A DNA stretch of 64,000 nt from Aphrocallistes beatrix. Lineage: Eukaryota > Porifera > Hexactinellida > Sceptrulophora > Aphrocallistidae. The position numbers and the translations under genes are program-made. The stretch is from the NCBI GenBank assembly GCA_963281255.1, contig OY725488.1:5045925-5109924 (forward strand), given 5' to 3'. Below are positions 1 through 64,000 of this stretch, piece by piece (position 1 is the stretch's first letter; each line of letters opens with the position of its first letter). The notes below the pieces were generated by a model. That model searched no databases. It saw only the letters and a list, made by a program, of their open reading frames with translations, and was not told the origin of the DNA.

Positions 1-158
1 TTAAAAATGTGACAATGACGTCATAATTCCATGATGAGTCGACATTTTCGTCTGAGCTCCGAACTTACTGGAGCCATAGCCAAAAGACTCCCACATGCCA
101 AAAATCAGCCTTCTGCGCCCGGCAGTTTCTTCAATCTATTCGTTACAGATATATATAC

Positions 159-215
<57 letters not shown>

Positions 216-243
216 TACAATAATCGAGTTTTAATAGTAAGGA
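1..243 (-). mobile_element. Helitron-type element, 5' part (window edge)
   Basis: Read on the - strand it starts TCCTTACTATTAAAACTCG just after an A, then has a long AT microsatellite (about 158-210), then a conserved body containing CCACATGCCAAAAATCAGC (+ strand). The same body recurs near 30.2, 46.6, 51.8 and 62.9 kb. The complete copy at 62557-63161 shows that this family inserts between A and T with no duplication. The copy runs off the window start. It has no protein-coding capacity. Confidence 0.75.
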
Positions 244-1014
244 TAAATTCAAAAATTTGAAACGTTATTGTACTGGAAGTCATATGAAACTCCCAATATT
301 GGCTCGGAATGTAAAATTTATCATACTTCAAACACAATCATGTAATAATACGCTAATATAAAATATCCAACCATTTCTTAGTCATATATAAAAAATTTAG
401 ATTATAATCTAAATTCTAGGAAAAAATAAATCAGAAATAAAAAACTTTTAGAAGTAAGAAAAAAATTGCTTAAAAGATAGCCTGACCCGGGTTCTAACGT
501 AGCCAGAGGGCCCAAAAATCTCTCCACGGCACTGTCAGAGGAGCACATATTTATAAGATTCGAGACTAGGAGCAGTCGCCTTTCAAGAGATGAGGTTAGG
601 GTAGTTAACATTTTTGGCTTATATGTGGTTAACAACTCTTTCAGTTCAGCTCTAATTCCACGGATTCAAGTGATTATCAAACTTGTTGCTACGGAATTCT
701 GTGTTGACATTGGATAGTTGCTGCACAAAAATCATGGTTTTCAACCTCAGAAAGGGGTTTTAGTGAATTGCAGGAATATCTAACCAAATATTCTGTCAAC
801 TATCTGTTTAGGATCTCTTGCTTTCCAGTGAACTGGATTGACATTAACATACACAAAGGTAGTTACAGGGCTTTGTTTTAATTGCGAAGATGACTGGATA
901 GATTCTATGATAATTTCTGGATGATGTCTCTAAACAGAGAACGTGGGATAAACATATTACCTCATTAAAATGAATTATTAAAAAAGTATAATAAAGGTTC
1001 TCTTATTTCTCTAT
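244..1014. other. No recognisable gene
   Basis: AT-rich sequence with only short, biased open frames. I see no transposon end, tandem array or conserved motif in it. Confidence 0.6.
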
Positions 1015-1170
1015 CTAACCTTGATGTGTGTGTGTGTGAAAGTTGGAAGTGGATGTGTAGGAACCCGAGACTGACTTGTTGCAGTGCTCACATGTCAATT
1101 TGAACTGACCTGTAGTTGTCCCAGTGGGTTCTGAATAGTGTTTGAAAATAGGAGTCATCACAGTAAAATG
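1015..1170 (-). pseudogene. BED zinc-finger fragment (hAT-type transposase N-terminus)
   Basis: The end of a - strand open frame carries a C-x2-C pair (FKLTCEHCNKS) followed by STSNFHTHTH. This fits the BED-finger pattern C..C...TSxLxxHxxxxH found at the start of hAT transposases. A stop follows the histidines at once, and no catalytic domain continues nearby. I read it as a fossil fragment. The match is by motif only. Confidence 0.5.
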
Positions 1171-1647
1171 AATTTGTACTATATCTTCGGTGAACATATT
1201 TATAGTGCACAGGAACCACGAAAAAGAGAGAATCCATATGCTTACTCGTAAAGTTGTCAACTTACACTTACAAATTCCCGAGAAACACCAAACACAACGA
1301 TATCAAAACAATAATGTAAATAATCAACACATGTATAGGAATTGTAAGTGGCTTTAGCCTTTAAGTATAATTTAGACTTAATTACAATTATGTACTTCAA
1401 TTACAATTATGTACAAAACATAATTAATTGTAATTAATTAATTATAAATATAATTGAACCCAACCCTGATGAATAGGTTCAAGTGCTTAAGTCTTACATA
1501 GTATCAAATAAACAATTACTTGTTAAAGTGCGAAACTGGTGTGTTGGCGAATCGATCGTCTTTTTCGTTAATACTCGTATACTGGTGACATTCGCAATGA
1601 TTTTCACTGTATGTTGCAATGTAGGGGTGTATTGGATGTCCATATGT

Positions 1648-1808
1648 CATAGTTGGGTTCAAATACATTTTTCTTGATCAAATACAAATACAAATAAGTT
1701 AAGTAGAAACCAAATACGAATACAATTACTCCTAATTTAATAGATCCAAATACAATAACGAATACAAATACAAATACAAATACAAATACGTATTTGAACC
1801 AAACCCTG
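1648..1808. mobile_element. hAT-type MITE with CAAATA repeats
   Basis: The ends CATAGTTGGGTTCAAATAC and, inverted, CAGGGTTTGGTTCAAATAC form terminal inverted repeats. The flanks CCATATGT (1640-1647) and CCATACGT (1809-1816) look like an 8-bp target duplication with one mismatch. The interior is a run of (CAAATA) units. A related end (TTGAACCCAACCCTG) lies at about 1455-1469. Confidence 0.6.
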
Positions 1809-1929
1809 CCATACGTGAACAATGACTCTAGCATGTCTATACAGATACGGTGTATGGAAATTTCTAGACCGTCTCTATATCAGTGTTCACTTGTAGACAT
1901 CCAACACACCCATACATTACGATATTTAT

Positions 1930-2060
1930 AACAGTATAGGTCGCTCAAGGTAGGCTTCCCCAAGCGCAGATTTATAATTGGATTTGTCCGGTTTGGGGCT
2001 CAAAATTGGAAAAGGCGTACTTCTGATAGCCTTCCACAGTTATGGATCGGAGTAAAGATT
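1930..2060. repeat. Solo arm of the AGGGTGCTCC foldback family
   Basis: The sequence around GCAGATTTATAATTGGATTTGTCCGGTTT matches the arms of the foldbacks at 35473-38571 and 48121-48707, which share a CAGATTTATA...CCGGTTTG...AAAAGGCGTAC order. No second arm is seen here. Confidence 0.5.
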
Positions 2061-2399
2061 ATAGGGAGTTTTATAATTTTTCTAAGCCCCATAAACCCCA
2101 TAAATTTTTCTTTGTAATGGCAAATAAATATATACTCAATTCATTTGTTGCAGAAGAGTAAACATCAACATTTATTATGTGTAAAAGGATTCTGGCTGAC
2201 TCAAATCCTAGTTAACAAAGTATATTAACTATATTAAATTGTTAATGAGGATTCTAACATAACAACGCCCACTATAAACAATATTATAAAATAAAATTTT
2301 ATATTGAATGCAATTCCAATGAATATAACCTTATCAACCAAAAGGTAAACAAAATAAAATTTGATAGATATTCATAAACGTCGGTTCCTCCTCTTTCCA

Positions 2400-2695
2400 A
2401 TAACACCGAATTTATCCAAATTGGACATTGGTAAAGTTCTCAAATTTACACTTCAAGTGTGCTCAATCGAATACTAAGCCAACTTAATACTCATGAACCT
2501 AATCGACTTTTCTTTAGTTCAATTTTTGAGGAAAATGCTTGTTCTAAGCCAAATCGAAATTTGGAGTTTTTAAGGAAGTCTTTAATCAAGGAATGGGTCA
2601 ATATTCCTCAAGAAACGTCCCGTATCTCAGATGAAGCCACTCCCAGACTCCTCAAAGCTATAATCAAAAAGAAGGGTGGGTATATTGATAGTTGA
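2400..2695 (+). pseudogene. Tc1/mariner transposase, C-terminal fragment
   Basis: The open frame from about 2459 ends NLEFLRKSLIKEWVNIP then RLLKAIIKKKGGYIDS. This is the usual C-terminus of Tc1-type transposases (LK..L...W..IP.......RL.A.I...GG). The catalytic D, D and E/D regions are missing upstream, so it is a 5'-truncated relic. It abuts the Helitron fragment that follows. Confidence 0.6.
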
Positions 2696-2719
2696 AGGCA
2701 TTTCTTAAAATGAATAATA

Positions 2720-3027
2720 CAAGCAAGATTCGCTTGCTTGCCCTGCGCGGCTGGTGGACACTTTGTGTCCCCGGAGGCGCCCTTAGGGCGCCTGAGATCA
2801 CATTGATTATTATAAAGGAAATAACAGCCCTAAATACTTCTGTCCTACTGTTATAACCGACATCGCACGAAAAATCACTAAATTTGTCAATTTTTAATAT
2901 TTTGATGTGTAAGAGTGATGAGTAGTCATTTTTCGATGATACTTAGTTGCATCATATGTGAGGTATATTAATATACACATTCTATTAAAATTTCAACCTT
3001 CATACACCTAAAATGGCTGAGTTATAG
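2720..3027 (-). mobile_element. Helitron-type element, 3' half
   Basis: On the - strand it ends with the family's GC-rich 3' terminus (a GGACAC/GTGTCC stem, then GCGCAGGGCAAGCAAGCG). It carries the family block that reads TCATATGTGAGGTATATTA on the + strand. It is truncated about half way, at ATGGCTGAGTTATAG. Confidence 0.7.
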
Positions 3028-3080
3028 ACGATGTGGAGTCAGCTGCGAGCACTAGCAGCGAGATGTGAGTACGACTTAGG

Positions 3081-3150
3081 GCTTAATTTCTCAGTCAATT
3101 CTGCATATTGATGCAGAATTGACTGAGAAATTGACTAAGAAATTAAGTCC
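3081..3150. repeat. Short near-perfect hairpin
   Basis: AATTTCTCAGTCAATTCTGC is followed after a few bases by its reverse complement, giving a stem of more than 20 bp with a 4-6 base loop. An outer arm (GGGCTTAATTTC / AAATTAAGTCC) is interrupted by a 10-base duplication. It is probably a small foldback insertion. Confidence 0.6.
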
Positions 3151-3489
3151 TGTGGGATAATCTAGTATGGGGCTTTCTTCCATTCTGAAAGTTACTGTAT
3201 ATCACCTCTTCTCAACCCACAATGATATTGCAATTTTCCAATACAAAATCCCCATAGACAATTTCGAGCACCACTCTTATCACGCCTCCTCAAATTTCTT
3301 TTCTGACTCCTTGACATACAACGTTAAGGTTGTTATTCGGAAAATACCTAATAGTCCAGGACCATGGGAGTCAACCGAGAAATTTGAGAAGTTGATAACT
3401 TTTTTGGTGGTTTTGGGTTCTTGAGGGTCTCCTTGACCAAAATTAAGCCCATGCCACTTTGGCATGTTTAGGCAATTTTTTTAATGCAA
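3151..3489. other. Unassigned stretch with an 85-codon open frame
   Basis: An open frame on + (3167-3424) has no motif I recognise. Its composition is less AT-rich than its surroundings, so it may be a relic of transposon coding sequence. I do not assign it as a gene. Confidence 0.25.
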
Positions 3490-3966
3490 GCATAAATATT
3501 TTGGAGGCGCCTGAATAATTCGGACAATTCCCCATCCAGGAAATCCTACTAAGTGATCTTGTAGAGTGTTGATTTATGTTTATTTGAACTCATGGAATAT
3601 AGGGGAGAAAAACAAAGGGTCACTCGATGGGTTACTAGGAGTTTTGAGATTGGAATCTTGCACATTCCTGCGTCGTCAAGGAAAATTTTCAGCTCGAATA
3701 TGGTCATGTGAGCCCACAAATATCTCCAAATTAAATGCTGAGTACGAATATCAACACTAAAACCTATTGAGTATGTCATGGCTGGTCCAACCGAGATTGG
3801 AAAGTATGGGTATTCACAGTATGTCCCAAAAATTATTGACAATGAACTTTAAATTTGTGTAATATTATGTGTATGTTTAATTAACCCGCGCTTGACGGTA
3901 TTTTGTTGCGTCATTTCCTGTTTAAGCCATTTTGGGCGGGGAAGCCATACAAGTTTGGGATCTTAC

Positions 3967-3975
3967 TATAAATAG
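3967..3975 (+). promoter_or_regulatory. TATA-like TATAAATAG inside foldback module
   Basis: TATAAATAGAAA follows a conserved block (GCGTCATTTCC...AAGCCAT...TTTGGGA). The same order occurs at 10948 and 15622, and the TATA motif also at 41101 and inverted at 9624-9632. It could be a transposon promoter. Function is inferred only. Confidence 0.35.
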
Positions 3976-4689
3976 AAAAAATCACGAAGCCAACCGCAGG
4001 TTAAGAAGTATTATAATTTCAGGATTACTCCATTTCTTTTTTCATCCTATATATACACTATTTTGAGTGATACTACCATACATGCGGTTAACCAGCACCT
4101 TTTCTGGAATGAAAACTCATTTTCTTTGCACCAATCTTTTTGAAAATCCCAGTAACTGTCTACCACAGTATAGCAATATATTCTTATATACTCCCGAAAT
4201 TAGTTATGCAAATATATAAGTATGTCTGGGGACGCGCCAATTGATCGACTCTTAAGGTTTGCAATTGATCGACTTTTTTTTTTAAGATATTGAGGACCTC
4301 TTTCACTTAAGTTCTTAGAATTTCTATTAAGTGTCATTCTAAGAATTGCTGTGGAATTCTTAGAAAGAAATTTTCTTCGAATTTAAGCATTTTCTTCGAA
4401 TTTGACTTAAGTCAATTTCTCAGAATTATAAGGAGAAAATTTAAAAAAGTTCTGAATTTCAGTTATGAATGTTAGTGAATAAAAGAAAATTCAGATTAGT
4501 TTAAGAGTAGTTTAATTGATCAGAGTGGAAATAGCATATGAATAAATAAATGAAGAAAATTAGGTAACCAAATGGAAAAACAGTGAACAATGAAGAAGTA
4601 ACCAAAAGATTAATATTTGGAATCTTTGAACTATTGTAGACCTGCATATTGGACATTTTTCCAAGTGTATGCTGCAATCCTCACAACAC

Positions 4690-5193
4690 CTAGCATGCCT
4701 GCAAGGAAGAAACACTACCTACTTGTACCTCACCTTTGTAATGAATACCAAATTGTGATGATTGAATCAGTTGACAAAATTCAGCAGGACTTCCAGGAAT
4801 ATGAGGCTCAATTTCTCTTCGTGCGCGATACATTGCAGTTTCTAAATTTTTGCACGATATAGAAACTGCCGCAGGATCACCACGCACGACTTGTTTAAAC
4901 ACCTTAGATAATCTGTCACGTGAAGATCTTGCCGCGCTTACACACTTTGACTTTAATACGAAAACTTCAGTCCTATATTCGGAAAGAGGGTGATTGTGTG
5001 CTTTTAAGGGTATGATAATGTTGGAGTGTGTTTCCAACTTTGCAGATCCTTTACAAGCTTTTGCGTTCTGATATAAAACACATTGTAAATATGTCTTTCC
5101 AGGTTTCGCTTTATAGCGATTGTATTTGAAACTATCCGGTGCAGTAAAGATTATTCCTCTTCTATGCTTATAAGGTCCGTATGTATAATCCAT
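4690..5193 (-). CDS. FLYWCH-type zinc-finger protein of the transposon
   Basis: 167 residues from the first ATG (5193) to a stop at 4690; the open frame extends slightly upstream without an ATG. Residues 16-70 fit the FLYWCH pattern: aromatic positions FKYNRYKAKPGKTYLQC, a second Cys in NAKACKG, and paired histidines in LKAHNHPLSEY. The rest is basic and alpha-helical (SRDRLSKVFKQVV, LETAMYRARREIEP). FLYWCH fingers are known in Mutator-derived transposases and in host DNA-binding proteins. Here the domain stands alone, so it may be a truncated transposase N-terminus or a separate DNA-binding cargo that recognises the subterminal repeats. No frameshift is visible. Confidence 0.6.
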   Translation of the reverse strand: MDYTYGPYKHRRGIIFTAPDSFKYNRYKAKPGKTYLQCVLYQNAKACKGSAKLETHSNIIIPLKAHNHPLSEYRTEVFVLKSKCVSAARSSRDRLSKVFKQVVRGDPAAVSISCKNLETAMYRARREIEPHIPGSPAEFCQLIQSSQFGIHYKGEVQVGSVSSLQAC

Positions 5194-5349
5194 GATGTAG
5201 TAAGAAGACAATAAAAGAAATTTCGGATTAATATTGACTTGAATTTGAAAAGATCAAGTATATATAATTGAAAAGTGTACTCAGTATATATTTTACATCT
5301 TCTCATGTTACTGTCAATACAAAAGCGATAATTGCAATGTTATTTACAA

Positions 5350-5586
5350 ACCTTAGAAAAGTCGATCAATTGCAAACCTCAGAAAAGTCGATCAATTGCA
5401 AACCTTAGGAAAGTAGATCAATTGCAAACCTTAGAAAAGTCGATCAATTGCAAATCTCAGAAAAGTCGATCAATTGCAAACCTCAGATAAGTCGATCAAT
5501 TGCAAACCTCAAAAAAGTCGATCAATTGCAGACCCTAAAAAGTCGATCAATTGCAGACCCTAAAAGTCGATCAATTGCATGCGCCC
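5350..5586. repeat. Subterminal tandem array, ~26-bp unit
   Basis: About nine units of AAAAGTCGATCAATTGCAAA-CCTCAG. The last units are shortened, and the array ends in the transposon terminus. The units are direct and abutting, without unique spacers, so this is not a CRISPR array. Confidence 0.85.
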
Positions 5587-5587
5587 C

Positions 5588-6050
5588 GTATGTCTATATA
5601 TTTTAGTTGTGTAATTTTGGAGTATTTGTTAAAGGATTCAGCATGATATAGTAGGCTTTGAAATTCAGAATTATGCGAATAATTTACTTTAGCACAAAAT
5701 GACAATGTAAAAATTGTCATTTCGCTCTTAAAGTTCACAATTTTATACTGACCTTGTTTAAAGTAATAGTTTAACTAATAATTAGGACTCTTAGGATCAA
5801 ACTCAAGTACAATTAACCGTAGAATGCCCACTGGGGACACAGTATCCCCGATATCGCGGATGTCTCCCAGCCATTTTCTATGGCACTGAAGCCATATAAA
5901 TGCTAGGCGTTCTGCAGTTAAATTATATTTTAAAAATTTTGTTTCCTTGATAAATCTGACTATTTTTTTAGAGTCTAAATCTTGCTGAATCCTTTAACAA
6001 AAACTCCAAAATTACACAACTAAAATATATAGACGTACCTATATAGTATT
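5588..6050. mobile_element. Small palindromic insertion in the left arm
   Basis: TATATTTTAGTTGTGTAATT near 5600 is repeated in inverse at 5990-6035, with GGATTCAGC / GCTGAATCC next to it. The right arm of the giant repeat is continuous where this stretch lies, so it is a separate foldback insertion; the FLYWCH transposon has inserted into its left end. The middle (5820-5930) is a further small inverted repeat (GTAGAATGCCCA / GGCGTTCTGCAG). Confidence 0.55.
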
Positions 6051-6692
6051 TGCATAACTATAGCCCACTCTAATAATGCCTCACAGTAAAATAACCAAGG
6101 ATGCGGTAGTAGCCGAATGGATTAATACACGATTAGCCTAAAATCGTTAACCATGCAGGATAGGCATTAAGAATGTATTACCAGCATATATAAACATGGT
6201 ATCAAAATACATATTTCCGTTGTCTAAATTTCGATTAGTCATCATATCATTGCGCAACAGGCCATTCTAAGGACAATTTTAGTGATTTTCTAAGCTGTTT
6301 TAAGCCTACTTCTAAATGTTATTAAGGTATAATTTTTGTGTAGAACTATGAGTAGTACAAGTTGATTTGAAAATTTTAGAATTTTTCAATGTAATGTTGC
6401 TACATTCCTACGTTGCTATGGTAAAGCATTTTGGTCAGTTTGGACCATTTCATTCAAACTGTAAAAACTAGGTCTTCATATTTGATCGTATTTGATAGGC
6501 AATTGGCTGTTTCCTATTAGGTAATAATACAAATTTAACTTCTAAATTCACAGACTACAGAGTTATTCAACAATTTAGTGTTTTGGTCACATTCTTAAAA
6601 TCAACCCATAACTTAAAACTCGTTGAATTTAGAAGTTCAAGTTGTATTATAACCTAATAGGAAGTAGTCCATTGCCTATCAAACACAATCAA

Positions 6693-9337
6693 ATTCTCTT
6701 ATGCAAGGAGCCCCTAATAATAACTGGAGACTTCAATATCCATGTTGACATCCCGTCTGAGTCTTTACTATCTCCGAGCTCCTGCGTTCTCTATCTTTGA
6801 TCCAGCATGTGAATCAGCCAACTCATGAGAAGGGTCACATTCTCGATCTAATAATATCCCGTTCTGCAGACAACATCATCCTCTCTGATCCCGCTCCTGT
6901 CCATCTATTCTCTGACCATTTCTCCATCTCTTGTAGTCTCTCGCTTTCCAAACCTTCTCTTTCCTCTCAGGAGGTTACCTATCGTTCCAAATCCATCAAC
7001 CTCCCAATATTTCTTGCTGATCTCGCTTCCTCTGATCTATGTGCTAGCCCACCTGATCATCTTGAGGAACTTATTGTATCATATAACAGCACCCTATCCT
7101 CTATCTATGATCAGCATGCTCCTCCGCGATCCAAAACCATAGTCACCCGTCCCCGTGTCCCTTGGTTCACCAGTAGCATCAAGCAGGCCAAGCGAGCGAG
7201 AAGGAAAGCTGAACGGAAGTGGCGCCAGTCTAATGACTCTGACCATTTGGCTGAATTCAAGCATCAGAGGAATCTTGTGACTGACCTGATGAACAGGGAA
7301 CGTCGCAGTTTCTATTCTGATTGGATCAGTCAGTCCTGTCATGACCAGCGCTCACTCTTCCGTAAGGCTAACTCACTTCTCGGCTTACGCCAGCAACAGG
7401 TCCTACCACCTCATGCTGATAAGGCTGCTCTTTCTCAGGAACTCGCCAACTTCTTTGTTCTTAAGGTAGATAACATCCGTTCCACCATTGATTCAAGTGC
7501 ATCGTCGTCTTCCGTTACCCCCTCAGATAATTCAAACAGCGAATCCCAACATACTTTCCACCAATTCAAAGAATTATCTGAGGAAGAAATTGTTTCCCTT
7601 GTTTCCTCTGCTCCTAATAAATCTTGCATCCTCGATCCTATCCCAGCATTCTTGGTCAAATCATCTCTACCCATCCTAGCGCCCATCCTTACGAAAATCG
7701 TAAATGGTTCCCTCTCCACTGGTCATTTTCCTTCTCCCTGGAAGCGCGCCATCATCTTGCCCAAACTTAAAAGACCAAATCTTGATCCCATCTTCTCTAA
7801 CTATCGTCCACTTAGCAATCTTTCTTTCATTTCTAAGATCACTGAGAGGGCCGCTTCCATCCAGGTCGTGAATCATCTTACATTACATGATCTCTTCCCC
7901 GGGACGCAGTCTGCCTATCGTAAACACCACAGTACGGAGACTGCACTCCTGAAGGTCACAAACGACATCCTCCTCAGCATGAATCGCCAACACGTATCTC
8001 TTCTGGTTCTTCTTGATCTTAGTTCAGCCTTCGACACCGTCGACCATACCATCTTACTCAACCGTCTCCAGTCTCATTTCGGCATTTGCGGCTCTTCTCT
8101 GTCCTGGTTTGAATCTTACCTCTCTGGTAGGACTCAATTCGTCTCGATTAAGGGTTCTAATTCCTCCAATATCCCGGTCCAACACGGAGTTCCTCAGGGT
8201 TCTTGTCTTGGTCCGCTTCTCTTTAGCCTCTATACTAGTCCTCTATTCGACCTCATTAGGTCCCACCTCCCCGACATGCACTGCTATGCCGACGATACTC
8301 AGGTCTATCTTTCTTTTAAACCCGGTTCCATCTCTTCTGAAGAATCTGCTTTTTCCGCCATCCAATCTTGCATCTCCGCGATCCGTTCCTGGCTCCTCAC
8401 CAACAAGTTGCTTATCAATGACACCAAGACTGAGTTCCTTATAATAGGGACTCGTCAACAACTATCTAAGGTTCAAACTGATAGCATCTCTGTTGGTGAG
8501 TCGAGAATCTCTTCTTCCAAAGAAGTAAGGAATCTTGGAACTTGGCTCGACAATACCCTCTCAATGTCTACTCAGGTCAGCAAAGTTGCCTCCTCCTGCT
8601 TCTATTACATCTATAACATCCGGCGTATTAGAAAGTATCTCTATAGGGAAGTCTGTGAAACTCTTGTCAATTCTCTTATCACATCTCGTCTTGATTATTG
8701 TAACAGTCTCTTGTATGGTTGCCCCTCATCCCTCTTAGCTCGACTCCAGCGAGTCCAGAACAGTGCAGCCAGGCTTATCTACAATGTCTCTCGTACCTTT
8801 TCGTCATCTCCTCTTCTTATTAACCTCCACTGGCTGCCTGTTAAACATCGTATCCTCTTCAAAATCCTCCTCATAACTTACAAAGCCATCCATTCTCTTG
8901 CTCCGGACTATATCATCCAGCTCATACAGGTTAAGTCATCCAATCGTACTCTACGATCATCCAACGCCATCCTCCTTGAGCATCCTACTATCAAATCTTC
9001 CAAAACTCTGGGTGATCGTGCATTCACTTTAGCTGCGCCTGTTGAGTGGAATCTTCTGCCTCCGAGCATTCGGAATGCCCCCTCACTTCTTCTCTTCAAA
9101 AAACTCTTGAAAACTCATCTTTTCCGTATCGCGCACGACACATCCACTTAAATTAATTTCAATGCATATACATACCTTACAAGCATACATACACATACAT
9201 ACGCATACATACACATACATACGCATACATACACATACATACATAACACACACCTACTTTTATTGAATTGTACAGCGCACTTGAACATATTAATATGGAA
9301 TCTGCGCTATATAAATGTATATTATTATTATTATTAT
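6693..9337 (+). mobile_element. CR1/L2-type non-LTR retrotransposon, 5' truncated
   Basis: It starts abruptly inside the endonuclease domain, runs through a reverse transcriptase frame and ends in an ACATACATACGC-type microsatellite, then GCGCTATATAAATGT(ATT)n. That 3' tail is typical of CR1/L2-type elements. It sits at the centre of the giant inverted repeat, where it replaces or splits the loop. No poly(A) tail and no clear target duplication are seen. Confidence 0.9.
6797..9151 (+). CDS. Non-LTR reverse transcriptase (ORF2 fragment)
   Basis: About 784 codons are open. Just upstream (6715-6755, another frame) LIITGDFNIHVD is the end of an apurinic-type endonuclease, so one frameshift separates the two. 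Reverse transcriptase blocks in order: NYRPLSNLSFISKITER (about 335), SAYRKHHSTETALLKV (370), LLDLSSAFDTVDH (405), VPQGSCLGPLLFSLY (467) and the catalytic YADDTQVYL (496). The downstream thumb and connection region (RLDYCNSLLYGCPSSL, LHWLPVKHRI) is also typical. The stop at 9151 lies close to the 3' tail, so the C-terminus looks complete. The reverse transcriptase seems undamaged, but the 5' truncation makes the copy non-autonomous. The 6797 start is only the first in-frame ATG. Confidence 0.9.
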   Translation: MIQHVNQPTHEKGHILDLIISRSADNIILSDPAPVHLFSDHFSISCSLSLSKPSLSSQEVTYRSKSINLPIFLADLASSDLCASPPDHLEELIVSYNSTLSSIYDQHAPPRSKTIVTRPRVPWFTSSIKQAKRARRKAERKWRQSNDSDHLAEFKHQRNLVTDLMNRERRSFYSDWISQSCHDQRSLFRKANSLLGLRQQQVLPPHADKAALSQELANFFVLKVDNIRSTIDSSASSSSVTPSDNSNSESQHTFHQFKELSEEEIVSLVSSAPNKSCILDPIPAFLVKSSLPILAPILTKIVNGSLSTGHFPSPWKRAIILPKLKRPNLDPIFSNYRPLSNLSFISKITERAASIQVVNHLTLHDLFPGTQSAYRKHHSTETALLKVTNDILLSMNRQHVSLLVLLDLSSAFDTVDHTILLNRLQSHFGICGSSLSWFESYLSGRTQFVSIKGSNSSNIPVQHGVPQGSCLGPLLFSLYTSPLFDLIRSHLPDMHCYADDTQVYLSFKPGSISSEESAFSAIQSCISAIRSWLLTNKLLINDTKTEFLIIGTRQQLSKVQTDSISVGESRISSSKEVRNLGTWLDNTLSMSTQVSKVASSCFYYIYNIRRIRKYLYREVCETLVNSLITSRLDYCNSLLYGCPSSLLARLQRVQNSAARLIYNVSRTFSSSPLLINLHWLPVKHRILFKILLITYKAIHSLAPDYIIQLIQVKSSNRTLRSSNAILLEHPTIKSSKTLGDRAFTLAAPVEWNLLPPSIRNAPSLLLFKKLLKTHLFRIAHDTST

Positions 9338-9559
9338 CTTGGTTCTACACAAAATTATACCTTAATAACATTTAGAAGTAGCCTTAAAACAGCTTATAAA
9401 ATCGCCAAAATCGTGCTTAAAATGACCTGTTCCGCAATGATATGACGACTAATCGAAATTTTGACAACGGATATATGTACTTTGATACCATGTTTATATA
9501 TACTGGTAATACATGCTTAATGGCTATTCTGCATGGTTAACGATTTTAACACTTGCATG

Positions 9560-9660
9560 CCCATAGCGAAAGTGAAAGTAAATTGAAAGTGAACTGAAAG
9601 TGAAAATGAAAATGGGGTCATTTCTATTTATACCTTTGACCCCAAAGGCATTGCAGGGTT
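9560..9660 (-). repeat. GAAAGT-rich module with inverted TATAAATAG
   Basis: A run of AGTGAAAGTAAATTGAAAG-like units is followed by CTATTTATACCTTTGACCCC. The same module, inverted, lies at 41095-41190. It interrupts the right arm here, so it is a small mobile or captured segment. Confidence 0.5.
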
Positions 9661-10065
9661 AAGCTAATCGTGTATTAATCCATTCGGCTACTACTTCATC
9701 CCTAGTCCAGAATTTTCAGTCTATTGTGAGGCATTATTAGAGTAGGCTATGGCATAACTAATTTCGGTAGTATATAAGAATATATTGCTATACTGTGGTA
9801 TACAGTTACTGAGATTTTCTAAAAGATTGGTACAAAGAAAATGAGTTTGCATTCCAGAAAAGGTGCTGGTCAACCGCATGGTATGATAGTATCACTCAAA
9901 ATAGTGTATATATAGGATGACAAAAGAAATGGAGTAATCCTGAAATTATAATACTCTTCTTAAACATATGCATAATATTACACAAATTTAAAGTTCATTG
10001 CCAATAATTTTGGGACATACTGTGAATACCCATACTTTCCAATCTCGGTTGGACCAGCCATGGGG

Positions 10066-10407
10066 CCCATAGGCGTCGTAACCTACCCGGTTACCCGGCA
10101 ATGGCCGGGCGGCCCAGAGTGAATGCCGGGTACTACCCGGCAGGCCGGGTGCTACCCGAGCTAATGCCGGATGCTACCCGGTAAAAAGACCGGATGCTAC
10201 CCGGTAATAAGACCGGGTACTACCCGGTAAAAAGCTTAGTGCTATTATGTACTGGTAATTGGCTTTTACTAATTCCTCATGTAGATCAAGGGTTCACGGC
10301 CCATTTGGCTGACGGTAAGATACGGCCCGATTAAATGACTGAACGGCCCTGGATTATTGTGGCCGGGCAGTCCAAGGGTAGGAAATAAAGTTTACGACGC
10401 CTATGGC
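10066..10407. mobile_element. MITE with CCGGGT palindromic tandem repeats
   Basis: The ends CCCATAGGCGTCGTAA and, inverted, CCATAGGCGTCGTAAAC are terminal repeats. The insertion interrupts the sequence CAGCCATGACATACT, with GCCATG on both sides. Inside, GCCGGGT(A/G)CTACCCGG recurs about six times. It is probably hAT-type; the full target duplication is uncertain. Confidence 0.6.
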
Positions 10408-10603
10408 CATGACATACTAATAGGTTTTAATGTTGATATTCGTACTCAGCATTTAATTAGGAGATATCTATTGGCTCACATGACCATATTCGAGCTGAAA
10501 ATTTTCCTTGACGACGCAGGAATGTGCAAAATTCCAATCTCAAACCTCCTAGTAACTCATCTAGTGACCCCTTGTTTTGCTCCCCTATATTCCATGTGTT
10601 CAA

Positions 10604-11826
10604 ACATGGCCTACTTAATATACAGCTATATATGTCAGCGAGAAAGCCATAAAACGAAGAATCCAGTTTTAACACAGTTAAAATTTAATTAGACCGATAA
10701 ATCAAAAAACGCTTCCGATAGACATTTGAAATGTATTATTACCATATACAAACATTATATCAGAGTATCCAATGCCGCTGCCAAAAAATTGATATGTCAT
10801 CATGTGATTGCGGAATAGGTTCTTTTTAGAGCGGAAAACGTTGCTGTTCTAGTTCATATTAACTCACGCTTGCCACAGGAATGTGTTGCGTCATTTCCGG
10901 CTTAAACCATTTTCAATGGGGAAGCCATATAAGTTTGGGGTTACTACTATAAATAGAAAATCCCAAGTGCATTCAAGGGATAACTATTAAACATCATTAT
11001 CTGCATTTCTAATGCTTGATTTTTTGATAGAGCAACAATTGGAAGACCTCAAGCCAAAAAATCTGAAAGTTTTAGTTGGAATGTCTATTCATTCCTCAGT
11101 TGACATGGAAACAAAAGATTGCATGTTCAAGCCATAACTCTAAAAGTATAGATCGTAGACACTAAGAAAGTATACCATTTAATCCGTTAGCTATTACTTC
11201 CTATATAAGAATAATAGTATTCACATGTTTATTTTCAATATATTCTGAGTTATCTAGGATTTGAAGAGAAGTAATGAGATGTGACAAAATCCTAGATAAC
11301 TCAGAACATATTGAAAATAAACATGTGAATAGTATTATTCTTATATAGGGAGTAATAGCTTACGGATTAAATGGTATAATTTCTTAGTGTCTACGATCTA
11401 TACTTTTCGAGTTATGGCTTGAACATGCAAATTTTTGTTTCCATAGCAACTGAGGATCTATGCATTCCTGAGTTGCTATCCCAACTAAAATTTTCAGATT
11501 TTTTGGCTTGAGGTCTTCCTATTGTTGCTCTATCAAAAAATCAAGCATTAGAAATGTAGATGACGATGTTTAATATGAGCTAGAACAGCAACGTTTTCCG
11601 CTCTAAAAAGAACCTATTCCGCAATCACATGATGACATATCAATTTTTTGGCAGCGGCATTGGATACTCTGATATAATGTTTGTATATGGTAATAATACA
11701 TTTCAAACGTCTATCGGAAGCGGTTTTTGATTTATCGGTCTAATTAAATTTTAACTGTGTTAAAACTGGACTCTTCGTTTTATGGCCTTCTCGGTGACAT
11801 ATATAGCCGTATATTAAGTAGGCCAT
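10604..11826. mobile_element. Foldback element, ~1.2 kb near-perfect palindrome
   Basis: Left half 10604-11275 and right half 11276-11826 are inverse copies (for example CATGGCCTACTTAATATAC at the left and GTATATTAAGTAGGCCATGG at the right; GATAGAGCAACAATTGG and CCTATTGTTGCTCTATC near the middle). The left half also contains the TATAAATAG module (10948). There is no coding capacity. It is inserted in the right arm of the giant repeat. Confidence 0.8.
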
Positions 11827-11944
11827 GGTTCAAATAAACATAAATCAACACTCTACATGATCTTTTAGTAGGATTTCCTGAATGGGGAATTGTGCGAATT
11901 ATTCAGACGCCTCCAAAATATTTAACCTTGCATAAAAAATTATA

Positions 11945-12505
11945 TCTTATATATTAAAACGCTAGGTTTTTTGTTTTTTTTGTGTGTTTGTCCGAATTGG
12001 CATGTAGGTGTCAAATGATATTACTACGATTAAGTTATAAGATCTAAGCGAAATTTTCACATCTCTGCAAAAAAAATGGAAACAATTTTTCACACCTTTT
12101 CTATACTAAATAAATGACTACACTATCACAATAGAAACCATTGTACGACACTACAATAGATCGTCATTGTTATTAATACTTCAAAGCCACAACTTATGTT
12201 TGATATCTTAAATGTATTATAGCGTATGGCAATAAAAAAGATTATGTACATATTTTCACACCTTTATGTACATATTTTACACCATTGGTGAAATTAAGCC
12301 CGCTTGTATACATATATATACGAACACATTAATCGAGTTTTAATAGTAAGGATTACAGTAGGTGAAGCGTACTAGTATTTAGAGATGTTATCTACCTTCT
12401 AATTAATCAATGTGAGCCTAGGCGCCCAAAAGATGCCTCTGGCGGAACAAAGTGTCAACCAGCCCCGCAGCGCTTACAATTGAAGCGAGCTTGTTGTTAT
12501 TAATA
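11945..12505 (+). mobile_element. Helitron-type element (TCTTATATATTAAAACGC end)
   Basis: After an A, the sequence TCTTATATATTAAAACGC then TTTGTGTGTTTGTCCG is a typical Helitron 5' terminus. The interior repeats TTTTCACACCTTT. A reversed 5' end of the second family (ATTAATCGAGTTTTAATAG, about 12327-12352) lies inside, and the GC-rich 3' end with hairpin is at 12430-12495. It appears to be a composite of two families. The 1.6-kb hAT at 12514 interrupts its 3' flank. No helicase is encoded. Confidence 0.65.
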
Positions 12506-12729
12506 CTTCAAAGCAGTGGCGTAGCTTACACCTATGTCGCCCGGGGCGGATGTATTTCATGCCGCCCCTCAACACATATTTCTACCTCAACTTGGCAAGT
12601 GTATTAACTTAATTTGTGGTGTGTTTTGTGTGTTAATTTAAAATACTATTCATACTCGTATTAGCTGGAAAAAGCATGTTCAAATTCAAAATACCTTGGA
12701 AAAATTCTGAGTTTACCAATATATACTTA

Positions 12730-14030
12730 GGGCATTCAAAAAGTTCGTAACTCAGTATGGAAAAAGGGGCAATACACATTATATCATATCAAAACATTAC
12801 TAAATGTTCAAAGTAATCTCCCTTGTACTTAACTACGAGCTTTAACCGCTCTACCCACATATAAAATGTCTTTTTATACTCCTCTTCCGGAATGTTTCTA
12901 AGGTACCGCTGAATTGTCCTCCCAAGTTGCATCCTCTCATCAAAAGTCTTCCCTGCTAGGTGTTTTTTGAGACCATCAAATAGCCAAAAGTCACAGGGTG
13001 CTAGGTCTGGACTATAAGGAGGGTGATATAATTCGACAAGCCTCATGGACTCCAATTTGTCCTTCACCTGCTTCGATTTATGGGGTCTGGCATTATCGTC
13101 GTGCAATAATTTTATCCCCCTGAGTCCACATCCTGGACGACGCTCTAGATAGTGGTTCTTAAGTTTCCTGTAACAGTCCTACCCTTTGGGGGTGCAAATT
13201 TGACACACTGGGCCATATGCATCAAATAATATCGTGTACATAACCTTGCGGCCCCAGTGGTCCGGACGGGGGATTGCAAGTGGATCTGTGCCTTTCGGGA
13301 GCCATACTCTATTCTGTTCCTTACGTAATGGCTCTGAAAACCGTATCCAGGTTTCATCTCCTATACAGATCTCGAATAATCGCCTTTCATTGCAATGACC
13401 ATAAATTTTCAGGAGAGACTTAGCTGCATTCAATCGAGCCTTCTTTTGACTGTCAGAAAGCAAATGCGGGACCCAAAGGGAACAAACTTTCCTCAGGCCA
13501 AGATGCAAACTCAAAATCTCATGAACTGTTCCCGATGACAAGTCAACATGGTTAGCAATACCCTCAATCGTGATATGTGGTTCTTCTTCAATCATTTTGG
13601 ATACCAGAGAGATATTATTAGTGGTGGTCGCCGTAACCGGTCTTCCAGCCCGAAGGTCATCTGCTATCGCCTCTCTCCCCTCACGAAAACGAATACTCCA
13701 CTTCTTGACGGTAGATTCTGAACAAGCATCACGGCCATAAACTCGGGATAGATCATTGAAAATATTCCTCGGAGTGTCTCCAAGAAGCGACCTGATTTTA
13801 ATATAGGCTCTATGCTCTACATTAATTTCTGGTATTTTTGATGCCATAAATATCAGTGAGTCAAACAGCCAAATGTAAAATTGATGTAACTTCTCAAGTA
13901 TTTGATCAATTTAGATAAACTAAACAGTAAATAGAGTTTAAATATTGATCTGTAATAATCACACTAGAACTGATTTTAAATAAGGCTAGCAAAGAAATGA
14001 TAGGTAGGGTTACGAACTTATTGAATGCTC
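12730..14030 (-). mobile_element. mariner transposon 1 (1.30 kb)
   Basis: Terminal repeats GGGCATTCAAAAAGTTCGTAA and, inverted, GAGCATTCAATAAGTTCGTAA, with TA on both sides (12728-12729 and 14031-14032). The length is normal for mariner. It lies inside the hAT MITE. Confidence 0.92.
12789..13847 (-). pseudogene. mariner transposase, one frameshift
   Basis: The reading frame begins at ATG 13847 and reads about 222 residues to 13179, then continues in another frame to 12789. The N-terminal helix-turn-helix region is present (ESTVKKWSIRFREGR). Catalytic residues: D in GDETWIRF, D in LLHDDNARPHK and D in YSPDLAPCDFWLF. I count 34 residues between the last two, giving the DD34D signature. Only the frameshift near 13140-13180 breaks it, so it decayed recently compared with neighbouring elements. 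It cuts at TA targets and pastes the element into DNA. Confidence 0.88.
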
Positions 14031-14132
14031 TAAGTATTTTATGAAACACAAGGTCAAGTGCCGCCCCCTATTAAGCGCCGCCCGGGGCGGTCCGCCCCCC
14101 CCGCCCCCCCTAGCTACGCCACTGCTTCAAAG

Positions 14133-14496
14133 CACTAACTTATATATAGATACCTAAATTTTATTATTGTGTATAACAGTCAAAAGATTTTCACACCTTT
14201 ATACACATAATTAGCACAATTTTGAAAAATATGCTAGCTTCCATCTGTTGACATGGGATTTTAGGGTTGTAGATTTGAATCTCATATTCTCGGATCCATA
14301 TTATAATTTTATTTGCTTATTTATGTTTACAACATATACATAAAGTAAGCAAATTCCAAAAATTGGCTATAGACTAACTTTCAATTGACGTGGGATTTTA
14401 GGGGTGTAGATTTAGAATATATTTTCAAATCTATATAATAAATTATTTGTATACTTTTGTTTACAATAGTTATATAAAGTATACAAATCTCAAAAA
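14133..14496. repeat. Helitron-interior sequence, duplicated
   Basis: Contains TTTTCACACCTTTATACACA and two diverged copies of a TGGGATTTTAGGG(T/G)TGTAGATTT block about 130 bases apart. These match the interior of the Helitron at 11945. No gene. Confidence 0.45.
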
Positions 14497-14530
14497 TCCT
14501 TACTATAAAAACTCGATTAATGTGTATATA
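14497..14530 (+). mobile_element. Helitron 5' end, truncated
   Basis: TCCTTACTATAAAAACTCG follows an A. The AT microsatellite that should come next is occupied by a Tc1-type MITE. Confidence 0.6.
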
Positions 14531-14712
14531 CAGTACCCGACAAAAGTATTCGACCACCACTCCATACAAATAGTATTAAAGTGGGTATATTCATAAAATA
14601 ATATGTACTCAAACCGTAAGGAATACTCTATTTTTTATTTCAAATTCGTAAACTACACTTTCTAATTACTCATAATTGATAGCCTCAACTCAATTACTAA
14701 CTCCCAAGGTAA
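14531..14712 (+). mobile_element. Tc1-type MITE, one end only
   Basis: Starts CAGTACCCGACAAAAGTATT after TA, and matches the first ~180 bases of the complete MITE at 51216-51678. It then breaks off at CTCCCAAGG. Confidence 0.7.
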
Positions 14713-14894
14713 TTAACCGTTAGATGCCCATGCTTTAATTAACTTCGTAAATACACTCTATGGGGTCCTTAGGGACCCCAAAAATCACAATACAAAAAAA
14801 CACTGTTAAAAACAAAAGAAAACACCATAAAATGAAAAATAAACTGTTCTGAGGTTTTTCATATGCATAAGTTGAATAGCGACATTTCATCGAT

Positions 14895-15204
14895 GTTGGC
14901 TGGGGTACCTTAAGACCCCACTGTGGCTATTTACGTAGATGTTTACTGGGGTACGATAAGACCCCACTGTGGTAATTTAAGTAGATGTTCACTGGGGTAC
15001 CATAAGACCCCACTGTGGTAATTTACGTAGATGTTCGCTGGGGTACCATAAGACCCCACTGTGTATATTTACGTAGATGTTCACTGGGGTACCATAAGAT
15101 CCCACTGTGGTAATTTACGTAGATGTTCGCTGGGGTACCATAAGACCCCACTGCGGCTATTTAAGTAGCTGTTCATTGGGTACCATCATGCCCCTCTGTG
15201 GTCC
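14895..15204. repeat. 46-bp minisatellite, about 6.7 units
   Basis: The unit GTTCACTGGGGTACCATAAG...CCCCACTGTGG...TTTACGTAGAT repeats exactly every 46 bases. The last unit (15171) is partial and diverged. Each unit holds a GGGGTACC...CCCC inverted pair. Upstream (14713-14894) is a GGGGTCC/GGACCCC palindrome and AT-rich DNA without a gene. Confidence 0.9.
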
Positions 15205-15239
15205 ATTAAATTCTGAGCTCAGAGCAAAATGTCAACTAT

Positions 15240-16050
15240 GTGTGTGGTTTATCACAGATTTAAGATACATTTTGGCAATATTCTGACCTGTTTCAAGGGG
15301 CATGCCTAATTTACGGGACGGGACGAGTTAAGATGCCTAATTTACGGGAAGGGACGAGTTAAGATGTCTAATTTACGGGACGGGATACCGTCCCGTCCCG
15401 TAAATTAGGCATGCCCGTTTCAAGCACATTTTAAAGCGTTAATAATATATCATTTTCAAATATAATCATTCATATTTGACTATATTTGATAGATAATGAC
15501 TACTTTCTATTAGCTCATAAATTTTATAGCATTAAACCGTTAAATGGCGCTAGATTTTTGCTAACTCATTTCCGGTTAAGTCATTTTGGGCGGGAAAACC
15601 TTAGAAGTGTGGGGTCTTTGCTATAAATAGAAATAACCCCAGGTAATTTAAGGGTTAAATCTTAAGATTTTCGAGATATGGTGCAATTTAACAAATATGA
15701 TTCATAAAATATATTGCGCCATATCTCGAAAACCTTAAAATTGTTATAAAATGTATTAGGGGATAATATAAACTAACCTATTATCTATCAAATACAGTCA
15801 TATGTGAATGTCTAACAATAACGGTTTTCAAGATAGGCTCAAATGGTATAAATATTTTTCCATAGCAACGATGGAATGTAGCAACTTTCCATTAGAAAAT
15901 TTCATATTTTTCGAATTAACATTCCTACCTTGATAGTTTTGAAAATCATACATTAATAACGCTTTAAAATGTGCTTAAAACAGGTCTGAATATTACCAAA
16001 ATGTATCTTAAATCTGTGAAAAATAAATAATATTGCAGTAAAACCACATA
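15240..16050. mobile_element. Foldback element with a hAT MITE inside
   Basis: CAGATTTAAGATACATTTTG at the left is mirrored by CAAAATGTATCTTAAATCTG at the right, and further inward AACGCTTTAAAATGTGCTT mirrors AAGCACATTTTAAAGCGTT. The centre is at about 15690 (ATATGGTGCAA/TTGCGCCATAT). It carries the TATAAATAG module at 15622. No coding capacity. Confidence 0.75.
15298..15416. mobile_element. hAT MITE GGGCATGCCTAATTT, 119 bp
   Basis: The ends GGGCATGCCTAATTTACGGG and its inverse are flanked by the perfect 8-bp duplication GTTTCAAG (15290-15297 and 15417-15424). The interior is three GACGGGACGAGTTAAGATG-type units. A 62-bp relative lies at 40299-40360. Confidence 0.88.
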
Positions 16051-16227
16051 AATAATATTGCACACATAGTTTAGGTAAGTCAACATAGCAAATGGACTCT
16101 AGAAATACGACTTCTTATTTAACAATAGTACATTTCTCATGTTTAACTTGAGCGGATTACGAGATATTAATAAAACACAATGGACCCAAGATTGAATGCC
16201 TAGTCCTTACTTTAAAGAAGTCCATGA
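16051..16227. other. No recognisable feature
   Basis: AT-rich flank between the foldback and the rearranged Helitron. Nothing seen. Confidence 0.5.
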
Positions 16228-16500
16228 TATGTACAAAGCGCTTCGCTTGCTTGCGCTGCGCGGCTGGTGGACACTCATAATCCCATGATGAGTCGCTATT
16301 TTGGTCTGAGGTCAGAACTTAGTGGAGCCATAGCCGAAAAACTCCCACATGCCAAAAATCAGCTTTCTGTGCCTAGCAGTTTTTATAACAGTAGGACAGA
16401 TGTATTTAGAGATGGTATATCCTTTATAATTAATCAATGTGACCACAGGCGCCTCCAGCGGAGACAAAGTGTCCGTCATCACCGTGGGTGCAGTGACATG
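16228..16500. mobile_element. Rearranged Helitron fragments
   Basis: Three family segments are joined out of order. First the inverted 3' terminus (AAGCGCTTCGCTTGCTTGCG), then the inverted 5' half (CCATGATGAGTCGC...CAAAAATCAGC), then a forward 3' segment (ATAACAGTAGGACAGATG...AATCAATGTGACC). This suggests abortive or template-switched rolling-circle copying. Confidence 0.6.
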
Positions 16501-17139
16501 TAGGTATTCATTCTACTAAAATAATGTGGACATTCTACCGCCTATTAAATTCAGTTCTTTTGTGATTTACGTAATTAAATTATAAACTAGCAAATGAACA
16601 ATTGTTTACAATACATGCTAACTTCCCCCAGATGAACTAGATATGCGCCAATTTATTACAATTTCTTTGTTGACCAAATGAATCAAACCTAGATAATGAA
16701 ATATTAAAAAGGTCCTAACTGCAAAATAGAATACACTTTATGAATATTATTCACGAGTGTTATCTTAGCAGCGGATTCGAAGTCGCACTTAATCGCTCAT
16801 AACTCGAAAAGTATTCGTCCTAGATCAAAAATAATTATACCTGTGGAAAGAAGAGAGTTGGTGTATTTCATTTTTAAGTTTAAAATTTTAAACTTTTACA
16901 AAATGAGTTAGCAGTGACACATCAAATTTAGGTCTCAGTTTTAGGTTAATATCTCATGAAATATTTATGATAAAAACTTTTCCTTTAAACTACGTTTATT
17001 TCAGCTTTGGTGTATTATGCATTTCAAATTTCAAATTAAAATATTAATTTTTGAACGAATTATTAATATTTGAATTTTACATTATAATAATGTGATATCA
17101 CCGGGATTGAATCTATCAAAAATATCTTCTTTTGATTAC
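16501..17139. other. AT-rich stretch without a gene
   Basis: Only short biased frames. I see no transposon end or known motif. Confidence 0.5.
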
Positions 17140-17345
17140 ACCAGATCATATTTTGATTGCTGAATTCGTGTCCAACACTAAATTTTCAGCAATTTGATAT
17201 ATATATTGACCATATTCAGAGAATTATTTTGGTTGCCCGTTCCTAGCAACGGCCAGGAATGTTAAAACATTCCGATCTCCAAATTTTGGAGTAACCATAT
17301 CGAGTGACCCCTTGTTCTTCTCGGCTAGGTTCAGCGAGTACGAAT
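17140..17345. repeat. Copy of the 61.4/63.9-kb inverted-arm family
   Basis: GCAATTTGATATATATATTG, CCTAGCAACGGCCAGGAATG and CATATCGAGTGACCCCTTG match 61450-61620 and, inverted, 63840-64000. It is cut by the assembly gap on the right. Confidence 0.6.
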
Positions 17346-17449
17346 ATGCTAGTTAGAACACTCTGACATATCATATGTGGAATATATGAAGGTTTTACCA
17401 CATTCAACTATACCTGCCACAATGGCATGCCACATAACTTTCATATATT

Positions 17450-17649
17450 NNNNNNNNNNNNNNNNNNNNNNNNNNNNNNNNNNNNNNNNNNNNNNNNNNN
17501 NNNNNNNNNNNNNNNNNNNNNNNNNNNNNNNNNNNNNNNNNNNNNNNNNNNNNNNNNNNNNNNNNNNNNNNNNNNNNNNNNNNNNNNNNNNNNNNNNNNN
17601 NNNNNNNNNNNNNNNNNNNNNNNNNNNNNNNNNNNNNNNNNNNNNNNNN
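17450..17649. other. Assembly gap, 200 N
   Basis: A run of 200 undetermined bases, the usual size for a gap of unknown length. Features on either side may not be adjacent in the genome. Confidence 0.99.
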
Positions 17650-17969
17650 CGAGCATAACTCAGCCATTATTGGAGATAGAAGGCTGAAATTTTAATAGAA
17701 TATGTATACTAATATACCTCACATATGGCAAAAAATGATAATTCCTCACTTTGTCCTGACGTCATCATTACTCATCAAAATTTTAAAAATTGATAAATTT
17801 GGTGATTTTTCTTGCGCTATCGATTATAACAGTAGGACAGATGTTTTAGAGATGTTATTTCCCTTATAATTAATCAATGTAACCCCAGACGCCCAAAGGG
17901 TGCCACCGGCGGACACAAGGTGTCCTCCAGCCGCGCAGCGCAAGCAAGCGAAGCGCGCGCTTGTATATG
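17650..17969 (+). mobile_element. Helitron 3' half, then an inverted 5' end
   Basis: Contains the family blocks ATAACTCAGCCATT, GACGTCATCATTACTCATC, AATCAATGTAACC, then GGACACAAGGTGTCC and CGCAGCGCAAGCAAGCGAAG. Past an AT run, 17983-18003 is an inverted 5' end (ATTAATCGAGTTTTAATAGT), so a second copy lies head-to-tail in the microsatellite. Confidence 0.7.
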
Positions 17970-17994
17970 TATATATATATACATTAATCGAGTT

Positions 17995-18312
17995 TTAATA
18001 GTACGTATGGCCGAAACCTCTAGTATTAATTATACCAAATGGTATCCTCAACGAGTGATTGGTTGCAGAAGTATAACCAGCAATGTCGTGCTCGATTTTA
18101 GCTCCTAAATTTGCTGCTAACTTCACACTCATTAAAAATAGGTAGTCTACACTTGTCCCATACTTCATATGGGAAGGACATATAGTGACACACGTCACCC
18201 AAAGTACTAGGGTTATTGCCCATACTTTCAATAGAATCGTTATTATGTCCATGTCCAGATACATATTGTCTAAAAAGAGTGGTCGCAACACCTTAGTCAA
18301 CTGTACCCACAT
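17995..18312 (-). other. Coding-like open frame, 105 codons, unassigned
   Basis: Open on the - strand with a plausible hydrophobic stretch (ITILLKVWAITLVLWVTCV) and a cysteine-containing middle. It is bounded by a Helitron end on one side and the composite inverted-repeat element on the other. I recognise no family. It could be a fossil exon. Confidence 0.25.
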
Positions 18313-18475
18313 TTCAACAAGTACTGGCGCTTATTGGAGAAAGAAGAAAGTTTTACTAAAAGGTATTACACTAAAAGGTATTACAGCTTAAAAAAAGGTA
18401 TTACACTAAAAGATATTACAGCTAAAAAAAGGTATTACAGCTAAAAAAAGGTATTACATTAATAGAGATACTATA

Positions 18476-18610
18476 TTATGAACTACAAGTAGATTCAACA
18501 TATTCAGTATCTGAATTATTCTCTTCATCTGAAAGATAAATATCGTCAGGTACTTCAAATGAAATCGTACGCTTCCTCTTTAAGGATCTCCGATCAGAAT
18601 CTGTAGCCAT
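18476..18610 (-). CDS. Small basic/acidic protein, 44 aa, hypothetical
   Basis: ATG at 18610, stop at 18476. A basic, nuclear-signal-like segment (DRRSLKRKRTISFE) is followed by an acidic tail (PDDIYLSDEENNSDTEYVE). It lies just inside the left terminal array and has no mirror copy in the right arm, so it is probably cargo or a first exon. No family recognised. Confidence 0.35.
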   Translation of the reverse strand: MATDSDRRSLKRKRTISFEVPDDIYLSDEENNSDTEYVESTCSS

Positions 18611-18825
18611 TTGAAGCAATTAATTAATTAAGTTAGACAATGAATATATGAGGTTTAGAGTGGAACTTTGGTAGACACTTGAAACTTGTTCAAAAACAGT
18701 ACGCTAGTGAAATAAATAAATAGATTAGATACTGTACAAGAGTCACTCAATATGTTTTGAGCCTGGAGTAGTTGCTTCCGTTTTATTTTGTTGGAAAATT
18801 CTAGGATTATTCGAGGTAACAATAG

Positions 18826-18965
18826 TACCCAGATCATGATCCAATAGTACCCAGATCATGATCCAATAGTACACAGATCATGATCCAATAGTACCCAGAT
18901 CATGATCCAGTGTGGTACCTAGATCATGATCCAGTGTGGTACCTAGATCATGATCTAGTTTCATG
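18826..18965. repeat. AGATCATGATCC tandem array (left arm)
   Basis: About six units of (C)AATAGTACCCAGATCATGATC, later with GTGTGGTACCTAGATCATG. Each unit contains the palindrome GATCATGATC. The mirror array is at 23925-24000. Confidence 0.8.
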
Positions 18966-19214
18966 ATCTATAGCAGCGGATCTGAACCTGGGGTACATGT
19001 GCCCCCAGGGGGTACCTGGGGTGAATTCAAACTTGTCAAAAATGTTTACTAGAACCTTAATACAATTATTAGTACATATATTGTTTGTTTAGTTTTTTGG
19101 GATAATCGTAGCAATAATTATCATTAATTAATGACTAAGTTCAACAACATTGAGGTGGTACATGAAACATCATGTTGACACCAAGGGGTACCCCTGATTC
19201 CCTGAAGCCCTGAA
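18966..19214. repeat. Probable MITE between arm blocks
   Basis: GCAGCGGATCTGAACCTGGG with GGGGTACATG...GGGGGTACC and AAGGGGTACCCC has no counterpart in the right arm. It is probably an insertion; its ends are not clear. Confidence 0.35.
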
Positions 19215-19765
19215 GCCCTCCGTCTGGGCTCAGAAACCTCTAAAAATCATACTTTGATCTTTTTCTAAAACAATTCGTCAACCAGAATAAAGCCATTATT
19301 TGATCCATTGTGTGACTTGAATGATGTTTAATATCATGGTAACTATAGATTTGTCAAAGTACAAAATTCTTCCGAATTAGGGACTTGACTTTTCGATTTT
19401 CCACAATACTCAGCAGAAAGTTGTCTAATTTGTCCACAAAGCCTTTCACAAGCATATTTTGCATATTTAAACGCAATCAATTCATCATATCGTATAGACC
19501 AATCATGATTAATAGTTATATATTAATTTAAGACCTTCTAATATGTTTTACTTCAAGTAATAGTAACTATTCGCATGGTGTCGGACATGATAATTCCCCC
19601 CCTTTTTTTAGAATTTGTTTAAATTTCATTATACCTACTTATATATTATTTAGTATACGGTATATCCAGTTAATGTTGCATTTACTATAAAATCAGAATT
19701 ATTTGCTTTTTGATTCGTTCCTTTATCCATTATTAATTCGAAAGCCCCAAGTCTTAAAAGCATGA
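19215..19765 (+). repeat. ~550-bp inner inverted arm, left
   Basis: The block from CCTCCGTCTGGGCTCAGAAAC to about TTTTTGATTCGTTC is repeated inverted at 22800-23345, with small indels. Both arms include ATGGTGTCGGACATGATAATT-type sequence. Confidence 0.85.
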
Positions 19766-20530
19766 TATTTGTATATGTTGTAATTTTCATTGGGATTTGT
19801 TGAATAACTTGCCATATTGGAGCAAAGTTCAGTCAGTAGAAAATGATCGTATTATATTTAATCTGTTTTCTAATTTCAAAAGATTATTGGTTCTGATTTT
19901 TTCTTGGGTATGCACAAGTATGTATCCCTTAATCATGGTCGAATTATCTGTATTTATCGTATGTTTCAGAATTCTTATAGAATTCGATTAAATATTTACA
20001 CTCTGTAGAATATTTATTAGTGCGTGAATTTCTTCATCCACCCATTTGATCTTTTGTGCTTTCTGAAATAAAACTCAAATAGTGAGTTTATTTCACTAAA
20101 ATACACATATATTATCCACATTGTATCATAATGTCATCATATCATTTAGAAGCAGTGAAAATGTTTGTCGACTATGTTCTTTGAAAATTTTGAAACTCCA
20201 ATCAGTTGATATTATATCGCATATATCCAAAATAAAGTCATGGTACAATATCGATATAGAAAAGGAATTACCATATTCTCCAGAGGTTATTCCTTTCTTC
20301 CATGTGTATTGTGCAAATCATGTGTATCTGCTCTTCACAAACTCGAAATTGGCACTAGAAAGTCAAAGCCTCCTTGAGACATCTCCGATATAGATAACGA
20401 GGCAGCACAATTCCGATAATTGCATTGTTTGCAAAATATACAAGGGTCAAAAAGGCGTTAAACGCAAAGCAGGAGATCCACTCATTGACTCAAATCCTCT
20501 TTCGCGAGCTAATCAAACCACTTGGGGGAT

Positions 20531-21189
20531 CAGGGGCGTCGGAACAGGGGGGTCTGGCCCAGGGATTTATCTAGGTGCTCGTTCGGCACTTATAGGTGCC
20601 AGCCTGGTATCGACCGAGGAGCCAAGGTGCTTGCAGTGTGATTCGATTTTGGTCCCGGGTTGCTATCACCCCTGGAATTACAAGATAAACCACTGTTTGG
20701 GTGCCATATATCTTTTATCACCTCCAAAAAAGTGCCGGATTAGAAAATCCTAGATAAACCCATGGTCTGGTCCCCCACTTTTTTTGGTTTTTATTTGTTC
20801 ATTTATTTGGGACTATCAAAATAGTGTAATAGATTACAGCTATGTCGAAAATATTTTCAGACTAAAACTGTTGTAGAACCCTCCGCGTTCAATTAATTAG
20901 TTTTCAATTTGTTTTGAACAGTGTGTTTGGATTCACACTTTTCTATTCAATTTAGTCTCATCACATTCAACTGAGGATTCAGAATCCGTATAGTATTTGT
21001 AATTTCAATCCTCATATAACTTCCCAATTCGTTAGTTTGTCCATATTTAGAAAATTTGTAATGAATGATCTTAATTAAACGATTTATTCAATTATTTATT
21101 TTACTAAGATCATAACATTATTTATTAAAACTTGTTTGAATTTAGGAATCGCCCCCCCCCCCACTTTAAATTTACTTCCGACGCCCCTG
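20531..21189. mobile_element. hAT MITE in the decayed gene
   Basis: The ends CAGGGGCGTCGGAAC and, inverted, CAGGGGCGTCGGAAGTAAAT are flanked by CTTGGGGGAT and CTTGGGAT, an 8-bp duplication with a 2-base difference. Removing it rejoins the open frame TTWG|DKQTLVKC. Confidence 0.75.
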
Positions 21190-21813
21190 CTTGGGATAAG
21201 CAAACACTAGTTAAGTGTCGAAAATGCTTGTCCATAAAGAAAATTCATATATGCACAAAGTGTAACTCCGTGCAAAGTATTGTCGGTACATTAAATCGAA
21301 AATGGCTTAGTGATACAGTTGTATCGACTATACTACGTCAACGAGCAGCTTCTTCGATGTCCAATGTAATACCACTTCTTGGTTGTGGAAATATGTCGAT
21401 GAAGATCAAAGTTCTCAAGCGGAATGAAGCTAATGAAAATAATATTGTCACTCGAGTAGAAATTATACAACTTCAACGAAAACTTAACTTGATAAGTGTT
21501 CAATTACACACAATATGCCAATTTATGAAGCACAAATGCTTGCGTACACCAAACACTCAATATACCCAAATCCTGAAAAAGGAGAATGCAATTGATTTAT
21601 TTGAATCTGCGATCGTTGAACTAGAAGACAACAATGGCATTAAATCTCCTACCTTTTCATCATATATTGTAACAATATTGATTACCTCCTAAACGAGTTG
21701 AAGAAATTCGTGGAAAACCAAGTCAACTAAATCGTTAAAGTATTGATCATGGCCAGGGTTGGTTAAAAGTTGTCCTTAGCCCAATTCACGGTCTTCAGTT
21801 TGTCGGTAGTGTA

Positions 21814-22118
21814 AAGCCCACCATACACGATGCAACTTTGTTGCATGCAAATGTTGCATCGTGTATGGGAGTATTTTGCATGAAACAAAGTTGCATAGAA
21901 ATAGAACATGTTCTATTTTCATGCAACAGGTCGCATGCAACATTGTTGCTTGCAATACTCGACATACACGATGCAACTTTGTTGCATGCAAAATACTACC
22001 ATACACGATGCAACATTGTTGCATGCAACAATGTTGCATGAAATTTTAACATACACGATGCAACTTTGTTGCATGCAACATTTGCATGCAACAAAGTTGC
22101 ATCGTGTATGGTGGGCTT
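21814..22118. mobile_element. MITE of GATGCAAC palindromes, TA-flanked
   Basis: The ends AAGCCCACCATACACGATGC and its inverse are flanked by TA. The interior is a series of inverted and direct copies of ATACACGATGCAACTTTGTT and GCATGCAACA. It interrupts the decayed transposon gene in a clear coding context. Confidence 0.75.
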
Positions 22119-22799
22119 TAGATCAACCAAATGATGTACTAACTTGTGATTTAAAGGTTTTGTGTCAGATTCTAGGAATCAAATGTGGAAATGCTCGTTA
22201 GAAGTTTGGGAAGCTTCTTTACAAGAATTCAGAAAGGCTTATGTTGATATGCAACAAAGAATAGCACAAGCTATTACAGAATCTGATCGATTGAGGCAGA
22301 GTTTGAGCATTTGAAATTGGAACCAACAAAAGACACATCTATCAAAGCTCAGCAAATTATAATCCATAATTTAATACCAAGTACAAAGCTTCACATACTA
22401 CTTGACCATCTGGAGGAATTCCTACTAACTGTAAATGCTAATCGAGCAGATTCACAACCTCTGGGCCTTGGATATTTCGCAGAATCAGTACTTGAATAAT
22501 CTCATCGTTCGTTCAAGGAAGCTTTAGGTCGCTTCAATGGAGCAAACAAGGTCCTAAGAGCTGCCGTTGAATTAAACGCACAAAGTATAGAGTAATCGTA
22601 TACATAAGTAGAAAAAAAATAAAGATAATCTAATACTTCAATAATGTACACGTATCAATGATTATGTATTCATTCATTGAGTAATCTGTGGTCATATGTA
22701 CATATGTGTATTCACATCCATTTAACATTTCTTTGATCAATAGTAGATAAAAAGGAAATTTGAATTCTGAAAAAAATATTATGTCCGATACCATGGGTA

Positions 22800-23345
22800 T
22801 ACTATATATTACTTACTTTAAAGACTTGCGACGTTCGAATTAATAATACATAAAATAACGAATCAACGAGCAAACAATTCTGTTTTTATAGTAAATGCAA
22901 CATTAACTGGATATATACCAAATGAAATATAAGTATAATGGAATTTAAACAAATTCTAAAAAAAGGGGGAAATTATCATGTCCGACACCATGCGAATAGT
23001 TACTATTACTTGAAGTAAAACATATTAGAAGGTCTTAAATTAATATATTATAACTATTAATCATGATTGGTCTATACGATATGAAGAATTGTTTGCGTTT
23101 AAATATGCAAAATATGCTTGTGAAAGGCTTTGTGGACAAATTAGACAACTTTCTGCTGAGTATTGTGGAAAATCGAAAAGTCAAGTCCCTAATTCGGATG
23201 AATTTTGTACTTTAACAAATATATAGTTACCATGATATTAAACATCATTTAAGTCACATAATGGCTTTATTCTGGTTGACGAATTGTTTTAGAAAAAGAT
23301 GAAAGTATGATTTTTAGAGGTTTCTGAGCCCAGACGGAGGGCGAC
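22800..23345 (-). repeat. ~550-bp inner inverted arm, right
   Basis: Inverse copy of 19215-19765, ending at CCCAGACGGAGGGC. Together the arms enclose about 3 kb with the decayed gene. Confidence 0.85.
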
Positions 23346-23420
23346 ATAACCAGAGCAAATGATTTAAACGATCGATGAAATTTTTATTATGCGTACACCT
23401 ACATATATACTATCTAAAAA

Positions 23421-23732
23421 TTAACATAATTCAGTGGTGTCTCTCCAAAGGATTGAAACTTCATTTTTCAGGTAGTGCTTGGTAAAGAGAGCTAACATTT
23501 CACGGTCAAGTTCCGGTTTAGGTTGTGTTGGCTTGTGGAAAGAAGTTATCAGAGATTGCCATATTTCCTTTTGATGTTTCTCGGCAAAATTCTCGAATGG
23601 TTGGGCTCCTATTATATTCAATTTGCCTTTCCATGTGAAAGTAGCACCAATGGACTCTCCTGTGGTCTTTGTGAATGTGTCAAGAGCCTTTTGAAGATAC
23701 TGAAGAGCATTTTCCTTAGTAACTCGCGGCAT
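23421..23732 (-). CDS. Hypothetical protein, 103 aa
   Basis: Complete from ATG 23732 to a stop at 23421, without internal damage, in a region where most frames are broken. It looks soluble and helical (ENALQYLQKALDTFTKTTG..., EIWQSLITSFHKP, REMLALFTKHYLKNEV). It lies just outside the right inner arm and has no mirror copy, so it is likely cargo of the composite element. I recognise no family. An AT-rich leader precedes the ATG. Confidence 0.4.
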   Translation of the reverse strand: MPRVTKENALQYLQKALDTFTKTTGESIGATFTWKGKLNIIGAQPFENFAEKHQKEIWQSLITSFHKPTQPKPELDREMLALFTKHYLKNEVSILWRDTTELC

Positions 23733-24000
23733 TAATTAACCAAAAACAATCAAAGAGAAGGGGTACTGTGATCTGAGATACAACTAAATTACGAAGAGAA
23801 TAACCCCTAATTTATAGGACAATTAATTTAAACCTTGGGAGGTATACCAAACAACATTTTTCTACTTGGGAGGTACATCAACCATCATTTTTCAATTTGG
23901 GAGGCAGTTTATCAGATCAACAAGTCAGATCATGATCTAGGTACCACACTGGATCATTATCTAGGTACCACACTGGATCATGATCTGGGTACTATTTGTT

Positions 24001-24430
24001 AAATGGATTATTCACCTACCCATTATTATCTTTGGCTTTGAGTTTGATTTCAATCGGACAAGTTTCTAAAATATTGTGATGAAGAAATTGTCTAAGATAT
24101 TTTGTATTAGCATCTATGAAAACACAACCAAAAGTATTGAATTGGGATATCTTTGAACATTTATTTATGTTTTGCAAACGAAATTTAAATATGATTCTTA
24201 ATCATAGAATCCCCCCTGATTGTGAATATATCGCATCATTGATAATATTGAATTATCAAAAGTTTGTTCCCAACTATCATTTTTCCATAAAGAGAATAAA
24301 TAAAATTCCATAGGAAATGGCTTGCAAATGTGGCAGAATCCACAAGGACACTCCATTATATGTGACCTAATATTTTAGAAACTTGTCCGATTGAAATCAA
24401 ACTCAAAGCCAAAGATAATAATAGGTCGAT
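24001..24430. repeat. Small foldback in right arm
   Basis: TTGAGTTTGATTTCAATCGG (about 24040) is mirrored by CCGATTGAAATCAAACTC (about 24390). The loop holds a 65-codon AT-rich frame (24116-24313) without recognisable motifs. Confidence 0.55.
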
Positions 24431-24523
24431 CAATAATCCTAGGAATTTTCAACACAATCAAATGGAAGCAACTACTTCAGGCTCAAAACTTATCGAGTGA
24501 CCCTCGTGTACAGTAGTTGGAGC

Positions 24524-24668
24524 CAGAGGCGTAGCCAGCCCAATTTTTAGGGTGCGGCAATTCCGTGAGAGGGTTGCGGCACCCAATGCTAATTTGTGAA
24601 ATTTTAGTGGGCACAGCCTTTGAGGTTGCGGCCTAGGCCCCATGTGCCGCACCCTGGTTACGCCTCTG
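24524..24668. mobile_element. hAT MITE, 145 bp
   Basis: The ends CAGAGGCGTAGCCAG and, inverted, CAGAGGCGTAACCAGGG are flanked by the perfect 8-bp duplication GTTGGAGC (24516-24523 and 24669-24676). Confidence 0.88.
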
Positions 24669-24863
24669 GTTGGAGCTGGGCTGAGATAAATGAACATAAT
24701 ATCCGCAAATATATGCAAGTACACCATGAATTTAGATAACTGTACCTACTAAGTTAGAGTATGACTGGTAAAACATAGTTCCGCTTTCTGAAGAAGCCAT
24801 TGAGAACTGAGAGAACAAATTATGAATGGATGGATAAATCATTTACTTTCATGAGCTTCTTGT

Positions 24864-25034
24864 CAGGGGCGGCGCTAGCGGGGTACGACAGGGTGGGCAT
24901 CAGCGAGGCATCGAATCAGACTGGGTGGGCAAATAAAAACTCATCAAAGTTTCCACTTTTTATATTAGACACCATAAGAAAATCTAAGGATGAGCATCAG
25001 GATTGGCGGGTGCCCACCACTAAGTCCGCCACTG
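24864..25034. mobile_element. hAT-like MITE, 171 bp
   Basis: The ends CAGGGGCGGCGCTAGCG and, inverted, CAGTGGCGGACTTAG resemble other hAT ends here. I see no clear target duplication; the right side abuts the terminal array. Confidence 0.55.
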
Positions 25035-25290
25035 CTGTAATACCTTTTAGTGTAATACCTTTTTTTTTAGCTGTAATACCTTTTAGTGTAATACATTTTT
25101 TTAGCTGTAATACCTTTTAGTGTAATACATTTTTTTAGCTGTAATATCTTTTAGTGTAATACCTTTTTTTAGCTGTAATATCTTTTAGTGTAATACCTTT
25201 TTTTAGCTGTAATATCTTTTAGTGTAATACCTTTTTTTAGCTGTAATACCTTTTAGTGTAATACCTTTTTTTAGCTGTAATACCTTTTAA
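25035..25290. repeat. Right terminal array, AGCTGTAATACCTTTTAGTG
   Basis: About 14 alternating half-units TAGCTGTAATACCTTTTAG and TGTAATACCTTTTTTT, inverse to the left end at 18350-18460. Confidence 0.85.
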
Positions 25291-25555
25291 GCGAAGCAAA
25301 GTCTATCTAAAGCTAAGTCAAGCCTATCTCAAACTAAGTCAAGTCTGTCTCAAGCTAAGTCAAGTCTATCCTCAAGTTAAGTCAAGTCTGTCTCTCAAGT
25401 TAAGTCAAGCCTATCTCAAGCTAAGTCAAGTCTGTCTCTCAAACTAAGTCAAGTCTGTCTCAAGCTAAGTCAAGTCTATCCTCAAGCTAAGTCAAGCCTA
25501 TCTCAAGCTAAGTCTAGTCTGTCTCTCCAGCTAAGTCAAGTCATAGTCTGTCATC
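25291..25555. repeat. CTAAGTCAAGTCTGTCTC minisatellite, copy 1
   Basis: Units of 22-25 bp (TCAAGCTAAGTCAAGTCTGTC) in direct orientation, about eleven copies. The same array recurs at 27150-27390. Confidence 0.85.
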
Positions 25556-26485
25556 AAGAAGTGAAGTCCGACTCATTAGTACTTCTCGAAATCCAATGTT
25601 TATTTTGTATTTATGAGCTTAATATTTATATTATGTCATATTTGTTTTCTCCGGGATAAAAATAATTACCAAGATCAAATATGTCTTGACAATTAATGGT
25701 CATATATGAGTGGGGTCACTTAAAATGCTTAATTAATCACATATAACGTATAAAGGATGAATGTAAATTTGAATATACTAAGCAATCCCTGGTCCAAAAA
25801 AAAATAGTGACTGCCATTGCCTTATGTATAGAATGCTATGCTATTACTTATTTATAATACCTCACTTGACAACACTAATTGCATAAATCATTATTTGACG
25901 AGATGCCTTGTCACGCGCGCCTGACTCTACTTCCAATTACAGAGGAGTAGAACACCGCAGTTTTTCAATTTCCCAAAGATGCTCTTCGTGAAAATGTTAT
26001 CGAGCCATTCCAAGATGTGTGAATAATACCAGAACAACAAGATTCCAAGGGTGAGTGATTTCTTAAGTAATGTAATTAATTATTCAAGAATCATGACTAT
26101 ACATACTCAAGTTGAGTAGAAACAATTGACTGAATTTAAAAGACTAAGAAGAAGTGCTTGCCTTCCCAAAATTTTGTGAATGCAATCCTCGTTACGACAA
26201 AAACGTGGGCATTAGTACCTTTTTTTTAATTCGGATAAGTGCAATTTATCTAAGCGTGTTCCAAATTAACATCGAAAGCCTTCTGGTTGTCAGCTTGGAA
26301 AGACGAAATGTAATTTTGGCCCTTAAGATTTTCCATTAGTCAACTTCAGCCGAACTGTTAGCTTATATCATGGAAAAGAACATTGTAGACAAGAACCAAA
26401 CTGTTGAGTTCTTGAAATTCATCAATGATGTTTAGAAAATGTTCAATGTGAATTAGGTAGGGAAGAATAGTCGTTTAACGACGAT
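25556..26485. other. Non-repeat stretch, no convincing gene
   Basis: Contains short frames near 25940-26020 (NTAVFQFPKDALRENVIEP) followed by a possible splice donor (GGGTGAGT at about 26049) and a 61-codon frame at 26154. They might be fossil exons, but there is no support beyond this. GACTGCCATTGCCTTA at about 25810 recurs at 28117. Confidence 0.3.
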
Positions 26486-26819
26486 CATAGGCGTAACTAT
26501 TTTGATTTTTTCATGGTTAGCTGGAGTGGCGAGATTTGTAAACATATATCAAACTAATGTGGCATGCCACCCCAAGTCAATATAACATTTAGGTCAGCGC
26601 TGTCCAACAGGCGGCCCGCGGCCTTGCTTTGTGCGGCCCGCGTTGCGTCCAAATGCCTCTATCCATGCCCATCCCGAGTGCACGCCCCTGTATTGCGGCC
26701 CGCCACTAAATGGAATGAAGTAGTTGCGGCCCGAAGTAAATATAGTTGGACAGCCCTGATTTAGGTCATGGGTGACACGCTACCCCTGTAACCCTGTCAC
26801 CCCTGGAGTTACGCCTATG
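26486..26819. mobile_element. hAT MITE containing a second hAT MITE
   Basis: The ends CATAGGCGTAACTATTTTG and, inverted, CATAGGCGTAACTCCAGG are flanked by the perfect duplication ACGACGAT (26478-26485 and 26820-26827). Confidence 0.88.
26595..26758. mobile_element. Nested hAT MITE with GCGGCCCGC
   Basis: The ends CAGCGCTGTCCAAC and, inverted, CAGGGCTGTCCAAC are flanked by ATTTAGGT on both sides (26587-26594 and 26759-26766). GCGGCCCGC subterminal motifs are typical of this hAT type. Confidence 0.9.
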
Positions 26820-26827
26820 ACGACGAT

Positions 26828-27149
26828 GTATCTGCACCCTCAGCAGAAATTTATTCTGGCTCTTCCCGTACTAATATTATTCATTTGGCATGTGCTACTA
26901 TGGAACTAGAACATTGTACACTTCTAATAAACTTAAGACCTATATATAATGCACTAGTATTGAAACAAGAGAATAGTAAACTTGCTAAATTCAAGAACTA
27001 ATTTAATATATTCTTTGTTTATTTAGTCCACTTCACAGGCTGTAGAAGTCCAGAATGTGTAACTATATCCTATTGAAAGGCCGGAGTGTGATTGTTCCTT
27101 ATTATTATTTGTAGAAGTATATTGTTCCCTTATGATGCCTCAAGGCCTA
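26828..27149. other. No recognisable feature
   Basis: Short AT-rich frames only. Nothing seen. Confidence 0.5.
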
Positions 27150-27390
27150 GGTCTCAAGCTAAGTCAAGTCTGTCTCTCAAACTAAGTCAAGTCTGTCTCT
27201 CAAGCTAAGTCAAGTCTATCCCTCAAGCCAAGTCAAGTGTGTCCCTCAAACTAAGTCAAGTCTGTCCCTCAAGCTAAGTCAAGTCTGTCCCTCAAGCTAA
27301 GTCAAGTCTGTCCCTCAAACTAAGTCAAGTCTGTCCCTCAAGCTAAGTCAAGTCTGTCCCTCAAGATAAGTCAAGTCTGTCTCTCAAGTC
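27150..27390. repeat. CTAAGTCAAGTCTGTCTC minisatellite, copy 2
   Basis: About ten direct units of TCAAGCTAAGTCAAGTCTGTC, more uniform than copy 1 (CCCTC/CTCTC variants). Confidence 0.85.
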
Positions 27391-27556
27391 TCAATATTGT
27401 GATTAACTATTCTTTTAATATTTTGTATGTATTAAGTATTAATTATTCGACTGTGTTAATTAAAAAACAAATAATATATCTCATTTCAATTGTTCTGGCT
27501 TAATAGTTAGTTTGTCAGGGTGGGTGAATGCCTAAATTAATTGTAAAATTGAAATA

Positions 27557-28048
27557 CACTCGAACCTCTCTTATCCGGGCAGTGCCGGACCGGAGGGTGC
27601 CCGGATAACAGAATTTGCCCGGATATCGGAGGTCCGGATAAGAGAGGTGCCTGTAACTCAGAAATCAACTTGAATGGCAGTTTATAGTGTTAAAACTGTC
27701 AATTTGTATAATGGGTGAGTTTAAACAATATCTAGTGCCCGGAACTTAGAGGTTATCAAAATTTGAGTTCCTGATAAGAGAGGTGATTGTAAAATAGATA
27801 TTCTATAAAGGAAAAGAAACTATTCCATTGCGATTGATTAATATATTTTAAGCAGTATTACCCCCTGGATATATTAGATGTCGCAATTATCTTCCAAATT
27901 CATTATCAAAGTTCATTAAATAATATTACATGATAATGATTGCTGGAATTGTGGTTAATAATTGACTTGAAAATAGGACAATGCTTTGACTAAATGTCGA
28001 AAGGGCTGCCCGGTTGAGAGAGGTGTCCGGATAAGAGAGGTTCGAGTG
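27557..28048. mobile_element. pogo-like MITE CACTCGAACCTCTCTTATCC
   Basis: The terminal repeats CACTCGAACCTCTCTTATCC and inverse are flanked by TA. A near-identical copy in the opposite orientation is at 47304-47812. No coding capacity. Confidence 0.85.
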
Positions 28049-28392
28049 TATCTAAAATATCAAAATTTTTGGTTTTGAAGTATTTAACCAATCTATAGTA
28101 CTAATTTTTTGGGGACTGCCATTGCCTTAATAGAATGCTATGCTTTCATTTATTGACATGGGCTTTTTCGGGGCGTAAGCATTTTTTATTAACTGTACTC
28201 CCAAAGAGCTTTTGTTGTTTTGGCGAATTTCAACAGGCCATTTTGCCAAGAATGACCTTTTGAGTGGGGGCATCCTCCTCGAATTATTCATTATTATATG
28301 TATTATATTTATATGATAAATATCGATCTAATTTTAATATTGTAGAGAAGCAATACAGTGTTAATTTACTTACTGATTTGCTTAGATTATAC

Positions 28393-29884
28393 ATGTTCAC
28401 TGTTTTAATTTTCTCTCTCGTTTCTCTTTCCTACCCACCTGTGAGTTCAGATGGAATTCACTATCCTGGTTCAATTTCCCCTCTCACCCTCGACTGCATT
28501 TCAAACGACTCACAATTATACGGTGTTCCTTGTGAAGTAAATGCTAGCGGAAATACTCACCTCTCTATTAGTTTTACAGTTAATCATGTCCGGAACAAGG
28601 ATTTTGGTAGGTTCAGAGCGCATCCCCTCTTGATTTCATGTCTCCAGAATATAACTTCCAGTTTATCAATTCAGCTGCACATCTTACAATTCTATTTGGC
28701 TGAAGAAGAGGAACTCGTTGTTCTTACTAATGATACCTTTTTAAATGGACAATTAAAGTACTATCATATGGCTGGACTAGCAGTTTCATTTAATATACCC
28801 AATGGTTCGATTGAGAACTTTTTTACTCATCTTATTCTCCTCTGTTGGAACAGCATTTCCAACACACAGTACTCTGTAGGCATTGTAAACTTAAATCAAT
28901 CGAGACTCGACCTATTGCTTACAAATCAGACACTTTTCTACCCAAATGATATAGGAGATATTTTCTTTGCTCTTCTTAACTCATATCTTATTCCTTCTTC
29001 TTGGCCAAAATGTTCCAAAGACACATTTGCCGAACATTCTTCTTATCCCGATAATATTACGATGCCAGAGCTGGTGGTTGGGGCTATCACTTCTCATATA
29101 AGCAGGAACTCTCTAGAGTTCCTCTCTCTTAAGCAGTACCCTGCTACTAATATTATTTTTTCAGGCTGTGATTCTTCAATTACTGGTGCCTCAGCACACG
29201 CTCGCTGTTCATCTCGTGTAATGTCCTTTAGAATGTACCGCATGCTTCAAGTGCTAAATGCTATAGTTTTTACATTCAAATCAACGACACTCAAAGTAGT
29301 TCGAAGCTGGTCAAATGATCCACTCAACATTTCCCAATCTGCTTGTTTCTCTTTTCTTAATACTTCCCTATATTCGGAAGGCCGAGCTATGTTGCTAGAA
29401 GCTGTTGGCAACTTAAGTCAGTCACACTTAGCAGGTTTGGCCAGATGCTCTGGGTTTGACTTTGTGTACTATGGATGTGGACATGTACTTGTAGCGGTAC
29501 GCGATCAACGAAGTACTATTCCACTCACTCTTGTTTTTCCTAGGTCCATACTTCTTCCCGTTAATATTAAAGAACCCGCTTCTTCTCATTACAACACCAC
29601 TCCATTGGGCGTCTCTCATTCGCCTCTGTTCGATTCATCCGGAATCCGAGATAGAAAGCTGTCTGATGGATTTAAAGTATGTCGAATAGCTGGTTCAGAT
29701 CGATATTTTAGAATTCATCCTGTGCTTGTAGGCTGTTTGCAGTTATTGGAGGATAATCTAAATTGTTATTTTAAAAATTCTTCTCGTATATTTAATTATA
29801 CTTACTTGAGAGAGCAAATCTCTGCTGGAGATATATGGAACTTAAAGACTGGATTGGCTGTTAAAATCAATTTAACTTATCAAG
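28393..29884 (+). CDS. Hedgehog-N-like tandem-repeat secreted protein, exon 1
   Basis: Encodes residues 1-497 and the first base of codon 498. I start at ATG 28393 because it opens a good signal peptide (MFTVLIFSLVSLSYPPVSS); the open frame extends upstream without an ATG. Many N-x-S/T sites and cysteines fit a secreted protein. Repeat 1 (about 70-180): RFRAHPLLISCLQ...MAGLAVSFNI...LILLC. Repeat 2 (about 270-370) is closest to the Hedgehog signalling domain: YRMLQVLNAI, LKVVRSWSND, LYSEGRAMLLEA, LAGLARCSGFDFVYYGCGHV. Repeat 3 starts at 438 (YFRIHPVLVGCLQ...TGLAVKINL) and runs across the intron. The zinc ligands known in Hedgehog are largely replaced. The donor is CAAG|GTAGGC. Family assignment comes from my own motif alignment, not a search. 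Confidence 0.7.
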
Positions 29885-29939
29885 GTAGGCCCTAAATAAT
29901 ATGTACTACTACGTACTACAGTAGTCTACAACAACTACT

Positions 29940-30069
29940 ACTATATTTCTTGTGTGGTCTGTCGATTTCGAATTCTGGTACATATCTAACGGGGATACCG
30001 ACCATTTCAAAGGACAATTCAATACTGATAATTCATGCACTGCCAATTTGATACAAAACAATTCGATAC
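29940..30069. other. Intron start, no feature
   Basis: Only intronic AT-rich sequence between the donor and the first Helitron. Nothing seen. Confidence 0.5.
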
Positions 30070-30388
30070 ATGACTAGAGTATATATCATCTGTGAGATGT
30101 ATTAATATACACATTTTATTAAAATTTCTATCACCTAAAATGGCTGAGTTGGTCGAAAAACTTTCTAATTAATTTCTAATTATAGAAAAGGTGACAATGA
30201 CATCATAATTCCATGATGAGTTGACATTTTCATCTAAGGTCAGAACTTAGTGGAGCCATAACCAAAAGACTCCACATGCCAAAAATCAGCTTTCTGTGCC
30301 TGGCAGTTTCTTCAAATCGTTACAAAGAGATATACATATATATACACAAACAAACAAACACACAGTAATCGAGTTTTAATAGTAAGGC
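30070..30388 (-). mobile_element. Helitron-type element, 5' half, head-to-head pair
   Basis: On the - strand it begins TCC/CCTTACTATTAAAACTCG at 30388 and contains the family body. It abuts another copy in the opposite direction (30389-30880). Confidence 0.7.
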
Positions 30389-30911
30389 TATCTCTCTGTA
30401 ACGAATTGATTGAAGCAAATCCCAGGAACAGAAGGCTGATCTTCGGCATGTGGGAGTTTTTGGCTATTGCTTCATTAAGTTCTGACCTCAGACGAAAATG
30501 CCGACTCATCATGGAATTATGATGTCATCATTGTCACCTTTTTTATAATTAGAAATTTCAGTTTTTCAACCATAACTGAGCCATTTTAAGTGATAATTTT
30601 AATTAAATGTGTATATTAATACATCTCACATTGATAAAATATCATCAAAAATGATGACTCATCACTCTGTTATGACGTCACTATTACGCATCAAAAATTG
30701 AAAATTCGATGTGATTTTTCGAGTGACATTGATTATAATAGTAAGGCCAACGTATTTAGAGATGTTATCTACCATATAATTAATCAATATGAGCCTAGGT
30801 GCCCAAAGGCCGCTTCTGGGGTACACAAAGTCTCCGCCAGCCCCGCAGCGCAAGCACGCTAAGCGCGCTTGCACATATATATGAACATTCTTCGAGTTTT
30901 AATTCTAAGGA
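30389..30911 (+). mobile_element. Helitron-type element, near full length
   Basis: Runs from TCTGTAACGAATTGATTGAA through the whole family body to CGCAGCGCAAGCACGC and GCGCGCTTG-like ends, then an AT run and an inverted 5' end (TTCGAGTTTTAATTCTAAGG). The two head-to-head copies form an ~800-bp inverted repeat. Confidence 0.7.
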
Positions 30912-31297
30912 TTATCACAAAGTGAAATATAATCTACAAAAAGTGGGACGCGGGAAATTTCACAAAATTTGTGCTAAAAGCGGAGCATTTGGCAATTATT
31001 GAATGTGGTGATAACTTTCCATTGTTGCTATATCATTTCTATGGATAAAAAGTGGTCCGAATACATTCTCTCATTAGCAACCCCCTTTCTATCAGTTCCT
31101 ACAAGTTGACCTCTTGAAGTACAGTCTATATTGTGAGATGTTTAGTGAATTATTTGGGTAGATCAAGTTACAACTACTTTCATTATTTTAAAATTTATTC
31201 TAGAAATATTTTATTCTGTTCAGCCCCAGCATTCTTTTACTAGCAAATCAGATAATTAACTTTGATTATTTCAGTATCATATACAAGGCTAATAATA
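30912..31297. other. Intronic stretch without feature
   Basis: AT-rich. Nothing recognised. Confidence 0.5.
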
Positions 31298-31485
31298 CAG
31301 TCTACTCCGCTTAATAGGGTCACATCGGTAAGAAGACATTTTGCCCCGATTAAGCGGAGAACCCTATTAACCGAAAATATTTTGTATTAGCTTCTATGTG
31401 TGAGAGCTATCCCGCTCCTCTCAAAAGTGGCCTGATTAAGCGGTTGACCCGATTAAACAGTGACCCTATTAAGCGGAGTAGACTG
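31298..31485. mobile_element. pogo-like MITE CAGTCTACTCCGCTTAATAG
   Basis: The terminal repeats CAGTCTACTCCGCTTAATAG and inverse are TA-flanked. 188 bp, with internal copies of CCGATTAAGCGG. Confidence 0.88.
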
Positions 31486-31682
31486 TAGTTATAATGAGCA
31501 ACTTACTTAACACAGCTACAGGAGCGTAGCTCAGCACCGCATGTCGCACATTATACCATAATCACTCTTGCTCTTAATACACACGTATTATATGTTGATT
31601 TCCGTTTTACCATAGCCATTTTAAAGAGGTGCTAAAGTTAATACAGAACCATTAGTTGCTAGTTTACCTGTCATATATACTA

Positions 31683-32475
31683 CAAGCGCGCTTCGCTTGC
31701 TTGCGCTGTGCCGCTGGCGGACACTTTGTATCCGCCGGAGCGTAGGCTCACATTGATTAATTATAAGTTGGATAACATCTCTAAATGCATCTGTCTTACT
31801 GTTATAATCGATATCACGAAATTTGTCAATATTCGAATTTTTGACGCGTAATGATGACGTCATAACAGAATATTGAGTCATTTTTTTTGATGATAGGTGT
31901 ATCATATTTGAGATACAGTCGAACCTGCTATAACGGCCACTCTGTATAACGGTCACCTGTCTATAGCGGTCACCATTGAACAGTCCCGTCCGAAATTCCT
32001 TAATATTGACCCTGTGTATAGCGGTCACCTGCTCAACGCGGCCAGCGGCCACCCATTTGCAGTCCCTTACTGACCCAAAAACTGTGTATAACGGCCATCA
32101 TCTGTCTATAATGGTCACTACCTGTCTATAACGACCATCACCTTTTCCACCTTTTATGTGTTTATTACAGGACATGTTACGAACGATAAACAAGTTTCAT
32201 TATATTACTTCAAGTAATAGATTTCTAAAAACTTGATATTCATTACACTACGTTGATACCTTTTGGCGATTAAGACAATCACCTGTATATAACGGCCACC
32301 TGTGTATAACGGCCAATTTTGTCCAGTCCCTTGGGTGGCCGTTATATACAGGTTCCACTGTATATTAATAGACACATTCTATTAAAATTTCAGCCTTCTA
32401 TCACCTAAAATGGCTGAGTTATAGTCAAAAACTGAAATTTCTAATTCTAAAAAGTGACAAAGACATCATAATTTT
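31683..32475 (-). mobile_element. Helitron-type element split by a pogo MITE
   Basis: On the - strand the 3' terminus ends ...GCGAAGCGCGCTTG followed by T; the body extends to about 32475, where the 5' end is lost. Inserted at 31916. Confidence 0.75.
31916..32360. mobile_element. pogo-like MITE with ACGGCCAC repeats
   Basis: The ends CAGTCGAACCTGCTATAACG and, inverted, CAGTGGAACCTGTATATAACG are flanked by TA. The subterminal motif TATAACGGCCACCTGT recurs about nine times. It sits in a Helitron body. Confidence 0.85.
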
Positions 32476-32776
32476 AATTAAATTTTAATGAATGGGAAGG
32501 GTCGATTCGACGACGCTTGTAGGTATCAACTATCCATATTTAATTAACATTTGACTTTGCGAATAACTGAATTCTTACAGTAATACAATTGAAGAAACTA
32601 AATTAATGGTGGGCAATTGATGACTCGTCATTTTTCTATAATTTCTACGAGTGTGAATTTAAATATTTTAAAATTTGTAAAAAAATGTTATTATATTGAC
32701 AGAGAACACTAATCCTCCTCTTTTTGGTTAATTTTCCCCGAACTGTGCCTAGTCGAATACTGCGCCAACTTCACAC

Positions 32777-33106
32777 TCATTTACATTCCTCGCAACTTCC
32801 AGATGACAGTGAATCAACGTGAGGTTGCTCATTCTCTCCTGTCCTTGTGTCGAACGTAGGTGAGCAGTCAACGCAGCACACTGAAGGAGCGTTCAGCTTA
32901 TCGAGAACAAGCGTTGTACCCAGTCCAGGGAACATTGCTTGCATCGCAGTCTCTTCGGCCATTACGACAGCCTTTTGTATGAGATCTCCATGTCTATCTG
33001 CTGACATTGAGCAAACCATGCCTGGCGATCGAACTTGAACTACCTGAATTCTGGAAGATCCCCCGAAATAGAAGTCAGCTAATTCTTGCAACTCTTCGTC
33101 GTTCAT
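32777..33106 (-). CDS. Hypothetical acidic protein, 109 aa, antisense in intron 1
   Basis: ATG 33106 to stop 32777; the frame is open a little further upstream (GTG at 33127). Its codon use and composition differ from the surrounding AT-rich DNA. Visible features: an acidic start (MNDEELQELADFYFGG), a GLGTTLVLDKL segment, and cysteines (VCCVDCSP, GSCEECK). Just upstream on the - strand is GTAGAGTACAG, a possible splice acceptor, so it may be the last exon of a gene. I recognise no family. Confidence 0.4.
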   Translation of the reverse strand: MNDEELQELADFYFGGSSRIQVVQVRSPGMVCSMSADRHGDLIQKAVVMAEETAMQAMFPGLGTTLVLDKLNAPSVCCVDCSPTFDTRTGENEQPHVDSLSSGSCEECK

Positions 33107-33298
33107 GGCTTCCTTCTCGTCCCGCACCCCCGCTGTACTCTACTCCTATGTGATGATCACTTGGCAACCTCTCATTTCCCAGGAGGTTTCGATAATATTG
33201 CTGTTGCCCTAGCAATTGAACACTTTTATAGCTTGCTATTGCTCAAAATAAATATCTATTGGTTCTATTATGTGAAGATTCAAAATATATAGTAGATA

Positions 33299-33786
33299 CA
33301 GTCGACTCTCGTTAATACGAACACGGATAAGGAGTACAATCGGATAAGAAGTACAAGTTTTGATTCCCCAACCTAATCTATGGCAAAAAATATATACAAA
33401 CGAACTCCCGTTAACACGAACACGGATAAGACGAAATATCGGATAATAAGTACGATTTGTGGGTCCCCTCAGTGCGTTTTCAATACTAAATACATCGGTT
33501 AATACGAACAGGTGTGTGCCTACGAGCACTTGGTACGTAGTATGTACGTAGATAGATACTAGACAGATATTTCTCAATGAAAATACGGCCGAATCTCGTT
33601 AATACAACATGGATAATGAGTTCTCTATTTGACAAGTACAATTTCATACTCTCACGTAGTTATCACTATGTATACTAAGTATTTTGGACAAATGTGGCTA
33701 TGTACGAACTTCGGTTAATACGTACTCCAGATAAGGAGTACGAATCTCCACCGTCCCTTGGTGTACGTGTTAACGAGAGTCGACTG
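33299..33786. mobile_element. pogo-like MITE CAGTCGACTCTCGTTAATAC
   Basis: The terminal repeats CAGTCGACTCTCGTTAATAC and, inverted, CAGTCGACTCTCGTTAACAC are flanked by TA. The interior repeats GTTAATACGAAC...GGATAAGGAGTAC several times. Confidence 0.88.
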
Positions 33787-33837
33787 TATTTCTAAAATAA
33801 GTACCCAAATTACCACTTGTTAATTAATAAAAATTTA

Positions 33838-33909
33838 ATATTCGAGCCCCGGCGCTTATTTATTTCGCTCACCCTTTAGACCCGGCGCTTATTCAGGGAA
33901 ATACGGTAC
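33838..33909. repeat. CGGCGCTTATT-type MITE end
   Basis: Two CCCGGCGCTTATT motifs and AAATACGGTACC resemble the end of another pogo-like MITE. The other end is missing. Confidence 0.4.
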
Positions 33910-33914
33910 CTCCT

Positions 33915-34520
33915 CGGACAGGGACCCCCAAACCGTATTCAAGATGTCTTTTATGACATTATCAAACAATCCATTATTCCCATTACCCAACAATTCCGCC
34001 AACCTGCTCCTATCCACCTTTCCTCCAATCACCCATCAAGGAAACAATTATTCAAATCCTTTTATGCCCCAGTACACCGCTCATCCTCCTTAGCCTCACA
34101 CCCACATGACGCTTTATACAATTACTTTCTCCGCTATCTCCCAGCCCTCCTTAGAGCAGGCCACAACCCATCTGATATTGTTGCCGCAATAACAGACCTC
34201 TTTTACTTCCCCCGAAACACTGAAAAGAAACCCCTCCCGGACTCATACCCCATCCTGCTCTCAAACCCGTCCCACCCAGCGCCAACTAGCTCCCCTTACC
34301 AAGCTACCATTTCACCTTGTTCCCAAGATCCCCCTCGCACCCCTCGAATCCATAGTGACTCGATCTTTCCCCAAACCCATCAATCCCATTAATTCTTCTC
34401 GTGTCGGAAACGATGTCGCATCTGTGAAGCATACGAGCAGGAATTCAATTCTCCCCCGTTAACTTTCCCTTCGAACCCTGCTGGGTTATTCGCTGTGTCT
34501 ACCTCTTACACGAGCAAACC
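33915..34520 (+). pseudogene. C-rich coding relic, possibly Penelope-like
   Basis: About 150 codons are open from 33935 (QDVFYDIIKQSIIPITQQFR, then YLPALLRAGHNPSDIVAAI and LFYFPRNTEKKPLPDSYP), with a stop near 34392. After a frameshift follows SCRKRCRICEAYEQEF and FPSNPAGLFAVSTSY. The C-x3-C-x2-C segment before a G-x-F/A block vaguely recalls the end of Penelope-like proteins. Base composition is far more C-rich than the neighbours, so it is a recent arrival from another source. Identity is uncertain. Confidence 0.35.
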
Positions 34521-34602
34521 ATTTGAAGGGTGTGCATTATAAGATTAAAACTTTGGAATTTTTTGGAGCACCCTAATATATATATATATATATATACACG
34601 TG

Positions 34603-34665
<63 letters not shown>
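34521..34665. repeat. AGGGTGCTCC-family end and AT/GTATAC microsatellite
   Basis: AATTTTTTGGAGCACCCT ends a foldback arm, followed by (AT)n with ACACGTGTATATATATAC. Confidence 0.6.
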
Positions 34666-34668
<3 letters not shown>

Positions 34669-35161
34669 GGTTGAAACCGAATAGTTGATTATTCGGTTTA
34701 ACCAAATATTATTTGCAAATAATTGATATTTGGTTTGTAACCAAATATCATTATTTGGTATTCGGTTGAGAACCAAATAATTTGGTCAACCGAATAATTT
34801 GGTTAACCAAATATTTGGTCAACCGAATAATTTGGTCAAACAAATAATCTGCATGGTTTCCCAATACAATCACACGTTCTTACATGAGGTGGTCCGAACA
34901 CAAATAAATCAAATAGGCTTACTTATACTTGATTATATTTTTGTATAAATATTTATATAATATATAAAAATTTATGCAAAAAGTATTATTTGGTTCAGCA
35001 AATTATTTGGTTGACCAAATATTCGGTTGACCAAATTATTCGGTTTAACCATTATTCGGTTAACCAAATTATTCGGTTTGACCATTATTCGGTTAACCAA
35101 ATTATTTGGTCTGACCATCATTCGGTTAAAATGGTATTTGGTTGAAGCGGTTTCAACCTTG
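34666..35161. mobile_element. hAT-like MITE in an AT microsatellite
   Basis: The ends CAGGGTTGAAACCG and, inverted, CAAGGTTGAAACCGCTTC lie inside a Helitron's AT repeat. The interior has tandem TTCGGTTAACCAAATTA units in both directions. Confidence 0.7.
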
Positions 35162-35178
35162 ATATATATATATACGTG

Positions 35179-35210
<32 letters not shown>

Positions 35211-35213
35211 CAC

Positions 35214-35284
<71 letters not shown>

Positions 35285-35327
35285 CATACATACATACATA
35301 CACATTAATCGAGTTTTAATAGTAAGG
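35162..35327 (-). mobile_element. Helitron 5' end with long AT repeat
   Basis: Read on -, it begins TCCTTACTATTAAAACTCG at 35327 after A, then an ATGT/AT microsatellite of about 150 bp that hosts the MITE to the left. Confidence 0.65.
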
Positions 35328-35898
35328 ATTACTGATACAGATGTAGAATGCTTAAAGAATGGCATAGAGATTTCTCGCCCGAAAAAGAAGAGCATACATA
35401 ACAGTGTATTAAGGAAATACACACTACATTTAACTTGTGTATGCTTGTAAAATCTTGGGCATAAATGTACACTAGGGTGCTCTGATGATGCACACCATTC
35501 AAATAGTTGACTTTGATCACTAGATATTCACCATAAAAGTTTCAAGCAATTTGCAAAGTATAGGCTCCCCCTCGTACAGATTTATACTAATGGGATTTAT
35601 CCGGTTTGGTGCTTAAAGGTACAAAAAGTGTACTTCTGATATTCAAAGAAATTAGTAACTTTATTTTTGATATTTTGGGGGGGTTATGTCAGATATTAAT
35701 ACTTTTTAATGACGTAAAATCTACCGGTTCGGGAATATTGGTGGGAAATAGTAGGAAAAGTACGAAGGCTGGTCCCAACTGTTTTGACCAATATCTCCAA
35801 ACCGGTAGTTTTATAGACCATTAAAATGTATTAGCTGAGACAAATCCCCCCCCCCAAATATCAGAAAAATTAAGTTACTATTTTCTTTGAATATCAGA

Positions 35899-36439
35899 CA
35901 GGGTTGAGTTTTGTCCTGTCCAAAACTGGTTTTGGACGGACAGTGGGGAAAACCCGGTTTTTACCGGTCAAAACTGGTCAATACCGGTCAATACTATATC
36001 CTTGAATATTAAGAAACTGAAAACGTATAAAACTTGTTAAGATATCTTATTTTGAGTTGGTAATATACTATTGACTACATATACAATGAAACAGTAAAGT
36101 GAAAAATGTGTGGTTCAACCAATTAAACTCTAATAAAGTATACGTACATATGCTCTTTCTAAAGGGGTATAATTATCGAAAGCATTTGTGATATTATTTA
36201 AATTGAATACAATCGTGCAGATTGTTTATCTTACTTGAATTGACCAATTTGAAATGACACAAGGAAGAAGGGCCATTGATTCAATATGTATTCAGCATAT
36301 TTATATAATTATTAAAATATACAAGTAAGAAGTAACATGCATTAGTATTTTAATTAGGTTTTGTCCAGTCAGGAGGTTTTAGACAGGACGGTTTTTTCCA
36401 CCATGGTTTTTACCACATGGACAAAACCTGCCAACCCTG
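35899..36439. mobile_element. hAT MITE, 541 bp
   Basis: The ends CAGGGTTGAGTTTTGTCC and, inverted, CAGGGTTGGCAGGTTTTGTC are flanked by the perfect duplication ATATCAGA (35891-35898 and 36440-36447). The subterminal motif ACCGGTCAAAACTGG repeats. Confidence 0.9.
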
Positions 36440-36651
36440 ATATCAGAAGTATACTTTTTGTACCTTTAAGGTCCAAACCGGATAAATCCCATTAGTATAA
36501 ATCTGTACGAGGGGGAGCCTACCTTGCCCGACCAGTAAATTATTTCCAAATTGATTGAAACTTTTATGGTGAATATCTGGTTATCAAAGTATACAGGGTG
36601 TCTCAAAAGTTCTGCAACAAATGTTGCTGATGCATTATATATAGATAAATA

Positions 36652-37982
36652 CAGGGGCATTCAATAAATACTAATCACGAAATATATTTCAATGAAAGAG
36701 TATTACAAACCCAGTCAACTCAATGCAATTATATACAACCATATTTTAACTCGATAACAAAACTGAGGGAGTTGATTACTCCATTATTTCTCGAGTAACA
36801 GTGATTTTAGATATCTACATTTTGGACTATCATATTTTGCATGGCTTCTTGTCCTAATTACTCTGAAATTGAGCAACGGACGTATGTCAAATTTCGCACT
36901 ATCCTCGAAATCCCTCCAAAGTCTATTTATGAGTAGCTGGCAATGATATGTGGAGAAGATTCTCTATCATATTCAACTGTCAGAAGGTGGGTAAACCTGT
37001 TCAGGGAAGGCAGGGCCTCTGTCCAAGACGCCCCTCGTCCTGGAGCACCAAAACTGGCGACCAACAGTGACAAATTGAGTGAGGTAAAGGAATACGTCGA
37101 CTCTTTCCCCCATTCTTCGGTTGAGGACGTAGCTAACAATGTTGGCATTTCAACGGGAAGTGCACACGATTCTGAAGTCGGAGTTGGAACTGAGGAAGGT
37201 CCAAGTGCGATGGGTACCGCATTGCCTGACTTCTCCACAAAAGGCCGCTAGACTCGAAATGGCCAAGGAAAACCTCACAATCTATGAATGGTGTGACCCA
37301 AGACGTTTATTAGAGATAGTAACAGGGGATGAAACTTGGATACAATTCAAGTCACCGATCAGAAAACAAGATGGAAGGGTATGGCTGAAAAAAGGAGAGG
37401 TACCCCCAGCTGTTTGTGTGTCCGACTTTCGTGCCCCGAAGGTCTTATACTGCATATTTTTCGATGGGCTAGGGCCTGTAGCCCAGATCCCTGTTCCCAA
37501 AGGCCAAACACTTACTGGACAATTCTACGCTGATGTTGTGTTACCTGAAGTTGAGAAATCGTACCTTAAGCGTCGTCCAAAGACTGGAACACGTGGTCTC
37601 AAAATTTTGCATGATAATGCCAGACCACATAAAACTTTGGCTGTCAAGCAAAAAATTAAAGATATGGGTATGCACGAAGTCCTGCACCCACCTTACTCCC
37701 CTGATATAGCCCCATGCGACTTCTGGCTGTTCAGAAAACTCAAAGATCACCTCTCTGGACGCGAATTTGAAGATCGGCTCAGCCTTGGTCGGGCAATTTT
37801 CCAATACCTCGAAGTCATACCCAAGGATGAGTATAGGAAGACGTTTGAAAATTGGATTAAAAGGCTAAATTATGTTGTAAAGTATAAAGGAGATTACTTT
37901 GAACATTCTTAGTAAAAATCATCCAATTTACACAATTATTTTTTGTTTTGGTGGGTGTGATTAGTATTTATTGAATGCCCCG
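36652..37982 (+). mobile_element. mariner transposon 2 (1.33 kb)
   Basis: The ends CAGGGGCATTCAATAAATAC and, inverted, CGGGGCATTCAATAAATAC are flanked by TA (36650-36651 and 37983-37984). Confidence 0.9.
36841..37912 (+). pseudogene. mariner transposase, one stop and one frameshift
   Basis: ATG at 36841 (MASCPNYSEIEQRTYVKF); an in-frame TAG at 36934, then open again from 36937. A frameshift near 37165 joins GISTGS to HTILKSELELRKVQVRWVPH. Helix-turn-helix region SYSTVRRWVNLFREGRA. Catalytic motifs GDETWIQF, LHDNARPHK and YSPDIAPCDFWLF are intact, with DD34D spacing. The C-terminus YVVKYKGDYFEHS is complete. It is a different lineage from mariner 1 and mariner 3 despite the same layout. Confidence 0.88.
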
Positions 37983-37984
37983 TA

Positions 37985-38460
37985 GATCAAATATCCGATA
38001 CCTCTTTTTAATCAAAAAATAGGGAGGATTATCTTAATTATTTTGCATTCCCAATGGCCTGCTTTTCTCAATTTATTTGCAATGCTGGATCATATATATC
38101 GTTGTCTAGTAAATAATATTTTTTATCTCAATAAAAAAACTCATATCCATGGTACATTTGACGTCTATACTTAAAATACTCGCGTTCTTATAGAAGATTT
38201 CCGTTACATAAAACATAAGTAATAATATTATTTTAGTATTATGAATCAATTACAGAATATAGAAGTGATTAATGTAATATTTCATCAGAAAAATAGTGAT
38301 CTTCAAACTTGACACTTTTGAGCTCCAAATTTTGGAATAATTGGTATGTAATTATTTAAAATTTTATAAGAAATGATTTTGCGTAATGAGTTGAGCTCAT
38401 TTCTATGCTAGAAGGGTGCTAAATTTCATTTATGGAGGCTAATTTGGAATACAATCAAGT
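37985..38460. other. Right part of the host MITE, no gene
   Basis: AT-rich interior of the element at 36594-38517. Nothing else seen. Confidence 0.5.
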
Positions 38461-38867
38461 GATCTTAGTCAAATTAACAAAGTAAAATTGGTTGTTGCAG
38501 AACTTTTGAGACACCCTATATATTTGAATAATGTACATCTAAACATTCAAACTTTAGAATTTTTTGGAGCACCGTACCATGCGTTGAATTATGAATATAC
38601 AGTTGTTAGGTTTTGTGTACGCGTATACACAAAGCTCTCTAATACACTGCAACATATACTGCAATCTAATTTTCTGTATTTTTGATTTTTGCAATTCTGA
38701 TTAATGTCAAACCTTATTTGAAGCTATAAATTTCAAATAATTATTGAAAATTTTTGATAGAAGAGTGGCCCCGAAGGAGAGTTGAGTATACACAAAAGGG
38801 TGCGGAAGCCACCTAACATAAGCCACCAAAGCTATTTTGTTAATTAATTAAATAGCATGTCTTGTAG

Positions 38868-39307
38868 ACTATTCGCCCTTGAACTTGACTCTGCAAATCA
38901 TCAGCAGCTGTGCTTCTTACATTTCTCTCCAGCCCACACCTTTTAGAAGAATGCAGTTTAGTTTATATTCTAACTCCCTTTTTTTTAAATTGGCAACTAT
39001 TTTCCGTGCTTGGAATGACTCAAGTGTGTTTGTTCCCACTTCTACTTTATTTTCAATCTGGTTAGAGAAGCGATACATAGCCGCACTAAAAGGATATCTC
39101 GTAAAGCCTACAAGTTTTCGCACTGCTTGCAACTTTGCCATCCTTCCGTGTTATTCGCAATACACCTACTCATCCCATTACGATTGTGAGGTGATACAAC
39201 CTTATCTCGAGAGAACAGTCCCAGGAAATTGTATGATACCGACGGGAACTAATTTTTGTAAAGAGAGTCTTTATGTCACAGTGGAGATATATGCAAGAAT
39301 TCTAGCT
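38868..39307 (+). CDS. Hedgehog-N-like tandem-repeat protein, exon 2
   Basis: Codes for residues 498-644. The acceptor CTTGTAG|AC gives phase 1, completing codon 498 (GAC). The donor GCT|GTAAGT is an ideal match and leaves phase 0. The start continues repeat 3 (LNLTLQIISSCASYISLQ), then LFFKLATIFRAWNDS and SSHYDCEVI. The end begins repeat 4 (CKESLYVTVEIYARILA), matching SFRMYRMLQVLNA in repeat 2. There is no stop within the exon. Alternative acceptors at 38903 and 38934 leave the frame. Confidence rests on repeat alignment across both junctions. Confidence 0.65.
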
Positions 39308-39486
39308 GTAAGTCCTTTCTTTATAATTTGAATGGGTCGATAATGGCAATTTTATTTATTAAAATGTTTGAATTTTATTTTTTTAATTGATTGATGACCG
39401 GCAAGTTATAAGAGAGTTTTATGTAGCTGTAAAATGTCAATCTTAGACAATTTCGAATCTCTAACTTCATCTCTGAAAACACAACA

Positions 39487-39845
39487 GGGCCGGGTTGGTT
39501 TACCGATTTTAGGGCTCGTTTATTTGGTTTCCTCCAGGGTGGTAACTGGTTAACCGATGTCAAAATTCATTCGTTGAAATATGGATCTTGGGAGAAATCT
39601 TTAACTCTATATTGAAATTTTTGAATATTTTCATTGGTCTCGAAATATACTGTACGGTTAGAAAATAGAAATTCTATTGTATCATCAGATTTTTAGAAAA
39701 CTAATATTCTTGAATCTCCGTCGAAAAACAATGAAATTGGTGTAAATATTTAGAAATAAAGCAGATCGGCTAACCGATCTAAGATTTTCTTAACCTTTAC
39801 CCGAGATTGATGGTAGTTAGGTGGTTAACCGCATCCAGCCTTGCT
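39487..39845. repeat. hAT-like repeat with GGTTAACCG
   Basis: CAGGGCCGGGTTGGTTTACC at the left and, inverted, AGGCTGGATGCGGTTAACC at the right. A diverged copy of the interior (GGTCTCGAAATATACT) lies at 46745-47080. No clear target duplication. Confidence 0.45.
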
Positions 39846-40050
39846 GGAGATTTAAAATGTGTACTTCTTTGTGTTCTCACTTGGGTCGGCTGTACATAGC
39901 TAGTGTTTTATTTAGAAGATGTGACTATGCCTTTATTGGTCATTAAGAAAGTGACACTAATATTCGGCAAATGTTACATTCGTTTGAATTTTAGAAAAAT
40001 GTCATAGGCTTCAACATTTATTAAGTGTTTTTTAGGAGTACATACGCATA

Positions 40051-40293
40051 CATGCCAACCTGCGCCATGATAAAAGCGGGACACAGCGTTGAATTTGGCG
40101 GGACATGGCGGGACGCAATAGAAATGTATTATACATGGAATACAAAATAGCGGGACGTAATGGGGAAATTTCATGTAAAAGCGGGACGTAATGGGGAAAT
40201 TTCATGTAAAAGCGGGACACTCGATAAAATTAGCTCAATAGAAGAGTGAAAAAGCGGGACGTCCCGCCAAAAACGGGATCGTTGGCAAGTATG
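40051..40293. mobile_element. MITE with AAAGCGGGACGT units
   Basis: The ends CATGCCAACCTGCG and, inverted, CATACTTGCCAACGATCC are terminal repeats. Inside are several AAAAGCGGGACGTAATGGGG-type direct units. The flanks GCATA/GCATAC are consistent with a duplication. Confidence 0.55.
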
Positions 40294-40298
40294 CATAC

Positions 40299-40360
40299 GG
40301 GCATGCCTAATTTCCGGGACTGGCCGGGATCCCGTCCCGTCCCGGAAATTAGGCATGCCC
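40299..40360. mobile_element. GGGCATGCCTAATTT MITE, 62 bp
   Basis: An almost perfect palindrome, GGGCATGCCTAATTTCCGGG and inverse, abutting the previous MITE. It is a deletion form of the hAT MITE at 15298-15416. Flanks ATGCATAC / GTACATAC. Confidence 0.7.
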
Positions 40361-40373
40361 GTACATACTAGGT

Positions 40374-41090
40374 CCGTTGAAAACCGAAACAAGTACTTTT
40401 AATGAAAATCAGAAGCACGATAAACGAGTTGTTTAATGGCTAGTCCTTTCAATTAATCCTACTTAAACTAATATATAACCTTTGAATTATAAATGAATCC
40501 TTATTATAAAAATAATGATTCTTCGTTATTTAGATTTTTTCATCATATTAAAATTCAAATTGTTGACTAGATATAACAAAAAAAATAGAGAAGGTCAAAA
40601 AAGTTTTCACAACCGTAGGGATCAGGCAAGTGAAGTAAGATCTATTGCGTTCTAAATTTCTAAAAGAGCAGTTAAATTAATTTAATGCAGCACGTCAGTA
40701 TTTCTAAACTTAGTATTCAAATTTTTTCATTTTAAGAAAATTTATTTTATATGACCGATAACTCTTTCAACTTAATCTACATATATTTAGTCTGGTGGCT
40801 TAGCGAGCTCGAAGGAAACAACTAGATGTTTACCAATTTAATAATTCGGGGTAGAAGACATTTGTTCTGAAAACTTTTGAATTTGTGGATCGAAACTTGT
40901 TTTTACAATTTTTAACTCCATTATATCCCAATTCACAACATTGCGAAAAGTATTTTTAATATTTTAAGTGTAAATAATTAACATATGAGTAGCTTTAAAG
41001 AGTGAATAGCAGTTGATGGTTAGTAGATACCTTTCATTACTATTCAAATTCGTTTTATTTTTCTACACATTAAAACACTAATTTGACGAG
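40374..41090. other. Intronic AT-rich stretch
   Basis: No gene or transposon end recognised. Confidence 0.5.
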
Positions 41091-41094
41091 GGGT

Positions 41095-41190
41095 CAAAGG
41101 TATAAATAGAAATGACCCCATTTTCATTTTCAATTTCAGTTCACTTTCAATTAACTTTTACTTTCAATTCAACATTCCACGGCAACATAG
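41095..41190 (+). repeat. TATAAATAG / GAAAGT module
   Basis: GGGTCAAAGGTATAAATAG is followed by AATGACCCC and repeated TTCA(G/A)TTCACTTTCAATT. Inverse copy of 9560-9660. Confidence 0.6.
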
Positions 41191-41369
41191 GGTTATTAAA
41201 TTACTTAACTTAAAAGCTTTCAATCTTAATATGGAAAATTTTAGGGTGTTGCACACATAGCAACCATCCCGTTTTGGCTGGACATCCTTGTTTTACTATT
41301 CTATCAGGCTAATGTTCGCGAGTGTCCCACTTTTGAATCAAACGGTACAGAAAGCTGATTTTGTGTACG

Positions 41370-41636
41370 TCATTGTCACCTTTTTATAATTAGAAAATTC
41401 AGTTTTTCGACTATAACACAACCATTTTAGGTGATAGAAGGCTGAAATTTTGATAGACTGTATATATTAATAAGATTCTTCGAGTAATATCGATTATAAA
41501 AGTAAGTCAGACGTAAAAGTATTTAGAGATGTTATCTAACTTGTAATTAATCAATGTGACCCTAGGCACCCGATATACTTCTCTGGCAGATACTTTGTGT
41601 CCGCCAGCCGCGCAGCGGAAGCAAGCGAAGCGTGCT
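41370..41636 (+). mobile_element. Helitron-type element, 3' half
   Basis: Ends with CGCAGCGGAAGCAAGCGAAG and GCTTGG; the 5' half is missing. The second-family Helitron 5' end follows directly. Confidence 0.65.
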
Positions 41637-41741
41637 TGGTGTATATTAAAATGATAGGATTTATGTTTCTGTGTGTTTGTATATTTATTAGAATTGATCG
41701 AAAAACTGGCAACTCGGTTATGAAAATGTGGTTTGTACTTA

Positions 41742-43065
41742 GGTCATTTCAAAAGTACTGATCACTATTGATTTTTGACAGCTAGTGTATATCGAATGTA
41801 CCAATTAATATAATCCAGATAGCATTACCCATTCTCTCCTAATATCTAAAAGAATTTTTAAGATAGCATAAGTATTTTTCTTATAATCATCATTTCAATC
41901 TTGTCAGTTTTGGCTACTTATACATTTATGGCTTCAAAATCGTCAATTATTGAGCAAGAGCAAAGGGCGTATATCAAGTTTCGTTCACTGCTAAAAGATT
42001 CGAACAGGAACATCCACAATGATCTCGTGGAAGTTTGTGGAGATCAAGCACTTGCTTATTCCACGGTTAGAAGATGGGCTCGACTATTTAGAGAGTGAAG
42101 AGACAGCATTGAAGATGAGCCTCGGACTGGTAGGCCTAAATCTGCAACCTGTGAACCCTCAATTGAGTTGGTTGGTGAATTTCTTCGAAATGACCCTTGC
42201 TGCTCTATTGAAGAGATTTCTAAGTCTACGGATATCTCAACGGGAAGTATTTACCGCATTCTGAAGGAAGATCTCGGAGTAAGGAAGGTTTGCCTCGGCG
42301 GGTGCCGTATTTGCTGTCAGAGGCCCGGATGAAACAGAGGGTAGAATGTTGTGAAAATCTTCTACATTACGAAAAATTTGATGCAAGGCGACTCTATGAG
42401 AAAGTAACCATAGATTAAACTTGGATTTACTATTCACAACCTAAATCCAAGGAAAAATCTAAGTGTTGGCTGCATCCGGGCGAACCCCGACCTAAAAGAC
42501 CGCTTCCAGATTTTCGTGCCAAGAAGGTAATGTACGCAATTGCATTTGACGCCTACGGCCCAGTTGCTCAAGTTTGCGTTCCGAAGGGCCAGGATGTTAC
42601 TGGAGACTTTTATTGCACTAATGTGCTCGCAGAAATCAGTAAACACTACACAGAGCGTCGGCCGAGAACTGGTCCTCGTGGAATACAACTTCTACATGAT
42701 AATGCCAGTAGCCATAAAACTAAACAAGTCGCCGCATACATCAAGGATATAGGGATGAAAACACTGAATCACCCTCCCTATTCCCCTGATCTAAGTCCTT
42801 GTGATTTCTGGTTGTTTTCAAAGCTGAAAAGTCATCTCTCTGATAAGGAGTTCACTAGCCGAATGGAGATCGGAATCGCCGTTCATAAGTACCTGAAATC
42901 GATCCCACAGACGGAGTATAAAAAGTCATTTCGCTGCTGGGTAGACCGTCTAAAGGAGTGTATTCGCGTCAAGGGAGACTATTTCGAGAATATGTAATTA
43001 AATAACAAATCAGTCGTTGCTTAATATCAAATTGGTGGGGGGTGATCAGTACTTTTGAAATGACC
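41742..43065 (+). mobile_element. mariner transposon 3 (1.32 kb)
   Basis: The terminal repeats GGTCATTTCAAAAGTACTGA and inverse are TA-flanked (41740-41741 and 43066-43067). Confidence 0.92.
41928..42997 (+). pseudogene. mariner transposase with multiple lesions
   Basis: ATG 41928 (MASKSSIIEQEQRAYIKFRS). An in-frame stop follows LFRE at about 42096. Reading frame shifts lead through ISTGSIYRILKEDLGVRKVCL (about 42235-42295). The catalytic GDETW region has become a stop-containing stretch (42400-42430). From 42530 the C-terminal half is open: LLHDNASSHKTKQ and YSPDLSPCDFWLF (DD34D spacing), ending KGDYFENM. More decayed than mariners 1 and 2. Confidence 0.85.
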
Positions 43066-43200
43066 TAAGTAGGTCTTAAAATGGTGACCTACGGAGAATT
43101 TCGAATATCCAAGCGAAATTTCCATACCTCTGCTAAAAACAGTGATGAAAAAGTGAATACCTTTCTATACATTATACTGGCTCACTCTCTCATTAGCAAA

Positions 43201-43531
43201 TCGTTATAAGATCCTACAATCAACTACTGTTGTTAATCGTGAGAGTAAATAACACCTTATACCAGGAGGGACATGTTGACCATGCCCCCCCCCCTCCCCC
43301 GAAATATCCCAGAGGAGCTAAACAATATAAACCCGATTATTTTCAAAAAAATATTGACACTTCCATTATCATTAAATTTATTTTTGTCTCCATTAGAATT
43401 TCCTGGGTACACCACTTACCATCGGGTGATGGGGCCTCTAGCGAATTTTAGTAAGATTATTCTTGGGGGTGTAAGGTCTAAAATTCAGAAATTTATTTTT
43501 TGAATGAGGTATGATGGGACATAATCCATGC
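43201..43531. other. Stretch with a poly-C tract, no gene
   Basis: Contains a C12 and CTCCCCC tract (43284-43301) and two short overlapping frames. No motif. Confidence 0.4.
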
Positions 43532-43690
43532 CACTATCAAAGATGAACTCAAGAAATTTTGACTACGAAAGTAAACGTTCCTTTTTAATACAGTGTCTAT
43601 CCATACAAGATGCCCTGTATGGATAGACACTGTAACAAAAAGGAAGGTTTACTTTCGCAGTCAAAATTTCTTGAGTTCATCTTTGATAGT
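43532..43690. repeat. Near-perfect ~74-bp-stem hairpin
   Basis: ACTATCAAAGATGAACTCAA at the left is mirrored at 43671-43690. The arms match over about 74 bases with few mismatches, with a loop of about 11 bases (AAGATGCCCTG). It may be a foldback MITE or a source of hairpin small RNA. Confidence 0.85.
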
Positions 43691-43949
43691 CCGCCCGTCC
43701 AGAATTTCAAGGAAACCGTGCGGGAGCGATCTAGTAGGTACTAATCTTTAGCATACATTGCTTATTAAAAAATTTCCATTTTTCTTAGTGCTTTTTAAAA
43801 GTTTAGTAAGGAAAGATTTTCCACAAATTCTGATTGCTTTGCTTTTAAAACACAACAACTTTTGCTTTTAAAACACGATAACCAAAATCGGCCATATATC
43901 GTAATTCTGAACCACTAGAACATATTAGGAAGCAAACTACGCTCAATAA

Positions 43950-44597
43950 GTAAGAAAAGGGGGATATTGACCATAATTTTTACTTTTAGTACCTGTTTGA
44001 AAGATTTGAGATGGGGAATTTTGGTTAATTTCTACTACGAATTTATCCTACCAAATAGGAATTTTTGATGAAATTTTAATCTGGTTGTCTCGAGGCAACA
44101 TCAAAATGTGGACAAAGAAGGACAAAAATATCAAAGCGCCCACTACCAAACATGTTCCCAAAATCAAAAATGTTTGGACAAGATTTAGCTCGATGGGCAC
44201 TTTCCCATTGTGCATTTTAATATGAACAGCCAAATGTTTATGAGGATTTTGGAAGGTCACTTACTGAGGCAAGCTGAAGTTTTTTTTAAAAAGATTGGCG
44301 ATTAGTGATGGATAATGATCCAAAGCATACCGCAAAGATAGTCAAGAGGTTTATCTCTGAAAATTCCAGAACAACTACCTTGGCCTTCTCAAAGCCCTGA
44401 TATTAATCCCATTGAGAACCTCTTTGGTGGGCTGGAACAGGAGCTTTTAAAAAGTTCTCCTTCGACTATTATCATAGGGCTAAAAAGGGGGCTGGAGATA
44501 ATTTGGGAAAGCATAAGTCCGTCTTTTCTTAAGCTTTATTGGGAGTCCATGGTCAAAAGATACAACAAGGTGGTTGAAAATAATGGTTATCCATAGC
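43950..44597 (+). pseudogene. Tc1-type transposase relic
   Basis: Broken frames read MNSQMFMRILEGHLL (about 44221-44265), DNDPKHTAKIVKRFI (44309-44353), then +1 WPSQSPDINPIENLF (44382-44426), RYNKVVENNGYP and a stop at 44597. These are the catalytic D, the DxNPIE block and the usual C-terminus of Tc1 transposases. At least two stops and one frameshift are present. The N-terminal half is missing or unrecognisable. Confidence 0.75.
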
Positions 44598-45778
44598 CTA
44601 CTGTATATAAGGCCTCACAGTAACTTGCGAATTTGGGACTAGGGATGCGGTAGAAGATGGTTGAACTAATACATGAGCTGCCTTAAATCATTAACCAAGC
44701 ACAATAGAGCTTAGGAATGTATTACCATCATATATAAATATGGTGTCAAAGTACCCATATCCGTTGTTAAAGTTTAGATTAGTCACCATATGGTTCCGCA
44801 ATAGGTTATATTTGTGACAAATTTGGTGATTTTCAGAGGCCTTTTAGGGGCACTTCTAAGTGTTTTTACTAAAAAGTTTTTCGCATATAACTGAGATGTG
44901 AATGGGTTAATATTTGATTTGGATTTTTTTCATTGAATGCTGCTACATTCCAGTGTTCCTATGGAAACGTGTTTTGGTCATTTGGGGTTATATCTTGGAA
45001 ACTGCAATTGCTAGACATTCTAATGTAATTCCATTTGATAGCGAATATACTACTTCCTATTAAGCGATAATATAATTTCGACGTCTAAATTCAATAGTTT
45101 ACGAGATATTCGACAATTTGCCATGGTAAAGCATTTTGGTCAATTTGAGCCATGTCCTGCAAATTGTTATAACTAGGTTTCAAATTTGACTACAATCGAT
45201 AGACAATAGGCTACTTCCTATTAGGTAATAATACAATTTGAACTTCTATATTCACTGACTATAGACTTATGCAGCAATTTATTTTATTGGTCTCATTCTT
45301 AAAATCAACCCTTAACTCAAAACCCGTTGAATTTAGAGTTTGAAATGTATCATCACCTAATAGGAAGTTGTATATTGCCTGTCAAATATGATGGAATTTG
45401 AAGACCTAATAACTGTAGTTTGCACGATATAGCCCAGAATAACCAAAATGCTATACCATAGCAACATAGGAATGTAACAACATTCTAATGAAAAAATTCT
45501 AAATTTTTCTAATCAACTAGTGCTAATCTTGGTTCTACACAAAAATCATACAGTGGAGTTTGCTTATTAGTAACGAATTACAAAGTTCAAAGTGTAGATT
45601 TTGTATTACTAATTCAGTTCCCTTATTAGCAACCTTTTTGTGAGCAAAACCCGAGGTACTTTAAGCGAATTCCACTGTGCATTATTACATTTAGAAGTAG
45701 GCTTAAAACACCTTAGAAAATCGCCAAAATCGTCCTTAAAGTGACCTGTTGCACAATGATATAATGACTAATCAAATC
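44598..45778. mobile_element. Mutator-type foldback, right end cut
   Basis: ATAGCCTACTGTATATAAGG then CCTCACAGTAACTTGCG is the same end as in the 54924-57156 foldback. The right arm (TTAGAAGTAGGCTTAAAAC...) resembles 9340-9480 and is truncated by a Helitron at 45779. A pogo-like MITE is nested at 45551. Confidence 0.65.
45551..45677. mobile_element. pogo-like MITE CAGTGGAGTTTGCTTATTAG
   Basis: The ends CAGTGGAGTTTGCTTATTAG and, inverted, CAGTGGAATTCGCTTAAAG. TA on the left, TG on the right. A relative is at 46870-47038. Confidence 0.7.
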
Positions 45779-45804
45779 GCAGTTTCTTCAATCAATTCGT
45801 TACA

Positions 45805-45862
<58 letters not shown>

Positions 45863-46250
45863 TACACAAACATTAATCGAGTTTTAATAGTAAGGATATA
45901 TCTGCAACGAATATCAGCTTTCTGTGCTTCGCAGTTTCTTCAATCAATTCGTTGCAGATATATATATATTTATATCTGCAACGAATTGATTGAAGAAACT
46001 GCGAAGCACAGAAAGCTGATATTTGGCATGTGAGAGTCTTTGGCTATGGCTCCACTAAGTTCTGACCTCAGACCAAAATTTCGACTCTTAATGGAATTAG
46101 ACGTCATTGTGTCACTTTTTTTTAATAATTATAAATTTCAATTTTTGACACAACTCAGCCATTTTAGGTGATAGAAGGCTGAAATTTTAATAGAATGTCT
46201 ATATTAATATGCTCACATATCTTACTTTCATCAAAAGATGATTACTCTAG
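45779..46250. mobile_element. Helitron copies, head-to-head
   Basis: A - strand copy ends at 45896 (GAGTTTTAATAGTAAGGA). Then a hairpin of GAATTGATTGAAGAAACTGC and its inverse surrounds a short AT repeat. Then a + strand copy runs to about 46250, where a G13 tract (46267) follows. Confidence 0.65.
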
Positions 46251-46479
46251 GGGTCCGAATAAACGGGGGGGGGGGGGTCATGCTAATAGGATTTAATTAT
46301 TATTTAATTATTGAAATCAACAAAAAGAAATTCGTGCATATATTTACGCCTACGTAATTAGAATAAAGTACAATATTATTGTAGAGAATTCTAACTGATT
46401 CAGAACATCAAGTCAGAAACTATGGTTTGGTCAAAATTCAAGTTTCAATTAGTATAAAATTTAATAAACGGGCGGTAAT

Positions 46480-46760
46480 AGTGAACCTAGGCAGCCGCGC
46501 AGCGCAAGCAAGTGAAGCTCGCTTGTATATATATATATATATATATATATTATATGAGTGATAGTCGAAAAACTGAAATTTCTAATGATAAAAAAGGTGA
46601 CAATGATGGCATCATAATTCCATGATGAGTCGACATTTTCGCCTTTGGTCAGAACTTAGTGGAGCCATAGCCAAAAAACTCCCACATCCCCAAAATCAGC
46701 TTCCTTGCTTGGCAGTTTCTTTAATTAATTCCTTGTATATACACTCATACCCATTAATCG
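46480..46760. mobile_element. Helitron 3' end (+) and 5' body (-)
   Basis: CGCGCAGCGCAAGCAAGTG and GCTCGCTTG (+) are followed by an AT run and a - strand body up to CACTCATACCCATTAATCGG, where the terminal bases are lost. Confidence 0.6.
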
Positions 46761-46869
46761 GTTGACCAATGTCAATATTAATTTGCTGAAATATGGAATT
46801 AGGATCAATCTTTAACCTGATATTGAAAAATTTGACGATTTTCAGTGGTCTCGAAATATACTAGGTGTA

Positions 46870-47038
46870 CAGTAGAATTAGCTTAATAGCAACTAGGGTT
46901 TTGGTCAAGAAAAGGTTGCTAATACGCGAAGTTGCTAATAAGGGAACAGAATTAATACAAAACATACTTTTGAACTTTGAAATTCGTTGCTAATAAAGCA
47001 ATATTGCTAATAGAGTTACTAATAAGCAAATTCCACTG
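46870..47038. mobile_element. pogo-like MITE CAGTAGAATTAGCTTAATAG
   Basis: The ends CAGTAGAATTAGCTTAATAG and, inverted, CAGTGGAATTTGCTTATTAG are TA-flanked, 169 bp, with TTGCTAATAAG repeats. A further single end lies at 47080-47160. Confidence 0.8.
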
Positions 47039-47175
47039 TATATGGTTAGTAAATAAAAATTATATTATATAGTGGAATTCGCTTATTATTTTCAACTCGG
47101 GTTTTGGAAATAAAAAGGTTGTTAATACGCGAAATTCCAAATAAGGGATTATGATTATTACAAAACTTCAAACAG

Positions 47176-48112
47176 GCAGTGGCGGAGCAAGCGAATATCC
47201 ATGCACTCCCTTAAGAAAATCATACACTCCACTGTGCCCCTTCGATGAGACCTAAAAAGTAAGTATTTTCAGGAGTTTCGCTTTTTCGAATTATATGTAA
47301 ATACACTCGAACCTCTCTTATCCGGACCTCCGATATCCGGGCACCTCTCTCAACCGGGAAGCCCTTTCGACATTTAGTCAATATGCATTGTCCTATTTTC
47401 AAGTCAATTATTAACCACAATTCCAGCAATCATTATCATGTAATATTATTTAATGAACTTTGATAATGAATTTGGAAGATAATTGCGACATCTAATATAT
47501 CCAGGGGGTAATACTGCTTAAAATGTATTAATCAATCGCAATGGAATAGTTTCTTTTCCTTTATAGAATATCTATTTTACAATCACCTCTCTTATCCGGA
47601 ACTCAAATTTTGATAACCTCTAAGTTCCGGGCACTAGATATTGTTTAAACTCACCCATTATACAAATTGACTGTTTTAACACTATAAACTGCTATTCAAG
47701 TTGATTTCTGAGTTACGGGCACCTCTCTTATCCGGACCTCCAATATCCGGGCAAATTCTGTTATCCGGGCACCCTCCGGTCCGGCACTGCCCGGATAAGA
47801 GAGGTTCGAGTGTACATTTAACTAGGAAAAGTGTTCATACGCGTACACCCCAATTGTTTATTTACAAATAGTTCATAATACCAATCTATTTATAAAGTCA
47901 ATAGCCTTTGATCAGTAACACATATACATACGTCTTAATTTTGTTCAAAATCCTATTCTCCACATTCGAATTACTCACTTAATAATCTTCCAACTAGATT
48001 GCTCTCCCTCAAGGTAAAATATTCTCATCTTGTGCCACTTACTTTCGTATATTAACTCCTGGCGGAGGGAGGGCACATATCTCCTGCCCCCCTAGCTACG
48101 CTACTGCCAATC
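47176..48112. mobile_element. hAT-like MITE hosting a pogo MITE
   Basis: CAGTGGCGGAGCAAGCG at the left and, inverted, CAGTAGCGTAGCTAGGGGGG at the right. No clear duplication. Nested insertion at 47304-47812. Confidence 0.5.
47304..47812. mobile_element. pogo-like MITE, inverse copy of 27557-28048
   Basis: The ends CACTCGAACCTCTCTTATCC are TA-flanked. Nearly identical to the copy 20 kb upstream, but in opposite orientation. Confidence 0.88.
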
Positions 48113-48120
48113 GGTCTATA

Positions 48121-48707
48121 AGGGTGCTCCAAAAAATTCGAAAGTTGAAATATTTAGATGCACACTCTTCGAATAGTTGATATTGATCACCAAGTATGCA
48201 CTAAAATTTTCAAGCAATTAGGAGATGTTTTAGTGGTCGCGCAAAGTAGGCTCCTCCTGGTGCAGATTTATAATGGGACATGTCCGGTTTGAGGCTTAAA
48301 GTTGTAAAAGACGTACTAATGATTTTCAAATATACTAGTAACTGTATTTTTGTGATATTTGAACTGTATTTTTATTATATTATCGCAACTGTTTTCACCA
48401 ATATCTCCGAACCGGTAGCTTTTAGGTTATTAAATGTATTATTAGCTGATATAAAACCACCCCCAAATATCACAAAAAATACAGTTACTTGTATATTTGA
48501 ATATCAGAAGTACGTCTTTTACAACTTTAAGCCTCAAACCGGACATATTCTATTATAAATCTGCGCCAGGAGGAGCCTACTTTGCGCGACCACTAAATCA
48601 TCTCCTAATTGCTTGAAAATTTTAGCGTGCATACTTGGTGATCATTGTCAACTATTCGAAGAGTGTGCATCTAAATATTTCAACTTTCGAATTTTTTGGA
48701 GCACCCT
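48121..48707. mobile_element. AGGGTGCTCC foldback, complete
   Basis: The ends AGGGTGCTCCAAAAAATTCG and inverse mirror along almost the whole length, meeting near 48415 (ACCGGTAGCT). No coding capacity. Confidence 0.85.
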
Positions 48708-48712
48708 AATAT

Positions 48713-49135
48713 ATATATAGATATATAGATATATAGATATACAGCTGTCAAATAACCAGTGGTCTGCAATGCTATTGCAACTGCATTTGTCACAAAAGGA
48801 TTGCTTATTGGTCCGATACGTCAAAACGGGCTGGGGAGAGCCATGCAAGAAGTTTGATGGACTTGTCCAGTCGTTCTCCTTTTCTCAAAAGTAATACTAT
48901 AAGCTGCTTGACTAAATTGCTATTTTTCAACCAATTAGGATGAACAATTATGACCAAACATTATAAACATTTGATTTATACCAGATCAGGCGATGCAAAA
49001 TACATTTGATCAGCATCAGCTGTACTATTCAAATACAGTAAAATTGTTTGTAAATTTGTAAAAAAGGATCCCGCGGCCCTGCATTTTGAAATATCGTTTC
49101 AATCGCGTTAAAAAATGATGAATGTTACCTTTTAG
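48713..49135. other. Intron 2 tail
   Basis: A GATATATA microsatellite, then sequence with no transposon signature, ending in the acceptor TTACCTTTTAG. Confidence 0.4.
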
Positions 49136-49807
49136 GTGATGAGACGTAAATACTGGCGTAAAGAGATTCAACTGGAAGAATCCATCCTCAGGTGTTTTAA
49201 TGGATGCAGCATTTGCCCTGAAGGAGAAGTTTGGAGAACGAAATTAAAAAATTGTGATAACTTAGTACATTGGGCACCCTTTCAACTAATTCACCAACCA
49301 AACAATATACATTTTTATGTGATAGACAATAAGAATATTGAAAAATTCGCTTGTGATAATGATAGAGTATGTGTGAATAAAGCGCCTTTATATGCAATAC
49401 TCGCTCCAATTATTGAATATTCATTCCGGCCAAATATTAAAAAAATTTATGAAAGATACTTATATTCTATTGCAGATAATCCACTTCCAATCTTGTTCCT
49501 CCTCAATAGGGTTTTCGCTATATCTGGAGTTGGTATTGCAACTATTTGGGTATCCAATGACAATGAATTACTTGTAATGGACGACATTTTACGAACTTTA
49601 ATGTTATGTAATCGAAACATTGACTATGTCAATATACATATTTTTAGCGTCAATCAATATTCCATAGTACACAATCAGATGGAAGCAAACATCAAGGATT
49701 GGAGCAACCACGACTGTTTAACAATCTCTCGTAATATAATAGCCCCATATGGAATTTCAATTGTACAAAACATCATTCTTACCAAAAGAGAGGAGCATTC
49801 AATTTAA
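49136..49807 (+). CDS. Hedgehog-N-like tandem-repeat protein, exon 3 (last)
   Basis: Codes for residues 645-867 and the stop (49805-49807). Starts directly after TTACCTTTTAG in phase 0. It finishes repeat 4 (EGEVWRTKLKN, LVHWAPFQLI, IHFYVID, matching SEGRAMLLEA...VYYGCGHVLVAV) and holds repeat 5 (VNKAPLYAILAPIIEYSF, SGVGIATIWVS, DDILRTLMLC, VNIHIFSVNQ, matching repeat 1 AGLAVSFNI...THLILLC...VGIVNLNQ). There is no Hint autoprocessing domain and no membrane anchor, so the product would be secreted whole. I see no clear polyadenylation signal before the next Helitron. Confidence 0.65.
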   Translation: MMRRKYWRKEIQLEESILRCFNGCSICPEGEVWRTKLKNCDNLVHWAPFQLIHQPNNIHFYVIDNKNIEKFACDNDRVCVNKAPLYAILAPIIEYSFRPNIKKIYERYLYSIADNPLPILFLLNRVFAISGVGIATIWVSNDNELLVMDDILRTLMLCNRNIDYVNIHIFSVNQYSIVHNQMEANIKDWSNHDCLTISRNIIAPYGISIVQNIILTKREEHSI

Positions 49808-49975
49808 AATGTTATCTCTAAAGCCCAGTTAATGGTTGTTAATAACAAGGTGGGACATTCAACAGTTATTTTAAATGTGTTATTTATGTTCTTTTGACTA
49901 AGATTGTAGATCTAATTTGTATATATATTTACATATTGGTATTTTGAATATTTAAGCTTGGATAAATACTAGATA

Positions 49976-50145
49976 CAAGCGCGCTTCGCTTGCTTACGCT
50001 GCGCAGCTGGCGGACACTGTGTCCGCCAGATGCGCCCTTTGGGTTCCTAGGTTCACATTGGTTAATTATAGGGTAGATAACATCACTTAATACGTCCGTA
50101 TTACTGTTGTAATCGATATCACTCGAAAAATCACAAAATGGGTTC
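49976..50145 (-). mobile_element. Helitron 3' end fragment
   Basis: CAAGCGCGCTTCGCTTGCTT (inverse 3' terminus, after A), GGCGGACAC stem and AATCGATATCAC body; truncated. Confidence 0.7.
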
Positions 50146-50721
50146 AATCGGTTTCATCGTAACCATGGATCAATTACGTTTTCCATTTATGCATATGGGG
50201 TTCTACCATAGTAAATTATGTCGCGTTCCACTAAAGGATTGGTGGCAGTGTTTATCAAGTTACGATGAAACCTATTGAACTACGAGGCCATTTGAGTAAG
50301 CGAAACAAAATATCAGAATGCTACGATATCTCAAAATATTACGATCTCAAGATATCACTCAACAGGCTTTATATATAGTAGGCCATGGTCTAACCATATT
50401 CGACTGCATCCCGGGTCCATTTTTGTGATTTAGATGGCAGGCCTTATATACAGAGGGCTATGTTCCAATCGAATGATACATATACTTATCTTGAAGACAT
50501 TTATAAACCAGCTTATTTTTCCAAACTATTAGTGTGTATAAATAATTCATCAGTATATGAGTATGAGACTACAATTCTAAATTTCCTCTCGTTACTGATA
50601 GTTGCCCAGAAATTCAGGGGCGTCGGAGGCTTGTACTTCGTGGGGGGATTAAAATTAATTACATTATGAGATTCATAAAACTCGATTCATGTGTGTTGTG
50701 TATAGTATATATATATATATA
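50146..50721. other. Stretch with no assigned gene
   Basis: A 69-codon frame (50460-50669) shows no motif and ends in a hAT-MITE-like AGGGGCGTCGGAGG sequence. Fragments of foldback ends (AGGCCTTATATACAG) are present. Confidence 0.35.
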
Positions 50722-51197
50722 CACTCCCCTACCAAAAGTGTTCGTACGCCTCAATACTTTCCATGCTAATAGTAATGAAATGTCTCTATTTAAGAAGTCA
50801 ATATTATCAATTGGCATCAGATACCCTTCTTTTTGCTTTAAATTCGTTTTCTATATATGTTAATTACTCACTTTAGAAAGTTTCCATTTGATTACTGATT
50901 ACCAAAGTTAAAAAATGTTAACAGTGCCACCTTGTGCCAGATTTCACATGTTTTTACCACTATATATGATGGCACTAATGGCACATGATAACACAAGATG
51001 AAATTTTTAAGATCTAGTGTTAATTTTGAGAGTTAAAAACTTCCAAAGTCGGTAAATAACATATTCAGATAACGGATTTGAAGGGAACAGAAGGATATTT
51101 GATACCAATTAATAATATTGACTTCTTAAATAGACACATTTCATAACTATTAGTATGGAAAATGTTGAGGTGTACGAATACTTTTGGCAGGGCAGTG
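50722..51197. mobile_element. Tc1-type MITE, 476 bp
   Basis: The ends CACTCCCCTACCAAAAGTGT and, inverted, CACTGCCCTGCCAAAAGTAT are flanked by TA in an AT microsatellite. Confidence 0.88.
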
Positions 51198-51215
51198 TAT
51201 ATATATATATATATA

Positions 51216-51678
51216 CAGTCCCCGGACAAAAGTATTCGACCACCACAGAAACCGCCATACAAATACTATTAAAGTAGGTCTATTCATAAAGGATTATGTT
51301 ATCAAACTGTAAGGAATACTCACATTCTAACAACACATTCTAACTACTCATAATTGCTAGCCTCAGCTTAATTACTAACTCCCAAGTTAATAAATATCAA
51401 CATTTGCTACTTGATGCTACTTGTCCCAAGTCACAGCCATTATATATAATGGCTTTTAGTGACACAAAGTGGCATAGGTTCATTATTTTCAACTTAAGAA
51501 TAGGTAATTGAGTTGAAACTCTCAATTATGAGTAATTAGAATGTGTAGATTACGAATTTGAACTAAAGAATAGAGTATTTTCTACTGTTTAAGGACATGT
51601 TCCTTTTTTGAAAGATTTAATTCAATACTATTTGTATGGAAGTTTTCGTGGTGGTCGAATACTTTTGTCCGGGTAGTG
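51216..51678. mobile_element. Tc1-type MITE, 463 bp
   Basis: The ends CAGTCCCCGGACAAAAGTAT and, inverted, CACTACCCGGACAAAAGTAT are flanked by TA. Only 18 bases of AT repeat separate it from the previous MITE. A half copy is at 14531. Confidence 0.9.
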
Positions 51679-51699
51679 TATATATATATATATATATAT

Positions 51700-52075
51700 A
51701 TATGTATCGAATTGATTGAAGAAACTACAAGGCACAGAAAGCTGATTTTTTGGCATGTGGGAGTCTTTGGCTATGGCTCCACTAAGTTTATGACGTCATT
51801 GTCACCTTTTTTATTATTAGAAATTTCAGTTTTTCACCATAACTCAACCATTTTAAGTGATAGAAGGCTGAAATTTTAATAGAATGTGTATATTAATATT
51901 CATACAACTATCATCAAAAAATGATGACTCATCACTCTGTTATGACGTCATCATTACGCATCAAAATTTTAAAATTGATAAATTTTGTGATTTTTCGTGC
52001 GAAATCGATTATAGCAGTAGGACATACGTATTTAGAGAAGTTATCTCCCTTATAATTAATCAATGTGGACGCTCT
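51700..52075 (+). mobile_element. Helitron-type element without ends
   Basis: From ATTGATTGAAGAAACTAC through the body to AATTAATCAATGTGGA, where the 3' terminus is lost at the junction with a hAT relic. Confidence 0.65.
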
Positions 52076-52079
52076 TGCT

Positions 52080-52680
52080 ATTTTCAAGCAATCTGTTTCC
52101 TCAGATTTTTTCCTTCTCGATTGCGAAAATGGAGCGTTGAGCCATTCTTGCTGTGTCATTATGGATCTGCAGAGCCATGTTTTAAGCCGATGAAGTAGAT
52201 TAAAACTTCGTTCGGCACTCGCTCCAGAGACTCACCACCAGTAGAATTGTCATTGGCCTTGTAATGTTGGGTGGCATGTCTCTCTCACCTATTTGGTCAG
52301 TGACTGATGTGTTCAAATAAAGGCTGTAATAGAAGTTACCGGTGACTTTTCTGACTTTACTGACTTTACTAATCGTTCCAACATAATTGAAGTTCGAATT
52401 GTAAATTTTCAACCGAAGATAAGCCATTCTTGTAAAATGTGTACACAGATGATGTTAGGCTATCTTTAATAGCTTCTGGATTTATCACTGACAAGAAAAG
52501 CTGTTCAATATTACTGATCATACCAAAGTTAGTTTTATCTAAGGTATGTTTCAATTTTTCTACAAACACATCTAAGAAATCTATAAACTTTGCTCTCCAA
52601 TGTTCATGGCGGGGTAACTATAAGGCTGGAGCATAACTTGTTAGATGAATACCAAATTATATTCTTGATTTCTTTTTGCG
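52080..52680 (-). pseudogene. hAT transposase relic, dimerisation region
   Basis: Across frames on - I read GASAERSFNLLHRLKTWL (52170-52230) and MTQQEWLNA, the hallmark end of hAT transposases, and upstream NIEQLFLSVINPEAIKDSL (52430-52560). Frameshifts and stops disrupt it. Confidence 0.6.
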
Positions 52681-52865
52681 AATACGATTTTCTTTGGAGG
52701 ATGAATATCTAATCATTTTGCTAAGGTCTTAATAATAGTATACTTTTTCATTAGCAGATATGAAACAAATGTAAATGTTGACTGGTGTATGAGGTTTCGT
52801 ATTCAAACTAAGATGCTTGGAATTGTTTACTATCAAATCGCGGTCTCGCGTGGGGGGATAATCCC

Positions 52866-53549
52866 ATAGCCGTAGACAAGGGGGGGCTCAAGCCCCCCCA
52901 AATTTTGCCTCATCAATTCCTGAAAATTCCTGAAAACATGTATGAAATTATGTTTTTTTATTAATTCATGAAGTTCATAAAGTTATTCCGGATATCTTCC
53001 AAACAAACGCATTCTACCCTCATTACAAGTAACAAATTCATTTACTAATTCTTTCAATTGTAAACCGTCCGTTCTTTGCTTGTGCACATGAAGTAACAAG
53101 CACCAATTCAATCGTGCTTGGCATGTAGTTGTACGCAGCCAGGTCTTAAGTCTGCGAAGTGCTAAACAATTTTAAATATTTAATCGCAAACACTTATAAA
53201 TACAAAGTGGAATATACAAAGTGGAAGCCCAGTAATGAAAACCAGAGATGTGTTAAATATATAACAGTATTCGATAGATTCGTAGATTTAGTATGCCAGA
53301 AATTTATGAACTTTTCGTATGCCAGAAATAAATTTATCAAACAACTTTAGCTAATACTAGAAAGTATTCTCATTTTGAATGAAACCTAGAAAGTAAAACA
53401 AAGCTGCGAAAATACGATTATAGCATCGGTTCATATTAATTCAAATTGATCACACTGATCAATACTTTGGTCATAATTTAAGTATTCCCACAGTGACACC
53501 TTTTTAGACGGTTAGCCCCCCCAAACTAATAATGTTGTCTACGCCCCTG
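52866..53549. mobile_element. hAT element with transposase C-terminus relic
   Basis: The ends CATAGCCGTAGACAAGGGGG and, inverted, CAGGGGCGTAGACAACATTA. Within, on the - strand (52980-53165), RRLKTWLRTTTCQARLNWC, then VNEFVTCNEGRMRLFG is a second hAT dimerisation relic, different from the neighbour at 52080-52680. Confidence 0.65.
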
Positions 53550-53570
53550 AATTATGATTATTGATGAAAC

Positions 53571-53743
53571 TGTTAGATAAGTGTATTGAATGTGCTGCTG
53601 TTTCTATACAGCGGAGCAATGACTAATAATAACTTAGAAATACAGACTAACGTTAGGTTGCTCTAACGTGGGTAAGTTACGATATACTATACTAAGTCAT
53701 ATGTAGAAATGCTATGGTTGCACAGTAACGAGGATCTGTAACA
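53571..53743 (-). repeat. 3' LTR
   Basis: TGTTAGATAAGTG...GTAACA, preceded on the - strand by the polypurine tract GGGAGGTGG (53744-53752), the usual primer site for plus-strand synthesis. Confidence 0.9.
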
Positions 53744-53885
53744 CCACCTCCCTATCGAATAAGAGAGGCTCTTTTCCTAGCTGGTCTTTGGGTAGCCGAA
53801 CCGGTCCGATTCGTTCTTATGTCTCGTAGGTCGCCATAGTATGCTCGTTGCCTCCGTAACTTCTTTTGGGTCTATTTGGGAAGTC

Positions 53886-54194
53886 TCACTGGGTTGCGTC
53901 GGGCTGAGACTCCACTGTCATGGGGTCGTCTTGTTCGTGTATGTTGGCATCTGCTTCTGTGATATCTCTATCCGGCTGCAATGTTTCTCCCGTGCCTGGA
54001 GGACGATCGCGGTAAGGGAGGATCAACTCTATATTCTTCCACTGCTTGCAGCGGTTTAAGTGTACCCATTTCCCATCAGGTGCTCTAGGGGAACTGATTT
54101 TCACATTAGGCCCCTTCCTAATGATGACTTTGAAGAGGCCATCGAAATAGAGATCCAGGGAGCCCTTTCGCACTTCGTTTTTAATCATCACCAT
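53886..54194 (-). pseudogene. Integrase C-terminal region
   Basis: KGSLDLYFDGLFKVIIRKGP followed by KWVHLNRCKQW fits the chromatin- or DNA-binding C-terminal part of Gypsy integrases. The frame is separated from the core by stops (54195-54406). Confidence 0.6.
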
Positions 54195-54406
54195 ATCCCG
54201 TTGTGATAGGACTGGCGCGAGTGCTCCGGTCGTAGAGCCCCTTGACTCTCTCCCTAGCTTTCAGGTTCTCTTCCTTAGCGATAGCTTCGAATTGTTCGCG
54301 TCTCTTTGTTAGTTCTTCCAGGTGCTCTGACTGTGTGGTTCCCCCTTCTAGGCCTGCTTTCTATTTGGGCGTCGAGTGGCGTCCGGAGGGTGCGTCCATA
54401 CGTCAG

Positions 54407-54914
54407 TTACTGTGGGCTTAGCGAAGTGCTGGCGTTGGGCAAGGAATTGATCACGAAGCTAATTTCGTTCAACAGTAAGGGCCATTGGGTCTTCGGCATT
54501 TCTCGATCCGTGAGAAGGCATCTCATCACTTGCTTGACTTTCCCGATCATCCTTTCGGCTGTGCCGTTTCCCTCGGGATGATACGGTGACGAATGCTTTT
54601 TTTGAATCCCGAAACTTTGGCAAAGCTCGCGGAGGGCCGAGCCGTCCACGTTTCTTCCTTGGTCGCTTAACAATGTCGTAGGAATTCCATGGCGATAAAC
54701 CCAGCCTTCGAGGAACGCTTCCTTTACGAACTCGGCTGACTGGTCTCGCATTGGGATTATTTCCACGAACTTGGTGAACTCGTGAACGATTAACAGGAAA
54801 TATCTGTACCCATCCGAACTCCATGGTAACTTATCCAGGTCAATGGCGACGTTATCTCCTGCGGAGTGAGCGGGTTGCTTCGTTATTACCAAGGGTATCT
54901 TAGAACGTAAGTTA
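54407..54914 (-). pseudogene. Integrase catalytic core
   Basis: DNVAIDLDKLPWSSDGYRYF gives the first catalytic Asp, LLSDQGRNVDG the second, and YHPEGNGTAERMIGKVKQVM the Glu. This DDE integrase pastes element DNA into the host genome. The 5' side is cut by the foldback insertion, which separates it from the zinc-binding domain. Confidence 0.85.
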
Positions 54915-54928
54915 GGCTTGGCCATAGC

Positions 54929-55699
54929 CAGGGTGGCTTGTAAGTTCTGTCCCAAGCTTTATTAGGTATAAAATTTCTTAAACTCAAACAATATTAGTTA
55001 TTATGGTCTTTAGAGATTGTAATTCGAATATTCTCAATGATTTTATAAGATTTTTCGATTCTATGACTTAGAAATATGTTTTGTATGGTGAGTTTTGAGA
55101 AAAAAAAATGTGTCCTGGCACGCAGCGAAAATCGAGAATCCAGGCCACTGCTTCTGTAAAAAATGTCTCTAAAATCGATGTTCCATGACGATTTAGCACC
55201 AGATACCTTTCATTCACCATTGAAATATTTCACAAATCCATTGCATTCATTATCAGAAACGAGATAAAGTTATTATTTCACGACTTCAAATTAGGTACAT
55301 TTTGCAAAATCACCCAAAATGGCACTTTTTTTCACATCACCAAAAAATCTGATCCAAAAGGTTCTCAATATATACTGATCTAAACATTCTATATTTCTAC
55401 AAATTTATAGTGTTCGAAGAAAATGTGTGAGCTAATTTTTCCTAGGATTTGAAGACTCTGGGAAGATAACTTGAAAAGCAGTGGGCCCTGATTCACGATT
55501 TTCGCTGCGTGCCAGGACACATTTTTTTTTCTCAAAACTCACCATACAAAACATTTCTAAGTCATAGAATCGAAAAATCTTTTAAAATCACTAAAAATAT
55601 TCGAATTACAATATCTAAAGACCATAATAACTAAGATTGTTTGAGTTTAAGAAATTTTATACCTAATAAAGCTTGGGACAGAACTTACAAGCCACCCTG
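54929..55699. mobile_element. Palindromic MITE CAGGGTGGCTTGTAAGTTCT
   Basis: The ends CAGGGTGGCTTGTAAGTTCT and inverse mirror for hundreds of bases (AAACTCAAACAATATTAGTT; GCTGCGTGCCAGGACACATT at about 55125 and 55515). TA follows the right end only, so it seems inserted with a small loss of the foldback end. Confidence 0.78.
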
Positions 55700-55843
55700 T
55701 ATATAAGGCCTCACAGTAACTTGCGGATTTGGGACTAGGGATGCGGTAGAAGATGGTTGAACTAATACATGAACTGCCTTAAATCATTAATAAAGCACAA
55801 TTAGGAATGTATTACCAGCATATATAAATATGGTGTCAAAGTA

Positions 55844-56315
55844 CAGTACACCCTCGGTTATCCGAACACCTCCGTTTGTTAGCTCAAAGATTGGTGTTCG
55901 GATAAGTGAAATCGTTCGGATAAGCGAAATACGTATTTTACGCTCTTAAATGCACATGTACCAACTGAAATGTTATTAAAGAACGTATCAGTTATCCGAA
56001 CACATTATTTCAGTTATCCGAACACATTATTTCAGTTATCCGAACACATCATTTCAGTTATCCGAACACATTATTTCAGTTATCCGAACACATCATTTCA
56101 GTTATCCGAACACATTATTTCAGTTACCCGAACACATCATTTCAGTTATCCGAACACATTTTTCAGTTATCCGAACACATCATTTCAGTTATCCGAACAC
56201 ATTATTTTCACAAATTCGATTGAAAAGTATTTGATAAAATGAGTGGTACTCGAACACACTGTTCGGATAATCGAGGTGTCGGATAATCGAGGTTCGGATA
56301 ATCGAGGGTCTACTG
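55844..56315. mobile_element. pogo-like MITE with 22-bp array
   Basis: The ends CAGTACACCCTCGGTTATCC and, inverted, CAGTAGACCCTCGATTATCC are TA-flanked. About ten units of CAGTTATCCGAACACATTAT (22-bp period) fill 55989-56211; they are copies of the terminal motif itself. Confidence 0.88.
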
Positions 56316-57165
56316 TACCCATATCCGTTGTTAAAATTTAGATTAGTCACCATATGGTTTTGTAATGGGTTATACTATTTGAGACAAATTTGGTGATTTT
56401 CATGTCGTTTAAGGGCACTTCTAAGTGTTTACATTATAATTTATTTCGCATAAAACTGAGATGTGAATGGGTTAATACGAAAAATTTGGAATTTTTTCAT
56501 GGAATGTTGCTACATTCCAGTGTTGCTATGGAATTGTGTTTTGGTCAGTTGGGATCATATCTTGAAAACCGCAAGAGCTACACATTCAAATGCAGGTTCA
56601 TTTGATAGCGAATATACCACTTCCTATCAAGTGATAATATAATTTCGACCTCTAAATTCAATGGTTTACGAGATATTCGACAAATTACCAAATGTGACCA
56701 ATATGATAAATTATCTAATAACTCTTAAACCATTGAATTTAGACAAATAAATTATATTATCACTTGATAGGAAGTAGTCTATTAGCTATCAAATGGAATT
56801 ACATTTGAATGTCTAGCTATCGCAGTTTTCAAGATATAACTCCAACTGACCAAAACACGTTTCCATAGCAACATTCCATGAAAAAATTCCAAATTTTTCA
56901 TATTAATTAACCCATTCAGTTCTATGCAAAAAAATTTATAAAAATACTTAGAAGTGCCCTTAAACGACCTCTGAAAATCACCAAATTTGTCACTAATATA
57001 ACCTATTGCGCAACCATATGGTGGTAATACAACCCTAAGCTCTATTGTGCTTTGTTAATAATTTAAGGCAGCTCATGTATTAGTTCAACCATCTTCTACT
57101 GCATCCCTAGTCCCAAATCCGCAAGTTACTGTGAGGCCTTATATGCAGTAGGTTATGGCTTGGCC

Positions 57166-57536
57166 TTGGCGCATACTTTGCAACACTCGCAATGTGCGTT
57201 GATGTCCTTCTTCATCCTCAGCCCGAAATAATTGCGGGCGACCAATTTTTCCGTTTTCTCTGTTCTAAAATAACCGATAGCGTGGCCCTTCTCTATTATT
57301 TGGCCTCGTAATGCTGATGGCGCCGCCGCAATTGCCACGTTGCTAGCATCCGCTTCTACTACGAATGGTTGCGTCCATTTGGGGGTACCGGAGAACTACC
57401 GGCTCGGTTGCCAGGGCCTCCCGAAGTGAGTCGAAAGATAGTTGACATTCCGACGTCCACGCCCATGGGGTGTCTTTGTGTGTGAGCCTGTTCAGTGGGT
57501 CTGCTAGTTCCACCATGTTTGGTATACAGGGTGTTA
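57166..57536 (-). pseudogene. RT connection joined to integrase zinc domain; RNase H missing
   Basis: LADPLNRLTHKDTPWAWTSE (from about 57515) and FDSLREALATEPVVLRYPQ belong to the start of the RNase H/connection region. A stop follows, and by 57330 the integrase zinc-binding segment is reached (KGHAIGYFRTEKTEKLVARN, then HCECCKVCAKAKP). The roughly 120-residue RNase H core is absent, so the element carries an internal deletion. Confidence 0.65.
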
Positions 57537-58818
57537 AGAAATTGATGTCCCTTTTTTGAAATCAAATAAGATTATTAATTAACCAAATTAATCGTGTTTT
57601 AGCTTCAAATTCTCTTTCTACATACTGTAAATAATAGAATTTATATTAATTCTAAAAATTGTTGATACAAAAAAATTCTTTTGTTCAAATATCCTTAGTT
57701 CTCATAGTCTAGAAATAATCATGGTCAAAGAAGTAACTCTAGCCGCCCGTACGTGCAGTTTGCATGATAGAAGCTGGAATTTTTATTAAAAAAGTTGCCA
57801 AAGATATAGGGGTATCTGTCAGTACCATTCGGCGTTGGTTGCTGAGGTCCAAGGCTGGCGAGTCTCTACAGAACAGGGGGGCCGTGGAAGAAAAACGTCC
57901 GTCACTATGGTGCCCAAAGTGGTCATTGCCAAGACAATCGGTAAAAAATGAAATCCACAAGACTTATCTCCAGGAATCTTAAATCTAAAGGGTTTTCTAT
58001 CTCCCAAGTGACGGTACACACGTATTTACGCAAAAATCTGAAAGTTCGACCATACAAACCTCAGGTTCAACCCAAATTGACGGAAAAACAGAGGACAGCT
58101 CGCCTAAAATTCTGTAATGAGAGAAAGAATTGGACAATTGTAAACTGGCAGAGGGTTTTATTCTCGGATGAGTCCTCCTTCGAGTTATTTCACACTCCAA
58201 ATAAGCAAAACGACCGAGTTTGGGCAAAATCTAGTGTCAATGTCCCCACGACTGAAAAGGTCAAATTTCCTGGAAAGGTCATGGCGTGGGGTGTGATGTC
58301 ATATCAAGCATTCTCACACCTCCACATAATCCCCAAAGGGCAAACTGTGACATCAGAATACTATGTAGAAACAATATTGAAACAATCTCTAACATCCACT
58401 ATGCTTCGAACGAGAGATTCAGGGACTATTCTGGAGAAAAAATTGTTGCCAGAAATATTTCAACAAGATGGGGCCCCAGCACATACCTCTAAGAAAAGTC
58501 AGGAATGGCTAAAAAACAATATGCCGGCATTTTGCCAGACTTAAATCCTATTGAAAACGTCTAGGCAATTTTGCAAACCAGGCTGGATTCAATGGAGAGC
58601 GCAACAAACCTAAAAATGTTAGAAAATCAACTAATTGAAGCCTGGAAGGAATTCTCACCAGTTACCCTAGAGAAACTCATAGCAGGGATGCCTTTTCGCA
58701 TTAAAAAATGTTTAAAATTAAATGGAGATTACATAGGAAAGTAAATAGTACACCTTTCTAGTTTGCATTATTGTAATATGTATGGTACAAAATGGGACAT
58801 CAATTTCTTAACACCCTG
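57537..58818 (+). mobile_element. Tc1/mariner-type transposon, 1.28 kb
   Basis: The terminal repeats CAGGGTGTTAAGAAATTGAT and inverse are flanked by TA (57535-57536 and 58819-58820). It is inserted in the retrotransposon's pol, in opposite orientation. Confidence 0.92.
57721..58744 (+). pseudogene. Tc1-type transposase with frameshifts
   Basis: MVKEVTLAARTC starts at 57721. The paired helix-turn-helix region (KKVAKDIGVSVSTIRRW) is in another frame. From 57948 a long frame holds LFSDESSFELF (first Asp), VMAWGVMSYQAFSHLHI and FQQDGAPAHTSKKSQEWL (second Asp). A frameshift and a TGG-to-TAG change then break LPDLNPIENVW. Only about 28 residues separate the last Asp and Glu instead of ~34, so a short deletion is likely. 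The C-terminus (KKCLKLNGDYIGK) ends at 58744. Confidence 0.85.
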
Positions 58819-58845
58819 TATAACAGCGATAATAACTAACCGTCC

Positions 58846-59620
58846 CTAGAAATCTCTGAAGTTTTTAGGGGTAATTGGAAGTGGGAAATCTCGGATCCTC
58901 GCGACCAGGTCTGGGACTGGGTGCCGTCTCCCTGGGGTGATTATATGCCCCAAAAATTCGCCTTCGTAGTAACCGAATCTGCATTTACTTATTTGGAGTT
59001 GTATGTTTGCTGATTGTAGCCTGTGGAGAGCTGTTCGTAAAACCCTCAGGTGGTCGTTAAACCCTGTTGAATATACAAGGCAATCGTCTATGTAGGATTC
59101 GGTGTGTTGGCTGTTCCGGATAGAGCTTGGTCCATGATCCGTTGGAAGGTTCCTTGTGCGTTGCATAGTCCGAAGGGCATGACAAGCATCTCGAATTGTC
59201 CCTTATGTATGCTGAAATTCTCTTGCATCGGCACACACCAGTAGGCGGAAGCCACGTCCAGGAAGGAATAACTATCGCTTCCTTCCAACTTGTCTAGGAT
59301 CTCTTGGATGTCAGGTATCGGGTACGCATCTTTCTTCGTCACATCGTTCATCAATCTGTAATCAATGGCAAACGCATATTCCCATCTTTATTTTCAACCA
59401 ACACAACGTTGCTATTCTATGGAGAGTTCGAATATTGACACATGCCGTTGGTGAGCATCTCGTCTAGTTGCCCGTTTATCTCCTTTTCCCATGCTGGAGG
59501 TGTTCGACGTGATCGCTGCTTGATTGGCTGTGCATCGCCTACCTCGATGGAGTGCTTCCCGATGTATGTCTGTGCTGGTTTCTTGGGATTTTCTACGAAC
59601 ACATTTCGAAACGGCAGCAT
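58846..59620 (-). pseudogene. Gypsy reverse transcriptase
   Basis: In order on -: KHSIEVGDAQPIKQRSRRTP, NSNVVLVENKDGN, KKDAYPIPDIQEILDKLEGS, SYSFLDVASAYWCVPM, LVMPFGLCNAQGTFQRIMDQ and the catalytic SYIDDCLVYS, then GEFLGHIITPGR. At least two frameshifts and one Trp-to-stop change are present. It copies element RNA into DNA. Confidence 0.88.
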
Positions 59621-59676
59621 AAGGCTCTTTAACTTGTGTCTTTCTTGGGGAGGGAGCTCTGGGTTTATTCTGTTCT

Positions 59677-60117
59677 CTATTTCGCTCTCGAAGTGGGTGT
59701 GGAGGGTTCTCTAGTGCAGAGAAAGGCTTGAGAACGTGAAAGGGAAGAGCCCCCACTTAATACTGCCCTCGCCTGTTTCCAATGGTCCCCCAGCAGTATC
59801 CGGAAATCTCGCCAGTTGAATTCCACGGTCTCGAACTCACCCAAGTATCCTTTCCCTAGAATGAAAGTGGGTTCTCTTACCTCGACCACTTGCAGGAGCT
59901 GGGGTATCTTTTGTCCGTCGCCGACGTCGATTTCTACTCGCATATGTCCTGCTACTTCGATTGGAGATTTTCCTAAGCCGAACACTTGGCTTGTTCGTCT
60001 CGCTTTGCTATAGCCTACACCAAATTCCTGAAGGGTCGTTGAGTCTATCGCAGAGGGGCTGGCTCCGGTGTCTAATAGGGCGACCGCTGGAATGCCGTCT
60101 ACTGTCACTTCGAGCAT
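59677..60117 (-). pseudogene. Gypsy aspartic protease
   Basis: ALLDTGASPSAI is the retropepsin active site; the flap/second half reads VFGLGKSPIEVAG and FILGKGYLGEF. The frame is open for about 146 residues. Confidence 0.82.
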
Positions 60118-60127
60118 TACTGAGGTT

Positions 60128-60948
60128 TCACTGGGGGGGAGGGCTTTGATCCAGTAGTTGGAGTACTCTGTCTTTGTTGTAGTTTGTGAGTGCGCTACAG
60201 TCTTGTGGGTCGTGTCCCCTCTCTCGGCATATCGCGCACGCCCTATTGGGGCAGGACCGCCACCCGTGACCTAGGCGGTGGCAGATATAACATGTTCCTC
60301 GCCAGGCTCCCCCTACTGAACTCGTTGAGCCCAGATTTCTGCCTCCCCGTCTCCTGATGCCCGGTTGTCTTCGCGGTCGTCGAAAATCCGACTGTCTTGA
60401 CATTGTGTTGTTCGTCGGGGTCTGAGTCTCCTAGTTCGACTTTGAAGATTTCTGATTCTTCCTTCTTCTGGCCTTCTCTGGAGCCTTTGGGAGTGCTTAG
60501 GGATGCGACTTAGATGCGATCCCGATAACCGTATTCCGTTGCTACGCCTCGCTCGACCAGCCATTCTCTCACATTAACCATGAACGACCCCATTGCTTCT
60601 GTCACGTCGTCTTTATCGGTACTTCGCTTTTTTACATTGTTTGAATAGTGCCGCTACAAAGTAATCTTATTGTTAGTCGCTTCGTACTCGTCGGTTGGGG
60701 GTCCAGCGTGTCTTTAAGCAACTTGAAGGCGTCGTCCAAAGTGTCGCATTTTACTGCTTCTTTAGACACCTCGATCTCCACGAATCTTTGGCAGACGAAG
60801 GCCGGCAGCATACTTATCGCGGTTTTCACGCCTGCTTCTCTTTGGATATAATGTGTCCTACGGCTGTTCTGAAGAGTGGTTCCCACTCTTCTATCCGATC
60901 CGTATCGAGTAGCGGCGGGATTGGGACTCCAGTTGATACTGCGGCCAT
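60128..60948 (-). pseudogene. Gypsy gag with two zinc knuckles
   Basis: Starts at ATG 60948 (MAAVSTGVPIPPLLDTDRIE), only 20 bases after the 5' LTR. After a frameshift near 60830, the capsid-like part reads ISMLPAFVCQRFVEIEV. The nucleocapsid (60160-60300) has CYICHRLGHGWRSC and CAICRERGHDPQDC, both C-x2-C-x4-H-x4-C, preceded by an Arg-rich segment. Confidence 0.82.
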
Positions 60949-60955
60949 TGGGGTT

Positions 60956-60968
60956 TAGTCTGTATTTA
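60956..60968 (-). promoter_or_regulatory. Primer-binding region, possible self-priming site
   Basis: TAGTCTGTATTTA touches the 5' LTR, the position of a primer-binding site. Read on the RNA strand (TAAATACAGACTA) it does not begin TGG, as most tRNA-primed sites do. Instead, 12 bases are complementary to the RNA strand at LTR positions 61036-61047. Confidence 0.5.
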
Positions 60969-61142
60969 TGTTAGATAAGTGTATTGAATGTGCTGCTGTT
61001 TCTAGACAGTGGAGCAATGACTAATAATAACGTAGAAATACAGACTACACGTTAGGTTGCTCTAACTTGTATAAGTTACGATCTACTATACTAAGTCCTA
61101 AGTAGAAATGCTATGGTTGCATAGTAATGAGGATCTCTAACA
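60969..61142 (-). repeat. 5' LTR
   Basis: TGTTAGATAAGTG...TCTAACA; 174 bp; AAAC follows at 61143-61146. Confidence 0.9.
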
Positions 61143-61146
61143 AAAC

Positions 61147-61440
61147 CATTGCAACAGATATATTTTAATCGGTTGAAACCGCTTCAACCAATAGTCAGGT
61201 CAAAATAGGAAGCAAATAGTCCCAACACCAAAAAGATTGCAAGAAATTGTTTTATTGCATTTTTCCGTTATATCATGTCTTAGGAGTAACATACTAAAAG
61301 TTTACCGAAATCGGAATATCAGAAAGTGATTTGGCACGATCCCGTCTTTGTCCCGGACTATAAAAATCGCCGGTTTTGAAAACTGAGATTTAACCTTTCA
61401 AATGATTGTAAATCAGTTTTTATTTTTTAAGGTCATATTC
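61147..61440. other. Flanking stretch without gene
   Basis: Has a CGGTTGAAACCGCTTC motif like the MITE at 34666. Nothing else seen. Confidence 0.4.
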
Positions 61441-62126
61441 GTTCTCAGCATCAAATTTCCGGCAATTTGATATATATATATATTGAATATATTTTGAGCA
61501 AAGAATTTTCGGCCCTCCCTAGCAACAACCTGGAATGTAAAAATTCCGATCTCCAAATTTGGTGTAAACCATATCGAGTGGCCCCTTGTTTTTCTCGGCT
61601 ATGCTTGCGGAGTACAAATTTCTTATTATAAATATTCTAAACGTTAGTTTTTAAATATTATGTTTGTGGCTGGTGGTATTCATTATTTTTAATTGTAAAT
61701 ATGCTCTAAATATTTGTTTTGTCCCTTTAACTCCTATGAAATATAAGAATGGAAAATTTAGTTGGATAAATACGTGGATGGATTGATATGTTCACATTTC
61801 AATTTCATCTTCGGTTTCATCATCTGATGCAATTCCTTCTTTCATATTGCCACAGTTGTCATCTTAGCATCGTCCGCATGCTTGGGAACAGTTGAGTCCT
61901 TCTTTTCTGCAGCTGCATCTGAGACTACTGTGGAACAGTTACAGTGGATCATTTTCAGGAGTGCTTCGGGTGCAGGGTTACTGTCCAACATGACTGAGGT
62001 TAGGCTGTTATCTTGGCAGTTCCATCCCCTATTCGGTAACCTCCATACCATTAGCCGTGCCCATCCACAACATCACCTGGAAATAGAAACTCAGAGAGTG
62101 AAATTTCGTAGGGGAGGCTGTAGTAA
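61441..62126 (-). repeat. Left inverted arm carrying a duplicated gene 3' end
   Basis: Inverse copy of 63337-64000, ending at GGAGGCTGTAGT. On the - strand, 62051-61842 reads LTSVMLDSNPAPEALLKMIH, the same Cys-containing C-terminus as in the right arm. Confidence 0.85.
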
Positions 62127-63067
62127 TAAGGAGGATTCCCTTTTCAATCAAGCCAACAAACAGACCCTCATCCGTCTCATTTATGAACGTATGAGAGAAA
62201 GAGGGTGCCATGTAATACAGGCTGAGAAGGATGCCGATGTTAACATTGGAAGGCAGCAGTATCAATGGTATCTTTCAAGACAACCAACTCTCATAGGCGA
62301 TGATACGGATATATTGGTTCTGTTGCTGCACTACACGCCTAACAACAATGCAAAGAAGATATACTTCTGCTCGGATATAGGGAAACCAACCGTAGTGTAT
62401 GACCTCAAGGTGATAAAGCAGGTGCTCATGACGAAATCTGCCACAGCCTGCTTTTCTGCAAGCATTCACCGGGTGTGACACCACTTCTAGCATTTTCGGG
62501 CTCGGAAATAAGTCTGCTCTGTACAAGTTCAAAGATGATTCCATCTTTAAAAGCTACAAGCGCGCTTCGCTTGCTTGCGCTGCGCGGCTGGCGTACACTT
62601 TGTGTCCGCCGGAGGCTCCCTTCGGTCGCCTGGGATCACATTGATTGATTAAAATGGAAATAACATCTCAAAATACCTCTGTCCTAATGCTATAATCGAT
62701 AGCGCACGAAAAATCACCAAAATTGTCAATTTTTAAAATTTTGGTGAGTAATGATGACGTCATAACAAAGTGATGAGTCATCATTTTTTGATGAGCCATC
62801 ATTTTTTTATGATAGTTGCATCATATGTGAGGTATGTTGATATACAGATTCTATTAAAATTTCAGCCTTCTATCACTTAAAATGGACTGAGTTATGCTCG
62901 AATAACTGTATTGCTTAACTTTTAAAAATGTGACAATGACGTCATAATTCCATGATGAGCTGACATTTTGCTCTGAGCTCAGAACTTAGTGGAGCCATAG
63001 CCAAAAGACTCCCACATGCCAAAAATCAGCTTTCTGGGCCTGACAGTTTCTTCAATCAATTCGTTAC

Positions 63068-63133
<66 letters not shown>

Positions 63134-63640
63134 ACATTAATCGAGTTTTTAATAGTAAGGATGCTAGGGTTTTTCTGGACCAAACCAAGATCCAGTTGTG
63201 ATGAAAGCACTGGTTATAAAGTCATGATCGCGTTGTTCAATGCAAAACCTGGGGACAGTCTTCGCGACTTGAGATACACTATCCTCTGCAAGAAAGTGAG
63301 TGAAGCCAAAAGCTTCGTTACACCCGAAAGACTGCCAACTACAGCCTCCGCGACGAAATTTCACTCCTCTCTGAGGTGCTATTTCCAGGTGATGTTGTGG
63401 ATGGGCACGGCTAATGGTATGGAGGTTACCGAATAGGGGATGGAACTGCCAAGATAACAGCCTAACCTCAGTCATGTTGGACAGTAACCCTGCACCCGAA
63501 GCACTCCTGAAAATGATCCACTGTAACTGTTCCACAGTAGTCTCAGATGCAGCTGCAGAAAAGAAGGACTCAACTGTTCCCAAGCATGCGGACGATGCTA
63601 AGATGACAACTGTGGCAATATGAAAGAAGGAATTGCATCA
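62127..63640 (+). pseudogene. PIN-like transposon-associated protein, split by a Helitron
   Basis: The frame enters at the edge of the inverted arm (5' part missing). QAEKDADVNIGR and IGDDTDILVLLLHY give the acidic residues of a PIN/FEN-like nuclease fold. FSDIGK-type and IYDLKVIKQ-like blocks follow, then (frameshifted) AFTGCDTTSSIFGLGNKSAL. The Helitron interrupts Tyr-Ala, after which YKVMIALFNAKPGDSLRDLR, KSFVTPERLPTTASATKFHS and, shifted, SNPAPEALLKMIHCNCST continue. This domain order occurs in transposon-linked proteins of many animals. Host or element function is unknown to me. Several frameshifts are present. Confidence 0.6.
62557..63161 (-). mobile_element. Complete non-autonomous Helitron, 605 bp
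   Basis: On - it starts TCCTTACTATTAAAAACTCG and ends with a stem-loop CAAGCGAAGCGCGCTTG at the very 3' end, preceded by a GGACAC/GTGTCC stem. The flanks fuse to AAAAGCTA|TGCTAGG, which restores the reading frame (K-S-Y-A-R-V-F), so insertion was exactly between A and T without duplication. An AT microsatellite (63068-63124) follows the 5' end. No coding capacity. Confidence 0.88.
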
Positions 63641-64000
63641 GATGATGAAACCGAAGATGAAATTGAAATGTGAACATATCAATCCATCCACGTATTTATC
63701 CAACTAAATTTTCCATTCTTATATTTCATAGGAGTTAAAGGGACAAAACAAATATTTAGAGCATATTTACAATTAAAAATAATGAATACCACCAGCCACA
63801 AACATAATATTTAAAAACTAACGTTTAGAATATTTATAATAAGAAATTTGTACTCCGCAAGCATAGCCGAGAAAAACAAGGGGCCACTCGATATGGTTTA
63901 CACCAAATTTGGAGATCGGAATTTTTACATTCCAGGTTGTTGCTAGGGAGGGCCGAAAATTCTTTGCTCAAAATATATTCAATATATATATATATCAAAT
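63337..64000 (+). repeat. Right inverted arm, continues past the window
   Basis: Holds the 3' end of the PIN-like gene and downstream sequence (TTCTCGGC...CACTCGATATGG inverted family). Still matching at the last base. Confidence 0.85.

Follow-up and report, generated by a model that had tools for sequence, protein, structure and literature searches.

A Hedgehog N-domain relative set between duplicated domains in a predicted secreted protein of glass sponges

The origin of the Hedgehog N-domain as a signal is an open question. A window of 64,000 nucleotides from the glass sponge Aphrocallistes beatrix (the whole stretch of DNA analysed here) supplies another context for it: a conserved relative of this domain, lacking VWA and Hint partners as well as the zinc ligands, and set between duplicated domains. 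A preliminary description of the window had proposed a secreted protein made of about five tandem Hedgehog-N-like repeats, assembled from three exons. Is the gene real, how much of its product is akin to Hedgehog, and what might such a protein do?

The gene and its relatives

Three open blocks join into a protein of 867 residues, through GT...AG joins at 29884/38868 and 39307/49136, in phases 1 and 0 (Table 1). Exon 1 is an open frame with an ATG at the start position of its relatives, seven of which align over it. Exon 2, also an open frame, aligns with LOD99_1980 of Oopsacas minuta, an annotated protein of 900 residues that is 44% identical over 98% of the 867-residue protein, with no gap at either exon join. 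In six relatives (P0003-P0008) the unspliced frame leaves the alignment at the same donor codon, reading through each time via a glycine, as expected of a G/GT donor. Over exon 3, where Pfam matches are sub-threshold only, P0002, P0010 and P0011 align, the last two being the relatives found besides the window itself. The three-exon gene of the preliminary description thus stands, and as judged from sequence conservation it is real. That chance frames had been joined by eye could be suspected from the size of both introns, 9-10 kb each, and from the transposase-like frames inside them, glass sponge introns being reported as mostly short (PMC10282587), yet the annotated homologue over nearly the full length, the conserved donor and the exon 3 relatives refute this reading at the sequence level and leave it with a negligible chance.

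In the genome, exon 1 and exon 3 are each found at one place only, with no second copies, and no further exon carrying the C-terminal tail of the relatives was found in 49701-64000. Beyond this genome, where it is present as one copy, the gene has so far been seen in one named glass sponge and in other relatives.

Table 1. Features of the gene encoding the 867-residue protein (positions in the window)
Feature	Positions	Strand	Remarks
Exon 1	28393..29884	+	aa 1-497 and first base of codon 498; leader, R1, R2, first half of R3
Hydrophobic leader, likely signal peptide	28393..28452	+	about aa 1-20; hydrophobic core
R1, repeat copy	28555..28938	+	about aa 55-182; HxAGLAVSF core; R1-R3 hhalign
R2 core, Hedgehog N-domain relative (PF01085)	29080..29475	+	aa 230-361; Pfam and HhN profile
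R3, first part	29635..29884	+	from about aa 415; TGLAVKI core
Intron 1	29885..38867	+	GTAGGC...TTGTAG; about 9.0 kb; transposase-like frames (by reading)
Exon 2	38868..39307	+	R3 second part to about aa 545 (39010), then C-terminal region begins
Intron 2	39308..49135	+	GTAAGT...TTTTAG; about 9.8 kb
Exon 3 and stop codon	49136..49807	+	conserved Cys-containing region without named domain

The central domain and the question of a signal

The domain R2 scores 26.2 bits against the Pfam HH_signal model, above the gathering cut-off of 22.1, which bears out the Hedgehog-N domain suspected at the outset. Against a profile of Hedgehog and bacterial HhN sequences it reaches an E-value of 3e-11, matched by none of 60 shuffles. 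When the PDB is searched with the family profile, Hedgehog proteins make up 24 of the 25 sequences at E <= 10 (best E 9.8e-5). Leukocidin chains also came up in the PDB, at E 0.07, ahead of Indian hedgehog at 0.15; this match is put down to chance, because it is missing when the alignment profile is used. The HH_signal match is weaker in the relatives: 8 of the 11 alignment members carry the domain and 7 of the 11 match at E <= 10, the Oopsacas protein with 18.8 bits, below the cut-off. Across the genome, the window protein is the sole match found with this model.

We take the zinc-ligand positions of Hedgehog and the M15 peptidases to be the His, Asp and His placed on the R2 alignment, and all three are replaced in 8/8 sequences: where Hedgehog has HYEGRAVD, R2 has Y/F-[SA]-EGRA followed by a non-acidic residue, and HVL or YVL stands at the HxH position. 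The zinc-binding and catalytic residues of M15 are not intact in R2, and the Pfam model needs none of the ligands. Judged from these alignments, R2 is homologous to the Hedgehog N-domain with its zinc-ligand positions replaced. The motifs that had first drawn attention, SEGRAM and GLARCSGFDFVYYGCGHV, do belong to a Hedgehog-N relative, but both lie within R2 alone and so give no evidence of an array.

The hydrophobic leader core is shared by the window protein and 6 of 7 relatives (P0004 as predicted begins later), in agreement with the signal peptide proposed from the start, which makes secretion probable. A stretch near residue 760 is moderately hydrophobic and could be a membrane segment. 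Eleven cysteine columns over exon 1 are invariant in 8/8 sequences, and the window protein and its Oopsacas homologue have 17 sequons each. No Hint, VWA or cadherin domain is detected by Pfam at E <= 10, HH_signal being the sole listing for the whole protein; the claim that Hint is absent is upheld at that threshold, and the genome's 29 matches to Hint all lie on contigs other than that of the window. Because no Hint domain was found, the protein would not be a self-cleaved, cholesterol-bearing morphogen. It might still serve as a ligand in signalling, as a Hedgehog relative without Hint that a furin-type protease may cleave and that would act on a cell receptor. R2 is a relative of Hedgehog N, a furin-like RARR precedes the C-terminal tail of the Oopsacas protein, and a similar reading can be made of P0010 and P0011. 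By contrast, the window protein has neither an RARR-type site nor the tail, its zinc-ligand positions in R2 are replaced, and no Patched is seen among the sterol-sensing matches of the genome, where small-exon genes could be missed; the Patched candidates from the Patched and sterol-sensing searches read as SCAP, NPC1 and HMG-CoA reductase. A ligand of this kind is unlikely.

The flanking domains and a possible role

R1 lies entirely within exon 1, whereas intron 1 interrupts R3. The two align to each other with an hhalign probability of 92 (E 7.3e-7; 0 of 40 shuffles as good) and by this comparison are copies of each other. The preliminary description held that each splice junction rebuilds an internal repeat; this is so at junction 1, which restores R3, a copy of R1, while junction 2 lies in a conserved region assigned to no repeat. 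Are these copies also Hedgehog-type domains? In register, the HxxGLAV or TGLAV of R1/R3 falls on HYEGRAV, and FRxHP on the M-x-x-R helix. Against Hedgehog-type profiles R3 beats 60/60 and 100/100 shuffles, and R1 and R3 together beat 100/100 and 58/60. All this would speak for kinship. The Hedgehog fold may instead be confined to R2, with R1 and R3 forming an unrelated duplicated domain and no Hedgehog array at all, a reading to which we give somewhat less than an even chance. Pointing that way, no PDB chain matches the R1/R3 profile at E <= 10, nor does HH_signal match any of 8 R1/R3 pieces at that threshold; against the profile combining HhN and R2, 39/100 shuffles do as well as R1, and the reversed profile scores higher than the true one for both R1 (12.6 against 12.5) and R3 (22.5 against 19.7). 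A kinship of R1/R3 to Hedgehog is suggestive only. Of the M15 zinc-binding and catalytic residues, the His is retained by R1 in 8/8 sequences, with Ser in place of the Asp, and R3 has no His at the His position in 8/8.

Beyond R3, seven sliding windows over residues 500-867, each with three profiles, gave nothing convincing other than the part of R3 in the profile itself, and self-BLAST of the whole protein returned the identity line only. The C-terminal stretch of about 320 residues is, from its alignment, conserved, with no convincing repeat and no named domain. Of the five repeats first announced, R2 remains as a Hedgehog relative and R1/R3 as mutual copies, while repeats four and five find no support. 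As a result of this, and of the merely suggestive kinship of R1/R3, "about five Hedgehog repeats" gives way to a single Hedgehog-like domain with copies of another, perhaps related domain on either side. It is about an even bet that the secreted glass-sponge protein holds three or more Hedgehog/M15 domains in tandem, all catalytically dead, while HH_signal matches nothing else in the genome. If so, the Hedgehog N-domain would also be a repeated extracellular module free of Hint and VWA, and this lineage would either have lost hedgling or never have had it. Among the open-licence papers listed, none was seen to describe a tandem HhN array.

What would such a protein do? We favour, with a probability of roughly 0.6, an extracellular role in binding or structure for a protein rich in disulphides, with a dead domain of Hedgehog/M15 type at its core. 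It would be secreted, disulphide-bonded and N-glycosylated; R2, akin to the Hedgehog N-domain/M15 peptidase fold but with other residues at the zinc-ligand positions, would sit between R1 and R3, two copies of a domain whose fold may be the same, and be followed by the conserved region of about 320 residues. Candidate ligands for the dead peptidase cleft would be peptides, glycans or other matrix proteins, and a chain of linked domains would offer multiple sites of binding or form a rod. Hexaxilin, a silica protein, was considered because it comes from glass sponges, and set aside because PMC10772126 relates it to the metallo-beta-lactamase fold.

The protein hints that the Hedgehog signalling module also has an ordinary binding or structural life, and it is a concrete target for expression and structure. 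It also bears on the toolkit of glass sponges: the Oopsacas genome paper reports Wnt-pathway genes as missing, and none of the words hedgehog, hedgling, Patched, Smoothened and Hint appears in the main text of that paper.

Comparison with known systems

Sonic, Indian and Desert hedgehog resemble the present protein in that R2 aligns over most of their N-domain. They differ in having a Hint domain, intact zinc ligands and an N-domain at the N-terminus, whereas R2 is internal, between R1 and R3. Bacterial HhN/M15-type proteins (L003-L007) match the same profile as R2, but their frames keep HxxGRAxD or HxQGRAxD and HxH, which are replaced in R2. Proteins of HhN-VWA type, hedgling among them, occur in choanoflagellates, sponges and cnidarians and likewise have an HhN without Hint; the peptidase motif of hedgling is reported to be incomplete as well (PMC6027127). 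In choanoflagellate forms and in sponge and cnidarian hedglings HhN is described as adjoining VWA, and hedglings additionally carry cadherin repeats and a membrane anchor (PMC4054682); Pfam finds none of these in the 867-residue protein. The Hedge EST of Oscarella carmela is a sponge Hedge domain without Hog and with no VWA detected in the fragment that is described (PMC2362128). A counterpart from a named species is LOD99_1980, a hypothetical protein with a longer C-terminal tail, a furin-like site and an HH_signal score under the cut-off, which has in common with the Aphrocallistes protein R1, R2, R3 and the C-terminal region.

Gene structure and relatives

The gene is sound. As the preliminary description had proposed, the three exons join through GT...AG sites, in phases 1 and 0, into 867 residues with no inner stop, and ATG 28393 coincides in the alignment with the start of the relatives. 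A search with this protein returned 8 proteins at E <= 1 (7999 candidates scored), including the window's own frame, P0001, and the same 8 were recovered with P0002 as query. The latter, LOD99_1980 of the glass sponge Oopsacas minuta (900 aa), is the only named match, with 44% identity across 98% of the query. Both joins are gap-free in the alignment. At join 1, window NLTYQ-D-YSPLN, where D is the codon interrupted by intron 1, faces Oopsacas SIYPTDYPLLN, and at join 2 RILA and VMRRKYW, on either side of the junction, face ELLVIMRRKHW. The predicted frames P0003 to P0008 (46-48%) are single frames, and all six depart from the alignment at join 1 via a Gly codon, as an unspliced donor (G followed by GT) would read. 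With exon 3 as query, three of 863 candidates reached E <= 1: P0010, P0011 and the frame of the window itself. P0008 and P0010 share a longest contig of 945467 bases and therefore probably lie on one and the same contig. Exon 1 matches a single place in the window's genome (100.5 Mb in 28 contigs), and so does exon 3. Mobile-element-like frames were also seen, two of the transposase-like places sitting within introns of the gene.

Features of the window and of its three-exon protein
Feature	Position	Strand	Remark
Exon 1	28393-29884	+	open block; GT...AG joining to exon 2, phase 1
Exon 2	38868-39307	+	open block; GT...AG joining to exon 3, phase 0
Exon 3	49136-49807	+	open block, last of three
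R1	about aa 55-182		copy of R3
R3	about aa 415-545		copy of R1; interrupted by intron 1
Mariner/Tc1-type transposase-like frame	12789-13910	-	read by eye
Mariner/Tc1-type transposase-like frame	36937-37912	+	read by eye
Mariner/Tc1-type transposase-like frame	42419-42997	+	read by eye
Mariner/Tc1-type transposase-like frame	57945-58544	+	read by eye
Non-LTR reverse transcriptase-like frame	6761-9151	+	read by eye
Decayed gag-pol retroelement-like frames	53886-60970	-	read by eye
One frame in two inverted copies	61828-62478; 63164-63637	+; -	start CNSFFHIATVVILASSACLGTVESFFSAAASETT

R2 and the two flanking copies

The protein contains a real relative of the Hedgehog N-domain (HhN). The HH_signal profile of Pfam matches one stretch, R2 (aa 230-361, 26.2 bits, cut-off 22.1), which is the sole such place found in the window's genome. 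The match is weaker in relatives, 7 of the 11 alignment members being found at E <= 10, with 8 of 11 carrying the domain, and the Oopsacas protein scoring 18.8 bits, below the cut-off. When the PDB was searched with a single window exon, two leukocidin chains (E 0.07) ranked above Indian hedgehog (E 0.15); with the family profile, Hedgehog proteins made up 24 of the 25 sequences at E <= 10 (best E 9.8e-5), the other being NDUB3 (E 1.6). When Indian hedgehog was combined with five bacterial HhN frames, from 5 loci, into one profile, R2 aligned to it with probability 97 and E 3e-11, equalled by 0 of 60 shuffles. The earlier family call stands for R2.

R1 and R3 are copies of each other (probability 92, E 7.3e-7, 0/40 shuffles as good; with other borders, 90.3 and 1.5e-6), and have in common LS..FRxHPxLxxC, a Y in the next strand and G-x-AV. 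They are linked less strongly to R2 and HhN. Shuffles did as well in 3 of 40 cases for R1-R2 and 2 of 40 for R2-R3; against the HhN profile, in 0/60 for R3, 3/60 for R1 and 2/60 for R1+R3. With R2 added to that profile, 0 of 100 shuffles reached R3 or R1+R3, and 39 of 100 reached R1. Reversed, the HhN+R2 profile outscored the true one on R3 (22.5 vs 19.7) and R1 (12.6 vs 12.5), and fell below it on R1+R3 (14.5 vs 16.8). No PDB chain matched the profile of R1+R3 pieces at E <= 10, and none of the 8 R1/R3 pieces matched HH_signal at that threshold. To be sure, the registers are concordant, HxxGLAV or TGLAV aligning on HYEGRAV, and common descent with R2 and HhN appears likely on this ground. The tandem Hedgehog array first proposed is supported in part, the R1-R3 duplication standing and a kinship of the pair to HhN being likely.

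As for the "about five" repeats of that proposal, three overlapping stretches past aa 555 gave nothing significant against R1, R2, R3 or HhN, and a count of five finds no support. In a sliding test of 7 segments by 3 profiles, with 20 shuffles for each pair, the match of the segment starting at aa 500 to R1+R3 is due to R3 being itself part of that profile. Nineteen columns near aa 596-614, covered by two segments that overlap, were equalled against R1+R3 by 0/20 and 1/20 shuffles (E about 0.07-0.08), and one segment against HhN by 1/20. In a further test with 100 shuffles, a different 19-column stretch near aa 737-757 was equalled by 4/100, in two overlapping segments. Given the number of trials, these matches are not counted as repeats; a strongly decayed fourth copy may exist.

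Zinc-ligand positions and probable secretion

R2 carries other residues at the zinc-ligand positions of Hedgehog. HYEGRAVD aligns with YSEGRAML in the window and with FSEGRA or FAEGRA in seven relatives, Leu or Val taking the Asp position, and the HxH pair becomes HVL or YVL. R1 keeps the His and has Ser for Asp in 8/8 sequences. Judged from these residues, a zinc peptidase function is unlikely. All 8 sequences share 11 invariant cysteine columns across exon 1, and the window protein has 17 sequons, as many as that of Oopsacas. A hydrophobic leader opens the window protein and 6 of its 7 relatives, the exception being P0004, with a later predicted start. A moderately hydrophobic stretch begins near aa 760 and may therefore be a membrane segment. 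The Oopsacas protein has a furin-like RARR ahead of a C-terminal tail, and P0010 and P0011 read alike; the window protein, with neither site nor tail, ends about 26 residues short of this common tail (window 49780-49807), and no exon for it was found downstream of exon 3 in the window. Most likely, the protein is secreted and has a binding or structural role, with a dead Hedgehog/M15-type domain as its framework.

Hedgehog-related genes and known architectures

At E <= 10, Hint has 29 matches in the genome (19 with E < 1e-27), none on the window's contig, and VWA has 40 places at E <= 1e-5; Pfam finds no VWA in the window protein. Patched and sterol-sensing searches led to places read as SCAP, NPC1 and HMG-CoA reductase, in six-frame searches that ignore introns and that a multi-exon Patched or hedgling gene could escape. 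Hint (PF01079) genes form clusters (L008-L015) at C16:1068264-1160376, C7:505298-543234, C12:1012022-1048152 and C4:2274943-2280461, with long open frames of about 400-1450 aa, some having two Hint matches. Ahead of Hint, both frames tested are MACPF-like (L008, 23.7 bits, cut-off 21.5; L013, just below at 20.9). It looks unusual for a self-cleaving Hint domain to be fused to one of pore-forming type, and none of the matches listed in a literature search had the two together. A 680-aa frame at C7:586921-588369 matches VWA (E 6e-11) and, weakly and below cut-off, Hint (E 0.4).

Hedgehog itself combines HhN with Hint. The Oopsacas genome paper uses none of the terms 'hedgehog', 'hedgling', 'patched', 'smoothened' and 'hint' in its main text, and neither 'hedgehog' nor 'hedgling' occurs in the Aphrocallistes paper; no tandem HhN protein is among the matches listed in open-licence main texts. 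Hedglings and other choanoflagellate forms are described with VWA beside HhN, cadherins coming next in hedglings (PMC4054682, PMC2362128), and hedgling HhN is described without a complete peptidase motif (PMC6027127), a likeness to R2 with its replaced ligand positions. An Oscarella sponge EST is described with a Hedge domain and with no Hog and no VWA detected (PMC2362128), so that a Hint-free Hedge domain in a sponge already has a precedent. The window protein departs from both Hedgehog and hedgling in the features tested, and is a new variant of HhN-domain protein.
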